From Isoetes taiwanensis (taxonomy: Eukaryota; Streptophyta; Lycopodiopsida; Isoetales; Isoetaceae): a DNA stretch of 64,000 nt. The stretch is from the NCBI GenBank assembly GCA_021234155.1, contig JAJEKV010000055.1:2843090-2907089 (forward strand). The letters run 5' to 3'. The translations under genes and the position numbers were made by a program. Below the pieces are notes generated by a model. The model ran no database searches and was not told the DNA's origin. It saw nothing but the letters and a program-made list of their open reading frames with translations. Below, one piece after another: positions 1 through 64,000 of this stretch (within the stretch, counting starts at the first letter, position 1; each line of letters starts with the position of its first letter).

Positions 1-1200
1 CCCTGGTCAACTCCCAGAGATGTCCTTCTTAAGCCAATCAGAGAAGGAGATGCGTGAAACCCTCAAAATAGAGTCAAAAGTCTGCCATGCCGAACGGAGT
101 ACAATTCATATTAGAAGAGACCACCATCCTCCATCATGATGGCTGTGAAAGGATCTCTAGTATAATGTGGCTGAATAAATGGAGCTTTCAAAGGAGGAAG
201 TCATCAAAAAAGGCCAATAGATTTTTATGAACCGGGGTTATCTTGCACCCAATGGAAGGATCAATGTGGAGCACCATCGCCAGACCAGTTTGCCATTGAC
301 AGAACCGCCAGCACCTAGGAGCCCCTTCTAATTTGTTAAGATGGTCGTTTTACAGTATGAGGCCACAAGTTCAAAATCTGCTTCGTGCTATCTATTTGAC
401 TTAAACCTAGAGAATATTGGAAAGTTTCTAGATAATTTTAAGGAATATTTCTAGAACTTCTTGGAAAATTCTAAGAAATATTTTTAGAACTTATGGAATA
501 TCCATATGGTTGCTATGGCTAACTCGATATCTCTCTGCTTGATTGGAAAAGTGCTACTTGCTCTTTCCATTATATGTATTTTGTTCCTTTCTTTGAAGCA
601 TGAGTTGCAAAATGGGCCACTTGTTGTGGATGCATTATGTCGAAGAAATAGAGTTATCACTCTCGTAGATGGGATATGAGACTCCTAGATCCTGACATCT
701 CCTTCTTCATGCTCTCCATTTGCTCCATTGTAGATGATGATGTCTATTTCATAATTCTCCCAGTTCCCTGTCCAAGTTTATTCTCCTTCTATAAAACGGA
801 AAAGTTGATATACTGGCAGGTTTCATGAGCCTACCCTCGCGTGCCTCTCATGAGTCTATACTGGCAAGGCATTGAGAGGAGTAACAAAAGTGAAGCCCTA
901 AAATGGAACTCCACTTCAGCATTTATTAGAAAAAAATATTTTATTTTAATAATAATTGAATTTATTATTATTATTACTGTTTTACCCCATTTTTTCTTAT
1001 AGCAAAGGTGCTACTAGATACTTGAGCATATATACTTGAATATCTGTATTCATACAAAAAATGTACAATGGTTTTACAAAACAAGTAGGAAGTATCTATC
1101 TTAATGATTATCCCCTCTGATCCTTCGTGCTAAATGCAAGTCCTTTGATATAATTGTAACGCACTTCACATGAATAGCACAAATGTTGGCATCACTAAAG
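1..1200. other. no gene recognised
   Basis: AT-rich sequence with stops in all frames. I see no recognisable protein, RNA gene or terminal repeat. It may hold the 5' untranslated region of the LINE that follows, but no boundary is visible. An AT-rich stretch near 925-980, with (TTA)n-like runs, is the only low-complexity patch. Confidence 0.5.
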
Positions 1201-1231
1201 AAGGCCATCATATAGTCCTCAGCTGCCTCTT

Positions 1232-1785
1232 GCAAGTCAAACATGGCATAAGTCTAGAATCGGAGGTCTACAGCCGCCAAATGAAGATTATACAGCACAA
1301 ATCCGAACACTGGAATCAAAGCTTGCAGCCTTAGTTGCTGAGACCACAAAGGAACAGATGCAACTTCACCAAGAACAAGTCACGGCAGACAAGCAGACCT
1401 AGGACTCAGAGCCAAGAATTTGAAGATCTCAGGTTTAGTGGAAACAAACGATGAAAACATAAATGAGGTGATTAGTCACTGCTTCAAGGAAATCATGCAC
1501 ATACATGATCCTCAATTTGTGTCTGGGAGAAGGCTGGGGAAACCTGGCCTGTACACCCGGCCTATACTAGTCAGATTCAACTCGAAGGAAGCCCGTGACC
1601 GGATCCTTCAAAACAGGATGGCCCTCAAAGGCCACAAGATTTGGTTAGATGTGGATTTGACACCTGCACAACAAGAGTTTAGGAAGAAGGAATGGAGTAA
1701 AGTAAAGGAGGCAAGAGACACAGGAGTAGTGGCTTACTTGGATCAGAGTGGAAAAGCTGTAATAACTAAGAAGCAGAGAAGCTAG
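1232..1785 (+). pseudogene. L-A ORF1 relic: coiled coil plus L1-type RNA-binding domain
   Basis: ORF1 proteins of L1-like LINEs bind element RNA and act as nucleic-acid chaperones. Here an upstream frame (about 1,232-1,400) reads a short heptad-rich segment (IRTLESKLAALVAETT) and ends at a TAG. The next frame (open through 1,420-1,785) reads LKISGLVE, then RRLGKPG, RPILVRFNS, ARDRIL, LKGHKIWLDVDLTP and EARDTGVVAYL. That order matches the RRM-plus-C-terminal-domain signature of L1 ORF1p. The two parts are in different frames, so a frameshift separates the coiled coil from the RNA-binding domain. ORF2 begins 12 bases downstream. The first codon of the second part is TTG, so it is not an independent gene start. 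Confidence 0.75.
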
Positions 1786-1797
1786 GAAACTCGGGCC

Positions 1798-4700
1798 TTG
1801 AAGGTTAGCCTGTGGAATGCACACGGTCTTCACCAGGTTAAGATGGCAGCTACTTGGTCAAATTGGGAGCAGCAAGATATTCTTCTGTTCAGCGAAACTT
1901 GGGAGCACCAGACAAGACCATTACCAGATATACCAGGTTTTGTTGTCACTGGGAATATATGGAATGAAAAAGAAAACACAGTGGGGCGCGAGTTTGGTGG
2001 AATAGCAGTATACAGTAGAAAAGAGATTTCATCTGAAATAGAACTTGTATCTGTAGACAGCAATAAACAGTTCATGTGGATCAAAATAAAAGGTCTATAT
2101 TTAGGGGTCTGCTATTTTGCTCCGTTGTCTGCCAGCACATACGATAAACAAGGCTTTGATAGATCAGATCCATTTCATGCCCTATGCATGGAGGCCATGG
2201 AATATAGTAAAACAGGAGAAGTAATATTACTTGGTGATTTTAATGCAAGAACAGGGCAAAAGCAATCCATGACATTCGAAGATGTTTCAGATGTCCGGTT
2301 ACAGGAAGTAGAAGAACCATGCTATGAAAGAATATCAGAGGACCTGATCATGAATTCCATGGGAGAAAAACTTCTCGAATTGTGCACCATTTGCAGTCTG
2401 AAAATATTGAATGGCACAAGCTTTTTTCCACACTCCGGGAAGTATACATATGAAAATCATGCTGGTTCAAGCACAATAGACTATCTTATTATGAGAAAAA
2501 CAGATTGGGTCACCAAGTTCAGAATTGGCGAGTTGCTACCGGAATCAGATCATAAACCCCTGTTCTTGGAACTTAAGATCACAGCCAGAAGGAAGAACGA
2601 GGCTCAACACTATCCGAGACTTAAGATTAATCAAAGCTGGAAAGAATCGTATGCAAAGCAGGTAGAAGAGACGATGGAATCTGTGGAATGGCAAGGGAAA
2701 CTTGTTCCAGATGCCAAGCAACTCTCACAAGTGCTGTTACAGGCTGCTGAACAGGTTTTTGGCCTAACTAAAAAACGCTCTCAAAGCAAACCGATCAATG
2801 CATGGTGAGATGCAGACTGTCAGAAGGCAAGGGCGGCATTGCCACAACGATGTGTTCATAAACCAAAATGGTACAGATCATATTTGAGACAGAAAAAGAG
2901 AGCTTATTTTAAGAAAAGGCAATTGGATCTAGAGGCACAAATTAAGGAGACTCCACAAACTTTTTGGAAGGCTTTACAGGGGAAATCAGATGCACCTGTC
3001 TTGGACCAACAGGATCTACTGGGTTTGGTTAAATCAATCTACACTATAGATGAGATGGAGAGCATGCAATTTCCAGCGCCAAACATAGATCTCTTCTCGG
3101 TATCAGATGTGTATGAGACACTGTCAAGCATGGAAAATGGCAAAGCACATGATGTGCAAGGCATTTGCATAGAGCTGTTTAAATGGGGGGGTGTTCACAC
3201 TCTCACAAAACTTACCAAGGTGCTAAATCAAAGCATTAGAGAAGAGCTTCCAGAAGGTTGGACAGTAAACCGAGTGCATCCAATACACAAGGCAGGAGAT
3301 AAAAATCAAGTTCAGAATTACCGTACAATCTTGATTGGCAGCACATACATTAAACTTTTAGGAGCGTTGCTGGAGAGGAAACTTAGTACATGGGCGGAAG
3401 CTCATGATAAGCGAGCTCCTTCACAAGCTGGTTTTAGAAGAGAACATAATACCTTAGATCACGCGCTTATGCTCCGTGTTCTAATCGAACGAACTAAAGC
3501 ACCGAACAGGGCCCTGTATGTAGCTTTCGTGGATTTCACGAAAGCATTTGACACTGTTCCAAGAAAGGAATTGGGAGAAAGAATGATGCAGATTGGGGTC
3601 CCAGATGAACTCAAAGGGGCAGTCTCCCAGCTCTACTCTGAGGTATTAGTGACACTATCCCGAGATACATCGACCTTGATAAAAAACAATATAGGTGTTC
3701 GCCAAGGCTGCCCTTTATCTCCAACGTTATTTGGCTTCTTCATTGATGAACTTGAGGAGTGGATGCAGAGAAATCATCATACAGGTACCAAGCTTGGGCA
3801 GTGTGTGATCCAAATGCTGCTTTATGCGGACGATGTGGTTCTGCTGGCTGAAAAGAGACATGTTCTACAAGCACATCTTGACAGGTTAGAGCAATTTTGC
3901 ATGGCAAAGAAAATGACTGTCAATGTAAAGAAAACAAAAATTATGCAATTTGGAACCCGAGATCGGCCAGATTTCATATACAAAGGAGAGAAGATAGAAA
4001 ATGTGGAGTGCTTCAAGTACTTGGGCATTGATTTCGCCTCAAAGTACACATGGAAGGAATGTATTAAAAGAAGGGTGACAGGTGGAAAATCTGCTCTATA
4101 TGCCATTGTGCTAAACTTTCTCTCTTAGATTGGGATCTCAAGAAAATGCTATTCAAAGTTTTAGTGCAAACTGTAATCCTTTATGGTTCGCCCATCTGGG
4201 GGCCGAAAACATCTCAGAAATTATGGGGGCAGATCGAATCTGTTCAGAAATTGTTTATCTGTGGGGAATTGGGCATTAAACATACTATACCGTATGCAAT
4301 CATCCTAGCAGAGACCGGCATGTTTCCTCTTGAGCTAGAAGCTTTATATCAGGCAATCAATTTCGTTAACAGAATTAAAGAGCAACCAGAAAGCAGACTT
4401 TCTTATCAAGCATTCCAAATATCAACAGAGCAGGGATGGTTCCGAGACCTGCAGGAATGGGCCAGCAAATGGGGGATTACACATACAAATTGGCCGAAAG
4501 GAAGAAGGAGACACGAGTTTTGCTCCAAGAGTTGGCTATCGACAAACTCTGGTCCAACCAGGGCGCAGAATGTTGCATTATAAAAATACAGTAAATACCA
4601 TGACAGATTACGTGGAGCAGGCATACCTATCAGCATACATGCCGAGAAGAACCAGACAAGTAGTATCCAGATACCGGGTCAGCTCACATAAACTGGAAAT

Positions 4701-4941
4701 CGAAGTGGGCAGATGGCTCAAAATTCCCATTGAGAATCGAGTCTACAAGTTATGCGACTTGGCTTGTGTAGAAGATGAAGATCATGTCTTCACTACATGC
4801 TCAGCTTATGCGGATATTAGAGAAAAACACAATATCCATGGTGGAAGTTTTAAATCCCTCTTTACATTAGATTTAGAAGAAATTGGATGTTATATCAAAA
4901 CAATAGATGAACATCGTTCATTTCTATTGGGAACCTTGTGA
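1798..4941 (+). pseudogene. L-A ORF2 relic: APE endonuclease-reverse transcriptase
   Basis: ORF2 of a non-LTR retrotransposon makes the protein that nicks the target and copies the element RNA there. The endonuclease (1,798-about 2,580) shows LKVSLWNAHG, FSETWE, ILLGDFNARTG, STIDYLIM and LLPESDHKPL, as expected for the APE fold. The reverse transcriptase (about 3,100-4,100) shows FRREHNTLDHAL, VAFVDFTKAFDTVP, RQGCPLSPTLFG and the catalytic LLYADDVVLLA. The C-terminus (4,570-4,941) has CDLACVEDEDHVFTTC, a C-x3-C..H-x4-C motif typical of this LINE type. Breaks: TGG to TGA at 2,806-2,808 (the sister copy L-B reads WWDKEC here), a one-base frameshift near 4,110-4,125, and two frame changes between about 4,495 and 4,600. 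The product cannot be made. Confidence 0.9.
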
Positions 4942-4949
4942 AAATAATG

Positions 4950-5028
4950 TCTGTATTCAGGCTCTTTGGCCTTCAGGCTCTTTGGCCTTCAAGGCCCCTC
5001 AGGGCAATGATATAATAATAATAATAAT
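4950..5028 (+). repeat. L-A 3' end with duplicated GGCTCTTTGGCCTTCA and (ATA)n tail
   Basis: A 16-base unit GGCTCTTTGGCCTTCA occurs twice in tandem (about 4,969-5,000). It is followed by AAGGCCCCTCAGGGCAATGA and the (ATA)n tail. The reverse complement of the L-B 3' end has the same AGGCTCTTTGGCC core, which identifies this as the conserved 3' recognition region of the lineage. Confidence 0.7.
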
Positions 5029-7720
5029 TTCTCAGACCAGTCAAACTCTGTATCAAGAGTTTGGTGGACTTATGAAACTTACAAATCTCCCGCAAGGCTA
5101 TGACTGGGCTATGGCACCGGCCTCCACCTATGGGGCTTCCTTGGGGCGGCCCATATTGGTAAAGGTGGTGGCATAACAGGAGGAGGCGGTCAGGCAACTC
5201 AAACTCGGTCCCATCACCGGTCTGATGATGTCGCCTTACTCACTCCGCCTATGGCTTGGAGGTGCACCTTGTAATATTTTAGCCTGCGTACTGTATATTT
5301 ATGCCTTTTCTTCCTGGGGGCTGGGAGTGGCAGGCCTAGATTATAATTGACTCCCCATTCTGCCTCCTGCTAGGCATGATCTTCTCGTGCTAGGAAGAGG
5401 TTAATTCTTCTATCTATCTCCGCTTTATACCAGACTGAATGGGTCGTCATCTCCTTCTCAATGGCTTGTCGAAGTTCGAGAGTAAGGTAGGTGGGGACCT
5501 CCTCCCATTTTGATTGATCTCATCATATGAATATAAAGGTATGAAAAAGTTACTCCCTTCCATGATGCAGTCCACCTCACCTAAGTAAAGGTACTGAATA
5601 CCCGTATCTTTAGGATCACCCTTTTCTAGTTCTTGGGCATCCGCAGTAGCTACTACCTCCATGATCCATTGTGATTCCATCCTTGTAAGCTCAACTACAC
5701 TAACGATCTACACTGGAGAGGGTAATAATTAAAGTGTCAAAACTTGGTTGGGTTGTTCCACAAGGGTATAGCTGGTGCCTCTATGGCATTGAGCTTATGC
5801 AAGAACTGCTGGGTAAGATGAAAGGCATGGCAATGTATCTGGAACCCTAACATGAAGCAGTAGGCCAATTCATTGCGGAGGAGATCAAGCATCTGCAGTT
5901 TGCCAGTTAGCTTGAGCCCTAACTCAGCAAAGATCTGTGGAACTGTCAGAGTTTCGTAACTCTGTATTTGCATGGTGCGAGGCATGGCTTGGGTAAAGTA
6001 AGCATTAAGGAGGTGCTAGGGCAGTGCTTAGATATGGCAGGGGTGCAGAGGTGGTAGTCCCGGCGCGGAGGTAGTCAGCTATGGCAGAAGGAGCTCGAGC
6101 TCTAAGTCCAGCGGCTATGGCGCTCCTAGAACACAAAAAGAAATGAAAAAGGGGCGCCCCAAATTGAAAATAAGTTTTAAACTTTTTTTTTTAAGATATA
6201 AAAAATTTATACATTTTTATATGCGTGCGTATAAAAGTGGTGCTGATGATGTTTTTGAAGTTTAAAATCCAATTATGAATCTATTTTTGTATGTCAGTGC
6301 CATTTTTTGTGACGCTTAAAAATCTTTCATCTCGTGCATATCCTGATAAGGCTTTTAGGGGGTTTTAGCTATTGAAGTATCCTCTACGCAATGGCACAAA
6401 AATTGCCTTCATCTAAGCTTCCTACAAAAAGTTATGACCTCCAAGATCAAGTAACCTCTTTCTGTTGAAAACTCAACATAGTCTCACCTTTTCCTCCTGC
6501 ATGTCTCCTCCAAAGTGGCTCATGTTTCACACACCTAGGCTACTTGGGCTTACTACCTAGAAAGTTAGGAAAATTTCCTACATTAGCTCTCCCTGCGAAC
6601 TACTCAAACAACTAAATAGGGCATGACCAGTGCTATGATCGGGTTTACTAAGATCATGGCTCTAATACTATTGTGATGCTCTTCGAACCTATATGATGCT
6701 CCCATCGTATAATACGTGAAATTCTCCTTCTAGTTCAACACAATCACCAAGAAAAGGCCCCCCGTCTGACTCGGACTACCTGTGATGGCCAAATGTCCGA
6801 GTGAAGGGCATGGAGGTGTCATTCGTCGTACGCCTTCTATGAGATATCCTACATGTTAGCACCAGCAACAATAAGACAGTATACCACCCCGAAGGATGGC
6901 CCATCCATTGTCCGCATGACCAGCAATATAAAACCAACATAACATATAAAATACATCATAAATGAGGGTTCTATTTTGGACTCACTCTAGATGCACACTT
7001 TGCTAAATAGGCTGAAACATGCTATGGCATGATTGTAGCCTTTTGGAGACATAATCTCATGGAGTCACCCTATGAGACTACTCAAGGTTGCATATCCTGG
7101 TCTGATGAGGCATGAATGAGGTGAATCCCCTCCAGGAGCATAATGGTTCCATGGGTGGCTAGAGGATTGTGGCACCATTGGCACCGACGCATCTGTACCC
7201 GACTTACCCCCCAAAATCCATAGGTCGACCTCAGCAGCATCTATCGAGTCTAGGAAATCCCTATAGGCATGTATCATTTGGCCCAGGGGATATCAGACTC
7301 ATACCCGGCCTATACGCAGTGACCGACTATAAGCCTAGCACATTATAGGAGCCCTGTAGCCACACTAGACAAGGCTCCGCCTCCAACAAGGTTGCAAATG
7401 AAATTGGAGTGTAGCAGCACTCTCATTTCAAAGATCCTCTTTAAAAAAACACCGTGCTCTAAAAACTGATCCTTTTTGGAAAAATTTGAGAATTTCAAAA
7501 GGTTCAGATTATTTTTTCCAGCATTTTGGATCCTCATTAAGGGAAAATCTTGTTTTTGTAAAGAAAAGCACTTGAAAATAGCAAAATTCAGACATGAAAA
7601 TACAAGTAAGATATCAAAGACATCAAAATAAAGTGGAAAGAATAATAATCATTTCTTTAATTTTTTTTGGTACATCAATTTTGGCAATAATATAGTGTTA
7701 ACAATAAATATTTTAGCATA
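5029..7720. other. no gene recognised; two short unassigned minus-strand ORFs
   Basis: Minus-strand ORFs at 5,447-5,680 (77 codons) and 5,737-5,985 (82 codons) are open. I recognise no family in either, and chance cannot be excluded. A GC-rich patch lies at 6,040-6,130. The sequence from 6,180 to 7,720 is ordinary AT-rich intergenic DNA. Confidence 0.4.
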
Positions 7721-7727
7721 AAACAAG

Positions 7728-9104
7728 TCAGAGGTCCAAATCACAATCTTCCTCATTTTGTTTGCTTGTCTCAACTTGGTCCTTCTCTGTTGTTTGCTCT
7801 TTTTGTGATGATTTACCCTTGTCTGTTTCTACATTGTCTTCAAGAATAGTAGTTAGAGCTACTTCTTTCACCTCTGCAAAGGTAGGTTCATCGTCTAAAG
7901 AGCTTATAAATGGAGCCTGTATCTCTAAAGATGTCATCTTGGCATAATCGGATGAAGATTTGGCGCCTAACTCTTGATTCTCGTCTGGTAGAGTTGGTAA
8001 GGCAGCCAATCCCATCTTGATGAAGTTCACAGCCTCCTTGTCTATGTCAATGGCTACACCATTGTGGCCCTTCTTAAGTGCACAAGCGATTGTTGTACCA
8101 GAGTTAGAAAAAGCATCAAGCACCCAATCTCCTGGACGTAAGAACATGTCAAGAAGATAGTTGATCAGCTTTTGTGGCTTCTGGTAATGATTAACTATCC
8201 TGTCTTGTGCACTAGGGTCCTCAAGCTTCTGCAACACCGCTGGAAACTCTAAAACATATGAAAAACTTTGGCAGGCTGCTATGTTAAAATGTTCCATGGT
8301 TCACTTTCCATCGAAACTACATGGAGATATTCCACCTTGCTCAGCAACCTGGGTCCTTGACCATGGTAATTAATATTTGTTTTGTACCTACAGAAATAAA
8401 AGAAGCATAGTTAGCAATAAAAACTAAACACGGATCTAATGAGGTAACTAGGACTAATGCAACGTATTCCAGAATAGAAAATAAAAACAAGAAGGTCAAC
8501 ATGCAAGCAACATCAACAACAGAATCAAAATATAAATGAAAGTAAGAAACAACTGTATTCCAGAATAAGAACCATACCAGACCATGTTTTCATAACCTGC
8601 TTGTACAGGGGATCCGAAGTGATTTTTAAAAGTCGATTCCACAAGTCCTGCTTGCATGCTTGAGTGAAACAAAATAAGACGCCAAACTGTTGTAATCTGT
8701 TTAATGCCGTCGACGAATGCATTAAATTCAGAGTTTTTGAAGGGCTAGTCATTCAGCATCTACAATCCGCCTGTCCACTAATGACCTCTCCTCCCGGGCT
8801 GTCCTTACCAAATGCATGAAGCCCTCTGGTAGGTCTTTGTTCTTCTTTTTGCTCTATAACAAGAAAACATTGCTGCAATAATGTAAGACATGGAAATTAA
8901 AGAAAAAACACAAGAAGATGACGTACCCAGCCCTCAAAATTAGGAGTGTATTGAATGATGCATTGTTCATAAGAAGTAGCAATAGGATAGAGTTCTTTAC
9001 ATCTGTCTCAGGTGTCCACGTTTAATTGTTCCATCAAACATGTTTGACATGTTATGACGTTCTTTTGGCTGAAATACAATCCTCTCCTGCTTCCTTCTTG
9101 CCTA
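7728..9104 (-). pseudogene. relic of a multi-exon N4/N6 DNA-methyltransferase-like gene
   Basis: The best-preserved part is the last exon (8,297 to 7,728). It reads KPQKLINYLLDMF, then PGDWVLDAFSNSGTTIA and HNGVAIDIDKEAVNF. This is the C-terminal half of the N6_N4_Mtase fold: the KP..L motif followed by the SAM-binding motif, here DAFSNSGTT where DPFxGSGTT is usual. An acidic, Lys/Gln-rich tail follows and ends in DCDLDL. Upstream candidate exons have plausible splice sites: about 9,104-8,931 (QPKERHNMSNMF, then KELYPIATSYEQ with a frame slip between them), about 8,862-8,755, and about 8,389 onward (NINYHGQGPRLLSKVEY). The last is out of frame with the MTase core. The catalytic DPPY/SPPY-type motif was not found. 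Such enzymes are bacterial in origin; N4-cytosine methyltransferases are known in bdelloid rotifers and in Marchantia. I am fairly confident of the fold, not of activity. Confidence 0.62.
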
Positions 9105-9295
9105 TGGAAAAACTATTGTTAAACGTAAAAAAAGAAGACAAAGCTGACAATAAAACGTAATCTGGAATTAAAGATAGGAAATATTGTGCTTAAGCTTTAC
9201 CAAAACTAGCATTTGCAAGTAAAAATATAATACTCTGTAGGTACTTTTAAGCTCTACATAGAGAAAAAACGCGATGTTTGCTTCCAAAAATAGCT

Positions 9296-9464
9296 CAAGT
9301 GTATTCTGGAATACACATTTGCTATACAGAGAAAGCAAAAGCGTATTCCGGAATACACTTTTTAGAGAAAAGCAAAAGTGTATTGTTTTTCTCTAAAGAG
9401 AGTGTATTCCGGAATACACTTTAGCTTCAGATAAAAGCAAGAGTGTATTCCGGAATACACTTTA
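9296..9464. repeat. array of four GTGTATTCCGGAATACAC palindromes
   Basis: Near-identical palindromes of about 20 bases with core GTATTCYGGAATAC lie at about 9,297-9,317, 9,341-9,360, 9,401-9,421 and 9,442-9,462. AAGCAAAAG-like spacers separate them. Degenerate half sites (TATTCCAGAATA, TATTCTGGAATA) occur at about 8,462, 8,552, 9,486 and 9,826. The array lies just upstream of the minus-strand methyltransferase relic and the plus-strand ORF near 9,817. It could be a binding-site cluster between divergent genes, or subterminal repeats of an element whose ends I could not find. Confidence 0.75.
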
Positions 9465-9816
9465 GCTAGTCCTGGAAAGAACTTATGTATTCCAGAATAG
9501 GGTTCAACTCTTCACAAATTCCAAAATGATCGTACAACGTACTTTTTGCACTCACCTCTCCATGATATCTCTATGCAAAATGGAATACAGCCTCTGCAAT
9601 TAATTTCGAAGGCGCTGGCTCTGGCAACTAGAGTTGCGAGACTGAAATACAGAAGTGAGGGCGCCAAAATTTCTTTTTGAAGGTCGCCCCTAGACCCTTT
9701 TCTTCTTCGGTGTGAAATGGAATACGTTTGGTCTTACTATCCTACTCTTGTGTATTCTGGACTAGGTTTTAGTTTTCTTTTTCCTTGATTTTTATTGGGA
9801 CTTCTACTTTAACAGT

Positions 9817-10385
9817 GTGGTGTTGTATTCTGGAATAACGATCGTTCTACAGTCGAGAATGTTGCTCATGTCTCCCTACTATTTTGCAGTTGTTGAAGAT
9901 GGTGAATGGCTTTGTGAACTACCTTTTCCTCTAGTTTGGAAGAAACATTTGGCCAGAATGTGTTTTTTCCTGATGCCCATATTTCTCCGACTCCTCTCGA
10001 CACGATCCTTGTTGCTTCTCGAAGATACACCGAGTCTAGCAAGTAGTAGACTACCACCATCTTTCCAACCGTCACCAAGTCCAATAGGAATTAGACTGTC
10101 CCCTCCTTCACCACCTGTACGTAGCATGCTTCCACCACCTTTTGTTCCATCCCCCGAAACTACACAAGCTCCACCTCAACGAATGAACATGCTACCCCTG
10201 CCATTTATAGTTTCTCCAGCTTCGAAGAAATACAAGGACTGCAAAACGCTTAAAAGAATGTGAGATTCTCCATAACGTCTCTCACTACGACTTCACTACA
10301 AATGAGGATGATGTTGCAACATCTACTCCTCTTCACACAACAGTTTTGACACATGGGTTTGCGGTCCGCTGTAAGGAAGATGTTT
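9817..10385 (+). pseudogene. proline-rich coding relic, possibly the 5' part of the DUF7869 gene
   Basis: An ORF at 9,817-10,263 has a Pro/Ser-rich second half (LPPSFQPSPSP, MLPPPFVPSPE, MLPLPFIVSP). A possible splice acceptor (TTTTGCAG) precedes VVEDGEWLCELPFPLVW near 9,888. Coding character continues in another frame up to the T1 insertion at 10,386. Directly after T1, a frame with PPPYGLFSSTN and then acidic EFSSEDEDIN resumes at 16,331. The similar composition and the position suggest that T1 interrupted one gene, but no family signature supports this part on its own. Confidence 0.3.
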
Positions 10386-10412
10386 GGGTCCAAAAATGCT
10401 AGACCCTAGCAA
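10386..10412 (+). repeat. T1 left terminal inverted repeat
   Basis: It reads GGGTCCAAAAATGCTAGACC and continues CTAGCAA. It matches the right end in 25 of 27 positions, the differences being at positions 5 and 6. Within it, TGCTAG and CTAGCA form a small palindrome around ACC. The flanking GTTT is the left copy of the target duplication. Confidence 0.9.
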
Positions 10413-10672
10413 TTTAGCATGTCGTGGACATAGGTGCTGAATTTGTGCTGGAGAATTTCATGCCCATCACCCGTTACCCTTCACCACCCTTCATTGTTTT
10501 TTCTCCCTGAACCATTTGCAGCGGGAAAGCGAAAGCAAGAATGATCTAGAGCGGTTTGGAGCTCCTGGTTTGGAAATTTTTGCAGCCATGTCATCAATCC
10601 AAGGGGCTTCGGTTGCATTCAATGGGGAAATTTTGGGATGCATGGCCATATTCTTTTTGAGTTTAGTTTTGA

Positions 10673-13600
10673 TTACAAGGCAAAGGAGAGCAATGGATTG
10701 GGCACGATCTTTCTCTCGATTACGTGGCTAGAACCGGTTCAGCATATAATTTTAGTGGCTTGTTCTCCAATCTTCACCATTACGAAGAGCTAACTGCAGA
10801 ATTTAGTGGTGTTTGCTCCAATTTGGCACAATCGATTCTTCATGATGCAACCAATTCTAACCTTAGCCGTAACCCTAGACATTCTGATTACGAAGTGGTT
10901 GAAGAAAATAATGGTGTTTTTGGTGGTGAACCTGCTCAAAATGATGGTCTATTCAATGAAACTGTCAATTGCAATAAGAATTGCAATTGTGATGCTGAAA
11001 GGAAGCGGCTTCAAGCCGAAAAGAAGCGGATTTGGAGACAAAAGAATAGAGATATTGCACATGCTAACAAAGAGAATCATTCACCAGCCAGGGTAAGCAG
11101 TCGAAGAAAGCAACAATTGACCAAGAAACTAGCTGATTCTGTCAAGAAAGCAGTGGAAGAAATATGTGGAGGCCTCCATCCTGCAGACAAGGCCGAGGTA
11201 TTCTCTAATGTTGCTAGAAAACTCAATCTTGTTGATGAAAATGCTATTACTGATTACAAAACAGTAAAAAAAGTTGTGGAAAATTTGAAGAACTCGTTTG
11301 AATCACACAAATTTGCAAGGAAGACTGATGTGTTGAGAGCTAGATCCGCTGCTATGGTTTACCTTGTAGATCCTAACATCAATTGTTCAGCAATGTCTAG
11401 AACTTTTAACTTGAGTAGAAGCATTGTAAGTACGGCAAGAAATAGAAGAGTCTTCGCTGAACAAGGTGAAGGACCGTGGTCTATGTTTACAAGAAGAGTT
11501 AGGAGTGATAGATTCTCAGATGAGATTAGGAAAGTAGTTGTAGATTATTGGACTGATAATACCAGGGTTTCACCCAACAAGAAGGATGTCTTGAAAATAA
11601 GGATTGCACGTAAGCAGAAGGTGCTTCATCCTTTGCATTTCTTGGAAGAGACTCAGGTAATATCTCATTGTTTTAGATTGTAATTATTTTGTTAGCACTT
11701 TGTGAATTAGTGATCATTGTATTTTTTTCTTATGCAGGTGGCTTTCTTTGAGCGTTTCAAGAGAGACCATGCTGAGCTTAATATCTCGTTGACAGCATTT
11801 GAAGCTTTGAAACCAGAATTTGTGAGGAAGATAAAAGATCGAGAGACATGTTGTTGTGTTCATCACATGAAAACCGATTACATACGGTTAGCAATCAACA
11901 AAATGAGGAATGATTCTAGGATTCATGGTGCAGATTGCACATGCAATTGTGTTGTATGTGGCCCCGGGACAAGTTGTTTAGCTAAGAGTAGTACTTACAT
12001 GTCTACTAGTGAGTTGTGGAGGTCTCTAACTTGTCCTAAGGCTGAAAGTGAGGAATGGTACAAGCATGAATGCCTGCTACTCCAATGTAAGAAGTGTGGC
12101 CCTTCAAAACTCCCTGTTTGTCCAAAAGAGAAGAAACAGCAATACATGATTGATTGGAAGACATTTGATCAGGTTCCTTCATAATCCCTAACTTTCTAAT
12201 TAATTCCTTAGATGCTCTCTTTAATGTTACATGCTTATTTTATCTTCTTTCTAATTGCAGGTTGTTGACCATGTTGAACAATATGATCAGGTACAATGCC
12301 AGATTTTGTAATTTGTATTGATTAATTTGTATGTACAGTCTTGATCTTCAAATAATAGAATTCTTACTGCATGTTAGTTAGTGACAGAACTAGCATGCAT
12401 TTTTTGGGCTGCCTGATAGTTTGAACAGGTCTGATTTTAGAGCTGGATGTGCATATGGGTCTGATATACGTTTGTCCATGTTGTATCCCAATCCTTGAAT
12501 TGACAGCTGAATTTTTTTGCATGCTATCTTAAATGTAGAATGCTTATGTTGTTTACTGTCTTACTGCAGGCTCATGACCAAGTTCAACAGTATGATGATA
12601 AGAGGGCCTCAAAAAATAAGAAGAAACCAGTGGTCAAACTTGCATACAAGAGTACTAGCACTGCAGTTGTGCTGCAGCAGGCTGAACTAGTTTTGAAAGA
12701 CTTCATACCTCATAACTATGAGGCGAGATGGCAAGCACAACAATTCAAGAAATGTTTGGCCACATTTCCCGAAGGCTCAATAGTCTCAGTGATTGACTTC
12801 ACGAACTACACGCTCAAGATTCAACAGAGATTGAGCTTGCATTGGAGGAATGACCAATGCACCATTCAGTCCACATCACCTCTGGACATGCTCCTAGAGA
12901 TGATGCTAGTCCTTTGAAGGAATCGAAAAGAAGGATAATAAAAAAAGAAACACATTTTTATATTAGTGATGATCGAGAACATGATGTGTTGTTTGTGCAA
13001 CATTGTCTAGATAAGCATGCTAAATTTCTCAAAAATGAAGGTGCACAAGTAAACAAGCATATCATTTGTCCTGATGGCTGCTCGGTCGGTTCAAAGGCGC
13101 AAGACAATTCTTATATCTTGGCGGGTCTTTTCAAGCAACCTAGGTTCCAATTGAGTGGAATTATTTTGCTTCGTATCATGGAAAAGGTTTGACACATAAA
13201 ATTTTTATGCATTTCTGGTTATGGCACAGCCCATGGTCATTTCATTGTATTTTTCTTTTGCAGGAGAACATGATGGAGCAGGAGCAGTGATAAAGAGGGC
13301 AATGACATTTGAAATGCTCAAAAGGGATTCTGTACCATTCTTGAAATGCTCATGATCTTTGTGGTCTTTTTGCATCAACACTTTAGTAATTGCCAACATC
13401 TTGAGAAGAAGTCTACATTTAGGTTTGTTAACTCACTAAGCTCCTATATATGATAATAAGTATCATATTCTGAAAGCAGTTGAGCATTTGCTACTGCAGA
13501 TATTTTTGGGAAATACAATTGGGCGAGGTAGATAGGAGTGAGAGATTTGACTGTGCAACATTGAAAGGATCGAGCAAGTTTCATGCCATTCGTCTGGTCC

Positions 13601-13875
13601 AAAGATTGGACCCAACTCAAGTTGCGCACATGAATTTTTCTTGCTTCTGTCATGCTTGTTGCAAGGGTAAGTATAGTAGCTGCATCAACAAGTCTAGAAT
13701 TGGAACATGGCAATACTCGGAGCTTAATCCTGGTGAACTAGATCTGACAGAATTGGTGGATGGTCCAGTCTTTGAAGGTGATGCAGAGTGGAAGTCTGAC
13801 ATTATCGATGTTGGTGATAATTTTGCTGTTGTGGCTGTCACGTTCTTACAAATTGTATCATCTGTATACATTTGA
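10673..13875 (+). pseudogene. T1 transposase gene, multi-exon, frame-broken
   Basis: Exons read from conserved protein blocks and GT..AG sites are about 10,673-11,656, 11,738-12,172, 12,261-12,290, 12,570-about 13,186, 13,264 onward, and about 13,494-13,875. The N-terminal part is basic (RKRLQAEKKRIWRQKNRD), followed by an HTH-like block (NINCSAMSRTFNLSRSIVST) and GPWSMFTRR. The second exon is a Cys-rich region: ETCCCVHH, CTCNCVVCGPGTSC, CKKCGPSKLPVC. The core has HNYEARWQAQQFKKC and VIDF (first Asp), FYISDDREHD, CPDGCS (second Asp), and WNYFASYHGKGEHDGAGA across an intron (third acidic residue, E or D). The C-terminus has FWEIQLGEVDRSER and SCFCHACCKG. Frame slips occur near 12,860 and 13,330-13,390. 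The start codon is uncertain: the ORF opens at 10,673 and the first start-like codon is GTG at 10,724. T2 carries a diverged homologue with the same block order. Confidence 0.82.
12261..12599 (+). other. duplicated micro-exon in the T1 transposase
   Basis: A 30-base exon (12,261-12,290, VVDHVEQYDQ), bounded by TTGCAG and GTACAA, is followed after a 279-base intron by an exon whose first ten codons read AHDQVQQYDD (12,570-12,599). The two nucleotide segments are clearly related, so the exon start has been duplicated. T2 shows no visible second copy. Confidence 0.6.
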
Positions 13876-13923
13876 GCAAAACTATAGTCTGATACAATAA
13901 ATCAAATGGCCCTATCAGAATAG

Positions 13924-14205
13924 TTACTTACTTATTTTGCCAAGGGGAGAATTAGTAGGAGGCAAGTGAACATAATTACTCTGACTTGGCATCGTGGTCG
14001 GATCCGCAAATGTAAAGATTTTGCGAGAATTTCAGAAATAGAATCACAAAGAGAAAAAGAACACTTTACTTACTTATTTTGCCAAGGGGAGAATTAGTTG
14101 GAGGCAAGTGAACATAATTACTCTGACTTGGCATCTGTGTCAGATCTGCAACAGTTTAGAGAATTTCAGAAATACATCACAAAGAGAAAAAGAACACTTT
14201 ACATT
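13924..14205. repeat. 142-bp tandem duplication in T1
   Basis: The segment beginning TTACTTACTTATTTTGCCAA at 13,924 recurs at 14,066 with a constant offset of 142 bases. Scattered substitutions separate the copies. It lies between the ends of the two convergent T1 genes and would lengthen the transposase 3' region. Confidence 0.85.
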
Positions 14206-14284
14206 TCTCTAACAAAGATAGCAAGTCTACCTTTGTGTTCTGATTCAAGGCTGTTCTTCAATCTTTTACTACACTCGACTTTTA

Positions 14285-15513
14285 GTGGTTGCTACTGTAC
14301 GTGGATCTGAATCTTTTGGTCCTCTCCCTTTAGGAATCATATTCCTCTCTAAAGTTGCACTGTTTGCACTCTCTTCAACATGTTTTACCTGGCTATCTTC
14401 CTCATCTTCCATGCAACTGTCATCATCACTCCCTCCACCACTTTCATGGCAATACAAGCCTAGTTCTTGTAACAAAGCACTAGGAATAAGCATCTTGCAT
14501 GCATCAACCATGCATTGACGGCTATGCGCTACAGTATGAAAGCAACAAACATGGTAAGTGTGATTGCATGATAAACTAACAAAAAATTGATAATCTTGTC
14601 CAAGGCCACCCACAAGCTTCACAACTATTTTGCATGCCTACTGGGCATCTTATAATTGCTCATGGTTGGTGTGAGCATTTTTCCCCTTTTATGTAGTGCT
14701 GCAAACCCGGAATATGTTTGCTCTTACAACTCCAAAAACATAAAAGATCACTGATTTCTTGCAATTTATCTTTCAGAAAGTCAATCTCAGTCTTTATTGC
14801 CAGATTGTTATCACCACCAAGATGTTCACGTACCTTTCGCATGGCATCAAAGATGCACCTCTCCTCCATCTTTAATGTATTGATTGCAATAGCAAAATCA
14901 CCATCACCAGCAAAGGTGGCTTCTAAGTCCAAGTAATCTTTCTTCTTCTCAGCTGCCATAGCAGCTAAGGACTCTAACACTTTGTCAGAACTGGCCAAAC
15001 TGCCTTCAATTCGCAGCAGTTCTTGCTCCTTCTCACGTAATGTCTGCTCAATCTCATTTTTTTCATTAAGAAGACGCTTCATTTCACAACTAATGGTGGT
15101 AATGTTCCCCTCAAAAGAGTCCACTGTTGGACCTCGTCTCCGTTTATTGATATCATTGGAGCACTTTAGGGACTCTGCTGCAAATTCTGCCCAATCTACC
15201 TTGTAAGCATTTGGAGCAGCCTGGGCACGGACGGTATGAGACCATGCAAATGCTCGGGCAAACAATGTTCTAACTTCTGAATTCTTAAGGCCTCTCTGGT
15301 ACACTCGAAAGATGAGATCATGCAATTCGTCTTCAAATTGTGGCTGGATTTGAGAAACATGAAGTTTACCACCACGAAGATGGGACTTCCATACCATTTC
15401 AAAATCTTGTGGACTGACATCCTTTTTCTTGATCGTCCGAGCTTGGCGACCAGTGTTGGATAAACCCCTAAGGGTGTGGAATTCCTCCTTGTTATTGGCA
15501 AAATGTTCAAACT
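14285..15513 (-). pseudogene. T1 accessory gene: coiled-coil protein with RING-like motif
   Basis: The minus-strand exon begins near 15,513 after a TATTAG acceptor and reads RGLSNTGRQARTIKKKDVS. A conserved block follows (WKSHLRGGKLHVSQIQPQF, FARAFAWSHTVRAQ, YKVDWAEFAAES). The equivalent T2 block is WREEINSRHSIKISLVQP, IAYAFAWENCISAQ, HKVNWAAAGAQ. Next is a long heptad-rich coiled coil (about 15,100-14,750, e.g. LLNEKNEIEQTLREKEQELL). After a frame break come SCEACG and then, in another frame, VSLSCNHTYHVCC. Together these give C-x2-C..L-x-C-x-H-x-Y-H-x2-C, a RING-like zinc motif. The tail is acidic (GGGSDDDSCMEDEEDS). The gene runs convergent to the transposase. RING proteins often act in ubiquitin transfer or protein contacts; which applies here is unknown. 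At least one frameshift (near 14,600) breaks it. Confidence 0.75.
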
Positions 15514-15999
15514 AATAAGTATGTGTATAGAGCCGCATGCATATTAGTTTTCTTGCCAAATATGTACCTTTTCTCGTGACGTGAACATCTCACAATGTAC
15601 AAGTTATGCTTTAGTGTTGTACATGTAGCAGCCTGAAATTGCCAAATGAACAACAACAATCTACCTAGCATAATAATAATAATTATTACCTGGCTACATG
15701 AAGAAATTAAGCCTTGCTTCGAAGAATCCGTTAACCTGCTTCAACAATTGGTTGCACAAAAATCTGAGACACAAATAAGAAGGACAGTTTAATTGATAAC
15801 CAAGTTAAATACAGGGATCAAAATTTAATCCAAACATAGGTTTTAAAGCATGCAAATTGTAGATGACACAGTAACATTTACATTGCTTAGTTCTAGAAAT
15901 GCTGGGATTTTTCAGAAAATAATCTATTATGTGCAGATAAGTTCACTTTACCTAGAATGCCGAGATAACATCAATTTTAGCCTAAAATCATGGCCTGTG

Positions 16000-16080
16000 A
16001 AAAAACCATGCCAGGAACCAGATGCTTGAACCCGAATTCAAAAAAACCATGCCAGGAACCAGATGCTTGAACCTGAATGC
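16000..16080. repeat. 41-bp tandem duplication near the T1 right end
   Basis: AAAACCATGCCAGGAACCAG followed by ATGCTTGAACC occurs twice, 41 bases apart, with one or two differences. It lies about 240 bases inside the right terminal repeat, where subterminal transposase sites would be expected. Confidence 0.8.
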
Positions 16081-16294
16081 AGATTATGAAAGAATAGCAA
16101 AAATGAAACCGACTACATCTTACCTCGAGAGCTGCCTCAAGAAATCCAGCCTCTTCGAAATAGGTTCTCCCGCTCTCGAGCCTTCATGCCATTCTGTCCC
16201 TTCAAAAAAAAAAAGGGGGAGCCCTTCCGCCCGTCAACGAGGTCGAGACAAACACAAAAAAAAAAGTGCTAAAAAGTGCTACAATTTCGTTTTT

Positions 16295-16321
16295 TTGCTA
16301 GGGTCTAGCATTTTTTCACCC
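16295..16321 (-). repeat. T1 right terminal inverted repeat
   Basis: The reverse complement begins GGGTGAAAAAATGCTAGACC and continues CTAGCAA, matching the left end. GTTT at 16,322-16,325 duplicates 10,382-10,385. Just inside lie AAAAGTGCT direct repeats (about 16,261-16,280). Confidence 0.9.
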
Positions 16322-17178
16322 GTTTGCAAGAACTCCTTATCAAAATGCTGCAACACCATCTGCTGCCACTACATCTTATGGTCCATCATCTTCTTTTAAC
16401 ATTGTGCCACCACCTTATGGTCTGTTTTCCTCTACAAATACACCACTCAGGACAGAGGAGGTCACCCCTAGAGTAGAATTCTCATCAGAAGATGAAGACA
16501 TCAACCAAGGGCAATGAGATTACATGTCCTCTAGCCAATCTTCCAAAAAATTCAAGGTGGATTTTAGCTGAGAGCATGCTCTTCTGTTAAGAAGAAGAAA
16601 CTTTATGAACGAACATAAAATGAGGAAACTTCTAAGAACTAAATGCTACTCATTGGGTTGTATTAACAGATTCAACATGGCTAAACTTCGTGCAGTTAGA
16701 GACAATTACAGTTCCATGACATTGGCAGACCAGAATGCCTAGTTGGCTTATCATGTAAGCCCAGATCGCCATATCTTCTTGCACTATATTAACTGTGAAC
16801 AAGTCTGCCAGAAACGCTTCATGGTTGTCCACTATTTAGGGTCCACTAGAATGTCTCGAATACACAAAAGATTGGATAAACATCCAGCAATTGAAGATTA
16901 TTATGGTCCAAGAAAGGTTGTAACAATGCACGCCCTAGCTGCTGTGTCATTGGATGGAGAAAATATTTTAGAGAAACATGTGAAATTTTGCCTAATAGCA
17001 ACATATATCATTTGACGGACAACATTACAAAAAAGATATCTTCCAAGAATACAAAGAGACATGTGTTCAGTCTTAGCACATCTCTTACTCACACTTCACT
17101 AGACTGTGGAAAAGTGAATCCGGTCTTGTGAAAATTCCCAGGAGATATAGAATGTCTGTTTGCTCAAGGTGTGCAGAA

Positions 17179-19740
17179 TTAATTTAATTTAATTTAATTG
17201 TCTAGCTCATTAAGGGCCTTGAGAGGCCAAAGAGCCTGTGAACTAACATTTACAACTTTAATAGCAGAGAGCAGTGGGCATCCACCGCACTCATGTATGA
17301 ACCCAGTAATAGAGGTGGTTGTTCTAACAATGAGAAGAAATCCGGATGCTGGATACTATATCTGTCTCTTATATCCATATATGCAGAGCACTCTATGAAA
17401 ACATGTTGTTCATCTTCTATGGAGTTTCCCGCACAAACCTTGCACACCCAATCTGTCTCTGGAATATGAAACCAACGGCCCGTCTCTATGGCTAAGCGAT
17501 GTGAACTCAATCTATAACGAGCAATGATTTTCATCTGCCACTTTGGAATATCAGAAGTTGAGTATTGTTGACTTCCATATATGATTCACCTGTGTTTTAT
17601 ATTGGAGCATTCTTTATAGAAGGGCCACTGCTGCTTTTCTAACAATTCTCGCGCTTCGGTCTTGTCTTTTGGCCAATTTAGATCTGAAATTCCCCACCTA
17701 TTTGCCCAAGTGAGGAGTTCCTTCATCCAGCCAGATTGTTCTGAGGACAACAATGCTTGATGAGATACACAATCAAATGTTTGCTCTCTCACTCTGTTCA
17801 CAAAGTTAATGGCCTGGAATAATGCCTCAATCTCCAGTGGAAATAGGCCTGTCTCCGCCAACATCATTGCATAAGGTATCTGAGCCTTTATGCCTAGTTC
17901 CTCCCTTATAAATTTTTTTTGCACAGATTCCACATGTTGCCACATTCAGGAAGAAGTACCTGGTCCCCAGATAGGAGTGCCATACATCTTAAAAAGCATC
18001 TTCTTTAGCCTCCATTCTGTGAGGGAAGCTTTATTGCATTTAGAAAGCATGTTGTACAGTGCTGCCTTCCAGATACTCTATGCCTGATACAATTCTTCCA
18101 TTTATAGTTTGACAAAAAGTCAAGCCCCAGATACTTATAGGTATCTACACATTCTATCACACGCCCCTGGTATGTAAAAAGTGGTCGCTCCCTGGTGCCT
18201 ACAATCATAATCTTAGATTTATCCACATTTACCGTCATTTGTTTTGCTGTGCAAAATGCTTCAAGATTCTTCAGATGATCTTGCAGTGCACTCTTCTTGT
18301 TCGCTACTAATACAACATCATCTGCGTAAAGAAGTAATTGTATAAGATAAGAACCAACTCTCAAACCTGCCAGTGATCTTTCATTGAGCCAATACTCCAG
18401 TTCGTCTATGAAAATCCCAAATAGAGTTGGAGATAACGGGCACCCCTGCCTTACCCCAATGGTATTCGTGATGACTGTGTCTATTTCCCATGAGAGCTTC
18501 ACTAAAACCTCTGCATAAAGTTGAGATATGGCTCCTCTGATCTCAGATGGGACCCCTATGTCAGCCATTCTGTCACTTAATTTGTTTCTCGGAACGGTGT
18601 CAAATGCTTTCGCGAAATCAATGAAAGCCAAATACAGTGAAGCACCAGGGGATTTAGCCTTTTCCATGAGCACTCTGAGGGTGAGTGTGTGATCCAGCGT
18701 GCTATGCTCTTTCCTGAAGCCTGCTTGGAAGGGAGACCGTTTGCCTACATTTTCTGCCCAGGTAGTCAATTTCATCCTAAGATTTTAGAGAAAATACTTC
18801 CAATTAATAGTTCTATAATTAGAAGCTACTTTTCTGTCATCTGCCTTGAAGATTGGCTGTACATGATTTACCTTCCATTCCATTGGCATCCCTGTCTTGA
18901 TGCACTGGTTAAGGAGTTTAATGAGCACCTGCAAAGTTCTATTACCACCCCATTTGAGTAACTCAACGCATAACACATATATGTCATGGGCTTTGTTGTT
19001 TGCCATGTCTGCAAGTACGTCTTTTACTTCCTCCTCCATAAATAGATCTGCATCTGGATTTAGGATTGGCATCCCTTCTGCTTCACTTTTTTCATAGATA
19101 TCATGAATCGTTTTTAGCAAGGCATCTTGATTTAGATCTACAGTTTCAAATTTACATTTAAATGCTTTCCAGAATGTTCTTGGCTCCTGTTTGAACTTAT
19201 CAATCATATATGCATGTCTTTGCTTTAGGTAGCAGCATTTTTTGTTTCTCAGAAGTTTCTTATACCAAGCTAGCTTGCAGATATTTCTTGGCAGACTATC
19301 TCTCGCTTGTTGGCACTCCTTATCCCACCAACTGTTGCAAGGTTTCCCCTGTCTGAATCTTTTAGACAGCCCAAATACATTCCGCGCAGTTTGTAACAGA
19401 AGTTCAACAAAATTTGAGGCATCTGCGTCCACGTTATTCGACCATGAGAAGTTTGCAAGCAACCTTTCTATATGCTGATGATATTCATATTTCAGCTTGA
19501 AATTAATTTTCAGTTTTGGATTGAAGCAGACTTGGCATGTCTCTGGCATTGTTTGTAGTTTGAATACCACATGAAGAGGCGCATGGTCTGATTCAGGCAT
19601 TTTTTCGCCCACAAAGAAATCATGAATATATTCGATGTCCCTAGCCAACAAATAATTAAAGGGTAAAAAAGAAACTGCAAAGACAGAGGTCGAAAGAAAT
19701 AAGTTAAAGTTCTTCATTCTCACACTTGCTTCACAGTTTG
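17179..19740 (-). mobile_element. LINE L-B: 5'-truncated non-LTR retrotransposon inside the DUF7869 gene
   Basis: Read on the minus strand, the element ends with AGGCTCTTTGGCCTCTCAAG, a short spacer and a (TTAAA)n tail, which is the TTTAATTTAATT run at 17,179-17,199. Its 5' limit falls inside the endonuclease domain near 19,730, so the insertion is truncated. It lies antisense within the transposase gene. A CAGAA near both junctions is a possible short target duplication, but this is not convincing. Confidence 0.85.
17250..19735 (-). pseudogene. L-B ORF2 relic: end of endonuclease, reverse transcriptase, C-terminal Cys/His motif
   Basis: In coding order: the endonuclease end (IEYIHDFFVGEKMPESDHAP), the linker (SWWDKECQQARDSLPR), FWKAFKCKFE, MANNKAHDIYVLCVELLKWG, then FRKEHSTLDHTLTLRVLME, LAFIDFAKAFDTVPR, RQGCPLSPTLFGIFIDELE and the catalytic LLLYADDVVLVA. 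The C-terminus has GRWFHIPETDWVCKVC and EDEQHVFIEC, the same zinc-type motif as L-A. Frame breaks lie near 18,780, between 18,005 and 17,945, and between 17,586 and 17,534. The protein is close enough to L-A ORF2 to place both copies in one family, and it preserves the TGG codon that is mutated to a stop in L-A. Confidence 0.9.
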
Positions 19741-21616
19741 TTGACCTCATTTCTTCTACAGATATTGTACAACAGAACCTAGCTAAACACCATGAACAAC
19801 AAGTAGCCGAGAGAAGGAAGTTTGCTAAACACATGGAAAAGACTTTTGAGCGTCCATGCAGTACATGTATGTTGTGATTGATGGATCAAAAAAAGATAAC
19901 ACTACCTCATTTATTGAATATTCCTAAAGATGTGTCAGAGGAATGCTTTGTCAAGGTCCACCTTTTAGGAGCTATGGTCTTCAAAGAAAGTCTAAAGTGC
20001 AAAGTCTTCTTAACGTATTCTAACTTACATGGTGACCCTAACCTCACAATTACAATCCTCAACAAGGTGTTGTGTGAGAAAGAGCAATTACCACCAGTGC
20101 TCTACCTGCAACTTGACAATACTACCAGGGAGAACAAGAACCAAACACTCTTTGCTTATTGTGTCATGCTAGTGGAGCTAGGGATCTTCAGAAAAGTAAA
20201 GCTCGAATTTTTATTTGTAGGACACACTTATGATCAAATAGACCAAATGTTCAGCAGATTTTTCGTACGTCTTAGAAGGAAGAAGGCTTTTTGTCTTTCT
20301 ACTTTAGTTCGAATCATTGAAGACTTTTACACTCCCATTCCAGTGGTTGAGCTTCTCAAGGAGACTGCTGACTTTAGAGAATTTGTTTTCTCTCGACGTT
20401 CCGATAGAGAATAAGCTGTGAACAAGTTGAATAATCTCATCTTTCAACATCACATCAAGTTTTACTTGAAGAATGGAGAAAGCTTTTTACAGGGGAAGAA
20501 ATACACCACAACTAAAGACTAGAGTCCACCAGAGAGGGTTGCGCTTTCTCAAATATGTTCCAGACACTTCTTTAGTAGAACATGCTGAGCAACTTCATCT
20601 AAAAAATCTAAAAGAGTCAAAGCAGAAGAAAAGTACCCCAGTCACATCCTTGAAAGCTATTGAAAATGGAATTTCCTTAGGCTTTAAGTACTTCTTAGAA
20701 GAAGATCAAATGTGGTGGAGAAGTTTCTGTCTTGAACAAAAGATTGCTATTCAAAACCTAGCTCAAATGCAGTTGCCGGAACCTTTTCTGTGGCGTGATG
20801 CCTTCCATCAACCCCAGAACTAGGCAGGTCCAAGCAATGCTACAGTGGCACCTGCAGTAGAGGAAGACGAGGACTGAGTCATGTACCTCGCACCACAGTG
20901 CAAGAATGAGCCTTCGGGTAATATCACAGAAATTGCCAAAGGTATGCTAATTGCTCTCCCCACTGAAGAGGATGACAAAAGGTCGACTTTTTTGGATAGT
21001 AAAAGTAATTGATACAATCAAAGAGGAAGGCTTAGTTGACTAAATTCAAGATTATTGGCTTGCTACATGTTCGAAAAATGCTTTTAAAGGTTGGTATGAG
21101 TTTAAATAAGAACTCAAGGAAAGGGGAGAAAGTCCAAAAAAGTGGGTTGTAGGGATGAGCTAAACTACGTGAAGTGAGTATATTGTGCTATGATTTCAAA
21201 TTAAAATCTGACAATCATCTACGCCAGAGGACGATAAGCTTGTTTAAGAAGGCTTGTAATTACGAGGATGAAGATGAAGAACGGGGTGGTGGTGGCAATG
21301 CTTCGCCCTCTATTGACAGTGACGAGGAGTATAACTCAAGCACTTCCTCAAGTGACAGTGGAAGAAATGAAGATGATGAAGATGGCATAAACTAATTTGA
21401 TGATGTGTTGGATCCCACCCTCATCACTCCTCACATTTTTGCACATAACTGAGCCTTAGGATATTGTAAATTTTGCATGTGAATATGAAGATTTTATCTT
21501 CAATTTTTGAAAACACTATAACTTTAGTTACAAACTTCATTTTAATTTTTTGTTAAGAGTTATATTCCTTTAAATTGGAGGGTCTCTTTAAAAACATACT
21601 TCAGGAAAATTCTAGT

Positions 21617-22125
21617 TGCAAGGAAAAGTATTACTTTGACATAGTCATTTTCCTCTTTGCACAAAAAAAAAAAAAATAGTGAAACGTGCTTATTTTATGT
21701 ATTGAATATATTTTTTTTAGCACGTTTGCACAAACGGTGGAGACTTTGGAGCGATTTGAAGGCATCCACGTTGCAGACAGCTGGGATTATTGTGCACGTG
21801 GAAAGCCTTATAGTCGTTAGATTTGATTTAAGGTAGAGAAAAATGATGGAAATTCCAACGTGTCCATGGGGAGCGTAGCGTTGGAAGTTATGTCCGGGCT
21901 TTCAGAATTCGATTTGGGATTACGGCTTTACTGGCAAGTTCTAACCTTTGAGGGATTTTTGGGATTACGGCATTACTGGAATTGGAATTGGCATTACGGC
22001 CAATTGAATTGTAATTTTAATTATATACCTGGATTACTAGTTGCAAGGAAAAGTATTACTTTGACATAGTCATTTTCCTCTTTGCACAAAAAAAAAAAAT
22101 AGTGAAACGTGCTTATTTTATGTAT
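21617..22125. repeat. pair of about 95-bp direct repeats 418 bp apart
   Basis: AGTTGCAAGGAAAAGTATTA through a poly(A) run and GTGAAACGTGCTTATTTTAT occurs at about 21,617-21,710 and again at about 22,033-22,125, with almost no differences. Between the copies lie several GGGATTACGGC-like motifs (21,915-22,000). The last 25 bases of the unit also occur in the repeat family at 29.2-30.2 kb. The pair looks like a recent segmental tandem duplication downstream of the DUF7869 gene. Confidence 0.8.
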
Positions 22126-22319
22126 TGATTATATATATTTGTTCCCCTTTTTTTTATTAATAACAACATATTCAATTGTTTTGCGAGTATAGTTTAGAAT
22201 AGAATAGAATAGAATAGAATAGAATTATTGTCCCTTGTGCCCTAAGGCCCCTCGATTGGTGTAGCATGGGTGAGCTCCCAAAAAAGGGCGCTACTAGCAC
22301 ATCACGCTGATATATTGTA

Positions 22320-25300
22320 ACCTTTTCCGAAGGCTTTTCTTAGTATCTATTAATACCGGCATCCCGCTTATGATCGGCTTCATGGCCGTGCGGGGATGCG
22401 TCGTTATCAATCAGCTTTTAGCCGAGCGTTTGTGGGCTTCAATGTCTCACCTCTCAGGTGATTCATATTATAAGCCCTCTTTCTTTGTGCACTTCTCGAT
22501 GCTTGGTTATCATTTCCTGGATTGCATCTGCCAGGTCCTTCATTGTGTCTACCCTCGTCATTAGGGTATGTACGGGCTCCCCCCATCTTATGCCTCTGTA
22601 CTTGTTCCTGACGTCTCCGTATATTGGACATTCGTTTAGCGGGTGGTTCTCATCTTCTATTTTTCCTGTGTCACAGATTCTGCATATCTAGTTCTCCCTT
22701 TCTATTTTCCTCCATCTGTCTTTTTCAATTCTTAGATCGTGACTCCCCATCCTAAACCTCGCCAGGACGTCTCTCCTGGTCTTCCCTAGCAGATTGTCTC
22801 GGTACATCTGCTGCCCTATCTGCTATTCTGGATTGAACACTGTCGTGAGCCAGAGTGTCTTAGGTCCAGCATGTTTTTGCAGCCAGTCTTCACTCCATTT
22901 CCCTTCGTTTACTAGATCGCTCAGGTTCATCCCCATTTCTCTAGTCCATATCGCTACATCTTTGAACCATCCACTGCTTATGATGATGTGTGATTTTGCT
23001 GACCCGTTTATTGCAATGCTTGACAATTTCCCTGGATGACACCCTGCATTGTCTTTTATTAAATACCTGATAGTCCTTTCCCATGCTGTTTCTGGCCTGT
23101 CTCGTATATCATGACTGTCATGGGCATGTTTGCCCGCACCTTAAATTCCTGTTTATGCCATTGTCTAAGGATACCTTCTTCTTTGTCCCATTTCTTATCT
23201 GGTAGACCTGGTCCCCATGCCTCAGCCCCATAAAGTTGTGTCGATACGACCACTGCACTGAACAAATAACACTTGATCTCCCAATCGATTACTCTGCTTT
23301 TATTACAAAGATTTTTTATACTGAAGTAGCTTCCAATGGCTGATTGAAACCTGGCATCTGCACCTTTAGCCCATTTCCCCATACCTCATATCCCAGATAC
23401 TTGTATTCTGTTGCTTCCTCCAATTCTGCCCCCATATACCTGAAGGGTCTATGTCTATCTTAGTTTTTGCGAGGTTCACCGTTAACCCTGTTCTCTCGCA
23501 GAAGGTCTCTAGAAGCCTTAGTAACTTGTGCATCCCCTTGTTTTTTGTAGCCATCATGCTCAAGTCATCAGCATATAGCATAATGGGCACTTTGGTGTCT
23601 CCTAGTGTCGGGGCGTCCGTATCCCCTTGTTGCTCTGCTATGAAACCCTGTAATGCATCTATGTATATTCCAAACAATGTCGGGGACAAAGGGCACCCCT
23701 TTTTTACTCCTGTATCGCAATCTATCGCCTGTTCTTCCTGATCCATTTTTGCATATACCCTGTGATATAATCTTGCAATTGCTCCTACACCATGTCCCCA
23801 GGCGCCTGCATATCTATTAGTCTCTGTAGAAGCTTTTCCCTTGGGACGATGTCAAATGCCTTTCTGAAGTCCACAAAGCAGCATACTACTTTCCTTCCCT
23901 GTGACCTGTTGTGCTCTATTAGTATCCAGAGGGTTACTAGATGATCTGTGGTTGAGTGTTCCTACCTGAAGCCTGCCTGTCCTTGTGCCCTCAGGTTTTC
24001 TGCTTCTGCCCACTGTTTTAATTTGCTGTCCAGTACTTTTCGGAACTATTTCGCGAAGATAGAGCTCACCATTATTGTCCAATAGTTTCCAGGTTCTTCC
24101 CTGCTCCCCCCTTTGTGTAGAGGTATCACCCTGTTGTATGCCCATCTATTTGGGAGCCCTGTATGGATTATGCCATTGAAAATAACGGTAACATGTTTCC
24201 CAATTACTGTATCAACATATTTTAGTAACTCCACCGTCAGTCCATAGAGGTATGGGGCTTTGTTGTTGGCCATCTTGTTTAGCACTATCATTACTTTCTG
24301 CATGCTGAAGCACGGTTTATCCATCTCCTGTAGGGCGGGTATTGGCATTGGGGATGCCCCCGTCTTATAGAGTTTCTCAAGGTATTTCTCTCATCCGGCT
24401 CTTCCGATACTGTTCAGTGTATTATCAGTTTTCCTATTCCCTTCTCCCTTTATTCTGAGTCCCTTCGAGAAATTCCGGGGTTTTTTTTTTTTAGCATTTT
24501 AGCCAAACCCCATTTGTGTTGTACCAAGTTTTTGTTTCGCTTAGACTTCAACATTCTTAGGTATACTGCTCTTTCTCTTTGGTATGTATCTCTGCCTATG
24601 TGTGCTCTGACTCTTCTTTTTTGTTCCCTGCATATAGAGGCCTTGAATGGATTGCTCCTCCTAGGCCTCTTTCGTTTCCCAAAAACCTCTGTTGCCACCT
24701 TCACCATTATGTCGTTAAGCACGTTCCCATTCTCGTCTGCCCTATGCTCCCCCCATGCTCAGTTTCCCATTTCTGCTCTGACAACTTCGCGTGAATGTAT
24801 TTGTGTACTTATTCTGGAACTGTATTTTCATTTTCGTGTTATTTTCTTCCTATGTGCCATCAACCCGTTCTTGCTCGCCCCCTCTGAGCGTTAACTGAAT
24901 GGGTCTGTGGCTCTCCCTCTTCCCAAACGGCCATTTCAATAGCACATTGCTTGGTCATTCAATATCACATAATCTACTATGCTTCTCCCATGTGCATTCT
25001 GACTCGTCAATTTCCTTGATCCGTACTATTTTTGTATCCCATTGGCTATGATGACCCCTGTCGCTGTGCATACTTCCAACAGTAATTCTCCTTTGGTCTT
25101 GATTTCTGTCTTGTCTTCCGTACTTCTTCTCCAGGCCTGTGATCTTGCAGTATATATCTACTGCCCATTCTCTTCGTTTATGCTCGTGATTTGTGCTTGT
25201 TCCTGGCCTGTTCTAGCGTTTAGGTCCCCTATTAGGATCATAGGTCCCTGGTCTTTCCATTTCATCATACTCTCCCCCAGGACTAGCAATTCTAATTTGT

Positions 25301-25665
25301 CACTGTTCGGCGGGTAATACGCTATGATCAAGATTAAATCTTTTTTGTTTTGCAAATGAATACTTAGTATCATGTATCTTTTATTGATATCTGAATGTAA
25401 AATATATGCACTGTCTGCTACACTTTCTTTCACATAGCAGGCTAGGCCTGCGCTCCCCTTTCCTACCTTAAAGTCCTTATCTTTCCAACATGTGAATAGC
25501 TGGTACCCCTCCTCCTCTGGCAGCCGCTTGATATTGTGTTCCCATGTCTCTACCAGACATATTATGTCGCAGTTGTGAGCTCCCTCAAGCCTCTCTCCAT
25601 CATCCCAAGGGTATCCGATGCAATTCCAGTACCAGATTGTCAGCGTCTCTTTCCTTGAGGCTGTT
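22320..25665 (-). pseudogene. L-C ORF2 relic: APE endonuclease-reverse transcriptase
   Basis: The endonuclease begins near 25,650 (TIWYWNCIGYPW, then CDIICLVETWEHNIKRLPEE) and continues with LILIIAYYPPNSD and MILIGDLNARTGQ (25,433-25,158). Reverse transcriptase blocks are MANNKAPYLYGLTVELLKY and RVIPLHKGG (24,348-24,046), KKGCPLSPTLFGIYIDALQG and MLYADDLSMMA (23,746-23,366). The C-terminus reads CDTGKIEDENHPLNECPIYG near 22,680-22,600, the Cys/His motif. Frame changes and stops occur about every 300-400 bases. The Y-A-D-D catalytic motif is intact in its local frame. The order and motifs leave little doubt about the family. Confidence 0.88.
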
Positions 25666-26388
25666 CCTTCGGGGTTTCTGTGTGCGCTGCCCCGTTGACT
25701 GCTCTCCTTGGTCGTCCCCTGGCTTTTGTGATCGAGGTTGGACCCATGCTTCCGATTTGGGGCATGCAGTCTTCGCCGCCCCCGCTTCTGCTTCTTTCTG
25801 CTATTCCGGGTTGTATCGCTTCTAGAGCCCTCCCCATCGGTGCTCCACCCAAAGCTACCCCTTCCTGTCCTTGTACCATGACCACCAGGGGGTTAATATT
25901 CTCCTTCTCCAGCCCTTTTGATTTTATGGCCTCCGGTGTCTCCATACTTTGCTCTTGTCCCAGGAGTGTCTGCTCCCTGACCCTCTTGTGCAAGTATACT
26001 TTGCCATTTCTGACTCTCGCATGTATCCCTGCTGGTTCAATTCCCTGGCTTTTGCCAGAACCCTGTGCAGCCCCTAACGTTGCATGACCGTTAGCATTTC
26101 CTGCACTTTGATTCCATTCCTTAGTCTGGATCTCATGCGCAGTATCCGTTCCTTGGCTGTCATGTCTCTGAGTGTCAAGTTTATATGCCTCGCCCGACCC
26201 CTCCATTGGCCTGACCGCACTGCTTTGACGATGATACTTTCGTGTTCTTTGAAGACTGTCTCTATTATTTCTGCAGTAACTTGGTATGTGTCTTCGTTAG
26301 GTTTCTCTGCTATCCCTATCAACCTAACGTCATGCTTAATTCTTATTCGAAGCACCGTTGATTCTGAGTTTGAATTTGAAATAGCCAT
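25640..26388 (-). pseudogene. L-C ORF1 relic: L1-type RNA-binding domain with AT-hook-like tail
   Basis: The first part (26,388-26,074) reads VRLIGIAEKPNED, IIETVFKEH, GRARHINLTLRDMTAKERIL and RMRSRLRNGIKVQ. This follows the L1 ORF1p C-terminal pattern: strand, acidic helix, RP.NV.L-type strand, KE.IL helix. After a frame slip near 26,080 it continues in the frame of 26,206-25,640 with ARVRNGKVYLHK, the expected last strand. A Gly/Gln/Glu-rich extension follows, ending with KARGRPRRAV, which resembles an AT-hook, and a basic KRR end. ORF2 starts at once, with overlap or abutment near 25,650. This ORF1 should bind element RNA. Confidence 0.65.
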
Positions 26389-26559
26389 ACTTATTAATTA
26401 TTCTGCCCACCTCCGCGTATTATTCGGTTTATCGTTTGTTGAATATCGTCGTCTTACCGTTCCAGCTGATTGGTCGGGGGTGACCCCGTCTGATCCAATC
26501 CAATATTCAGTAGCTATCTATTGGGGCGTTATTTATTTACGCCATTATTCAGTCATTTT

Positions 26560-27045
26560 GATGACCCGGGTACCAGTTGGAGAGTCGTGCCCTCGCTATA
26601 CTGGCATTTGGCGGGAGTTAAACCCCTCTGCCCATAGCATCCCAGTCTCCTTTCTTGACAACTTTGCACTCATATATTAAACCCTATCATGTTGGCTTGT
26701 ATTCCGTGCCGCTCATATATTGCTATGTTTTGTGATGTTTTCGAGCTCATGGTGGTCCGGTTACCAGTTGGTGGGTCTAGCCCTCGCTATCCTGGTGTAC
26801 GGCGGAGCCTGGGCCTCTCTGTCCCGTATCTTACTCCGTCTACCTTTTGCTCGATGTATGGAGATTTAATCCCCCTGTCCATAGCGTGGTATGGTCTTCT
26901 TGTTGACGTGTCAATTCTGCTGATTTGGATCATGTCCATTGTACCACTAGAGTTCATGGTGGTCCGGGATACCAGTTGGTGGGTCCAGCCCTCGCTATCC
27001 TGGTGTACGGCGGAGGCTGGGCCTCTCTGTCCCGTAACTTGTTCC
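26560..27045. repeat. three copies of a roughly 200-bp tandem repeat upstream of L-C ORF1
   Basis: A block reading ACCAGTTGGTGGGTC, then CCCTCGCTATCCTGGTGTACG and GCCTCTCTGTCCCGTA, begins near 26,568, 26,762 and 26,970. The spacing is about 195-205 bases. The two right-hand copies are nearly identical and the left copy is diverged. On the minus strand each unit is mostly open in one frame (GQRGPASAVHQDSEGW is one reading). The units could be 5' promoter monomers, as in mouse L1, or coding repeats of ORF1. GC content is higher than in the surroundings. Confidence 0.72.
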
Positions 27046-27850
27046 GCCCCCTTTTACTCATTTGGTACATAACATCCACTCCTTCTTTGGGTGTATACAT
27101 CGTGCCTTGTGTCGGGATTTCATCATCTATCATAGGATACCGATATGAAATATAAAGTCTCCTCCATCTATCATAAGATATAAATTCAAAATATAGTCTC
27201 TTGCCCCTGTTTTGTTGTTCTGCAACCCACTCGTATTTGTCATAGCTCTTAGTATCTGGACTGGGTTATATGGCCTGCCTTGTCGTTGTCTTCTCTGTTT
27301 CCCACCCTTCGCATTCGTTTCACGTTAGATTCATGTCATGTACCCCCGGTCCTCAATATAGTCTGTATTCCTCCCACGTTACAAGATACGTACCTTTATC
27401 TTTCGAGGCTTTGCTAAAGGTGACATTTTCCATTTGCTTATCTATTTTCCATGATGCATTATACAGTGTGACTATACCTCCTTATTCTATCAGAAGATCT
27501 TAATAACAGAAATAATTCGTGTTCACATCCCAGAGACATACATTCTTCAGTTGGGAGATACATTAGCATTTCTTTATGAGGGTAAAATCTATTTTTAATT
27601 CTCGAAGTAAGGCACACGAGAAATACATATACTGAACGATTCAACCAGGGGCTGAATCGTATGGATAGCATGTAGCATAGGATCTGGCAAACATAGAACA
27701 TAAAAGAAAGTAGACAAAATAAAAACAAAATAAATTCAAAAAAAAATTCTTTGGGTCGCCCGTTCAGCGGCTTCCCATCTATCTTCCCTTTATCCATTCA
27801 TTTTCTCGATTTTTTTCCTGTAGATGATTCCCCGATTTTCTTCTTTTTTC

Positions 27851-28324
27851 TCAACATTCTTGCCATGAAGGCTCTGCAAATATAATCTGTTGGATTTTTT
27901 TCACAACAACTCTGTCCTGCTGCCTTACCGTATCGTTCTTGTCAGCCATAACTCCCATGATTTCCAGCAAATGGAGGCTGTATCCTGCATCCTTCATCGA
28001 TTGTGAATAATGAATTCTATCGCAAAAAAGACAGTGAACTCTCCCGCAGTTGATGCATGATGCAAGCCCCCTTTCCAAGCACAAACAATCCTGCTCGCAG
28101 ATGCACCATGGGTCTGCTTCTTCCAGCTCAGGATTCCGTGGCACCGTAAGGTTTCCAGGAATTCCAGCTCTCGGCCGCTTCTTAGTTACTGGTTCATCCA
28201 CCAGTTGTGAATCTACAATCCTCTTACCCTTATCCATATTTCTTGGCGCCCTGTTGTCAAGCTGAGTGCTTGGATTGTAAAAGAATTGCAGCCGGATCGA
28301 ACAGATTCTTGGGGCGGAGTTCAT
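27851..28324 (-). CDS. Cys-rich small protein with NLS-like segment, possibly L-C 5' ORF
   Basis: A 157-codon ORF with ATG at 28,324. The centre is KGKRIVD..KKRPRAGIPG, a bipartite basic segment like a nuclear signal. It is followed by a dense cysteine cluster, CICEQDCLCLERGLASC and then CGRVHCLFCDRIH, with at least eight Cys and two His in about 33 residues. This looks like a zinc-binding fold of treble-clef or B-box type, but I match no named family. The C-terminal 50 residues are helical and charged. It is on the same strand as L-C and about 1.4 kb upstream of its ORF1, so it may be an extra LINE reading frame or the N-terminus of a long ORF1. It could also be an unrelated host exon. Confidence 0.5.
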   Translation of the reverse strand: MNSAPRICSIRLQFFYNPSTQLDNRAPRNMDKGKRIVDSQLVDEPVTKKRPRAGIPGNLTVPRNPELEEADPWCICEQDCLCLERGLASCINCGRVHCLFCDRIHYSQSMKDAGYSLHLLEIMGVMADKNDTVRQQDRVVVKKIQQIIFAEPSWQEC

Positions 28325-29205
28325 CCTCCTCTTCCTCCTCTCTTATAGTCTAATAGCTTTTAGGGTTTCGCTTCCTTGCTCTTGCTCCTTTATTATGCCC
28401 GCCTCTATTAATTGCTAGTCTTGTCTTATCTTGTCCTACTCCTTTTCTGGTTTTTCATATGTGTGTGCTAGAAGCATCGTACTACGCTCTATAAACCCTT
28501 CTGACAGTCATACTCTGGCCCTCCACTTCCGCAGCTAATCATCATTAACGGCTCCCCCCCGTCCATCGGATGTGTGACACGTCATTAGGGTTCCATGCAT
28601 CGCTATACCCATATATTCACTATTGTATTATTCTTCTTTATTCTCGCCATTCCCATACGGCTATATCAATACATATTCGAATTAAAAATTTAAAAGTAGC
28701 ATTTAGGATTAGGATTAGCTACCCGTATTTTCCTACCGTTATTTGTTAAACGGTTTTTAATTTCAAATTCCTTCCCCGAAAGCTTGAGTGGCGTGAATTG
28801 CTTTTCTCTTCCCGGTGGATTGACACCCTTGATTTCTGTCCTCTTTTTTGTGCTGTCGTAGTGATCTCATTCTGTCTATGGCCCAGCATTCCCGGATTTG
28901 TACAAATTAGTCTATGCATGGTTTATTATGCAATATTATGTAATATTATCATCTATTCGTTCATGTTATAGCCAGAGGCAACTCAAAGAGATGGCCAGAG
29001 GTAACTCAAAGAAAGACATCCGATTACAAGAGATATTTAATAGAAGGTGTAAGGGTTGACAAGCATTTTCTTTGAGAGTACTGGTCGTGTGGTGTTCAAC
29101 TCGCAAACTGTCCCCCCTATTATCGAATTATATGTCCTTCACTAATATGCTATTCTACTATTATGGTTCCGATACTCATCTGGTAAACGCAACCCAACCC
29201 TCATT
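28325..29205. other. no gene recognised
   Basis: AT-rich sequence with no coding signal. GATGGCCAGAGGTAACTCAA-like sequence is repeated once at 28,970-29,010 as a short 20-bp tandem duplication. Confidence 0.5.
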
Positions 29206-29208
29206 ATT

Positions 29209-30180
29209 GTGCTCGATATCCTAAGAAGAATGCAATGCAACCAGCAAACTAATGTGCTTATTTTATGTATTGAATGTATGTTTTTTTTCCTTTTTTTTTT
29301 TAATAATAATGTATTCAATTGTTTTGGGGGTATGGTTTATTGTCTCAATGATAATGATTTATACATCCATATCAAATCCCCCGAGAATCCTTTGTTATTG
29401 TGCTACATATTCTGAACGAGGTGCACCCTAAACTACCTCAATCGACGGATCTGTCCATCCTATAGCCCAGATCGTATGTTGGGGTTTTTGGGTGCCTCTT
29501 GTTTCGATTATGCTCATTCATAACTGGGGGCGCCTATGTTTTTGAAATATGGAATGTAGGTTCTTCTAAGGTTTTGGAATGTGAAATACCGGGACCCATC
29601 TCTATACGGGTTTGTCTAAGATTTTAGAATTTGAGATACAGAGACTCGAACCTCTACTAAAATAATTCGATGCAAATCCCCGCAAAACCCCTTGTTATTG
29701 TGCTACATATTCTAAACAAGGTGCACCCTAGACTACCTCAATCGTCGGATCTGTCCATCATATAGAGCAGATCATATGTTGGGGCTTCTGGGTGCTTCTT
29801 GTTTAGATTATGGTCATTTATGACTAGGGGCGCCTTTGATTTTGAAATATGGAATACAGGTTCTCCTAAGGTTTTGGAATGTGAAATATCGGGACTCATC
29901 TCTATACGGGTTTGCCTGAGATTTTAGAATTTGGAGGGAGACTCAAACCTCTAGCAAAATAATTCGATATCTTAAGAAGAATGCTTTAAGCAATACAACC
30001 AGCAAACTAACGTGCTTATTTTATGTATTGAATCTGTGTTTTTTTTTCCTTCTTTTTAATAATAATTATTCAATTGTTTTGGGGGTATGGTCTATGGTCT
30101 CAATGATAGTGATTTATGCATCCATATCAAATCCTCCTGGAACCCCCTGTTATTGTGCTACATATTCTATTCTATTTTAA
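29209..30180 (+). repeat. repeat family R, about 1 kb, internally repeated
   Basis: Two kinds of block alternate. Block A carries AACCAGCAAACTAA, GTGCTTATTTTATGTATTGA, a T-rich run, AATAATAAT, ATTCAATTGTTTTGGGGGTA and TCAATGATA (29,225-29,385 and 29,985-30,150). Block B carries TTGTTATTGTGCTACATATT, GGTGCACCCTA, ACTACCTCAATCG and CGGATCTGTCCATC (29,390-29,685 and 29,690-29,970). The family recurs in opposite orientation at 49,350-50,460. There is no coding capacity, so it is a non-autonomous or satellite-like repeat. Confidence 0.8.
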
Positions 30181-32290
30181 TTAATAATAGACGGATGTTC
30201 TGCAATATTGCAACAAACGCTCATGGAAGTGCATAAAGCAGTCGAATTCTCTTAAACATCAAATGATCTTCAAAAACAATAGTGACATCGATCATTTGCC
30301 TTCAGATTCATTCTTTTGCATAGGCAGGTGGTTGTGCTCAGTTGGATCGGTTTGTCCACTGGGGTTATAATCCTGTCTTTGCATTTTATGTTGCTCTAGT
30401 TTTTAGTTGGTGAATAAAGCTTGTCGTCCTTCAAAAAAAATTATTAGAATGATCTGAGGCATTGCACATTGCACTATGCATCAAATTAGTTTGTGTATTT
30501 GAATTCTATTTTTGGTTTCCTAGCCACTGCCTTATATATTTTATGTGCTCGCACGCACGCCCGCACACACATAGAATTAATTGAACAAGTTCTTGATGGG
30601 TATGAAAATATTTTTCTTCTCACAAATACAATGAGAGATGGATGAAGATGCAAACCTATAGTATGACATAACAGAATTATGATCAAATATGATTCATCAA
30701 AAAACTTCTAAATTTTATAATATACAAGCTTAAAAATCTTAATATTTTGAGACGTCCCCCTCTTCCCCCAAAGGGACAATTCCTCAAAGGCACAAGAGTT
30801 AAATTTTATTACTATGAGAAATTAATAAAGTGCCACATTGCAGGAGTGCACCCATATGCAAGTATGAGATGGGGTCATGGACCTATATTACACGCTAGTG
30901 CATATTGTAGTTGTTAATATGCATGTTATTGTCTTGAAGCTTCTTGATTGGAGCAAAGTAACGTGTGGATGTCCTATGTCATCTTTGGTAATTTAGAATT
31001 CCAAAAAACATTCCCGTAATTAAAGATACATAAATGCTGATTTTTTAGTCTGATTAAAAAATGGCTAACACTGTATGTCAGTCAGTTCTAAAAAAACTTA
31101 GTACTTTTTGTTAGTACTTTTTGCTAGTGACCTTCATACATTCTCCAAAAGATTAAAACTCTGAATCGCTTCATTATCATCACTTCCTTTTATCTTATTC
31201 TGAAAAGCATGAATTGAAAAGCATTTGGTACCTTCATGTCAATTATATTATGATCTCCTACATTGTGTTTTAGAATGGTGAGTTTGAGTCCTACGCAACT
31301 TCAATAAAGACCTTTGCATTTAATTAATATTAATAAGAAAGAATACTATGCATGAGGACTGAAGGTGAAATTTGAGGAAGTACGCCAGACTGGCTATATA
31401 TGTATATTAGTTAAGATGTTATAATTTTTTTGGGGTTGTCATTCTTGAAAGCTATTGGGTCCTTCGTTCATTATATACCTTATTTTAAGCATGACTAGAT
31501 GCTTCCAGTGAGTTTTCTCCATATAATAACTTGCTCAGGTTTTACGAGATCAACCATTGCTCGGTAACAAATAATTAAATTAGGAATTTCCATGAGTATA
31601 AGAATGGGTGCATTTATATACATTCAGGTAACTAGCTTGCCTCTACTCGAACTTCATGGGAATGACAAAAATGAAAGCATTAATGCCCATTGAAACAGCT
31701 AGCATGCATCTATTCGAACTTCAAAATCTGTGTTAGAAATTACAAGGGGTTTGTTTTATATTTTTGTTCATTTTTTTCTTATGGTTTTTATCTGATTTGA
31801 TGGTCGTATTTCACGGGGTGCACTGATGCATATATTTAGAGTGCGCACTATATTTTCACATTTTAATTTCATATTCATAAAGGTTTAGACCCATGTTTGT
31901 GCCATCGAATTATCTTAATGGCCAAGGTCGTGTCCTTACGTCCTTAATCAAGGGCTCACAATAAACACTCTATTTTCATTGCCCATTTCCCTAGTGTAAT
32001 TTTTCCTAAAATCCAAAGTCGACATGCAGATGACGAGCTCATATATTCTAGAGTTTTTATTCTAGAGCCATGCTCTGGACTTCTTGGACGCGTGCAGGCA
32101 CTTGTAAGTGTTGTTTATTCAAGGGGGAATTAGATCTGTTAGTAAATTGTTTGTTATCTATATCACAAACTACCCAAATCCCCATTTTGTCATCCTACAG
32201 AGTCATTTCACCTTTGGGTGTCATGCATTTTCTTTTAAATTTGCATTAAACCCAACATATCATCTTCAGCAAGGGCAAACATCTTTGAGC
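30181..32290. other. no gene recognised; one possible retroelement 3' end
   Basis: AT-rich DNA. At 30,405-30,440, GGTGAATAAAGCTTGTCGTC followed by CTTC and a poly(A) run looks like the end of a poly(A)-tailed retroelement. A related reverse-complement sequence (AAGTCTAACGTCCTTC) lies at about 50,973-50,990. A CGCACGCACGCCCGCACACA microsatellite lies near 30,550. Confidence 0.45.
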
Positions 32291-32292
32291 AC

Positions 32293-32333
32293 ATGAATAG
32301 AATAGAATAGAATAGAATAGAATAGAATAGAAG
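32293..32333 (+). repeat. (GAATA)n microsatellite
   Basis: Seven to eight copies of a pentanucleotide (AATAG phase). It matches the tail type of LINE L-C in the opposite orientation, so it may be the tail of a very short LINE insertion. No LINE 3' sequence is recognised beside it. Confidence 0.85.
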
Positions 32334-33564
32334 GCACCGAAGTCTAAGACTGGATTTTGAATATTGTACTAACTTAAAAGGTATGAAATTGCTCTATTCT
32401 GGCTATATTTCATTCTTGCAACATTCTTGGTACTGTGATTTTGGCATCACCTGCAATAATAAAGCAAGCTCTGGACCTGGCTGTACACTCCACTTTGAGT
32501 TTTTGCATACATAGGCTTGATGAAGTCTGCATCTAAAGTTTTTACAAGTCTGGATGTAGAGTTATTGAAGATCCATGGAAACATCTGTTTAAATGGATTT
32601 TGAGCAGAAATGCTTCAAGAAAGAAAATCTTCCTTTATACTAGCAAAAACACTTTCGTTTGTGTAGATTTTGTTCCTTGTTTGTGCACTAATTATGATCC
32701 GTAAGGCTAAGAGTCTAGTTGCTCCAATCACAAAACATTGACATCTTTGAAATGGATGTATAATTTACAGCTCAAAGTGTTCTTATTATTTGCAAACTGC
32801 TCAAAAATTGTCATTTGCAGATACCAATTGGGCATATTTGGCAACTTGCTTGGAATGTACAATTCTAAACTCCTTCATAGCATATAATCAATGATGGTCA
32901 ATAAGTGCAAATCCAGTCTTGCATTTTACAAAGATGGATAAAATGCTTTGCAGCAAGCTAACAAGGTTTATGTTGCATCTTACTTAATTGTAGCAGTTGA
33001 TTGGTTAGTATCATTGGTTAGTGTGAATTTCCTAGGGAAGATACTATAGTATTTCTATATAACCATTTCTAATCCACAAGGATATTGCAATGGTAGACCG
33101 TAATGCCAGTGCACTTCCATCATCATGTTTTATATCATGTTTATTATCATCATCTTTGTGGTCACAAAAACATACAATCACTCTATCTACAAGATACCAC
33201 TAGTCTATCTATAAGAGGAATATGTAGCAGGTCACATTAGTTGAATATTTTTTTCCAAATCAATGATTCTTTATGTTTTGAAGGAGATATCTAGGGTTCA
33301 AATCCCTGGGTAGATGCAACAAATATGTCCAGGATGGAATTTTGCACATAAATTTCAAAAGGTCGGAATGTCATATTTCTATATTCTATATATTGAGATA
33401 TCCTTTTTTTTTTTTTCGTTATATATCTTTAGTTTTTGTTTTGTTGCATTGTTGTCCATTTCTCCTTTTGTTTCTAACTTGGAGAATAAATTTTCCAAGG
33501 CACCGAAGGGGCCAAAAAATTTTCCACAACACAAACTATTACCCCTTACACTTATAATTAAATT
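32334..33564. other. no gene recognised
   Basis: AT-rich DNA. GGGTTCAAATCCCTGG at about 33,294-33,309 resembles a tRNA T-arm, but no acceptor or anticodon arm accompanies it. Confidence 0.45.
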
Positions 33565-33903
33565 CCCCTAAAAACCACCTTTTTGTTTGGGTACATATTC
33601 ACACATGGGGATGGCATAGGGAAGTGAGATCCCCCGTCTTTTTTTTCTCCTTCAACTATCTAGCATAATACAATATATGTATCAAATCCACACAATTAAG
33701 TACATTGCTCCAAACCTTATGGTATATCACTAAACTTGCTATACGGTATTTCTCATTTTGTAGGGGCATAGCTGACGAATTAGGATCGCTATCTATTGCC
33801 CAAAATGAGGCATAACTCATGAATATGGCCATCTAACAGATCCTGATGCCCAAAGCCACCCCTCGTGTGAATATGCACCCAAACAAAAAGGGGGTTTTAG
33901 GGG
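33565..33903. mobile_element. 339-bp MITE-like element with about 40-bp inverted ends
   Basis: The left end CCCCTAAAAACCACCTTTTT, continuing GTTTGGGTACATATTCACAC, pairs with the right end. The reverse complement of the right end reads CCCCTAAAACCCCCTTTTTG and continues TTTGGGTGCATATTCACAC. Roughly 36 of 40 positions agree. The interior is AT-rich and non-coding. No clear target duplication is visible (ATT on the left, AGC on the right), so the superfamily is open. Confidence 0.75.
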
Positions 33904-35219
33904 AGCCAGTACAGTTCAATTGCAAATAGCTTGATAAACATTTCTACACATCAAAGCCACCTCGTTCAAATGAAAAATCAGCAAAAGTCTAGATAGCATG
34001 CTGCAAAGAAAATGGCCCAATATATCTTCTTCGATGCGTGCTATGAAAAATGTGTGATTGTAAGGTACGGTTATTGCTTTTCTTGTTGATTTTGATTTTG
34101 TAACTCTTGAAAGACGTTTTCACACTGGCTAGTTTGAAATCTTGGTTTCACATGAATAGCATATACCCGTTATCCGCTTCGATGTCCATCTATGTAGGAT
34201 TTTGGAATATCCTATCCAGTTGTTATTTCATTCATCAAGTATTTCGATTGCGCAAAAAGAAATCTTCTTTATTTTCAACATGCTCTTTTTTGTTTTGGCC
34301 ATCAGGGTTTCATTCTCAGCTTGCTTCTTATGGCTCCATGTCATAGCTTCTTAGTATTGATCTACCTTCATCTGCTTGAATTAGTTTTGCTTTATATATG
34401 TTTAAATTTGTTCAAATTTTGTTATTTGTCCTTTCATCAAACATGGTGGAAGCTACTGAAGGATAAGGACCTCCTTGGAAGTGTTGCTTTCCTCTTTGTT
34501 GCTTTTTTTCTGCCATAGTTTAGAGCATAAGGCATCTTGGCGATCTCATCTAGAAGATGGAAGGGTATTTAGTTTCTACCAGCAACATGATTAAGTGAAA
34601 TGGTTTTTTAACAGTGGAATTTTATTATCAATTATCTATGCAACAATTGGAATTATGGATATTCATCCAACAATTGGAAAAGATAAGGATTAGATGCTGG
34701 AGAGCATATTGTATGAGAATTATCGCATTTAAGCAAGACCATTAGGCTCTCCATGGCTACCTATATCCTTCTGGAATGTGAGTTTGGATATCATAAGCTC
34801 TATCATTTGACATGGTGGTAAAGAGGAAGTTTTTGTCATCCTTTAACGAAACTTTATAAAGGATGCAGATCCCTCTGCGTATTATAATTGGCAACTATGT
34901 ACTTTCTACTGGTAAGTTTGTTTTTTAATGATTCTAACTATTGTTGCGACATGCCACTCTAGTGAACCAGTTCAGTTAACTAGTTTATTATTGTTTCATT
35001 GAAGAAAATATTTTCATGTAGGGGCATTTCCTCGTGCTCTAAAGCATCTTAGGTTCATGCTTGTGGTATGAAATTCTTTTCATGCACATACAATCTCTAA
35101 ATTGTATGCATAAAAGATGTTTTATTGCGCTCTAATTTTTCTAATGGTGTAAAGGTTCATTTTTGAGCTAGAGCAAATGGTATAATTATGGGATAAATTT
35201 AAACCTCTATACCAACACA
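33904..35219. other. no gene recognised
   Basis: AT-rich DNA without a convincing ORF. Short frames at 34,107-34,518 show no domain. Confidence 0.45.
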
Positions 35220-35640
35220 TACGGCTACTTCTTCAAAGAATAGAGAATTGTTTCTTCTAAAGAAGACAATGACATAGTCAGCCATGCTACCACACAACCT
35301 TATCTATGCTACACCGTCAAACAAAGTTTTTAAATGCTACCAACGTGCCTTGATGGGATGTATGCTTTCTAGAATATGACCTTTAACAAGATGGATTTAC
35401 CAAAGGAAATGGTCTTTTGGATAATACATACACAATAGCATATTTGAGACAAATGACTAAAGACTTATATGAGTATGCGTGCAATTGGGTTCTTGAAGCT
35501 CTAAAGTTTTAATGTACTATGGAGAGAGACATGAAAATGAAGGGCCCACTATAGTCCACTTCTAGAAGATGTCAAGAGGGAAATCGATACCAAAATCCAC
35601 ATTATTATAGACCAATCAAATCATATTCACTTTTGTGATT
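35220..35640 (+). repeat. diverged direct repeat, left copy
   Basis: It shares with 38,690-39,250, in the same order and orientation, AGTATGCGTGCAATTGGGTT, GTACTATGGAGAGAGACATG, a GCCCACTATAGTCCAC-like segment and weaker upstream similarity around GCCATGCTA. Many indels suggest an old duplication. Confidence 0.6.
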
Positions 35641-37655
35641 CCTGCATACTATGATGGCAATGGAAGTTCTATCTGGTTTTCCATCGCATTGGGCCAGAAA
35701 AATGAGGTAATGTATGTTAAAGCATTGTGTAGTCCCCCTTAGTGCTTATAACTAGCTTGCTAGAGCCAAGGTTACAAGGAGCATACTGCTAGCTTATCTG
35801 GAACATATAGCACATACAAAATTTATTGTTTAAAAGCAAAAATGATCATTCCCAGAAGTATTATGAGAAAAGTCTTGGTCAATTGGATTGGCCAAGTGAT
35901 GGCATTAGCTAAAACTTATAGATGGTACAAAAAGATGTTAATCTATGTGCAAAGAGGAGGCGCTTCATTATGATACCAAAAGGAAGGGTTTCCTTATAAT
36001 GCCATTGTAAACATAGACTTGTAATATAATGTTAGATGATCTTTGATCTAATAGCTGGTCTTTTGAAGTCACAATATAGAAATTGGATAGAGAAGAAATC
36101 TTATAGGTAAGAAGAGGAAAAATTAACCTTATATATAATATAGATAATTACGTTACGAACTAAAATATTAGTGCCAAAAATTTCGATTCATATTCGCATT
36201 AAACCATCAGGGTACACAGAATAAGTTATTGCTTCCCACGAGGTTATATACATGAAAGCCACGTATACAGATAACTAGAGAACCATAACATTTACAAGAT
36301 AACTATACGCATACATAGTCTTGCCAACTATCAAAAAGCCTTCACATTGACTCCAAGTGTTAGCAACATGCATAAGTATTATCCAGTAGAGTAAACATGA
36401 AGCAACACGCATATAGAATCCATCATACGCACCATAGCATCTGCCACTTAGATGCTCCCCACCATATCTAGACATTACATCGTCTAGAACCCCCTGCAAG
36501 TGGATCCAATGTAAGGGAAAAACTACAAGCACTAGGAACCATTAAGCTACTAGAGTGTTGGTACATGCCGAATGAGAACAACATGGCATGATGGATTCCA
36601 CAATCATTAAGAAACCTTGTTCAAAGGTTGAAAAGCTGTAAAAATGCATCCCTTTGGCAAAATCAATTGGGACATGCCACTTGGAACTCTATGCTGAGAA
36701 GTACTGAATTTCGCCTTAATAGCTCGATTTTTTCATGGCACTGTGCAAAAGATAATTTTTTTCTACAGGTTTACTTAATTGAAGGGATGGTTGCTTCATT
36801 CTGCGTTTATGTATCAACCACTATGGTGATGAAACTACATTATCTATTTTCATAGCTATAATCTAGATGGTGTCACATGGGGTAAGTGCAGTTTTTCCAA
36901 ATACACAAGAATGTTGACGAGCTTGAATGAGCAGCAGGGTATTCTAATCTATTTAGATGATTCAAATATTGTCACCTTGAACATAAGTGGCATCTTGACC
37001 AAAAGATTCTTAAACATCTCCATTGGATTATCAGTAGTTACAAATGTTATATTTGGCATCCTTTATATACAAGTTAAATAGACATAACAAGACAATAGAG
37101 ATTAAGTTTGCCCAATTTGTTTTTGTATTGCGGAAGGGTTTTCTCGCAGTGGTTGGGAATATTCTCGTATTGTATTGTATGCAAGACCGTACATTTTGCA
37201 GGATTTTAGCAGCTTAGTTGCACTTAAAATCATGTTGCTTTTTTGGGTTTTTGGATGGCACTCTTGGCAATGGTTCTAAAAAAAGAAAGATAGCTTGCCT
37301 TTTGTAGGGACGGAATAAGTCCAGATAGCTGTGTTTGCATGCCGAAACTCCAGCACCCTGCTCTAGCCCCAAAACTCTGCTCATGGTGCAGATGCGATTA
37401 GGGAGATAGTGCCTGATTGTGCTTGATTGTATGGTCTTTGGCAAACGTGGGTTGTGAAGCTGCTCTAGGCCTCTGTGTTATTGCATGTGTGTGGCTTGCG
37501 GGCAGGCAACCAGACGAGGCTTCCAGGGAAAGCTAAGAGGTGCGGATTACTGAGGATGTGCCTGGGCAACCGCCGGTGTGAAATGTTTGTTGCTGGTTGA
37601 AAGGCTTGTTTCATGATTTGGACTGAATAGTGTTAAATCCAAAGCTGCCGCATTG
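35641..37655. other. no gene recognised
   Basis: The spacer between the two diverged repeats. I see no reverse transcriptase, integrase or gag-like motif, which argues against an LTR element with intact internal genes. Confidence 0.4.
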
Positions 37656-37966
37656 TCCTGGTGTTTGTGGCTATGGTGAGGCCATTGCGGCCTGGAAGTT
37701 CGAATCCTCCAACCCAACGAGGAAAATTTATTTCCTTTGTGTCTTTGTTTCTTTGCTTTGTTTCTTTGTTTTCTTTGCCCTCTATTTTTTTCAATGGTGC
37801 ATACACCACTGTGCACTTTTGCACCATTGAAAGTTGCACAGGGAACTCCGATGAAAAAATCCAGGGTCGTTGATCTGGCACAATGGAGGGCACATTCACC
37901 GGATCAATGGTCCACAAAACAATATAAAAAACATCCCATTATATGGAACACAAGGCAAATAAGATA

Positions 37967-38020
37967 GATATAGATAGATACAATTTTAACGTCCGCGAAG
38001 ACCACCACAGGCCATGGGAT
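37967..38020 (-). mobile_element. tiny LINE 3' end with (TATC)n tail
   Basis: The minus strand reads CCCATGGCCTGTGGTGGTCT, then TCGCGGACGTTAAAATTG and a (TATC)n tail. The last part (GGACGTTAAAA) is shared with the ends at 49,300, 50,570, 61,100 and 61,960. This is a severely 5'-truncated LINE insertion of about 50 bases plus tail. Confidence 0.65.
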
Positions 38021-38689
38021 TGTACAATTAATATAGGAATAAACTAGAGGATAATGACCCATTATAAAACAATGTAGAAAGCGATATAAACAAACGAGTA
38101 AAAGGTCAATGATCCTGAATGATAGTCGTGCCTATGCTATATATATATCAGACGTCGTCATGTTTAAACCACGAGCATATTCGAGGTATATCCGGGTCTT
38201 TGACATGTTATAGCCACATCACAAAAAAAAATATATACGACGTTTTTGTGGACTTAGCGATTTTTTTGGATTTAGGGTTGGCTTAAACATACCACGTCCG
38301 ACATTTACAATGTTAGCTCCTAATACATTGCCTATTTCTTTTGTTGATGTGCTTCTCTCACCTTGCCTAACTCTTCTCTTCTTTTACAAAGCTAGAGTGG
38401 AGTGAGGTCTTTATGAATTGAAAAATTAGTGCACTCTAGATGACTGCCATGCCGCAAAACACGTAGTCTCGAAAGTGTGTCTTTAAGCGCAATAAAAGAC
38501 GTCGAGGGCGATCTGGCTATGCTACACTTACTCTCGTAGCTGATATAATGCTGTCAGCATTTATATGCATGGCCAGTTTGTGACCTTAGTGAAGAGTTTG
38601 CCGCTCATCAATTAGAACCTTCATCGTGAGATATGACCTCTATTCACCCCACCCTAAACTTAACATTCCCAAATACTAAGACTAAATTA
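38021..38689. other. no gene recognised
   Basis: AT-rich spacer with no coding signal. Confidence 0.45.
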
Positions 38690-39250
38690 TACCTATACAT
38701 GCCACCATAAAACCCATCTTCTAGAGTATTGCTTCTTCCAAAGAAGGCAATGATACATGTCCAAGTTGCCATGCTATAGCACAATATTCCTCATTTTATA
38801 ATGATACATTACTATACCCACATCCTTATAGTAACCGTTGCTAACAACTCCAAAGCTAAAAGATGCAATTGGGAAACACAATACGGCCAGTGCTTGAATG
38901 AGATGTATGAGCTGAAGGCAAACTAACCTTTTTCTAAAATTCGACCTCTAGCAAGCTCCAGGGAAATGAATGATGATGAACTCCTGAAAATTCAGCAGAA
39001 AAGAAAGCAAAGGTCTATTGGGTTATAATAACCGAAATAAAAAAATACAGCAGAATAGCATATATAGGACACATGGTAAAAGACACATGAGTATGCGTGC
39101 AAATGGGTTGTTGAAGTCCTAAAATTGAATGTAGTATGGAGAGAGACATGGAGATGGAGGACCCACAGGAGTCCACATCTACAAGACGGCGCGAGGAAAA
39201 TCTAAGCAAAGCCCACAATATTCCAAAACCAAGCAAAGGCTTATATATAT
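38690..39250 (+). repeat. diverged direct repeat, right copy
   Basis: Partner of 35,220-35,640 and about 3.5 kb away. It contains AGTATGCGTGCAAATGGGTT, GTAGTATGGAGAGAGACATG and GACCCACAGGAGTCCACATC. The ORF at 39,136-39,453 lies partly inside it and has no recognisable domain. Confidence 0.6.
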
Positions 39251-42200
39251 GTATGGCAAGCCACAGAAGCATCTTCTTCCCTTTCTATGCTTCTGTTAAA
39301 CTCTGGCAGACTGTGATGGAAACGAAAGAAGGGGAATCAAAGAGCCCCTTTTCTGCCTGGATCCCCGAGTTCAATGTTTTGCAGCAGCACTATACCAAAA
39401 ATATGCCTGGAATCAGAAATGTTCCTTCAATGCTTTCTGAGCCTTGTTTGTAGCATTTTTTGTCCCTTCCTAGCTAGGTCAACAAAGCACTTGCCACTGT
39501 TTACTTCCTTTACGCTGCTCATCATGATTTTACACAGCTTTTAGGAATTGAAATGGACCTGTTAGGCCGGTCATAGTTGGAACCCAATGTTGGAAAGCTA
39601 GCTTATTGCTCCATTTTCAGCACCAACTTCCAGCATTACACAGACACAGACACCCTTTTCAACGTTTTCTGAACACCACATTTTGTTGCCACTCTTGTTG
39701 TACTAGCAGAAATTCCAGACATCCCATCCCATCTCAGTTTGTTTCTAGTTCTTTCTCTTAAAAGAAAGATTAAAAATAGAAAACGCATAACAGACAGATG
39801 TGATGCTAATCCTCACGTGAGCAACTTGCAACCTGAGACGTCTGTTTTGTTTCTATTTTTAAAATTAGGACAATGAAGGAAGGAATGTGGAACTAACTGC
39901 CTGTAAGTTACAACAAGATCTAATGTGATAATAGCACTAGTTATTATGCCACTGAGTATGCTCGTGTGGATGTACACAACATACATACGTATGCTTTTTT
40001 GCTTCTGAAGCAAGTGATGGATGCTGACTCTGCTGCTGCAGGGCCCTGAGGGTAGGTGAAGAATACATGACATAATCCAGACGTCATCCTTCTTTACTGC
40101 CCAGGCTTCCTTGATGCTTTTTACACACAATTTGGCATTATTGTCTCAACTCCAATCAACTCGTGCATCAATGTTCTGTGATTTTTTACTGGATTTAAAA
40201 ACCAGGCTATCTGTAACCAAGCCTTCATTGACTCCAGCCAGAAGAGGTACCTGCAGGCTGCCACCCCTCTTTTTTTTTGCCTCTGTTTCAATCCTCTGAA
40301 CCATCAACAAGTTGCAGCAGATACAATAAATTTCGTTCATCAAAGAGGCCCACATTTTTTAGTGTTTTTTTGCCTTTCTGCTTCCTAGAATGCCTATGAT
40401 TGCATAAACCCTAAACCCTAAATTTCAACAGACCACCTATCAATCGATGAGACAACATAAAGCCAGAGAAAACGAATGATGCTCCCAATGTAGGTACGTC
40501 TTTCTAAGGGCCCCAATTTGACACTCAACGTTTTGATTCATCCGGACCGAGGTAGGTAATGACTAGAAATTCGTCTTTTGACTGCCAGGACTGTACCACA
40601 TCTTCATTCTTCCTTACACAGTTCTGCCCTGTAATCATCATAAACCCACAAAAGAAAAAAAGACCTGTGTACTGCTCAGATGCTCCCTGCTCATGGTAAA
40701 ATCTGTGTCCCTATTTTGGGCAAGCCATTCCCTTAAATTTTTCAGCTCCACATGTCAACATCTTTCCCAAAGAGGTTACTGTGCACGATCAGGCTATGGC
40801 AGGTGGCCTCTGCTGCTGCACTTTTTGCTTCAGATCCACTATCTTATGCAAAAGGAGAAGCACTATCTTATAACAGGGAACTGCTCTGATAGGCTGAGGC
40901 TAAAATATGCCTTCTGTTGTGATCTTGAGAAGGAAGTAGAAGATTGCTATTCTTACCCCGTAATGCTTGAAAACGGAGTAAAGCTAAGGTGCAGATTCGA
41001 TTCCCATAGTACAACACCTATACATGCTCCCAATGTTACTTACCTCAAGGTTATCTAGGGACTCAACTTCAAGCATATCAGTCCTCATTTGACAGGGAGC
41101 TCGTGAGCCATTAATGCGCATGTCATGATTTGATGTCCCTCAAATTTGCTTCCAAAAAATGCAGGATCAAGGAAGTAATTCAGCAAACGAGACACGGCAT
41201 TAGATAAAGCAAAAAAACAAGGACAAATAACAAGTCAGAAGAGAGATGTGCATCATTGAGAGTTTACTTAGCGCACCATGCATGCAAAGCATGCAATCCC
41301 CATTACCAATACAAGCCAAGGATATTGCCATATCCTTGTATAAGCTTTCTAGGACTATGGAATTAAAATGCTTGCAGACAGACAGATACAGAAACTCATC
41401 ATCATTTCCCTCCTATGCATGCAAAGCATGCATTGTGAAGATCAAAAAATTATATAACCTAACCCTAAACCTTTCTAGGGAAGTTGGAGTTTGTAGCCTA
41501 GGATAACGTAATCTAACAAAACCCTGCAGTTCAACCAACTAAAACACTATCTTATTATTTGTTTACACATGGATGTAACCATCTATTAAGGTTTAGAATG
41601 AACACAGATCGAGGTTTAGAAAGTACTGCCAAACTTGAATGGGAAAATGTGAAGAAGTTTGCAATGATAGAGACAAAAACAAGAGCTAGGTAATGGAGCA
41701 AAAAAAAATTGGCAGAAGCGGTCGAAAAGAAATGCAATGCCTTTTGTCAGTGGTCCCCCAAAGAAGATATACAAGTTGAGCTTTATGGGCCAGATTTGTC
41801 AGGCATTGCGTGAATTTGGAAGGAGCAAAAGTGTCTGATCAACCTGTAATCAATATCTTTTCTGTAATTTACATTAGGTTTAAATTCCATGATTAGGTAG
41901 CCGGAACTTGCAAAAAAAGATGAGTACGAAATGATATGGTACCTCGTCCTCTTTTTATTGCTGCATATCTGGTTAAAGCCAGATTTTGATTGAATGGACA
42001 GGCACCACGCTTCCACAGTCTTCTATGCTCTTATTAGCAGAGAATGGAATGAAGAATAAACGAGATAAGGGAAGGACCTTTTCATTCTTACCTCTTAATT
42101 TAGCCGTGGCTATGTGCTTTTTAGAGCAACGATCTCTCTAGCCGGCCCAATGCCGGAACTAATATACCGAATAGCGATCTGGAAAACAGGGTAAGGTGTA

Positions 42201-44589
42201 ACACCGGTTCATTTTTGTGTTATAAAATTCTATCTTGTCATCAAATCCATCGAGCTGGGTTCAAAATTGGAAGCTAGAACTGCTTTCATCTGGCTAGGGT
42301 TGCTTTTTTTGGTAATCTTCAAGAGATTTTGTTGGGCAGGTGCACGTGGAGCTTGCTTTCTGAGATATGGCAAAGCATACAAGGAAACAGAAAAATATAG
42401 CTTTATGTCCGATGGCATGATTGCTTAAATCAGTACTGAATAAATGGTTTCCCTTTCTCCCAACATCAAACAACCAACACCACCAAACAAAAGGCAAATA
42501 CAAATCTTAGTATACACCCAAACCCTTAACCCCTGAATCACATATAAAGAAATAAAGACAAGAATCATACTGACTTAAACCTAACAAGAGGAAGAACCCT
42601 TTGCATAGTTCTTAGAAAAGGGAGTAAATTTTTGCATGGTTGTAAGGTGAAAATTTTGCATGGTCCTTAAAACAAGGGGTAAATTTTTTAAACTATATGC
42701 ATGGTTGTTCTGATCGTGTCATGGCCACTGACCATGACTGAAAGCAACAATCTCCACCTCAAAGCCTTTGACATGCATCCATATGCTCTGTCCTCTCGTT
42801 TGTCACTTGGCCCACTTTCCTCCTTCAACATCTGATGCCCAAATGCAACATATATTCCCAGTACTATATGTCCCATAATATCGCAATTTGCTTGTCCCTG
42901 CTTTCTCAAACATTAGTGGGATATAGTGGTATACATGCATGGCAAAAAAGTATTATGTCCCCATAACTAGTTCATGAAAGATAAGTGGCCAAGTTCTATT
43001 TGCACTATGTTAGCGCACAACGTGACATGTAAATGCATACCAATGTCAGGACAAAATGCATTTGGGGCATTGTTCTGGGGCTCATTAGACCTTCAACTTA
43101 TTTACCTAAACCTTCTTTTAGAAATTTCAAACTTAGTTTATCAAATATGTGATTGAAATCCCTTTTAATTGCATTTCCTACAAATATGAATGCTATTTAT
43201 AAACTACTCCTCAAGATATATGTATGTTAAACTACCAAGAAAGCTAACCCAACACCACAAATGACCTAGAGGATGATTGTACAAGGATATATTCTTGCCA
43301 ATATCTTATTGGTATGGCATAAGCTGATAACTTGCCAACACCCCGATTTCAACGCCCCCAAGGTTTTGATGGCAAGCTATGTGGACCGTTACACATACAG
43401 GGTTTGTTAGATTTATTGGGTTAGCTATGTGGGACCATCCAACTTTTAAGACAAATCTGGGCCGTCAAACTTTAGGGTTTGATCCATGACATACAAAAAA
43501 AATATTATTCGATAAGATGATAATACTACATATAGTAAGACATGTGAGTTTGGTGTCAAATGTCGAAGTAATTTTGTGTTGACTTTCTATACACATGAAC
43601 TTTAACACTTTTGGTCTTTCCTACCTTTATTCAAAATCCTATAGTTTTATCCCGGACTTGAAAAGTATCTTACTTTTAATTCAGGATCCCCCTTATTGTT
43701 GTGCAAATTTTTGGGCTCTTATAGGGATTTTCAAGTTCTTTTCCATGGTGCTTTTCTCCTCTATTTTCCACCAAATTGAACTACTAATCAGATCATCATA
43801 GGATCTGGTAGCGTGAACAAAATTTATTAAAATGCTCTCATTGAAGTCAAATAAATCAAGGGAAAATTTTACCCAAATTGCATAGTAACCCATTAATTGT
43901 ATAATCAGCAGAAGGAGCCATGCAACGAAACGCCACCGTAAAAAGGTGTTCGTGATTGTTTCCTGTTCAAACATCTCCTTAATACAACAGAAGGAGACGA
44001 TTAGGGCAAATCAGTTGGATAAGATTGGGGCTTCTATAACTTTAAACTTGCTTTTTTTCTTCTTCCCCAACTATAGCAGGGCTCTTAGCAATTTAGGGCT
44101 CTTCTACAGTACTACTTTGCCTGCTCCAAGCTTGCACAATGCAGATGCTAAGATTGGATGATGCTTAGATATGGTGGCACTGTTGCATCCAAATTTAGGG
44201 TGAAGCGACCATGTTATATGGCAGTCGGGATGTGCATAAGGCTAGGGAGCTTTTTGCTTTGTGCCTAGAGAGATCTTCCACCAAAGAAATATGAATGGTA
44301 CTACTGTTGCAAGACCAAGTAATGATGCTTATAATAAGATGATGGCTGCTTCGCATGTTTCAAAATTGGTCCAGGAAAAATGAAACTTGGTCATGGAATC
44401 CTTAAGTATTATCATAAGGTATGATTCATAAAGTTGAATAGGTGCATGTTCCTTTTGAAAGCATAACAACATAGTTTACTTCTATAATTTATTCTCCTTC
44501 AATGTGTTAAGACTTTTAGACTTGGTTGTCCTCTTGGTCATCTCAATAATGATGTCTCTGCTGACATAACGATTGCATTTTTCTTGCAG
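39251..44589. other. no gene recognised; scattered short motifs
   Basis: Gene-poor DNA. AAACCCTAAACCCTAAAT at about 40,407-40,424 is a two-unit plant telomere-type (telo-box) sequence. ATGCATGCAAAGCATGCA occurs twice, at about 41,277 and 41,415. A TAAATTTTTGCATGG-type phrase is repeated near 42,600-42,690. A coding-like stretch at 44,205-44,285 (SRDVHKARELFALCLERSS) resembles a helical repeat but is isolated. Confidence 0.4.
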
Positions 44590-44983
44590 TTGTATGGACA
44601 ATCAAGGTTAATGAAAATGAAAACATTGAGGAATCCTTGCCTTCCTATAAGGAGTCCTTGATCAGGGATTTTGCTTACAAACACATGGGAATTCAGGTAC
44701 TGCCATTTAAAAGGTGTTTGCCTCATGAAGCATCTCTATTTTTCTTGATTATGGATTTACATGATAGCCAATTGTCATATCTAGAAGCAGAAATACATTT
44801 TATAAGTCTTTTTTTGCATTTTATATGCATCTAACTTGAGTTTTGTGCTAGAAAGCAACCTATAATTTCTATTTGTGAGCTATAAAGATTGTTGATGGAA
44901 AATGGTTTTTGTTGTTCTGTTACAAAAATACGAGGTGGTAGTGGATGTTCCATGTGAAATAGGTGTCAGAAAATTCATATACG
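44590..44983 (+). other. two possible exons of an unidentified gene
   Basis: 44,590-44,696 is bounded by TTCTTGCAG and CAG/GTACTG and reads VWTIKVNENENIEESLPSYK, then ESLIRDFAYKHMGIQ. A second stretch ending at a consensus donor (ACG/GTAAGT at 44,984) reads VVVDVPCEIGVRKFIYG. Both frames look protein-like and the splice sites are good. I do not recognise the protein, and the linking intron frame is untested. Confidence 0.3.
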
Positions 44984-45247
44984 GTAAGTCTTATCAATAT
45001 GATGTTGTTGATAACTCCAGTGTCATGCACTCATGCCATAATCCTTGAGGGTTGTTTGAGAGTGTGGCATTAAGCTATTCAATGTGGACTATTATTAATT
45101 GTTGCAATACACCAATAAAGTTGATTGCTTAGATAATATTCCTCACACCATATTTTCTGGCTTAATTTGCTGCTTCGAGATGTCAGAATCATCCAAAGGT
45201 GACTTGGGCGTCCATATATTCACTTCCAGTGAAAAATGTGTTGCAAG

Positions 45248-45394
45248 AAATAGGTGGATGTTGCAACACATACATTTTAAATAGGTGAATGTTGCAACAC
45301 ATACGTTTTAAATAGATGGATGTTGCAACACATACGTTTTTAAGTTGGACGACATTTTTAAGCCGGACCACGTTTTTAAGCAGGACCACTTGGT
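45248..45394. repeat. minisatellite: three 31-bp units then three 18-bp units
   Basis: Units of 31 bases (AAATAGGTGGATGTTGCAAC plus ACATACRTTTT) start at 45,248, 45,279 and 45,310. They are followed by 18-base units TAAGYYGGACSACRTTTT-like at 45,341, 45,359 and 45,377. The change in unit length at a shared TTTT boundary is clear. Confidence 0.9.
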
Positions 45395-45744
45395 GTATAG
45401 ATTTCAACCAATTGGGTGTGATTTAAACCTTCAAATATGAACCTATTAATATACATATAATAAAATAGTTCGGTGTGATTTAAACCTTATTATGAACCTA
45501 TTAATATAGAATAGAACAGACTAAGGTAGTTCCTATAAAAATACGAGGTGTGTGGAATGAATGGAGTAAATTCGTTAACAGGTTTCCAATTTCTCACTTT
45601 ACATACACACACAACAATTATAAAAGTAGGAATCACGGAGCGAGCATTTTGGGCACGTTTTTTTCATTGCGGCCTAAAACATTTATAGGCTCTCAACTTA
45701 CGCCCAGCAACGCTGGGCACCATTACTAGTCTTAGATTATAAAT

Positions 45745-48700
45745 TTTGTTTGTCCGTGCATGGTATGACAGAACAACTTGGATGTTGGCATGTGGTCGCA
45801 ATCTCGGGCCGCGCGTTGAACCTATTAAATAATAGGTTGCACGTTGCCGCATGGCAAGATCTTCGTTGTTGGCTAGAACCTTTTGAAATTTTTCTTGAAT
45901 GGGATCGCGACAGACATGGACATCGTCTTCCTGCAGGAGACATGGGAGTATGAAGGGCATCGATTGCCAGACATTCGAGGATATCAGCATTTCTCACTTG
46001 CTAATGAGCGCCATGGCAAACGCGGGTACAGTGGAGTGGCTTGCTACTTTAGGGACGCCTTAGCATGCAAGATCACACTTCAGAAGTCTGATGCATTTAA
46101 CCGCTACATGTGGGTAATGGTATTAGAGCCTGGTCATGTCCCATTGTTTCTTGCTAGCTGCTACATTCCCCATGCAGGCTCTAAGTTCTACCAGTACATG
46201 ATGCGGAACCACGGATGTCCGGATGCCGTATAGGGAACGTATGATGACATAGACCGCTATAGACAGCGAGGGGCGGTGTTTTTGCTAGGAGATTTCAATG
46301 CTCGTGACGACGCAGCGATGCAACGGTGACCTTCAAAGGTGACGCTAATGCTGATCCACTTTGGCTTGAGAGCGGCCGCTATTCAAAGATACACGGCACT
46401 CCCGGATATGGTGGCTAGACCATTTGGCGGTACCGTGGTCCAGCTCGCCGTGTTTTTGACATGGTAATTTGTAATGGTATGCGCCGATGGCCACACTCTC
46501 GGGGGTGTTACTTGCGGGAGTGATAGGCGGGATGGGGAGCTAGTGTGTTGGATTACCTTCTCGCTCCAGGTAGCGACGCTTGACATGGTTACACACTTCT
46601 CCATTGGCACAAGCCGCGAGGGGATGAGGAGGCTTTGTCAGATCACTACCCGCTTTATGTCATGCTGAATTGGGAGCACTCAATAGTGGAGACACCGCAA
46701 AGGGGGCGTGGAGGGTTACCATACATCCCACGCTCGAAGCGGGGACGATGAATCGTGTTGGTCGCGGGAGTTGGGGGTTTGATAGCTTTTACACACTGCA
46801 AGACAGGTGTGCATGGTTGGTGAGGGCACTGCTTGCAGCTTCTGGGGCTTCCTTTGCAGTGAAGGGCCCTCCAAGGAGGGACACCGCGCATTTTCCTGAG
46901 AACCCGTGGTTTGATGTTGATTGCAAGGCTCTAAAGAGCCACCTAGCTTTGGTCATAGATCCACGATTCGCGGCCCACAGGCCCCGCAAGACTATAAGCT
47001 CTTCCTAAAAGCCAAGAAGGGAGATACATGGCAGAAACCCAGGAGCGCCTTGTTTGATATGCTCATGGCAGAGCCAAAAGCTTTTTGGCGTAAGGTGTTA
47101 TACCAGAAGCGCCAGGTGGCTGGTAATGTAAGTGTGGAGCAATGGATGCACCGCTTGCAGGAGTTATATGACCCCCCAGGAGCTAATGCCAGGGTCCCGG
47201 ATCAGGTAGGAGAGGTGCTGCAGCTCACGCGGGAGGATGTCCAAAGAGGTCTCACCATCCGGCGAATGGCAAGGCAAAGGATTTACAGGGGCTGCAGGCC
47301 GAGCTGTTGAAATGGGGTGGCCCATCTGTGGTAGGGCCCCTGACGGTGATCATCAACCAGGCTCTGAGCGAGGGCTCCCCGGGAGTGGATGGTTAGTAAG
47401 GTTGTTCCTGTGCATAAAGCTGGTAATAAGGATGAGCCGGACAATTACCGGATGATTATGGTAAGCTCGTTGTTTGCAAAGCTCCTAGCAGGGGTGGTGG
47501 AGAAGAAACTCACTAAGTGGGCCGAGGAGGCAGGGGTGCGGGCAATTGGCCAGGCAGGCTTTCGCCCAGCTCACTCCACGACCGACCATATCTTCACTTT
47601 GAGAGTGTTGATGGAGGCAAAGCCGAATGCGCGACAGGACTTGTATTGCTGCTTTGTAGATTTTAAGACTGCATATGATACCGTCCCCGGAGACATCTTT
47701 GTGGGCGAGGGTTGCAAAACTTGCGAGTTCCACAGGGAGTTGCGAATGGGGTGCACCAGCTTTATGATGGGATTTATGCTTTGACCGCCTTATGAAGATC
47801 GGGCGGTAGCTAGCACTATGGGAGTTAAGCGGGGGCTGCCCGTTGTCTCCAACGCTTTTGGGTTGTACATTGATAGCTTGGAGGCGTGGATGCAGCACCA
47901 TGGGGAGCCGGGGTGCAATTATCCGAGGCGACCTCGTGAGCCGGTTGCTATATATGCGGATGATGTAGCTTTGCTAGCCCACACGGCCGGCCGGTATCGA
48001 TGCAAAGATTTGGATGCCCTCGGTGGGTTACGTGGGGCAACGGAATGACGGTGAACTTGCACAAAACTAAGCTTCTCGCGATCCTCGTCCTCGCAACACC
48101 ATATCCCGGAGTTATATTACGGGGGGCGAAAGTGGAGATGGTCGCGGAGCTTCAAGTATCCGGGAATTGATTTCACTACTAACATGCCGTGGGATGAGTG
48201 TGTGGAGAGGAGAGCCGGTCTGGTGGGAAGGCTTTATATGCGATTAAAAAACGCGTGTGTTCTTTGGATAGAGCTCTGGATCTGGCGAGGAGAGCACACC
48301 TGTTTAAGCGCTTTGGTCGGCCGCAGTGCTGCTATATGGGGTGGAGGTTTGGGGCCCAAAGAGCTAGCAAAAACGTGGGATAGGTTGGAAAGGGTGCGTA
48401 AAGCTTTCTTGACATATAGCTTGGGAGTGAAGGACACCGCATCGTATCGATTTTGTTGTATGAGACGGGGTTCGGCCTTTACACGATACGCTATCGCGCA
48501 GCATCTTACTTGCTTCCATAAGGTGGATGGGATGGATGAGCATCGCTTGCCCCCACAGCCGTGGTTGTTAACGCAGGGGGGCCCCAAATGGGTCGAAGAG
48601 GGTATGGCACGAGCCTTTGTAAGGGATGGTTTAGGAGGTGGTCTATGGATTACCAACGATGGTGGCACCGCGGTCGATCGCGCGCGAATGGGCAATTGGA

Positions 48701-49346
48701 TGGGGCTATGCTGCCACCACGTGGGATGCCTCTACTCTTGCAAAGCCCAAGACAGAGCACTATCACGCCGAGATTAATCCCGCCTTGAGCATGGACCCCA
48801 TCGGTGCCGAAAGCACACATCTCTCGTGAAGAAACGGAGAGCTATTGCTGCCATAAGGGCGGGTTCCCATTACCTCGTAATTGAAACAGTCATTTGGGGG
48901 TGAATGGCGGCACGGGATCCCCGGGGAGGAGAGGATATGCCGTGTTGTGAGATGCACGTGATAGAGGATGAGCACCATGCCCTCCAGCGGTGCCCAGCAT
49001 ATGCCCATGTCCGAGCAGTGCATACTGATCTTAGATGCTCTGACACACCGCTACATCAGTTACTCGCATCACCTATGGTAGCGCGACTGGGAGCTTACAT
49101 CCTGCAGATTTCGGCCGTCAGACTTGCTCTTCAGGGGCATGGTATTTGAGAGCCTACTGTTAGGGTTTTTCCTCCCAAGTGGGGGTTTTTTCATCCCGGT
49201 AGTAGGGTTCTACTGTACAGTTACATTGTTTGTTTTTGGTGTTGGGGTTTTTGGCTTTTTTGCCTGTTCTCTGCATGTACCATCTCATAGGCCTCTGGCC
49301 TCCGTGGATGTTAAAATAAACTTCCTTCCTTCCTTCCTTCCTTCCT
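45745..49346 (+). mobile_element. LINE L-D: degraded, GC-richer LINE with (TTCC)n tail
   Basis: It contains endonuclease, reverse transcriptase and C-terminal Cys/His blocks. It ends at CATAGGCCTCTGGCCTCCGT, GGATGTTAAAATAAAC and a (TTCC)n tail (49,321-49,346). GC content is well above the flanks over most of its length. ORF1 was not found, and the 5' limit near 45,745 is estimated from where LINE-like composition starts. It abuts repeat family R at 49,350. Confidence 0.85.
45868..49149 (+). pseudogene. L-D ORF2 relic: endonuclease-reverse transcriptase
   Basis: The endonuclease reads MDIVFLQETWEYEGHRLPDI, GYSGVACYFRD, SCYIPHAGSKFYQY and, in another frame, VFLLGDFNARDD (near 46,280). The reverse transcriptase reads KVVPVHKAGNKDEPDNYRMI, GQAGFRPAHSTTDHIFTLRV, CCFVDFKTAYDTVPG (47,389-47,784), then GVKRGLPVVSNAFGLYIDSL and AIYADDVALLA (47,818-48,048). 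The C-terminus reads CCEMHVIEDEHHALQRCPAY (48,904-49,149). Frameshifts or stops occur at 46,231, near 46,325, 46,990, 47,320-47,390, 47,690-47,820 and 48,046. The QGCPLSPTLFG block has been altered to RGLPVVSNAFG. It is long dead. Confidence 0.88.
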
Positions 49347-49349
49347 TTA

Positions 49350-50460
49350 ATATGCACATAAACCAAAGAGGGTTTAGGGGGATATATTATGGATGCATAA
49401 ATCACTATCATTGAGACCATAGACCATACTAAAACAATTGAATAGGTTATTATTAAAAATAAAAAATATAGATTTCATATAAAAAATAAGCACGTTACTT
49501 TGCTCATTGCATTGTTTAAAACATTCTTATTAGGATATTGAATTATTTAGGTAGAGATGAATCCTGGTTTTTCATATTCCAAAACCTTATGCAAACTTGA
49601 ATTCCGTATTTCAAAATCACAGGTGCCCCTAGGCACCCAGAGGCTCCAACATATGATCTGGGTCATAGGATGGACAGATCTGATGACTGAGACACATTAA
49701 TTTGCTGGTCACATTGGTTGAAGCATATTTTTTTAAGGATATAAATTATTTTGGTAGAGGTTCGAGTCTCCTATCTCAAAATCTAAAACCTCAAGGCGAA
49801 CCCCTATAGAGATGAGTCCTGATATTTCATATTCCAAAACCTTAGGCAAACCTATATTCCATATTTCAAAATCACAGGGGCCTCCAGTCATAAATGACCA
49901 TAATCGAAACAAGAGGCACCCAAAGGCCCTCACATAAGGTCTGGGCCATAGGATGGATGAAATCGACGACTGAGGTAGTCTATGGTGCATCTCATTTGGA
50001 ATATATAGCACAATAATAGGGGGTTCCAGGGGGATATGATATGGACGTATAAATCACTATCACTGAGACCATAGACTATACGCCTAAAACAATTGAATAA
50101 GTTATTATTAAAGAAAAAAGATATAGATTTCGTACAAACAATAAGCACATTAATTTGCTGGTTGCATTGGTTAAAGCATTTTTATTACGATATTGAATTA
50201 TTTTGGTAGAGGTTTGAGTCTTCGTATCTCAATATCTAAAAACCTTAAGGCGAACCTGTATAGAGATGAGTCCTGGTATTTCATATTCCAAAACTTTAGG
50301 CGAACTTGTAGTCCATATTTTAAAATCACAGGTGCCCCCAGTCATAAATGACCATAATCGAAACAAGAGGCACCCAGAGGCTCCAATATACGACCTGGAC
50401 CGTAGGATGGACAGATCCGATGACTGAGGTAGTCCAGGGTGCATCTTATTTTGAAAGTGA
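49350..50460 (-). repeat. repeat family R, inverted copy
   Basis: On the minus strand the same A and B blocks as at 29,209-30,180 are read: GTGCTTATT, CAATTGTTTTAG, TCAATGATAGTGATTTATGC, CGTCAGATC-like and ACTACCTCAGTC. There are two to three cycles. The order and cycle length (about 300-600 bases) match the first locus. The two loci form an inverted pair 19 kb apart. Confidence 0.78.
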
Positions 50461-50552
50461 TGGAATGTTTATTCATATAGATATGACGGAATCTTATGGC
50501 GAGGTCTATCGTAAAGATAAAAGGATGGACACGGAAGTTGTATGGTTTTTCC

Positions 50553-50605
50553 AGTTGCGAACGATTTTTAACGTCCATGAAGACCAATTGGCCATGGGAA
50601 TTAGC
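50553..50605 (-). mobile_element. short LINE 3' end
   Basis: The minus strand reads CCCATGGCCAATTGGTCTTC, ATGGACGTTAAAAATCG. It matches the ends at 37,980 and 61,960. No microsatellite tail is visible, so the tail may be lost or the match may be a captured fragment. Confidence 0.5.
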
Positions 50606-52265
50606 TTTAGGTATTATTGCTAGCAAGTTGAATGTTTATATATGGCCTTGGTTTTTGGAGCCCAGGAGAAAGTTTCATGAGAAAGGACCATCGTGGTGAT
50701 TTTGTATAGCTAGCTTAATCTACCATTTTTTTTAAACCCAATATCAAGCACCCTTGTACTATGGCATATTTAGAATAGTTCACAAGAAGTGCATCACTGC
50801 AGGATATGAAATTTTCATATAAATACAAATGCAAATTTGAGGCAAGTATCTTAACTTTTTATTTTTTCATCTTATTGTCTTGACATATAAATGATAAGTT
50901 TGAATACCCCCCTCCCCTCCCCCAAAAAAAAAATAAAAAAAAAAATAAACAAACAAACAAAGACCTCCCGTTTTGAAGGACGTTAGACTTTATTAATAAC
51001 ACTCCAGAAATAGTACATGATACAATGTAGAGACATGATTAGAAATCATGTGGATAAATAGATCCAACTAAGTAGAATTGAATTGAATGGGATTTATTGT
51101 CCACACAAAGGTAATTCCACGAAGCAAGATTCAAATTCGTAGAGCAGCCCAACTAAGCGTGGCAACATAATTTAAGCCATGCTAATTTCTTCTCATAACA
51201 AAGGGAAGAAGAATATGCACATATTCAAAAGAGATAAAATTAACCATATTGATGTTCCATGTTCATAGAATCATTAACAACAACTTCATGACACTCTAGT
51301 ATCTCGATGTGATATGGTGCTCGGGGGAGTATTCTTACATGGAACAATCTTTATTGGATATGATCAAATAAAAAAACCATCCAATCCATTGTGTCTAAAT
51401 CTTGATATTATCAAAGAAAAAGTTAAAGACAAACCTTGGCATCCATAGAATCTTTATTTAAAAGCTGGTGTTACCTATAAATAGAAGGATGCCTTTGAGA
51501 ATTGGACGATTTGACCTTGTTGGAAAGATCTAGATGTCTAGTTTACGGATTGGGTTTATTTGTCCATAGACTCCTCATGGTCTGAGATTTATATCAAGAG
51601 ATGTGCATAGGGGTCCAATTCAACTGCACATCTAGTTCTGCCTCTTTCTATGTTTGATCAAGAGCCTAATCTTACCTTGTAGTACTTTGCCTAGCTTCTT
51701 GCTTGATCGTATGAATAAAAGGAGTTCATGTAACACCGGTGGTTGGTGACTAGAAAGAGCAGTCTTGATTTAGTTATATCTTTTATAGTTGGTCCAATTG
51801 GGTGGTAATCAAATACCACGTGATGTTTTACTTTCTAACAAATTGATGTCACAAAGTCAAATAGAGGGACATCCACTATAACAATAATAGCAGATACTAA
51901 AGCTACAAAAGGAATTAATGCAGCTTGAGGAGCTGAACTATTCTTGTGCAACCTTCTTCATGCACGGAGACGACCCTACTTTTGATAATAAGCAATGCCC
52001 TAAAGATGAAAATATTGCTCCTCCTTGAGAGGGTCTGGTGATACAATAAAAGGGTGAGATAAAGTAGAAGAAGGTATTACTGCAATAGATATGTAAAGAA
52101 GAGTCATTGATTGATGAAGAGGCAATTGAAGCAGACAATATGTGACAAGGCATATGAACAATTCGAGAGGTAGAGAGAATTGGTAGAAACCCCCCTCCCC
52201 CCAAAAAAAGGGCTTCCGAGGGAAAAACTTTAGCAATAATAAGCTTGCTAATAAACTATGTAACT
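50606..52265. other. no gene recognised
   Basis: AT-rich DNA with a C/A-rich low-complexity stretch near 50,905-50,960. GAATTGAATTGAATGGGATT followed by TATTGTCCACAC at about 51,067-51,098 resembles a LINE 3' end with a TTCAA-type tail on the minus strand. Confidence 0.4.
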
Positions 52266-52922
52266 TTACATGTCAATGTGTGGATGTAGGACATAATGGA
52301 GTTTGCATGTTGAGAACCATAAGATGATAATGCCATTACTGTAGGCGCCTGCAAGAGCACGTACAGCGGCTGAGTAGGTGTAATCAAATTGACATACCAT
52401 GCTCAGATAGTTGCAAGCGCTAGGCAAATCTAAAGATTTGGCACTCGTCTTCAATGGTTTCCATTTGGCAATATTGGCATACCCTATATCCATGCTCCTC
52501 AGGGGCCCATCTGCCTGTTTCAATTTTGAGATGGTGTGCATCAGTGTGAATTGACACAATTGTTCTATATCTATTCATAGGCAAATGTGATAAGAGGTAC
52601 GATGTAGGACATAATGGAGTTTGCATGTTGAGAACCATAATATGGTAATGCCATTACTGTAGGCGCATGCAAGAGCACGTACATCGGCTGAGTAGGTGTA
52701 ATCAAATTGACATATCATGCTCAGATAGTTGCAAACGCTAGGCAAATCTAAAGATTTGGCACTCCTCTTCAATGGTTTCCATTTGGTAATATTGACATAC
52801 CCTATATCCATGCTCCTCAGGGGCCCATCTGCCTGTTTTAATTTTGAGATGGTGTGCATCAGTGTGAATTGACACAATTGTTCTCTATCTATTCATAGGC
52901 AAATGTGATAACAGGTACTGCT
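52266..52922 (-). pseudogene. LINE L-E, 3' part of ORF2 (left of T2), internally duplicated
   Basis: The minus strand reads RYRTIVSIHTDAHHLKIETG, RW..EHGYRVCQYC and ETIEDE. These are the R-x-R..SSH.L.IE.GRW and C-x2-C..EDE motifs that end ORF2 in L-A and L-B. The fragment continues on the other side of T2 at 60,239-61,075. A 320-bp tandem duplication (52,282-52,921) repeats this segment. No intact frame remains. Confidence 0.7.
52282..52921. repeat. 320-bp tandem duplication within L-E
   Basis: GATGTAGGACATAATGGAGT at 52,282 recurs at 52,602, and the similarity continues to about 52,921. Only scattered substitutions separate the copies (e.g. AAGATGATAATG against AATATGGTAATG). The second copy ends at the T2 insertion point. 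Confidence 0.9.
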
Positions 52923-52952
52923 GGGTGTAAATTCTATACTGGTGATCAAAAA
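52923..52952 (+). repeat. T2 left terminal inverted repeat
   Basis: Thirty bases starting GGGTGTAAATTCTATACTGG and ending GATCAAAAA are identical to the reverse complement of 60,205-60,234. AGCAC motifs follow on the inside at both ends. Confidence 0.95.
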
Positions 52953-53027
52953 AACGCGACAGCACCCAGCACCTAAAGCACTTGGATCCCGTCAGCCTTG
53001 TGTCACGCAATTAATGCTGGCAGTTCC

Positions 53028-53132
53028 CGCGCCATAACCGTACGCCATAGCCATAAGCCATAGCTTTTAGTCGAACTTTCTCGCGCCATAGCCATAGCTT
53101 TTAGTCTGGGAATTTCTCGCGCCATAGCCATA
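53028..53132. repeat. subterminal GCCATAGCCATAGCTTTTAG repeats in T2
   Basis: CGCGCCATAGCCATA and AGCCATAGCTTTTAGTC phrases recur four to five times between the left end and the accessory gene start. They could be transposase binding sites or promoter elements. Confidence 0.75.
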
Positions 53133-53143
53133 CCGAAAGCCAA

Positions 53144-55235
53144 ATGGAAAGCATAAGAATGGCGAGCGTGGAAGATTTTGTGGAAATGCATGGATTGTCG
53201 GATGATGGACTAATTCCGGCTCTAAAAATGAAATATTTGGAGAAAAAAATCACCAAAGAAGATTGGCTATCAGTTTGGAGAGAGGAGATAAATTCCAGAC
53301 ACAGTATAAAAATCTCGCTGGTACAGCCACATCTGAAAGAACAATTACAAACATTGATAAAGAAGCTTTATCAGAGTGAGGGATTATGCAATAATGAGGT
53401 CAGAAAACAGATAGCCTATGCTTTTGCATGGGAAAATTGCATATCTGCACAAAAAAATCCTGAAAAGCACAAGGTAAATTGGGCTGCTGCTGGAGCTCAA
53501 ATTATGAAATACAGGAGGTGTAGGAAGCCTGAATCATTGGAACCAAAAAATACAGAGAAGAAGACGGTAGAAGCTCAAGAGGAAAAGAAGTTGGCAGTGG
53601 AATCTTTTATTTTGAGCACAAACATTGTACAGAATATAGAACTGATCGAGAATGAGATCACCAGAATTTCTAGTGAGAGAGAAGCTTGTGCATTGGAGTT
53701 GAATGACATCCTTGTCACATTGGCAGCAGAGGATCTCTCAAACCAGGCTTTAAGTGGCAATGTGGCAGAAGCAAACAATAATATTGAGCAAATGAAAAAA
53801 GAATTAGAACTCAAAAAATCTTTGCAGGTAACTCCAGAGTTAGAAAAAGACACTGCTGAGCTTGAAACAAGTATTATGCTTGAGACCTATGCAGCAAAAA
53901 AAATGGCAAGTTACAGGAAGGTCAATCCAAACACAGCATCAAGAAGGGATGAATTGCAAGGTGAACTTCACATGAAGGATGCTAACCTCTCAATACTGAG
54001 ATCAAACCTCAAAAACTTGGAAGAACTGAAAGGTATGAAATTTTCACCAATTAGAGTCAATGCAGTTAGTAGAGACTTACCTGTGCTATTTGAGGACACT
54101 TGTGCTGCATGTGGATTAGCATTCTCCAGCAATTACAGGTTATCAGTAAAACTAAAATGTGATCATGAGTATCATTTAATGTGCACAGCTTTGTTGGCTA
54201 AAGGTAAGGGTGAAAGCATGCTACGGTGTACCACTTTTGGAACCCTCAAAAGTACCTACACTGGGTACTTTTAAAATTGGTACTTTCTGTTTTTTCTTTC
54301 CATTAAAATCAATCCAAAATTTTTGAATTGAAGGTCAATAACATGTCAATCTATTGTATTAAAGGATAACAATACTATTAGAGACTAAAATAAATGAATC
54401 AACTTCAAAACTTATTGTTTATTGAGACATTTATGCAAGTTCCAAGTACCCAGTGCTGGGTACTTTTCTGGGTAGTTTTGCACTCCCTAAAAAGAACTTT
54501 AGATGGTACACCCTAGCATGCTTTTACCCGTAAATGCATTGTTTGCACTTCATCTATCAGTTCTGCTTTATTTTTAGAGCTTGGTATGACAGTGCCTGTG
54601 GACGAGACAGTGCTTGAAAATACAGGATCACCTTCCATTGTACATGATAGGATATCAACTTTTGGAAATCTTGCTCTGCTACCCTCAACTTCAAGATCTC
54701 CTTATAAGATTGGAGCAAATAATGTTATACTAACAGATGATGAGGGTGAAGTCACTTTCTAAAAAACCTTGGGAAGGTTGTTGAGGGGAAAGGAAATTCA
54801 GAGTCACATCAAGAGAGTGACACAGAGATAGAAGTGGTGAAGGAACATTCGAAGAAAAGAAAATTTTCACCCAAATCAAAAGTGCAGGTTCCAAAGAAAC
54901 AGAAAAGCAAAGATAAAGCAAGCAGGAAAGGAGAAGCACCTAAGAGGACTTATCCATTCAGAAGCAAGAAGAATCTGAAAGATGCATTAGAGGCTGATGA
55001 GAATACAAGTGTAGAGTTGCAGCAAACAACAGATGAAGCACTTGTAGCACTTAATAATGTTGCCACTTGGGAAAGCATCATCACGACAGGTCAATCTGGC
55101 CGCCATCGCTTCTTTGTTGAAGTAGAAGATCAGGGTCCAACTCCAAAAGAAGGTATTCTATTTCAAGCTATACTTGATGCTCTGAATGACAAAAATGATT
55201 CTGTCTCAATCAAGAGTCTGTTACATGAAAATTAG
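53144..55235 (+). pseudogene. T2 accessory gene: coiled-coil, RING-like motif, basic tail
   Basis: The first exon (53,144, or ATG at 53,159, to about 54,202) encodes the conserved N-terminal block MHGLSDDGLIPALKMKYL, WREEINSRHSIKISLVQP, IAYAFAWENC and HKVNWAAAGAQ. A long coiled coil follows (about residues 125-300). It ends with DTCAACGLAFSSNYRLSVKL, KCDHEYHLMC: C-x2-C..L-x-C-x-H-x-Y-H-x2-C, RING-like but incomplete in this exon. A donor (AAAG/GTAAGG) follows, then an intron holding a 292-bp MITE. The next segment (about 54,571-54,762) reads LGMTVPVDETV. After a slip in an A6 run near 54,765 it continues to 55,235 with an acidic then basic stretch (KEHSKKRKFSPKSK) and TYPFRSKKNLKDALEAD. The basic run is a good nuclear signal. 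The T1 homologue shares the first block and the zinc motif. The function is unknown; the conserved pairing suggests a role in transposition. Confidence 0.72.
54223..54514. mobile_element. 292-bp MITE in the T2 accessory-gene intron
   Basis: The ends ACGGTGTACCA and (reverse complement of the right end) AGGGTGTACCA are inverted. AGCATGCT lies on both sides (54,215-54,222 and 54,515-54,522), an 8-bp duplication typical of hAT-like elements. The interior holds AAAGTACC..GGGTACTTTT palindromes. It post-dates T2. Confidence 0.85.
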
Positions 55236-55402
55236 CTGGCCTTGATTCCATGCAGGGACAATTGGAGATAATTCCATATCAATGAAAGGCAGTGTTGTAG
55301 CCATTAGAAGGTATTTGAGTGTTCATTGTAGCCATTTGAGTGTTATTAATAAAAAAAATTTAAATTGCTTTGCAATGGTTGTTTGAATTTGTTTTGTTCT
55401 AA

Positions 55403-55735
55403 TGTAGGTCTGCACGAAATTCAAACAAATTTGATAATGAAAAAGAGAAATCAAACATCATCAATAAAGTGAAGAAAAGGAGAGCAGAAAAGGAAAGTGA
55501 AACTATAGTTCAACCAACTATAGTTGAGCCAAATATAGTTGAGACATTTGAAACAAGTGTTGAGCCAGCTTTTGTTCCACAAAAGATAGTTTCAGAGGCA
55601 AATATAGTACATCCAACAATGGTTCAACATTGTGTTGATACAGTTGCCAAGACATTTGAAACAAGTGTTGAGCCAGCAAGTTTGCCAGCAAGTGTTGAGC
55701 CAAAGAAGGTTCAACAAGTAAAAGCAAAGACATAA
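55403..55735 (+). pseudogene. low-complexity exon in T2 with ETSVEPA repeats
   Basis: Following a TCTAATGTAG acceptor, the frame gives a Lys/Glu-rich start (KKRRAEKESE). Imperfect repeats follow: TIVQPTIVEPNIVE, then VETFETSVEPA and KTFETSVEPA, ending KKVQQVKAKT. It lies just upstream of the HAD relic on the same strand. It may be the N-terminal region of that protein or a further exon of the accessory gene. No family is recognised. Confidence 0.4.
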
Positions 55736-55752
55736 GCGAGATATCATGGTGA

Positions 55753-56441
55753 GTAGAAAGCTATTGATTATGGACCTCAATGGTGTTTTTGGTTAAAACA
55801 TATTCAAAGTCTGAAAACTTGAAATATCCGCCCACACATTATAGAGTATACAAAAACAAGATAGTTTTATTCAGGCCCGTTCTTACGAATTTTTAAATAA
55901 GGTAAGTGTTTACTATGACTTGGCTATATGGTCATCTATGACTGGTTTCAATACAAAGGAGGTGTTACAGAAGTTGTGTCCATTACTTATACACAGGTTT
56001 GTTTTTATTTGGGGACAAGAGTTTTGTGACAAAATGCCTTTCACGTTACCTGGACATGTTGACAAACCAGTGTTCATGAAACCTTTGGAAAAGGTGTACT
56101 GCCAGTTTCCTCAATACACTGAAAGATGTATTTTGGTTGATGACTCAGTTTATAAAACATTCTTGTCTCCACCTTATACAACTGTTATTGCAGCAAGCAT
56201 GAGGATTGAAGAATTTAAGTCAAGTTCAAGTTTGCTAGTGGATTCCATTTTTCCATTGTTGTATCAACTTGCAATGGATGATAACTGGAAGACAATATTG
56301 AAGGGAATACAACTTGTGGATTTCTTTGATACGGAGGCCGTGGAAATTCTTGAGAGGTTGGATGCAGCAATGTTAACAGTTCCTCAGCAGGTTTCTTTTG
56401 ATCTCTATTACTCTACATTTGTGAAGTGGTCGACCGAATAA
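55753..56441 (+). pseudogene. FCP1-like HAD phosphatase relic carried by T2
   Basis: The HAD motifs are in order. Motif I is KLLIMDLNGVFG near 55,755-55,793 (D-L-N-G, as in a plant subgroup of FCP1/NIF-like proteins, where the second Asp of DxDx is Asn). Next come YRVYKNKIVLFRPVL, then YYDLAIWSSMTGFNTKEVL (motif II region, Ser/Thr after IWSS). Motif III is CILVDDSVYKTFLSPPYTTV with the double Asp. The C-terminal part resembles the helical end of these proteins (DDNWKTILKGIQLVDFF). Frame changes after DLNGVFG and near 55,895 break it, unless unrecognised introns are present. FCP1-like enzymes dephosphorylate Ser/Thr, classically on the RNA polymerase II tail; activity of the DLNG subgroup is doubtful. 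T1 has no counterpart, so T2 probably captured a host sequence. Confidence 0.7.
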
Positions 56442-57374
56442 AGGCGGATATAGCAAGTTCATCAACAATTCTGCCTTGCAACACCTGAAACAAGTTGTAA
56501 ATAGTTAGGTGAAACACATTTTAAATTGTCAACTGACAGCCAGCCATTTTTGTTGTTCATGTAGGCTGGCCAATTTTGTATACATTTTGATATATCCTTT
56601 GGATCTGGATATACTTATTAAGTTATCAATGAATATTTTTATCTTCTTTGCACAATTGATGATTAGAAACCATTATCAACTTGAAGGCGGTCGCTCATTA
56701 TTTGTTGGCATGTCTGCTCATCCATACTATACAGGTTGTCTTTCACCAAAGTCATGTCAAATTTGCAAATCCTAACGAGGTGGCTGTACACTGTGGCCAG
56801 TGGTTTGTCTAAAAGAAGTTGAAAACTTAATTCTCCTTCCAATTGTTTGTAATAGTAGCCGAAAAGTATGACCTCACCAATTCCAAAAACATTGCCCCAC
56901 CATCTTCATAATCATCTAGTAATGTGTTCTTTGTCTCAATACATTTCGGACATAAAAGTCTACACCCTCAAGATTGCCTTCTTTCTCGCATTCACTTTGC
57001 AAAATTGTCCCCTACTTCTACATTAGAGCTGATCGGATCATGGTCACCATCATCTTCACTATCGGGTCTCCTCGCCTCTTGACACAACCTCATTGTCGAA
57101 TTTCCTGCCGGGTTACGCTCTTTTGGGACCAACTCATTTGTCTCCCAACCTCCTATACTGAGATTTAGTGCTCTCACAGAGTCCCATTTCCCTTGCTGGC
57201 AAGACATGCAAAAACATGACAAAGGTCTATGTGCAAGCTTCAAAGGATTTTCTCTATCAAAAGGCCTGATGCAATGAATTTTAGTTGTCCCTTTGAGGGT
57301 CTGAGCATCATACCTTTCTGATCTATCTATACTATGAGGGTCAATTTCCCAAAAGTACCTGCAGGCAACAATTA

Positions 57375-57605
57375 ATCAAGTGCTGTAAGTGCTTAACTGC
57401 TGTAAGTGCTGTAAGTGTTGTACAGGTAAATAAACATTCCAATAACAAACAAAAAAAAAGTTCAAAATGTTATATTTGTACATAAATGGCCTTCAAAATG
57501 TATAAAACTAGTAAAGTATCACCAAACATGCATAAAAATCATGAACAATAATTAGACTAAAATACAGGTCTAAGTGCTTCAAGTGCTTCAAGTGCTACAA
57601 GTCAA
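57375..57605. repeat. AAGTGCTGTA / AAGTGCTTC decamer-like repeats in a T2 intron
   Basis: AAGTGCTGTAAGTGCT-type phrases cluster at 57,383-57,425 and AAGTGCTTCAAGTGCTTCAA at 57,573-57,600. They flank an AT-rich intron of the transposase gene. AGTGC also features in the T2 subterminal region. Confidence 0.65.
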
Positions 57606-58593
57606 GATTACTTACATTGTATATATCGGAATCGATGAGTCAAGTTGGTAAAGAATTCATTTAGAAATCGAACGACATCTGCAGCACACTGGAGTTTTCT
57701 CCCATTATACTTCAGTTGTTCCTTTGTGAGAAATCTTTTTACCACTGCTCCTTGGCCATCATGCTCACCTTTTCCATGCGAGCTGGCAAAGAAATTCCAA
57801 ATAATCTCCTTCCCAAGATCTCTGTACCATCTACCCAAGAAAGAGAATGGTCTTGCAGACTTAAATTGAGATGAACAACCATCCTGACCATACATAATGC
57901 TTGGAATATTGAATACCATTTAACTCCAACCAAGTGGCATGTTTTAAGAGGCAATCTTTGTACAAATTCAAAGTCATGAGACTTCTCATCCGAAATATAG
58001 AAGTGACACTCTTTTATAATTTCTCTGTTATCATCTTTTTGCTTCATATCTTTTCTTTTCTTCTTGATGTCATTGCCATCCACATTTGTTTCCTTCCAAA
58101 CCCGTAAGTGATATGAACTAAAATGGATACCGGGTCATTGTGCCAATGACATGATTAAGCTTCCTCGCGAACTTTGAAACCATAGTTTTACGCAAAGTCA
58201 ATTACGTAAAACTATTGTGTCTTCTCCAAAACTTGCCAAACATTGTCTGAATTGTTTTGCTTGCCAATGAGCCTTGTAGTTGTGTGGCACAAATGCTGCC
58301 ATTGTTTTTCTTGCATGTTCCTGAAATTCAAAAGGGGTACCAGTCTTGTAGGCCAATCTTGTAACTTTAGTTGGTTTCTTCTTAGGGTTTCTCTTAGAAA
58401 CAGCTTCTTGCTGCAAGCAGTAGAATCAACAAATTAGTATAAATGACGTGATCCTTCTAACACAAACTCAACACTAACTTTTTCAAATACTTTCCAATCC
58501 ACCAGGTGTTCTAATGATTTACTTGTTTCCCTTGGACACTTTGGAATCCTATATAAAGTGGAATAGAGAAAGTACTGTAAGAGGATATTGAAG

Positions 58594-58693
58594 CTAGATA
58601 TCATAGAAATGAAAAGTTAAACAATATATATGACATATGTTATCTAGATATCATAGAAATGAAAAGTTAAACAATATATATGAGCTATGTTAA
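58594..58693. repeat. 50-bp tandem duplication in a T2 transposase intron
   Basis: CTAGATATCATAGAAATGAA and the following bases start at 58,594 and again at 58,644, offset 50, nearly identical. It lies in the intron between the Cys-rich exon and the next exon. Confidence 0.9.
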
Positions 58694-60204
58694 TAACTTA
58701 CCTCTTGAGACCACATTTCTTGCAGTGTCATCAAACATGCATGTTTGTGCCATTCATCTGCTTCTACTTTGGGGCATACCACATTTCTCCAATACTCACT
58801 TGTAGATTTGAAAATATTGTCCTTAGCATTGCATGTTGGACCTGGACCACATACCCTGCATTCGCATTTGCAATCTTTGTGCACACCATAAGGATCAGAC
58901 CTCATGTTATTAATTGCCTGCATGACAAAATCAAGGTGCATGTGGTACTGACAGCAGCAAGTCTCCCTTTCTTGCAATCTCCTAATATAGCTTGGTTTAA
59001 GCTTCTCAAAGGTTTGCTGGCATATATTGATCTCAGGATACTCTTTCCTGAATTGAAGATAAAACTGCAACTGATCATAACACAGATTCAGCAACAATAT
59101 CATGCAAAATACAGAAAAAAAAAAGGCAGAATGTGCTTACTTGTGTCACCTCCAGCAAATGAATAGGATGGTCAATCTTTTCACCTGTTTCACTAACATG
59201 TTTTCTCACATGTTTTTTATATGGTGAGATCCTAGTATTCTCATCCCAAAAATTCTTTATCTTACCTACTGCTTCATCTGAAAGTGCATCAGATCTTTTT
59301 CTCCTCTGAAACATTGACCAGGGACCTGCTTCAAATTCTGCATACACACGTCTCTGAAATGCTCTTGCTACAGTTCTTCTTGGAATAGATAGAAGCCTTG
59401 CTATTGCTGATTGATTCACTCCCTTTGTTGAAGATGCAGCCATTTGCAGTGTACTCCTTTTTGCTTGAAGAACATCAGTATTTCTATCATATTTTTGAGC
59501 TTGAAAAGTCTCTTTCACATTCAAAATTAAATCCCTCATAAGGGCATTTTCTTTTGGATCTGCTACATCAACATCGAGTGGAAGATGTTTAATCTTCTTG
59601 AAGAATCTCGATGCTAACTTCCCTTTGTCCACATTTGAGGCAAAAGTATTTGTAATTTCATTGAAATAATCTTCCAAATTTTTCGACAATTCCTGTAATC
59701 TTCTTTCACTCAAAACACCACAATCTTTGGTATTGGAAGGAGGATTGTTTTCCTTCTCTCTCTGTCTCTTCCTTTCTCGGGATTTTCTTCTATTTTCAGC
59801 TTGAATTTGCAAGAAAATCCTTCTTCTAGTTGAATCGATGCTTTCAGGGGAGCTTTCCATTGAAATTCACGAGACAGATTTCACGACTCGAATTATAATT
59901 CCAAATTGAAAATTCAATTGAAACAATGCAAAATTTGTTCGAATTGTATGAATTGGTATTGCAATTCTCTAATTGCAATTCCGAATTCTGATTTCTCCCG
60001 CCAACCACTAAAGGAAACTCCAACCATCCTCCCCGCCAACGGAGTTCCCGCGTCTTTGGAGATCCTAGTCACTGATCCCTGCCATTCCGGAATTGCATAT
60101 ACTATTCTTGGTGCATGCCAATTCTGTTTTAATTCGGTTGGACGTCACACGACTAAGGAGGTACTAAGCGTTTTCAGCACATAAAGCACATGTCCGGACA
60201 GTGC

Positions 60205-60234
60205 TTTTTGATCACCAGTATAGAATTTACACCC
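60205..60234 (-). repeat. T2 right terminal inverted repeat
   Basis: The reverse complement of the left end over 30 bases, without mismatch. TGCT at 60,235-60,238 is the right copy of the target duplication. Confidence 0.95.
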
Positions 60235-60238
60235 TGCT

Positions 60239-61075
60239 AAACCACGGGCAAGCGTGAGATTAATTTGTCTTTTGTAGTGTGTTGTATGGACCATTACAAA
60301 AGTACTGGCATCCCAAAGCTTAACAAGGAAGCATGTATTGAGATACTGCTTCTAGTGAGTGTGATGTTCCTGCACATTCCATCTGGAAAACCAATCTAAA
60401 CGTTTCTCATTCCAACAGGCTTTAAGACGTTGTGGACCCATGGCCATTATGTAGGCGAGATTTGGAAGTTGAGTATCCCCCCTTCTGACAACAAAGCATG
60501 TGACGTTCCAAAGCAGCCCATTATAGAGGCAAGAATCATATCTCTTGCAAAAGAAATGGATACAGAACCATGGGCTTGACTCCAATAACCCTTGAAAAAG
60601 GCTCTCTAGATGCATTCCAAATTTCCCAAAATGATAAGTGATATTACTAGCCTCCACCTCCACTCTATATAGAAGAACTGGTTCCACCAAAACCTTGAAC
60701 AAGTGTACATGATGGGACTAGTCATAAAGCTTCAGTTTGTGGCAAGTGTTCTACATGGCATAGCAAGCTTTTCAACTTGCCCTTACTTCTTGTTGGATAC
60801 AGGTCTTCCAGTATGCGGTGGTGGTGAACACTCCAAGGTTGTGAGCTTAATTAGTGAAGCTTGCTTGTCTATATTGCCTAGGAGATAATATCAGGATCAT
60901 CCTGGTCTTTGCCAAGTTAACCCACATCCAAGCTCTGGACAAGGCCATCTTAGTCATCAAATTAGTATATTCATGTAAGGTTAGTTCAGTCATAAGACCT
61001 AATGGATGACCATCTGTGCTAAAGCATGGGAAGTATTCCAGCATTATGCGTCATGAAAGAATACATGAGAAGTTA
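60239..61075 (-). pseudogene. LINE L-E, upstream part of ORF2 C-terminus (right of T2)
   Basis: The minus strand reads MFKVLVEPVLLYRVEV, matching MLFKVLVQTVILYGSPIW of L-A, then GPQRLKACWNEKRLDWFSRW. This is the segment that should lie upstream of the RYR..GRW motif found at 52.6 kb. Removing T2 and one TGCT joins the two halves in the right order and orientation. Confidence 0.65.
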
Positions 61076-61080
61076 ATCGG

Positions 61081-61925
61081 ATTAAATTAAATTGTTGTGG
61101 TTTTTAACATCCATGGAGTGATACAATGGAATGCAATAAGCTCATTACTAGTTAGGATCTAAAAGTGCCATCCCGTGGCGTTGTGTACGTTTTTCTAGCA
61201 ACTCCAGTATGTAAGATACTAGTGCAACAACTTCAGACATTTGTAGAAGTGCATGTGACGATTGAAGTGGGGCCAGGTTGCATATTTCGGTTTGATAGTT
61301 GTAAATACTGGACAAATCTGGAGTGTATGACGTTCATCTTCTAGAGTTCTTAGCTGGCAATATTCGCTAGACTACCTTGGTTCATCAACCTATCTACTCG
61401 TTTCAATTCGGAATTGGTATGCACATGTATGAATAGCTGCAATGCCTCGTCGTCTTTTCATTGTCGAGGTTGAAAATAGATATGCTTCCTGAACACTCCA
61501 CTTTGATAACCAATTTTGGCGTTTCTCCTTCCAACAAGCTTTTAGCCGTTGTTGACCCATGTTGTGTATGCCAAATTTGGCAGACCTGTATCGCTCATGC
61601 TTATAATACTACCAAGGCAGGCCCTACATAAGAGTATGTGCCTCGACTTTTCCATCTGTATTTTGGCCTACCCAATGACCCTCATCTCGAAAGTTCGCCC
61701 CCATTCTTATTAAAGAGGGAGGACTCTGATTAGCATTTCCAAGGTCTTGTCAAAAGGCAAAGGTCATGAGACCATATCAATTGCGCACTTAGAACCAATT
61801 ATGATGCCAAAGGGAGGCGTTCAAGTTCCAATGGAGGAGGGGACTCATTAGGAAGATGTTTGGCTGACTTAGAATCGATAGATCAATGTGAGTACATTCT
61901 TAATAAATAGATGTAGCCTCGCTTG
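61081..61925 (-). mobile_element. LINE L-F: 3' fragment with (TTTAA)n tail
   Basis: The left end has ATTAAATTAAATTG (the tail read on the minus strand). Next to it is TTTTTAACATCCATGGAG, the reverse of the CCATGGATGTTAAAAA end shared by other LINE ends here. The rest up to about 61,900 is a decayed ORF2 C-terminus on the minus strand (e.g. LLEGETPKLVIKVECSGS), with stops throughout. Confidence 0.6.
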
Positions 61926-61985
61926 AGTGTGTAAGCATAGAATAGAATAAAATAAATTTTTTAGCGTCCACGAAGACCAAGAGGT

Positions 61986-63502
61986 CTCAACCGTGGTGGG
62001 ATGAAGAATGTGCACAAGCTAGACGTGACTTTTATCATTCTTACACCAAGCTGGAAGCTAGAAAGAAATTTAAGAAGCTTATAAAAAAGAAAAAGGGAAT
62101 TTGGGAAAAGGAATGGCAAGAGAAGCTTCTACATGAACTCCAGTATTTTCCCAAGGATTTTTGGGCTAAACTGAAACCAGCAATATCTGCTGCAGGGGAT
62201 TTTAGTAGAGACGAGTTACTAGATTATGCTCGTGAGCTCTATACTGTGCCAGGGGCAGCCCCTATGGATTTAGTATCTGGAGACGTGCCAGATATATTTG
62301 ATGCAGAGGATGTAAAGATATCTTTGCAAAAGATGGCAAATGGGAAAGCTAGAGATACTGAAGGCTTTGTCATTGAGATGCTTAAATGGGGAGGGGAGAC
62401 TCTTCATGCTAAAGTGGCCGAGTTGTTTAACTTGGCGCTTAACGTTGGTTTTCCTAACCAATGGTGCCAGAACAGGATTGTGACTATTCTAAAAGCTGGG
62501 GATCCAACTTGTATTCAGAATTATCGCACTATTATGATTAGTAGTGTGATGGCTAAGCTCTTTGGGGCTATAATTGAGAAAAAAATTTCTGGTTGGGCTG
62601 ATACGCATGAGATGCGAGCCTTGGGCCAAGCAGGTTTCAGAAAAGATCACTCCACAGTGGATCACCTAGTAACCTTGCGCGTCATGGCAGAGGGAGCTAA
62701 GGGTGCAGGCCATGCATTATACTGTTGTTTTGTTGATTTTACGAAGGCATTCGATAGAGTACCTCGTACACATCTAGGAGCACGTTTGGATAAATTGGGT
62801 ATACCTATTCCATTACGAAAGGCAGTTTCACGGCTATACGAAAAAGTGTTGGTGGAACTTACATTTCCATTAGATGGCCTAGAGAAAGTAGAGAGCAATA
62901 TTGGGGTGAAGCAGGGGTGCCCTCTGTCACCCACACTTTTTGGTCTTTTTATTGATGAGATTGAGGCATGGTTAGTGAATGCGGATGTGGGAGTGGAGGT
63001 TGGTAAGTATTTTCTGAGACTTTTGCTTTATGCTGATGATGTGGTACTTGTTTCTAGGACTGCAACGGGTTTGCAGCATTTGTTGTATGTGCTGGAGCAG
63101 TTTTGCAAGAAAACTGGCATGAAAGTGAATAAAACTAAGACTAAAGTTATGGTCGTTGGTTCTCGAGAATCAATAGTAATGCATCTTGATGGGGAAACTC
63201 TGGAACAGGTAAAAAGATATAAATATTTGGGGATTGAGTTTACTAATGACTACAGGTGGTCTATGGCGGTGGGGAAACGTGTGTCTGGAGGCTTCCGTGC
63301 TTTGTATTATTCTCTGAGCCTGTGGCGACAAAGAAACATTTGGTGTTGGTCTCTTAGGAGGCTTATGTTTAAAGTGATGGTACAGACAGTTGTGCTTTAT
63401 GGTTGCCCAGCTTGGGGGCCAGGTTTAGCCAGGGCAAAGTGGATGGAAATTGAACAGGTACAGAAGAGATTTCTGCTAGAGGAGCTGGGGGTAAAAGTTT
63501 AA
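61986..63502 (+). pseudogene. L-G ORF2: reverse transcriptase, best-preserved LINE frame here
   Basis: An open frame of about 505 codons runs without interruption from the junction to the stop at 63,500-63,502. The linker (WWDEECAQARRDFYHSY, FPKDFWAKLKPAIS) leads into MANGKARDTEGFVIEMLKWG, GQAGFRKDHSTVDHLVTLRV, CCFVDFTKAFDRVP, KQGCPLSPTLFGLFIDEIE, the catalytic LLLYADDVVLVS and LEQFCKKTGMKVNKTKTKVM. It ends at VKV then TAA, where L-A and L-B continue (LGIKHTIPYAI), so the stop is a mutation. There is no endonuclease here because the segment starts after it. The length and near-lack of breaks make L-G the youngest LINE in the window. Confidence 0.88.
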
Positions 63503-64000
63503 ACTCCTTATGAGATGTTATTAGCAGAGGTGGGATTGTATCCGCTGGAGGTGGAAGCGTTGTTTCAAACTCTTACCTACTATCAGAGGATACAGAGTAT
63601 GGGGGATAATAGGATACCTAAGCAGGCCTTGATAGAATCTCAAACACAGCATCATGCAGGATGGTATACTCACCTTGTGGACTGGGTGGCTTTTTGGGGT
63701 ATGGATCTTGATGATCTCCCACTTACAGAGGTAGGTTTGCGTGCATATGTGATTGAGCGGGCATTACAGAAGATGTGGCCAATTGGCGATATTGGGGTAA
63801 AGCGAAATTTCTATAGACAAGAAGTTAATGCTATGGTAGTATATGAAGAGCAAGCCTACCTAAAGATGGAGCTTAGCCGAAAAAAACGGCAATTAATTGC
63901 TAAATTCAGACTTAGTTCTCATTCTTTGCAGATTGAAAAGGGACGAGAACAAGGGATCCCCAGAGAGCTGCGTTTCTGCCCATGTTGTTTTGAAGCACAA
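63503..64000 (+). pseudogene. L-G ORF2 C-terminal continuation
   Basis: After the TAA the same frame continues with PYEMLLAEVGLYPLEVEALF, the equivalent of PYAIILAETGMFPLELEALY in L-A. It later reaches KLSSHSLQIEKGR-like sequence and FCPCCFEAQ at the window edge, the start of the Cys/His motif. The element therefore continues beyond 64,000. Confidence 0.8.

Follow-up and report, generated by a model that had tools for sequence, protein, structure and literature searches.

The window analysed here, a stretch of 64,000 nucleotides of Isoetes taiwanensis DNA (contig JAJEKV010000055.1), contains two elements, T1 and T2, which raise the question whether they represent one group of DNA transposons that pairs a transposase with a coiled-coil/RING-like protein. 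Both are DNA transposons bounded by GGGT inverted ends and harbor two convergent genes, to which T2 adds a third (Table 1). A blind scan, which required only GGG...CCC termini, inverted over 20 bp and differing at no more than 5 positions, next to an exact duplication of 4 bp, recovered the ends of T1 (2 mismatches) and T2 (0 mismatches). Together with the end coordinates, this confirms the ends and the duplications GTTT and TGCT described in the initial annotation, which had likewise recognized the two convergent genes common to both elements. Of the 40 scored genomic matches to the first 215 bases of T1, 36 start at query base 1. An exact 4-bp duplication flanks 27 of 33 homology-defined end pairs and a 5-bp duplication none, compared with a mean of 1.45 and a maximum of 6 exact 4-bp duplications in a shuffled-end control; this set includes L025/L026 and L027/L028, which share flanks, and L021-L024, which are two adjacent copies with swapped duplications. 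Beside the 4-bp duplication, the insertion sites show a pyrimidine-NNNN-purine bias, and a test of symmetric pairs for a palindromic target site was not significant (p 0.08-0.97).

Table 1. Features of the elements T1 and T2 (positions within the window)
Feature	Positions	Strand	Basis or remark
T1 target-site duplication, left (GTTT)	10382-10385	.	
T1 whole element	10386-16321	+ (transposase strand)	ends, blind scan, genome matches
T1 left terminal inverted repeat (GGGT...)	10386-10410	+	
T1 transposase N-terminal ORF, containing a basic region and the motif W.DNTRVSP.KK	10673-11680	+	
T1 transposase Cys-rich exon (ETCCC...VCGPG)	11714-12181	+	alignment to T2
T1 transposase exon: HNYEARWQAQQF and candidate first Asp (VIDF)	12504-12914	+	
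T1 transposase continued in a second frame, with damaged region of the candidate second Asp (CPDG)	12854-13189	+	
T1 transposase C-terminal ORF (SCFC motif)	13474-13872	+	
T1 second gene, out-of-frame RING-like half followed by tail	14272-14637	-	
T1 second gene, part encoding the coiled coil and the conserved N-terminal domain	14663-15511	-	
T1 right terminal inverted repeat	16297-16321	-	
T1 target-site duplication, right (GTTT)	16322-16325	.	
T2 target-site duplication, left (TGCT)	52919-52922	.	
T2 whole element	52923-60234	- (transposase strand)	ends, blind scan, genome matches
T2 terminal inverted repeat, coiled-coil side	52923-52952	+	
T2 second gene, from N-terminal domain through coiled coil to the sixth RING ligand	53105-54271	+	
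T2 segment between two RING halves; inverted-repeat-like ends	54200-54520	.	read from sequence
T2 second gene, continuation with final Cys pair of the RING (CIVC) and ...LFLELGM	54517-54762	+	pattern intact in L010 and L011, two relatives
T2 second gene: basic linker, end ...IKSLLHEN-stop	54750-55235	+	
T2 third gene: NIF-like phosphatase domain (RKLLIMDLNGV...LVDDS)	55749-56441 (about)	+	stops near start
T2 transposase C-terminal block	56666-56905	-	
T2 transposase C-terminal exon (CRYFWEID, SCFC)	56992-57375	-	
T2 transposase catalytic exon: DGCSSQFK, HGKGEHDG, candidate acidic residues 2 and 3	57611-57919	-	
T2 transposase exon preceding candidate first Asp	58201-58425	-	
T2 transposase Cys-rich exon	58693-59136	-	alignment to T1
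T2 transposase N-terminal ORF, HTH-like match PF13384	59078-59866	-	
T2 terminal inverted repeat, transposase side	60205-60234	-	
T2 target-site duplication, right (TGCT)	60235-60238	.	

Both copies are damaged. In T1, the transposase passes from the ORF starting at 12,504 into an overlapping one in another frame, and the RING ORF of the second gene is out of frame with the coiled-coil ORF. In T2, the RING domain is split, its last Cys pair residing in the ORF that starts at 54,517. Their kinship is nevertheless traceable in both genes, as had been claimed: the Cys-rich exons of the transposases share 48% identity over 115 columns (E 3e-45), and the second genes align with 30% identity over 175 columns (E 3e-18). 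Although the latter identity is low enough to raise the thought that T1 and T2 are unrelated repeats alike by chance, the two separate protein alignments, the common gene order, ends and duplication length, and the many intermediate relatives leave practically no room for it. Both alignments, together with the co-divergence of the genes described below, led us to reject chance likeness.

Relatives of T1 and T2 are numerous in the 1.66-Gb genome of I. taiwanensis, and the pairing of both genes extends far beyond the window. Since the best 150 protein or 40 DNA candidates at most were scored, the following counts are lower bounds; where one locus gave a second fragment, this was dropped (reducing the coiled-coil matches from 139 to 128 and from 112 to 99), as were four short pieces of the left end of T2 (40 of 44 retained). 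At least 74 of the 300 transposase matches listed have a coiled-coil match within 10 kb, and in 73 of these pairs the genes occupy opposite strands, in 71 they converge. Extending the distance to 30 kb gave 92 of 300 among the listed matches, as opposed to 4 of 300 after the coiled-coil positions had been shifted by 500 kb in both directions. Between paired GGGT ends, the check proposed with the initial annotation, the coiled-coil gene was found in 35 of 41 elements among the matches listed (16 of 20 T1-type and 19 of 21 T2-type; the 41 include T1 and T2, and one right end (C1046) enters two of the T1-type pairs). A lack of the gene in most full-length relatives, which would have spoken against the pairing, was thus not observed. 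Moreover, transposase and coiled-coil gene co-diverge (r = 0.84 over 18 loci, with 0 of 2000 shuffles as high; the two genes of L007 in this set come from two adjacent elements).

The pairing has exceptions. Five of the 20 T1-type paired-end elements contain the coiled-coil gene but no transposase among the matches listed, and two, with one right end in common, show the reverse. While L001-L015 had been chosen for having both genes listed nearby, L016-L020 were chosen for having no coiled-coil match listed within 10 kb, and at L018 and L020 no coiled-coil gene was found in the 10 kb examined. Conversely, 136 coiled-coil matches have no listed transposase within 30 kb. Among eight of these drawn at random (L087-L094), four are without a transposase in 10 kb, three of which display a GGGT end just upstream; it is absent at L093. 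An additional observation, missing from the initial annotation, is that some T1-type copies are mosaic, the transposase half and the coiled-coil half having been exchanged between elements. Consequently, the gene pair is not strictly obligate.

Between subfamilies, the transposase Cys exon displays a dN/dS of 0.10-0.27 (six pairs with dS of at least 0.6) and the coiled-coil gene 0.18, the latter from the single diverged pair with a usable, though rough, dS (2.2). Close copies of the coiled-coil gene gave 0.40-1.03, as expected of decay after insertion. The ORFs were taken from stop to stop, so that a small amount of non-coding sequence enters these values.

Three parts recur in the second protein: a conserved N-terminal domain for which we found no known relative, a coiled coil and a RING-H2-type domain of the C3H2C3 order; several subfamilies add a basic tail. 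RING-H2 domains follow the spacing C-x2-C-x(9-39)-C-x(1-3)-H-x(2-3)-H-x2-C-x(4-48)-C-x2-C. Besides the window, neither copy of which matches the pattern unbroken, 28 loci were searched; among these 29 sequences, the full ligand pattern in two spacing variants is present in 15, and in none when the sequence is reversed. The canonical spacing occurs in nine, namely eight T2-type loci and L092, and six further T1-type loci have 3-5 residues within the last Cys pair. Profile searches against the PDB matched RLIM (8.2e-4), RNF13 (1.4e-3) and RNF38 (5.6e-3). The RING-like designation is thus upheld by ligand spacing and profile, whereas Pfam matches of single members are weak: of 14 members, five hit zf-RING_2 (E 0.0095 at best) and two zf-rbx1 (E 0.007 at best), E-values whose size suggests scores short of the cut-offs of 27.3 and 31 bits. 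The structure prediction that had been suggested was run on the second-gene ORF of T2 with two T1 ORFs as alignment input; it bears out the coil, a long confident helix mid-protein, and little else, most of the remainder lying below pLDDT 50 (mean 53.6).

RING E3 ligases often use a Trp and a Pro towards the E2. Neither was seen at the usual places in our alignment, which sets the second protein apart from the RING-H2 ligases RLIM, RNF13 and RNF38 despite the same C3H2C3 order and spacing (profile E 8e-4 to 2e-2). It further differs from them in being transposon-encoded, in being joined to a coiled coil and the unmatched N-terminal domain, and in the wider last Cys pair of most T1-type loci. 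These observations bear on the possibility that the second protein, instead of belonging to the cutting complex, acts as a RING ubiquitin ligase by which a host silencing factor is removed or blocked. Conservation of the ligands in both clades, E3 RINGs as best solved relatives, the encoding of the protein by a gene of its own, the basic tail found in several subfamilies and the low dN/dS of the one usable diverged comparison speak for such a role; the typical E2-contact residues not seen in the alignment, the weak Pfam matches and the want of a known target count against it, and we regard it as a serious but unlikely alternative.

T2 and its kin contain a third gene, which the initial annotation had missed. 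Its product resembles NLI-interacting-factor/FCP1-SCP phosphatases (PF03031): in T2, where the start of the gene contains stops, the match reaches E 8.8e-6 and 25.9 bits (cut-off 21.8), and in the relatives L012 and L015 E 3.4e-16 and 1.6e-15, respectively. Among the matches listed (145 of 151, second fragments of one locus being left out), NIF-like genes adjoin T2-type genes only; of the 21 T2-type elements with paired ends, 19 have one beside the RING gene, and wherever a coiled-coil gene lies within 10 kb of a NIF match (66 cases) the two share a strand. The catalytic motif of FCP/SCP phosphatases is DxDx(T/V). The proteins found here share the DDS motif with this family, but read LLILDVNGV (L012, L015) or LLIMDLNGV (T2); as Asn replaces the second Asp, phosphatase activity is doubtful. 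They also differ from the family in being encoded inside a transposon. A fused coiled-coil/RING/NIF protein was considered and rejected: the coiled-coil/RING ORF of L014 ends with ...IKSLI-stop at 572 aa, and in L012 and L015 the NIF ORF starts after the same stop. In our reading NIF forms its own gene, though alternative splicing may occur.

The resemblance of the NIF-like protein to a known cellular enzyme family and its confinement to T2-type neighbors, together with the copies lacking one gene and the exchanged halves, would fit a second gene that is passenger cargo, i.e. captured host sequence kept only through recombination and amplification of the elements and without a role in transposition. 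This is improbable for the coiled-coil gene, which spans both clades, co-diverges with the transposase, persists in most paired-end elements listed and has a low dN/dS in the one usable pair; cargo is more plausible for the NIF gene.

The transposase is encoded by several exons and shows conserved motifs with Asp (VIDFAENY), Asp (WSDGCSSQFK) and Glu/Asp (GEHDG); judged by sequence, the third candidate catalytic residue could be E or D. No Pfam transposase family scored above its cut-off for the exons tried, the best match being a helix-turn-helix (PF13384) in the N-terminal ORF of T2 (E 0.0017, 18.5 bits, cut-off 24.6). To our knowledge, Pfam holds no Sola model, so that this absence says little. 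The catalytic region gave one unrelated PDB chain as best profile match (E 0.22). No relatives came from viral contigs searched with the coiled-coil gene and both transposase exons (Cys and catalytic), from bacterial and archaeal genomes searched with these two exons, or from phages searched with the catalytic exon, four of the five transposase searches having used short peptide patterns of limited sensitivity. These null results leave room for an unnamed superfamily with 4-bp duplications, distinct from Sola. We consider this rather unlikely, given that passages in PMC10741241 and PMC6786969 report Sola, with 4-bp duplications, from moss and ferns. Our best guess for the superfamily remains Sola, in agreement with the 4-bp duplication.

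Taken together, we judge it likely that T1 and T2 are old, decayed copies of a large group of cut-and-paste DNA transposons, that the group is Sola-like with two genes and a nuclear accessory protein, that one branch gained NIF, and that halves are exchanged; this grading applies to the explanation as a whole. The transposase would be a Sola-like DDD/E enzyme. By analogy with the second proteins of other two-gene plant elements, the second protein may be a nuclear accessory factor that assembles with itself and assists transposition, either as partner of the transposase or the end complex or, alternatively, as RING adaptor or E3 on host chromatin or silencing factors. The NIF-like gene would have been acquired later, in the T2 branch, and half-exchange may help to keep a working gene pair together while copies decay. 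A bolder version, which we put forward very tentatively, sees a deep plant lineage with its own nuclear kit: a putative RING ubiquitin ligase retained beside the transposase since the early splits and a CTD-phosphatase-like protein added in one branch, which together might counter host silencing or license transcription, with halves reshuffled by recombination so that the family would evolve as a modular pool.

Accessory proteins of plant DNA transposons help to decide escape from silencing, and few, such as those of Mutator and CACTA, are well studied. In the T1/T2 family, the second protein joins an unmatched N-terminal domain to a RING, one branch adds a phosphatase-like protein, and the naturally exchanged halves reveal which parts can be combined; the family also suggests an under-described transposon group abundant in the genome of the seed-free I. 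taiwanensis.

Among known systems, Harbinger elements encode a Myb-like second protein, in contrast to the coiled-coil/RING protein found here. The autonomous Harbinger elements described for Ectocarpus in passages of PMC12477816 resemble the T1/T2 group in their two tail-to-tail genes, but duplicate 3 bp (TNA or ANT) instead of 4 bp. Mutator (MULE) duplications, given as 7-12 bp in PMC10741241, differ as well. Sola elements are described there and in PMC9033089 as having 4-bp duplications, terminal inverted repeats, a size of mostly 2-9 kb and a DDD transposase, and are reported from the moss Physcomitrella (PMC10741241; PMC9033089) and the fern Azolla (PMC6786969). Duplication length (27 of 33 end pairs), terminal inverted repeats and size agree with the T1/T2 group, a likeness to Sola1/2/3 as described in these passages. 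The Sola passages of these three sources mention neither a coiled-coil/RING nor a NIF gene, both of which are present here, and among the titles and abstract openings listed from open-licence PMC texts we saw no element, whether Sola or from plants, that carries a gene of the coiled-coil/RING kind. We describe the group as probably a Sola-like element with a putative nuclear RING-type accessory protein. A parallel in arrangement is Sola1-1_Ec32 of the brown alga Ectocarpus, a Sola-1 transposon whose accessory gene, according to passages of PMC12477816, likewise lies on the strand opposite the transposase. However, that gene encodes a 1104-aa ParB-like and DNA methyltransferase protein within a 21.5-kb element, whereas elements of the T1/T2 group measure about 6-9 kb and encode a coiled-coil/RING protein, some together with a phosphatase-like one.

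Re-reading of the sequence and a scan of the element ends bore out the inverted ends, the 4-bp duplications and the two convergent genes that the initial annotation had claimed for the two transposon copies T1 and T2. Likewise, the claimed alignment of their second genes, which encode an N-terminal domain followed by a coiled coil and a RING-like domain (hereafter the coiled-coil gene), was recovered (30% across 175 columns, E 3e-18), as was the claimed likeness of the transposases (48% across 115 columns of the Cys-rich exon ETCCC...VCGPG, E 3e-45). Both copies are damaged: the coiled coil and the RING part of T1 lie in different frames, and the RING of T2 is broken across two ORFs.

Features of the window, with positions as in the 64,000-nt stretch
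Feature	Position	Strand	Observation
T1	10,386-16,321		Transposon copy
Region resembling, by eye, a decayed LINE-type reverse transcriptase	~17,200-19,700	minus	
Two very similar neighbouring ORFs	52,266-52,892	minus	102 and 105 aa; adjoins T2; apparent tandem duplication
T2	52,923-60,234		Transposon copy
Segment between the T2 RING halves	54,200-54,520		Inverted-repeat-like ends (AGCATGCTA...TAGCATGCT); possibly a small nested transposon
NLI-interacting-factor family domain	55,749-56,441		Carried by T2

For the genome-wide analysis, 1,658,258,908 bases in 1110 contigs were searched. Of the roughly 48 candidates that the left end of T1 yielded, 40 were scored as matches, and in 36 of these the match begins at base 1 of the query. 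Queries with the Cys-rich exon gave at least 150 scored matches each, with loose candidates numbering, as a rough figure, 7058 for T1 and 6264 for T2, while 139 (T1) and 112 (T2) matches were listed for the coiled-coil gene. In a scan requiring GGG...CCC inverted ends and an exact 4-bp duplication, nine of the first 20 loci gave a single candidate and the remaining 11 gave none; in the random set, 2 of 8 loci gave candidates. When ends were instead paired by DNA homology, blind to the duplication, an exact 4-bp duplication was present in 27 of 33 pairs (29 if one mismatch was permitted) as compared to a mean of 1.45 in a control with shuffled ends, and a 5-bp duplication in none of the 33. Compared across 39 distinct sites, the duplicated bases are rich in A/T, with a pyrimidine preceding them in 32 and a purine following them in 30. 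The exact duplication of one paired-end T1-type copy of ~271 bp indicates that short non-autonomous copies exist. In addition, two T1-type copies (L025-L028) have identical flanks in common, as if a genomic segment already bearing one insertion had been duplicated, and in two neighbouring T1-type copies (L021-L024) the outer 4 bp agree (AGCT) and the inner 4 bp differ, a pattern suggesting tandem rearrangement.

Among the matches listed, 74 of 300 transposase matches have a coiled-coil match within 10 kb, in 73 cases on opposite strands and in 71 convergently oriented; within a radius of 30 kb, 92 of the 300 are paired as compared to 4 in a shifted control. The outcome that would have refuted the pairing, absence of the coiled-coil gene from most full-length relatives, was not observed: among the matches listed, the gene is present in 16 of 20 T1-type and 19 of 21 T2-type paired-end elements. 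By the same matches, the 20 T1-type elements comprise 11 with both genes, five with the coiled-coil gene alone, two with the transposase alone, which have a common right end, and two with neither. Moreover, the protein distances of the two genes correlate across the 18 loci holding both (r = 0.84), a value reached in none of 2000 shuffles (maximum 0.42). The divergent gene pair at locus L007 is best explained by two adjoining elements, head to tail.

Unpaired matches were inspected from both sides. Eight loci were drawn at random, with a fixed seed, from the 136 coiled-coil matches without a listed transposase within 30 kb. The transposase was found inside the 10 kb fetched in four of them and was absent in four; of the latter, L089, L090 and L094 carry a family-type GGGT end directly upstream, and no such end directly precedes the coiled-coil gene of L093. 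This last 10-kb locus also harbors a dispersed 24-bp palindrome, TTTCTCGACTCGCGAGTCGAGAAA; of the eight repeat copies listed, seven match it exactly. Conversely, five loci (L016-L020) were chosen for having no coiled-coil match listed within 10 kb: in L016 the RING part lies at the locus edge, in L017 the coiled-coil gene is partial, in L019 a listed partner is located ~20 kb away, and in L018 and L020 no coiled-coil gene was detected in the 10 kb fetched. Taken together, the elements are DNA transposons with GGGT ends that duplicate 4 bp of the target and keep a conserved plan of two genes.

Across its exons the transposase shows an HTH-like N-terminal region, the Cys-rich exon, three motifs (VIDFAENY, WSDGCSSQFK and GEHDG) and, at the C-terminal side, the SCFC exon. 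In the exon of locus L012 the second Asp is D21, and the candidates for the third acidic residue are E60 and D62, which leaves 38 or 40 residues in between. Searches of Pfam, of the PDB by profile, and of viral, prokaryotic and phage collections returned no relatives. For the Cys-rich exon, six pairs whose dS is at least 0.6 give a dN/dS of 0.10-0.27 and three close pairs give 0.66-0.94; the ratio is undefined in one.

In a 14-row alignment of the second protein, the N-terminal domain has invariant residues, for instance in AFAW and NWA, and is followed by a variable coiled coil and a C3H2C3 domain; several longer rows also have a basic tail and a stretch of acidic residues. The coil of T2 is predicted as helices at residues ~150-309 (pLDDT mostly 80-94). 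The general RING-H2 spacing is satisfied by eight T2-type loci and L092, and six further T1-type loci have a wider last Cys pair (3-5 residues between); the two variants together match 15 of 29 sequences and no reversed sequence. A profile search of the PDB matched the RINGs of RLIM (E 8.2e-4), RNF13 (1.4e-3) and RNF38 (5.6e-3), and none of the matches listed covers the N-terminal domain. Pfam RING models matched single members weakly (best E 0.007), and the best E for any Pfam family was 0.0057 among 14 members searched. For this gene dN/dS is 0.18 in the sole diverged pair with usable dS (2.2), 0.40-1.03 in four close pairs and undefined through saturation in six. The protein may act as an E3 or as a complex partner.

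Matches to the NLI-interacting-factor family (NIF, PF03031) are contained in 19 of 21 T2-type paired-end elements, with further domains in L012 (E 3.4e-16) and L015 (E 1.6e-15). Of 145 NIF matches, 66 have a listed coiled-coil gene no farther than 10 kb away, on the same strand in all 66, and among the matches listed the nearest one was always found with the T2 query and never with the T1 query. NIF-like matches in the T1-type loci L018 and L093 count against a clean split between the branches. A further 51 of the 145 have neither gene within 10 kb among the matches listed, perhaps partly owing to incomplete match lists. As Asn replaces the second Asp of the DxDx motif, enzyme activity of this NIF-like, phosphatase-like protein is doubtful.

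Some elements are mosaics, in which halves have been swapped between lineages. The left 1.95 kb of L008 match L006 at 93.5-95.2% in three blocks and its right 2.5 kb match T1 at 88.8-90.8%; past position 6050, L006 has no DNA match of at least 60 bp to T1 or L008. The dS values agree with these blocks: between T1 and L008 they are 0.08 for the coiled-coil gene and 0.61 for the Cys-rich exon, and between L008 and L006 0.14 for the Cys-rich exon, with the coiled-coil gene saturated.

We infer that the elements probably belong to Sola, which published reports place in moss (PMC10741241; PMC9033089) and in Azolla (PMC6786969). The nearest published designs that we saw are Sola1-1_Ec32 and the Ectocarpus Harbinger elements (PMC12477816). 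As described there, the latter carry two genes tail to tail, and Sola1-1_Ec32 has an accessory gene on the opposite strand, but a different one from the coiled-coil/RING gene.
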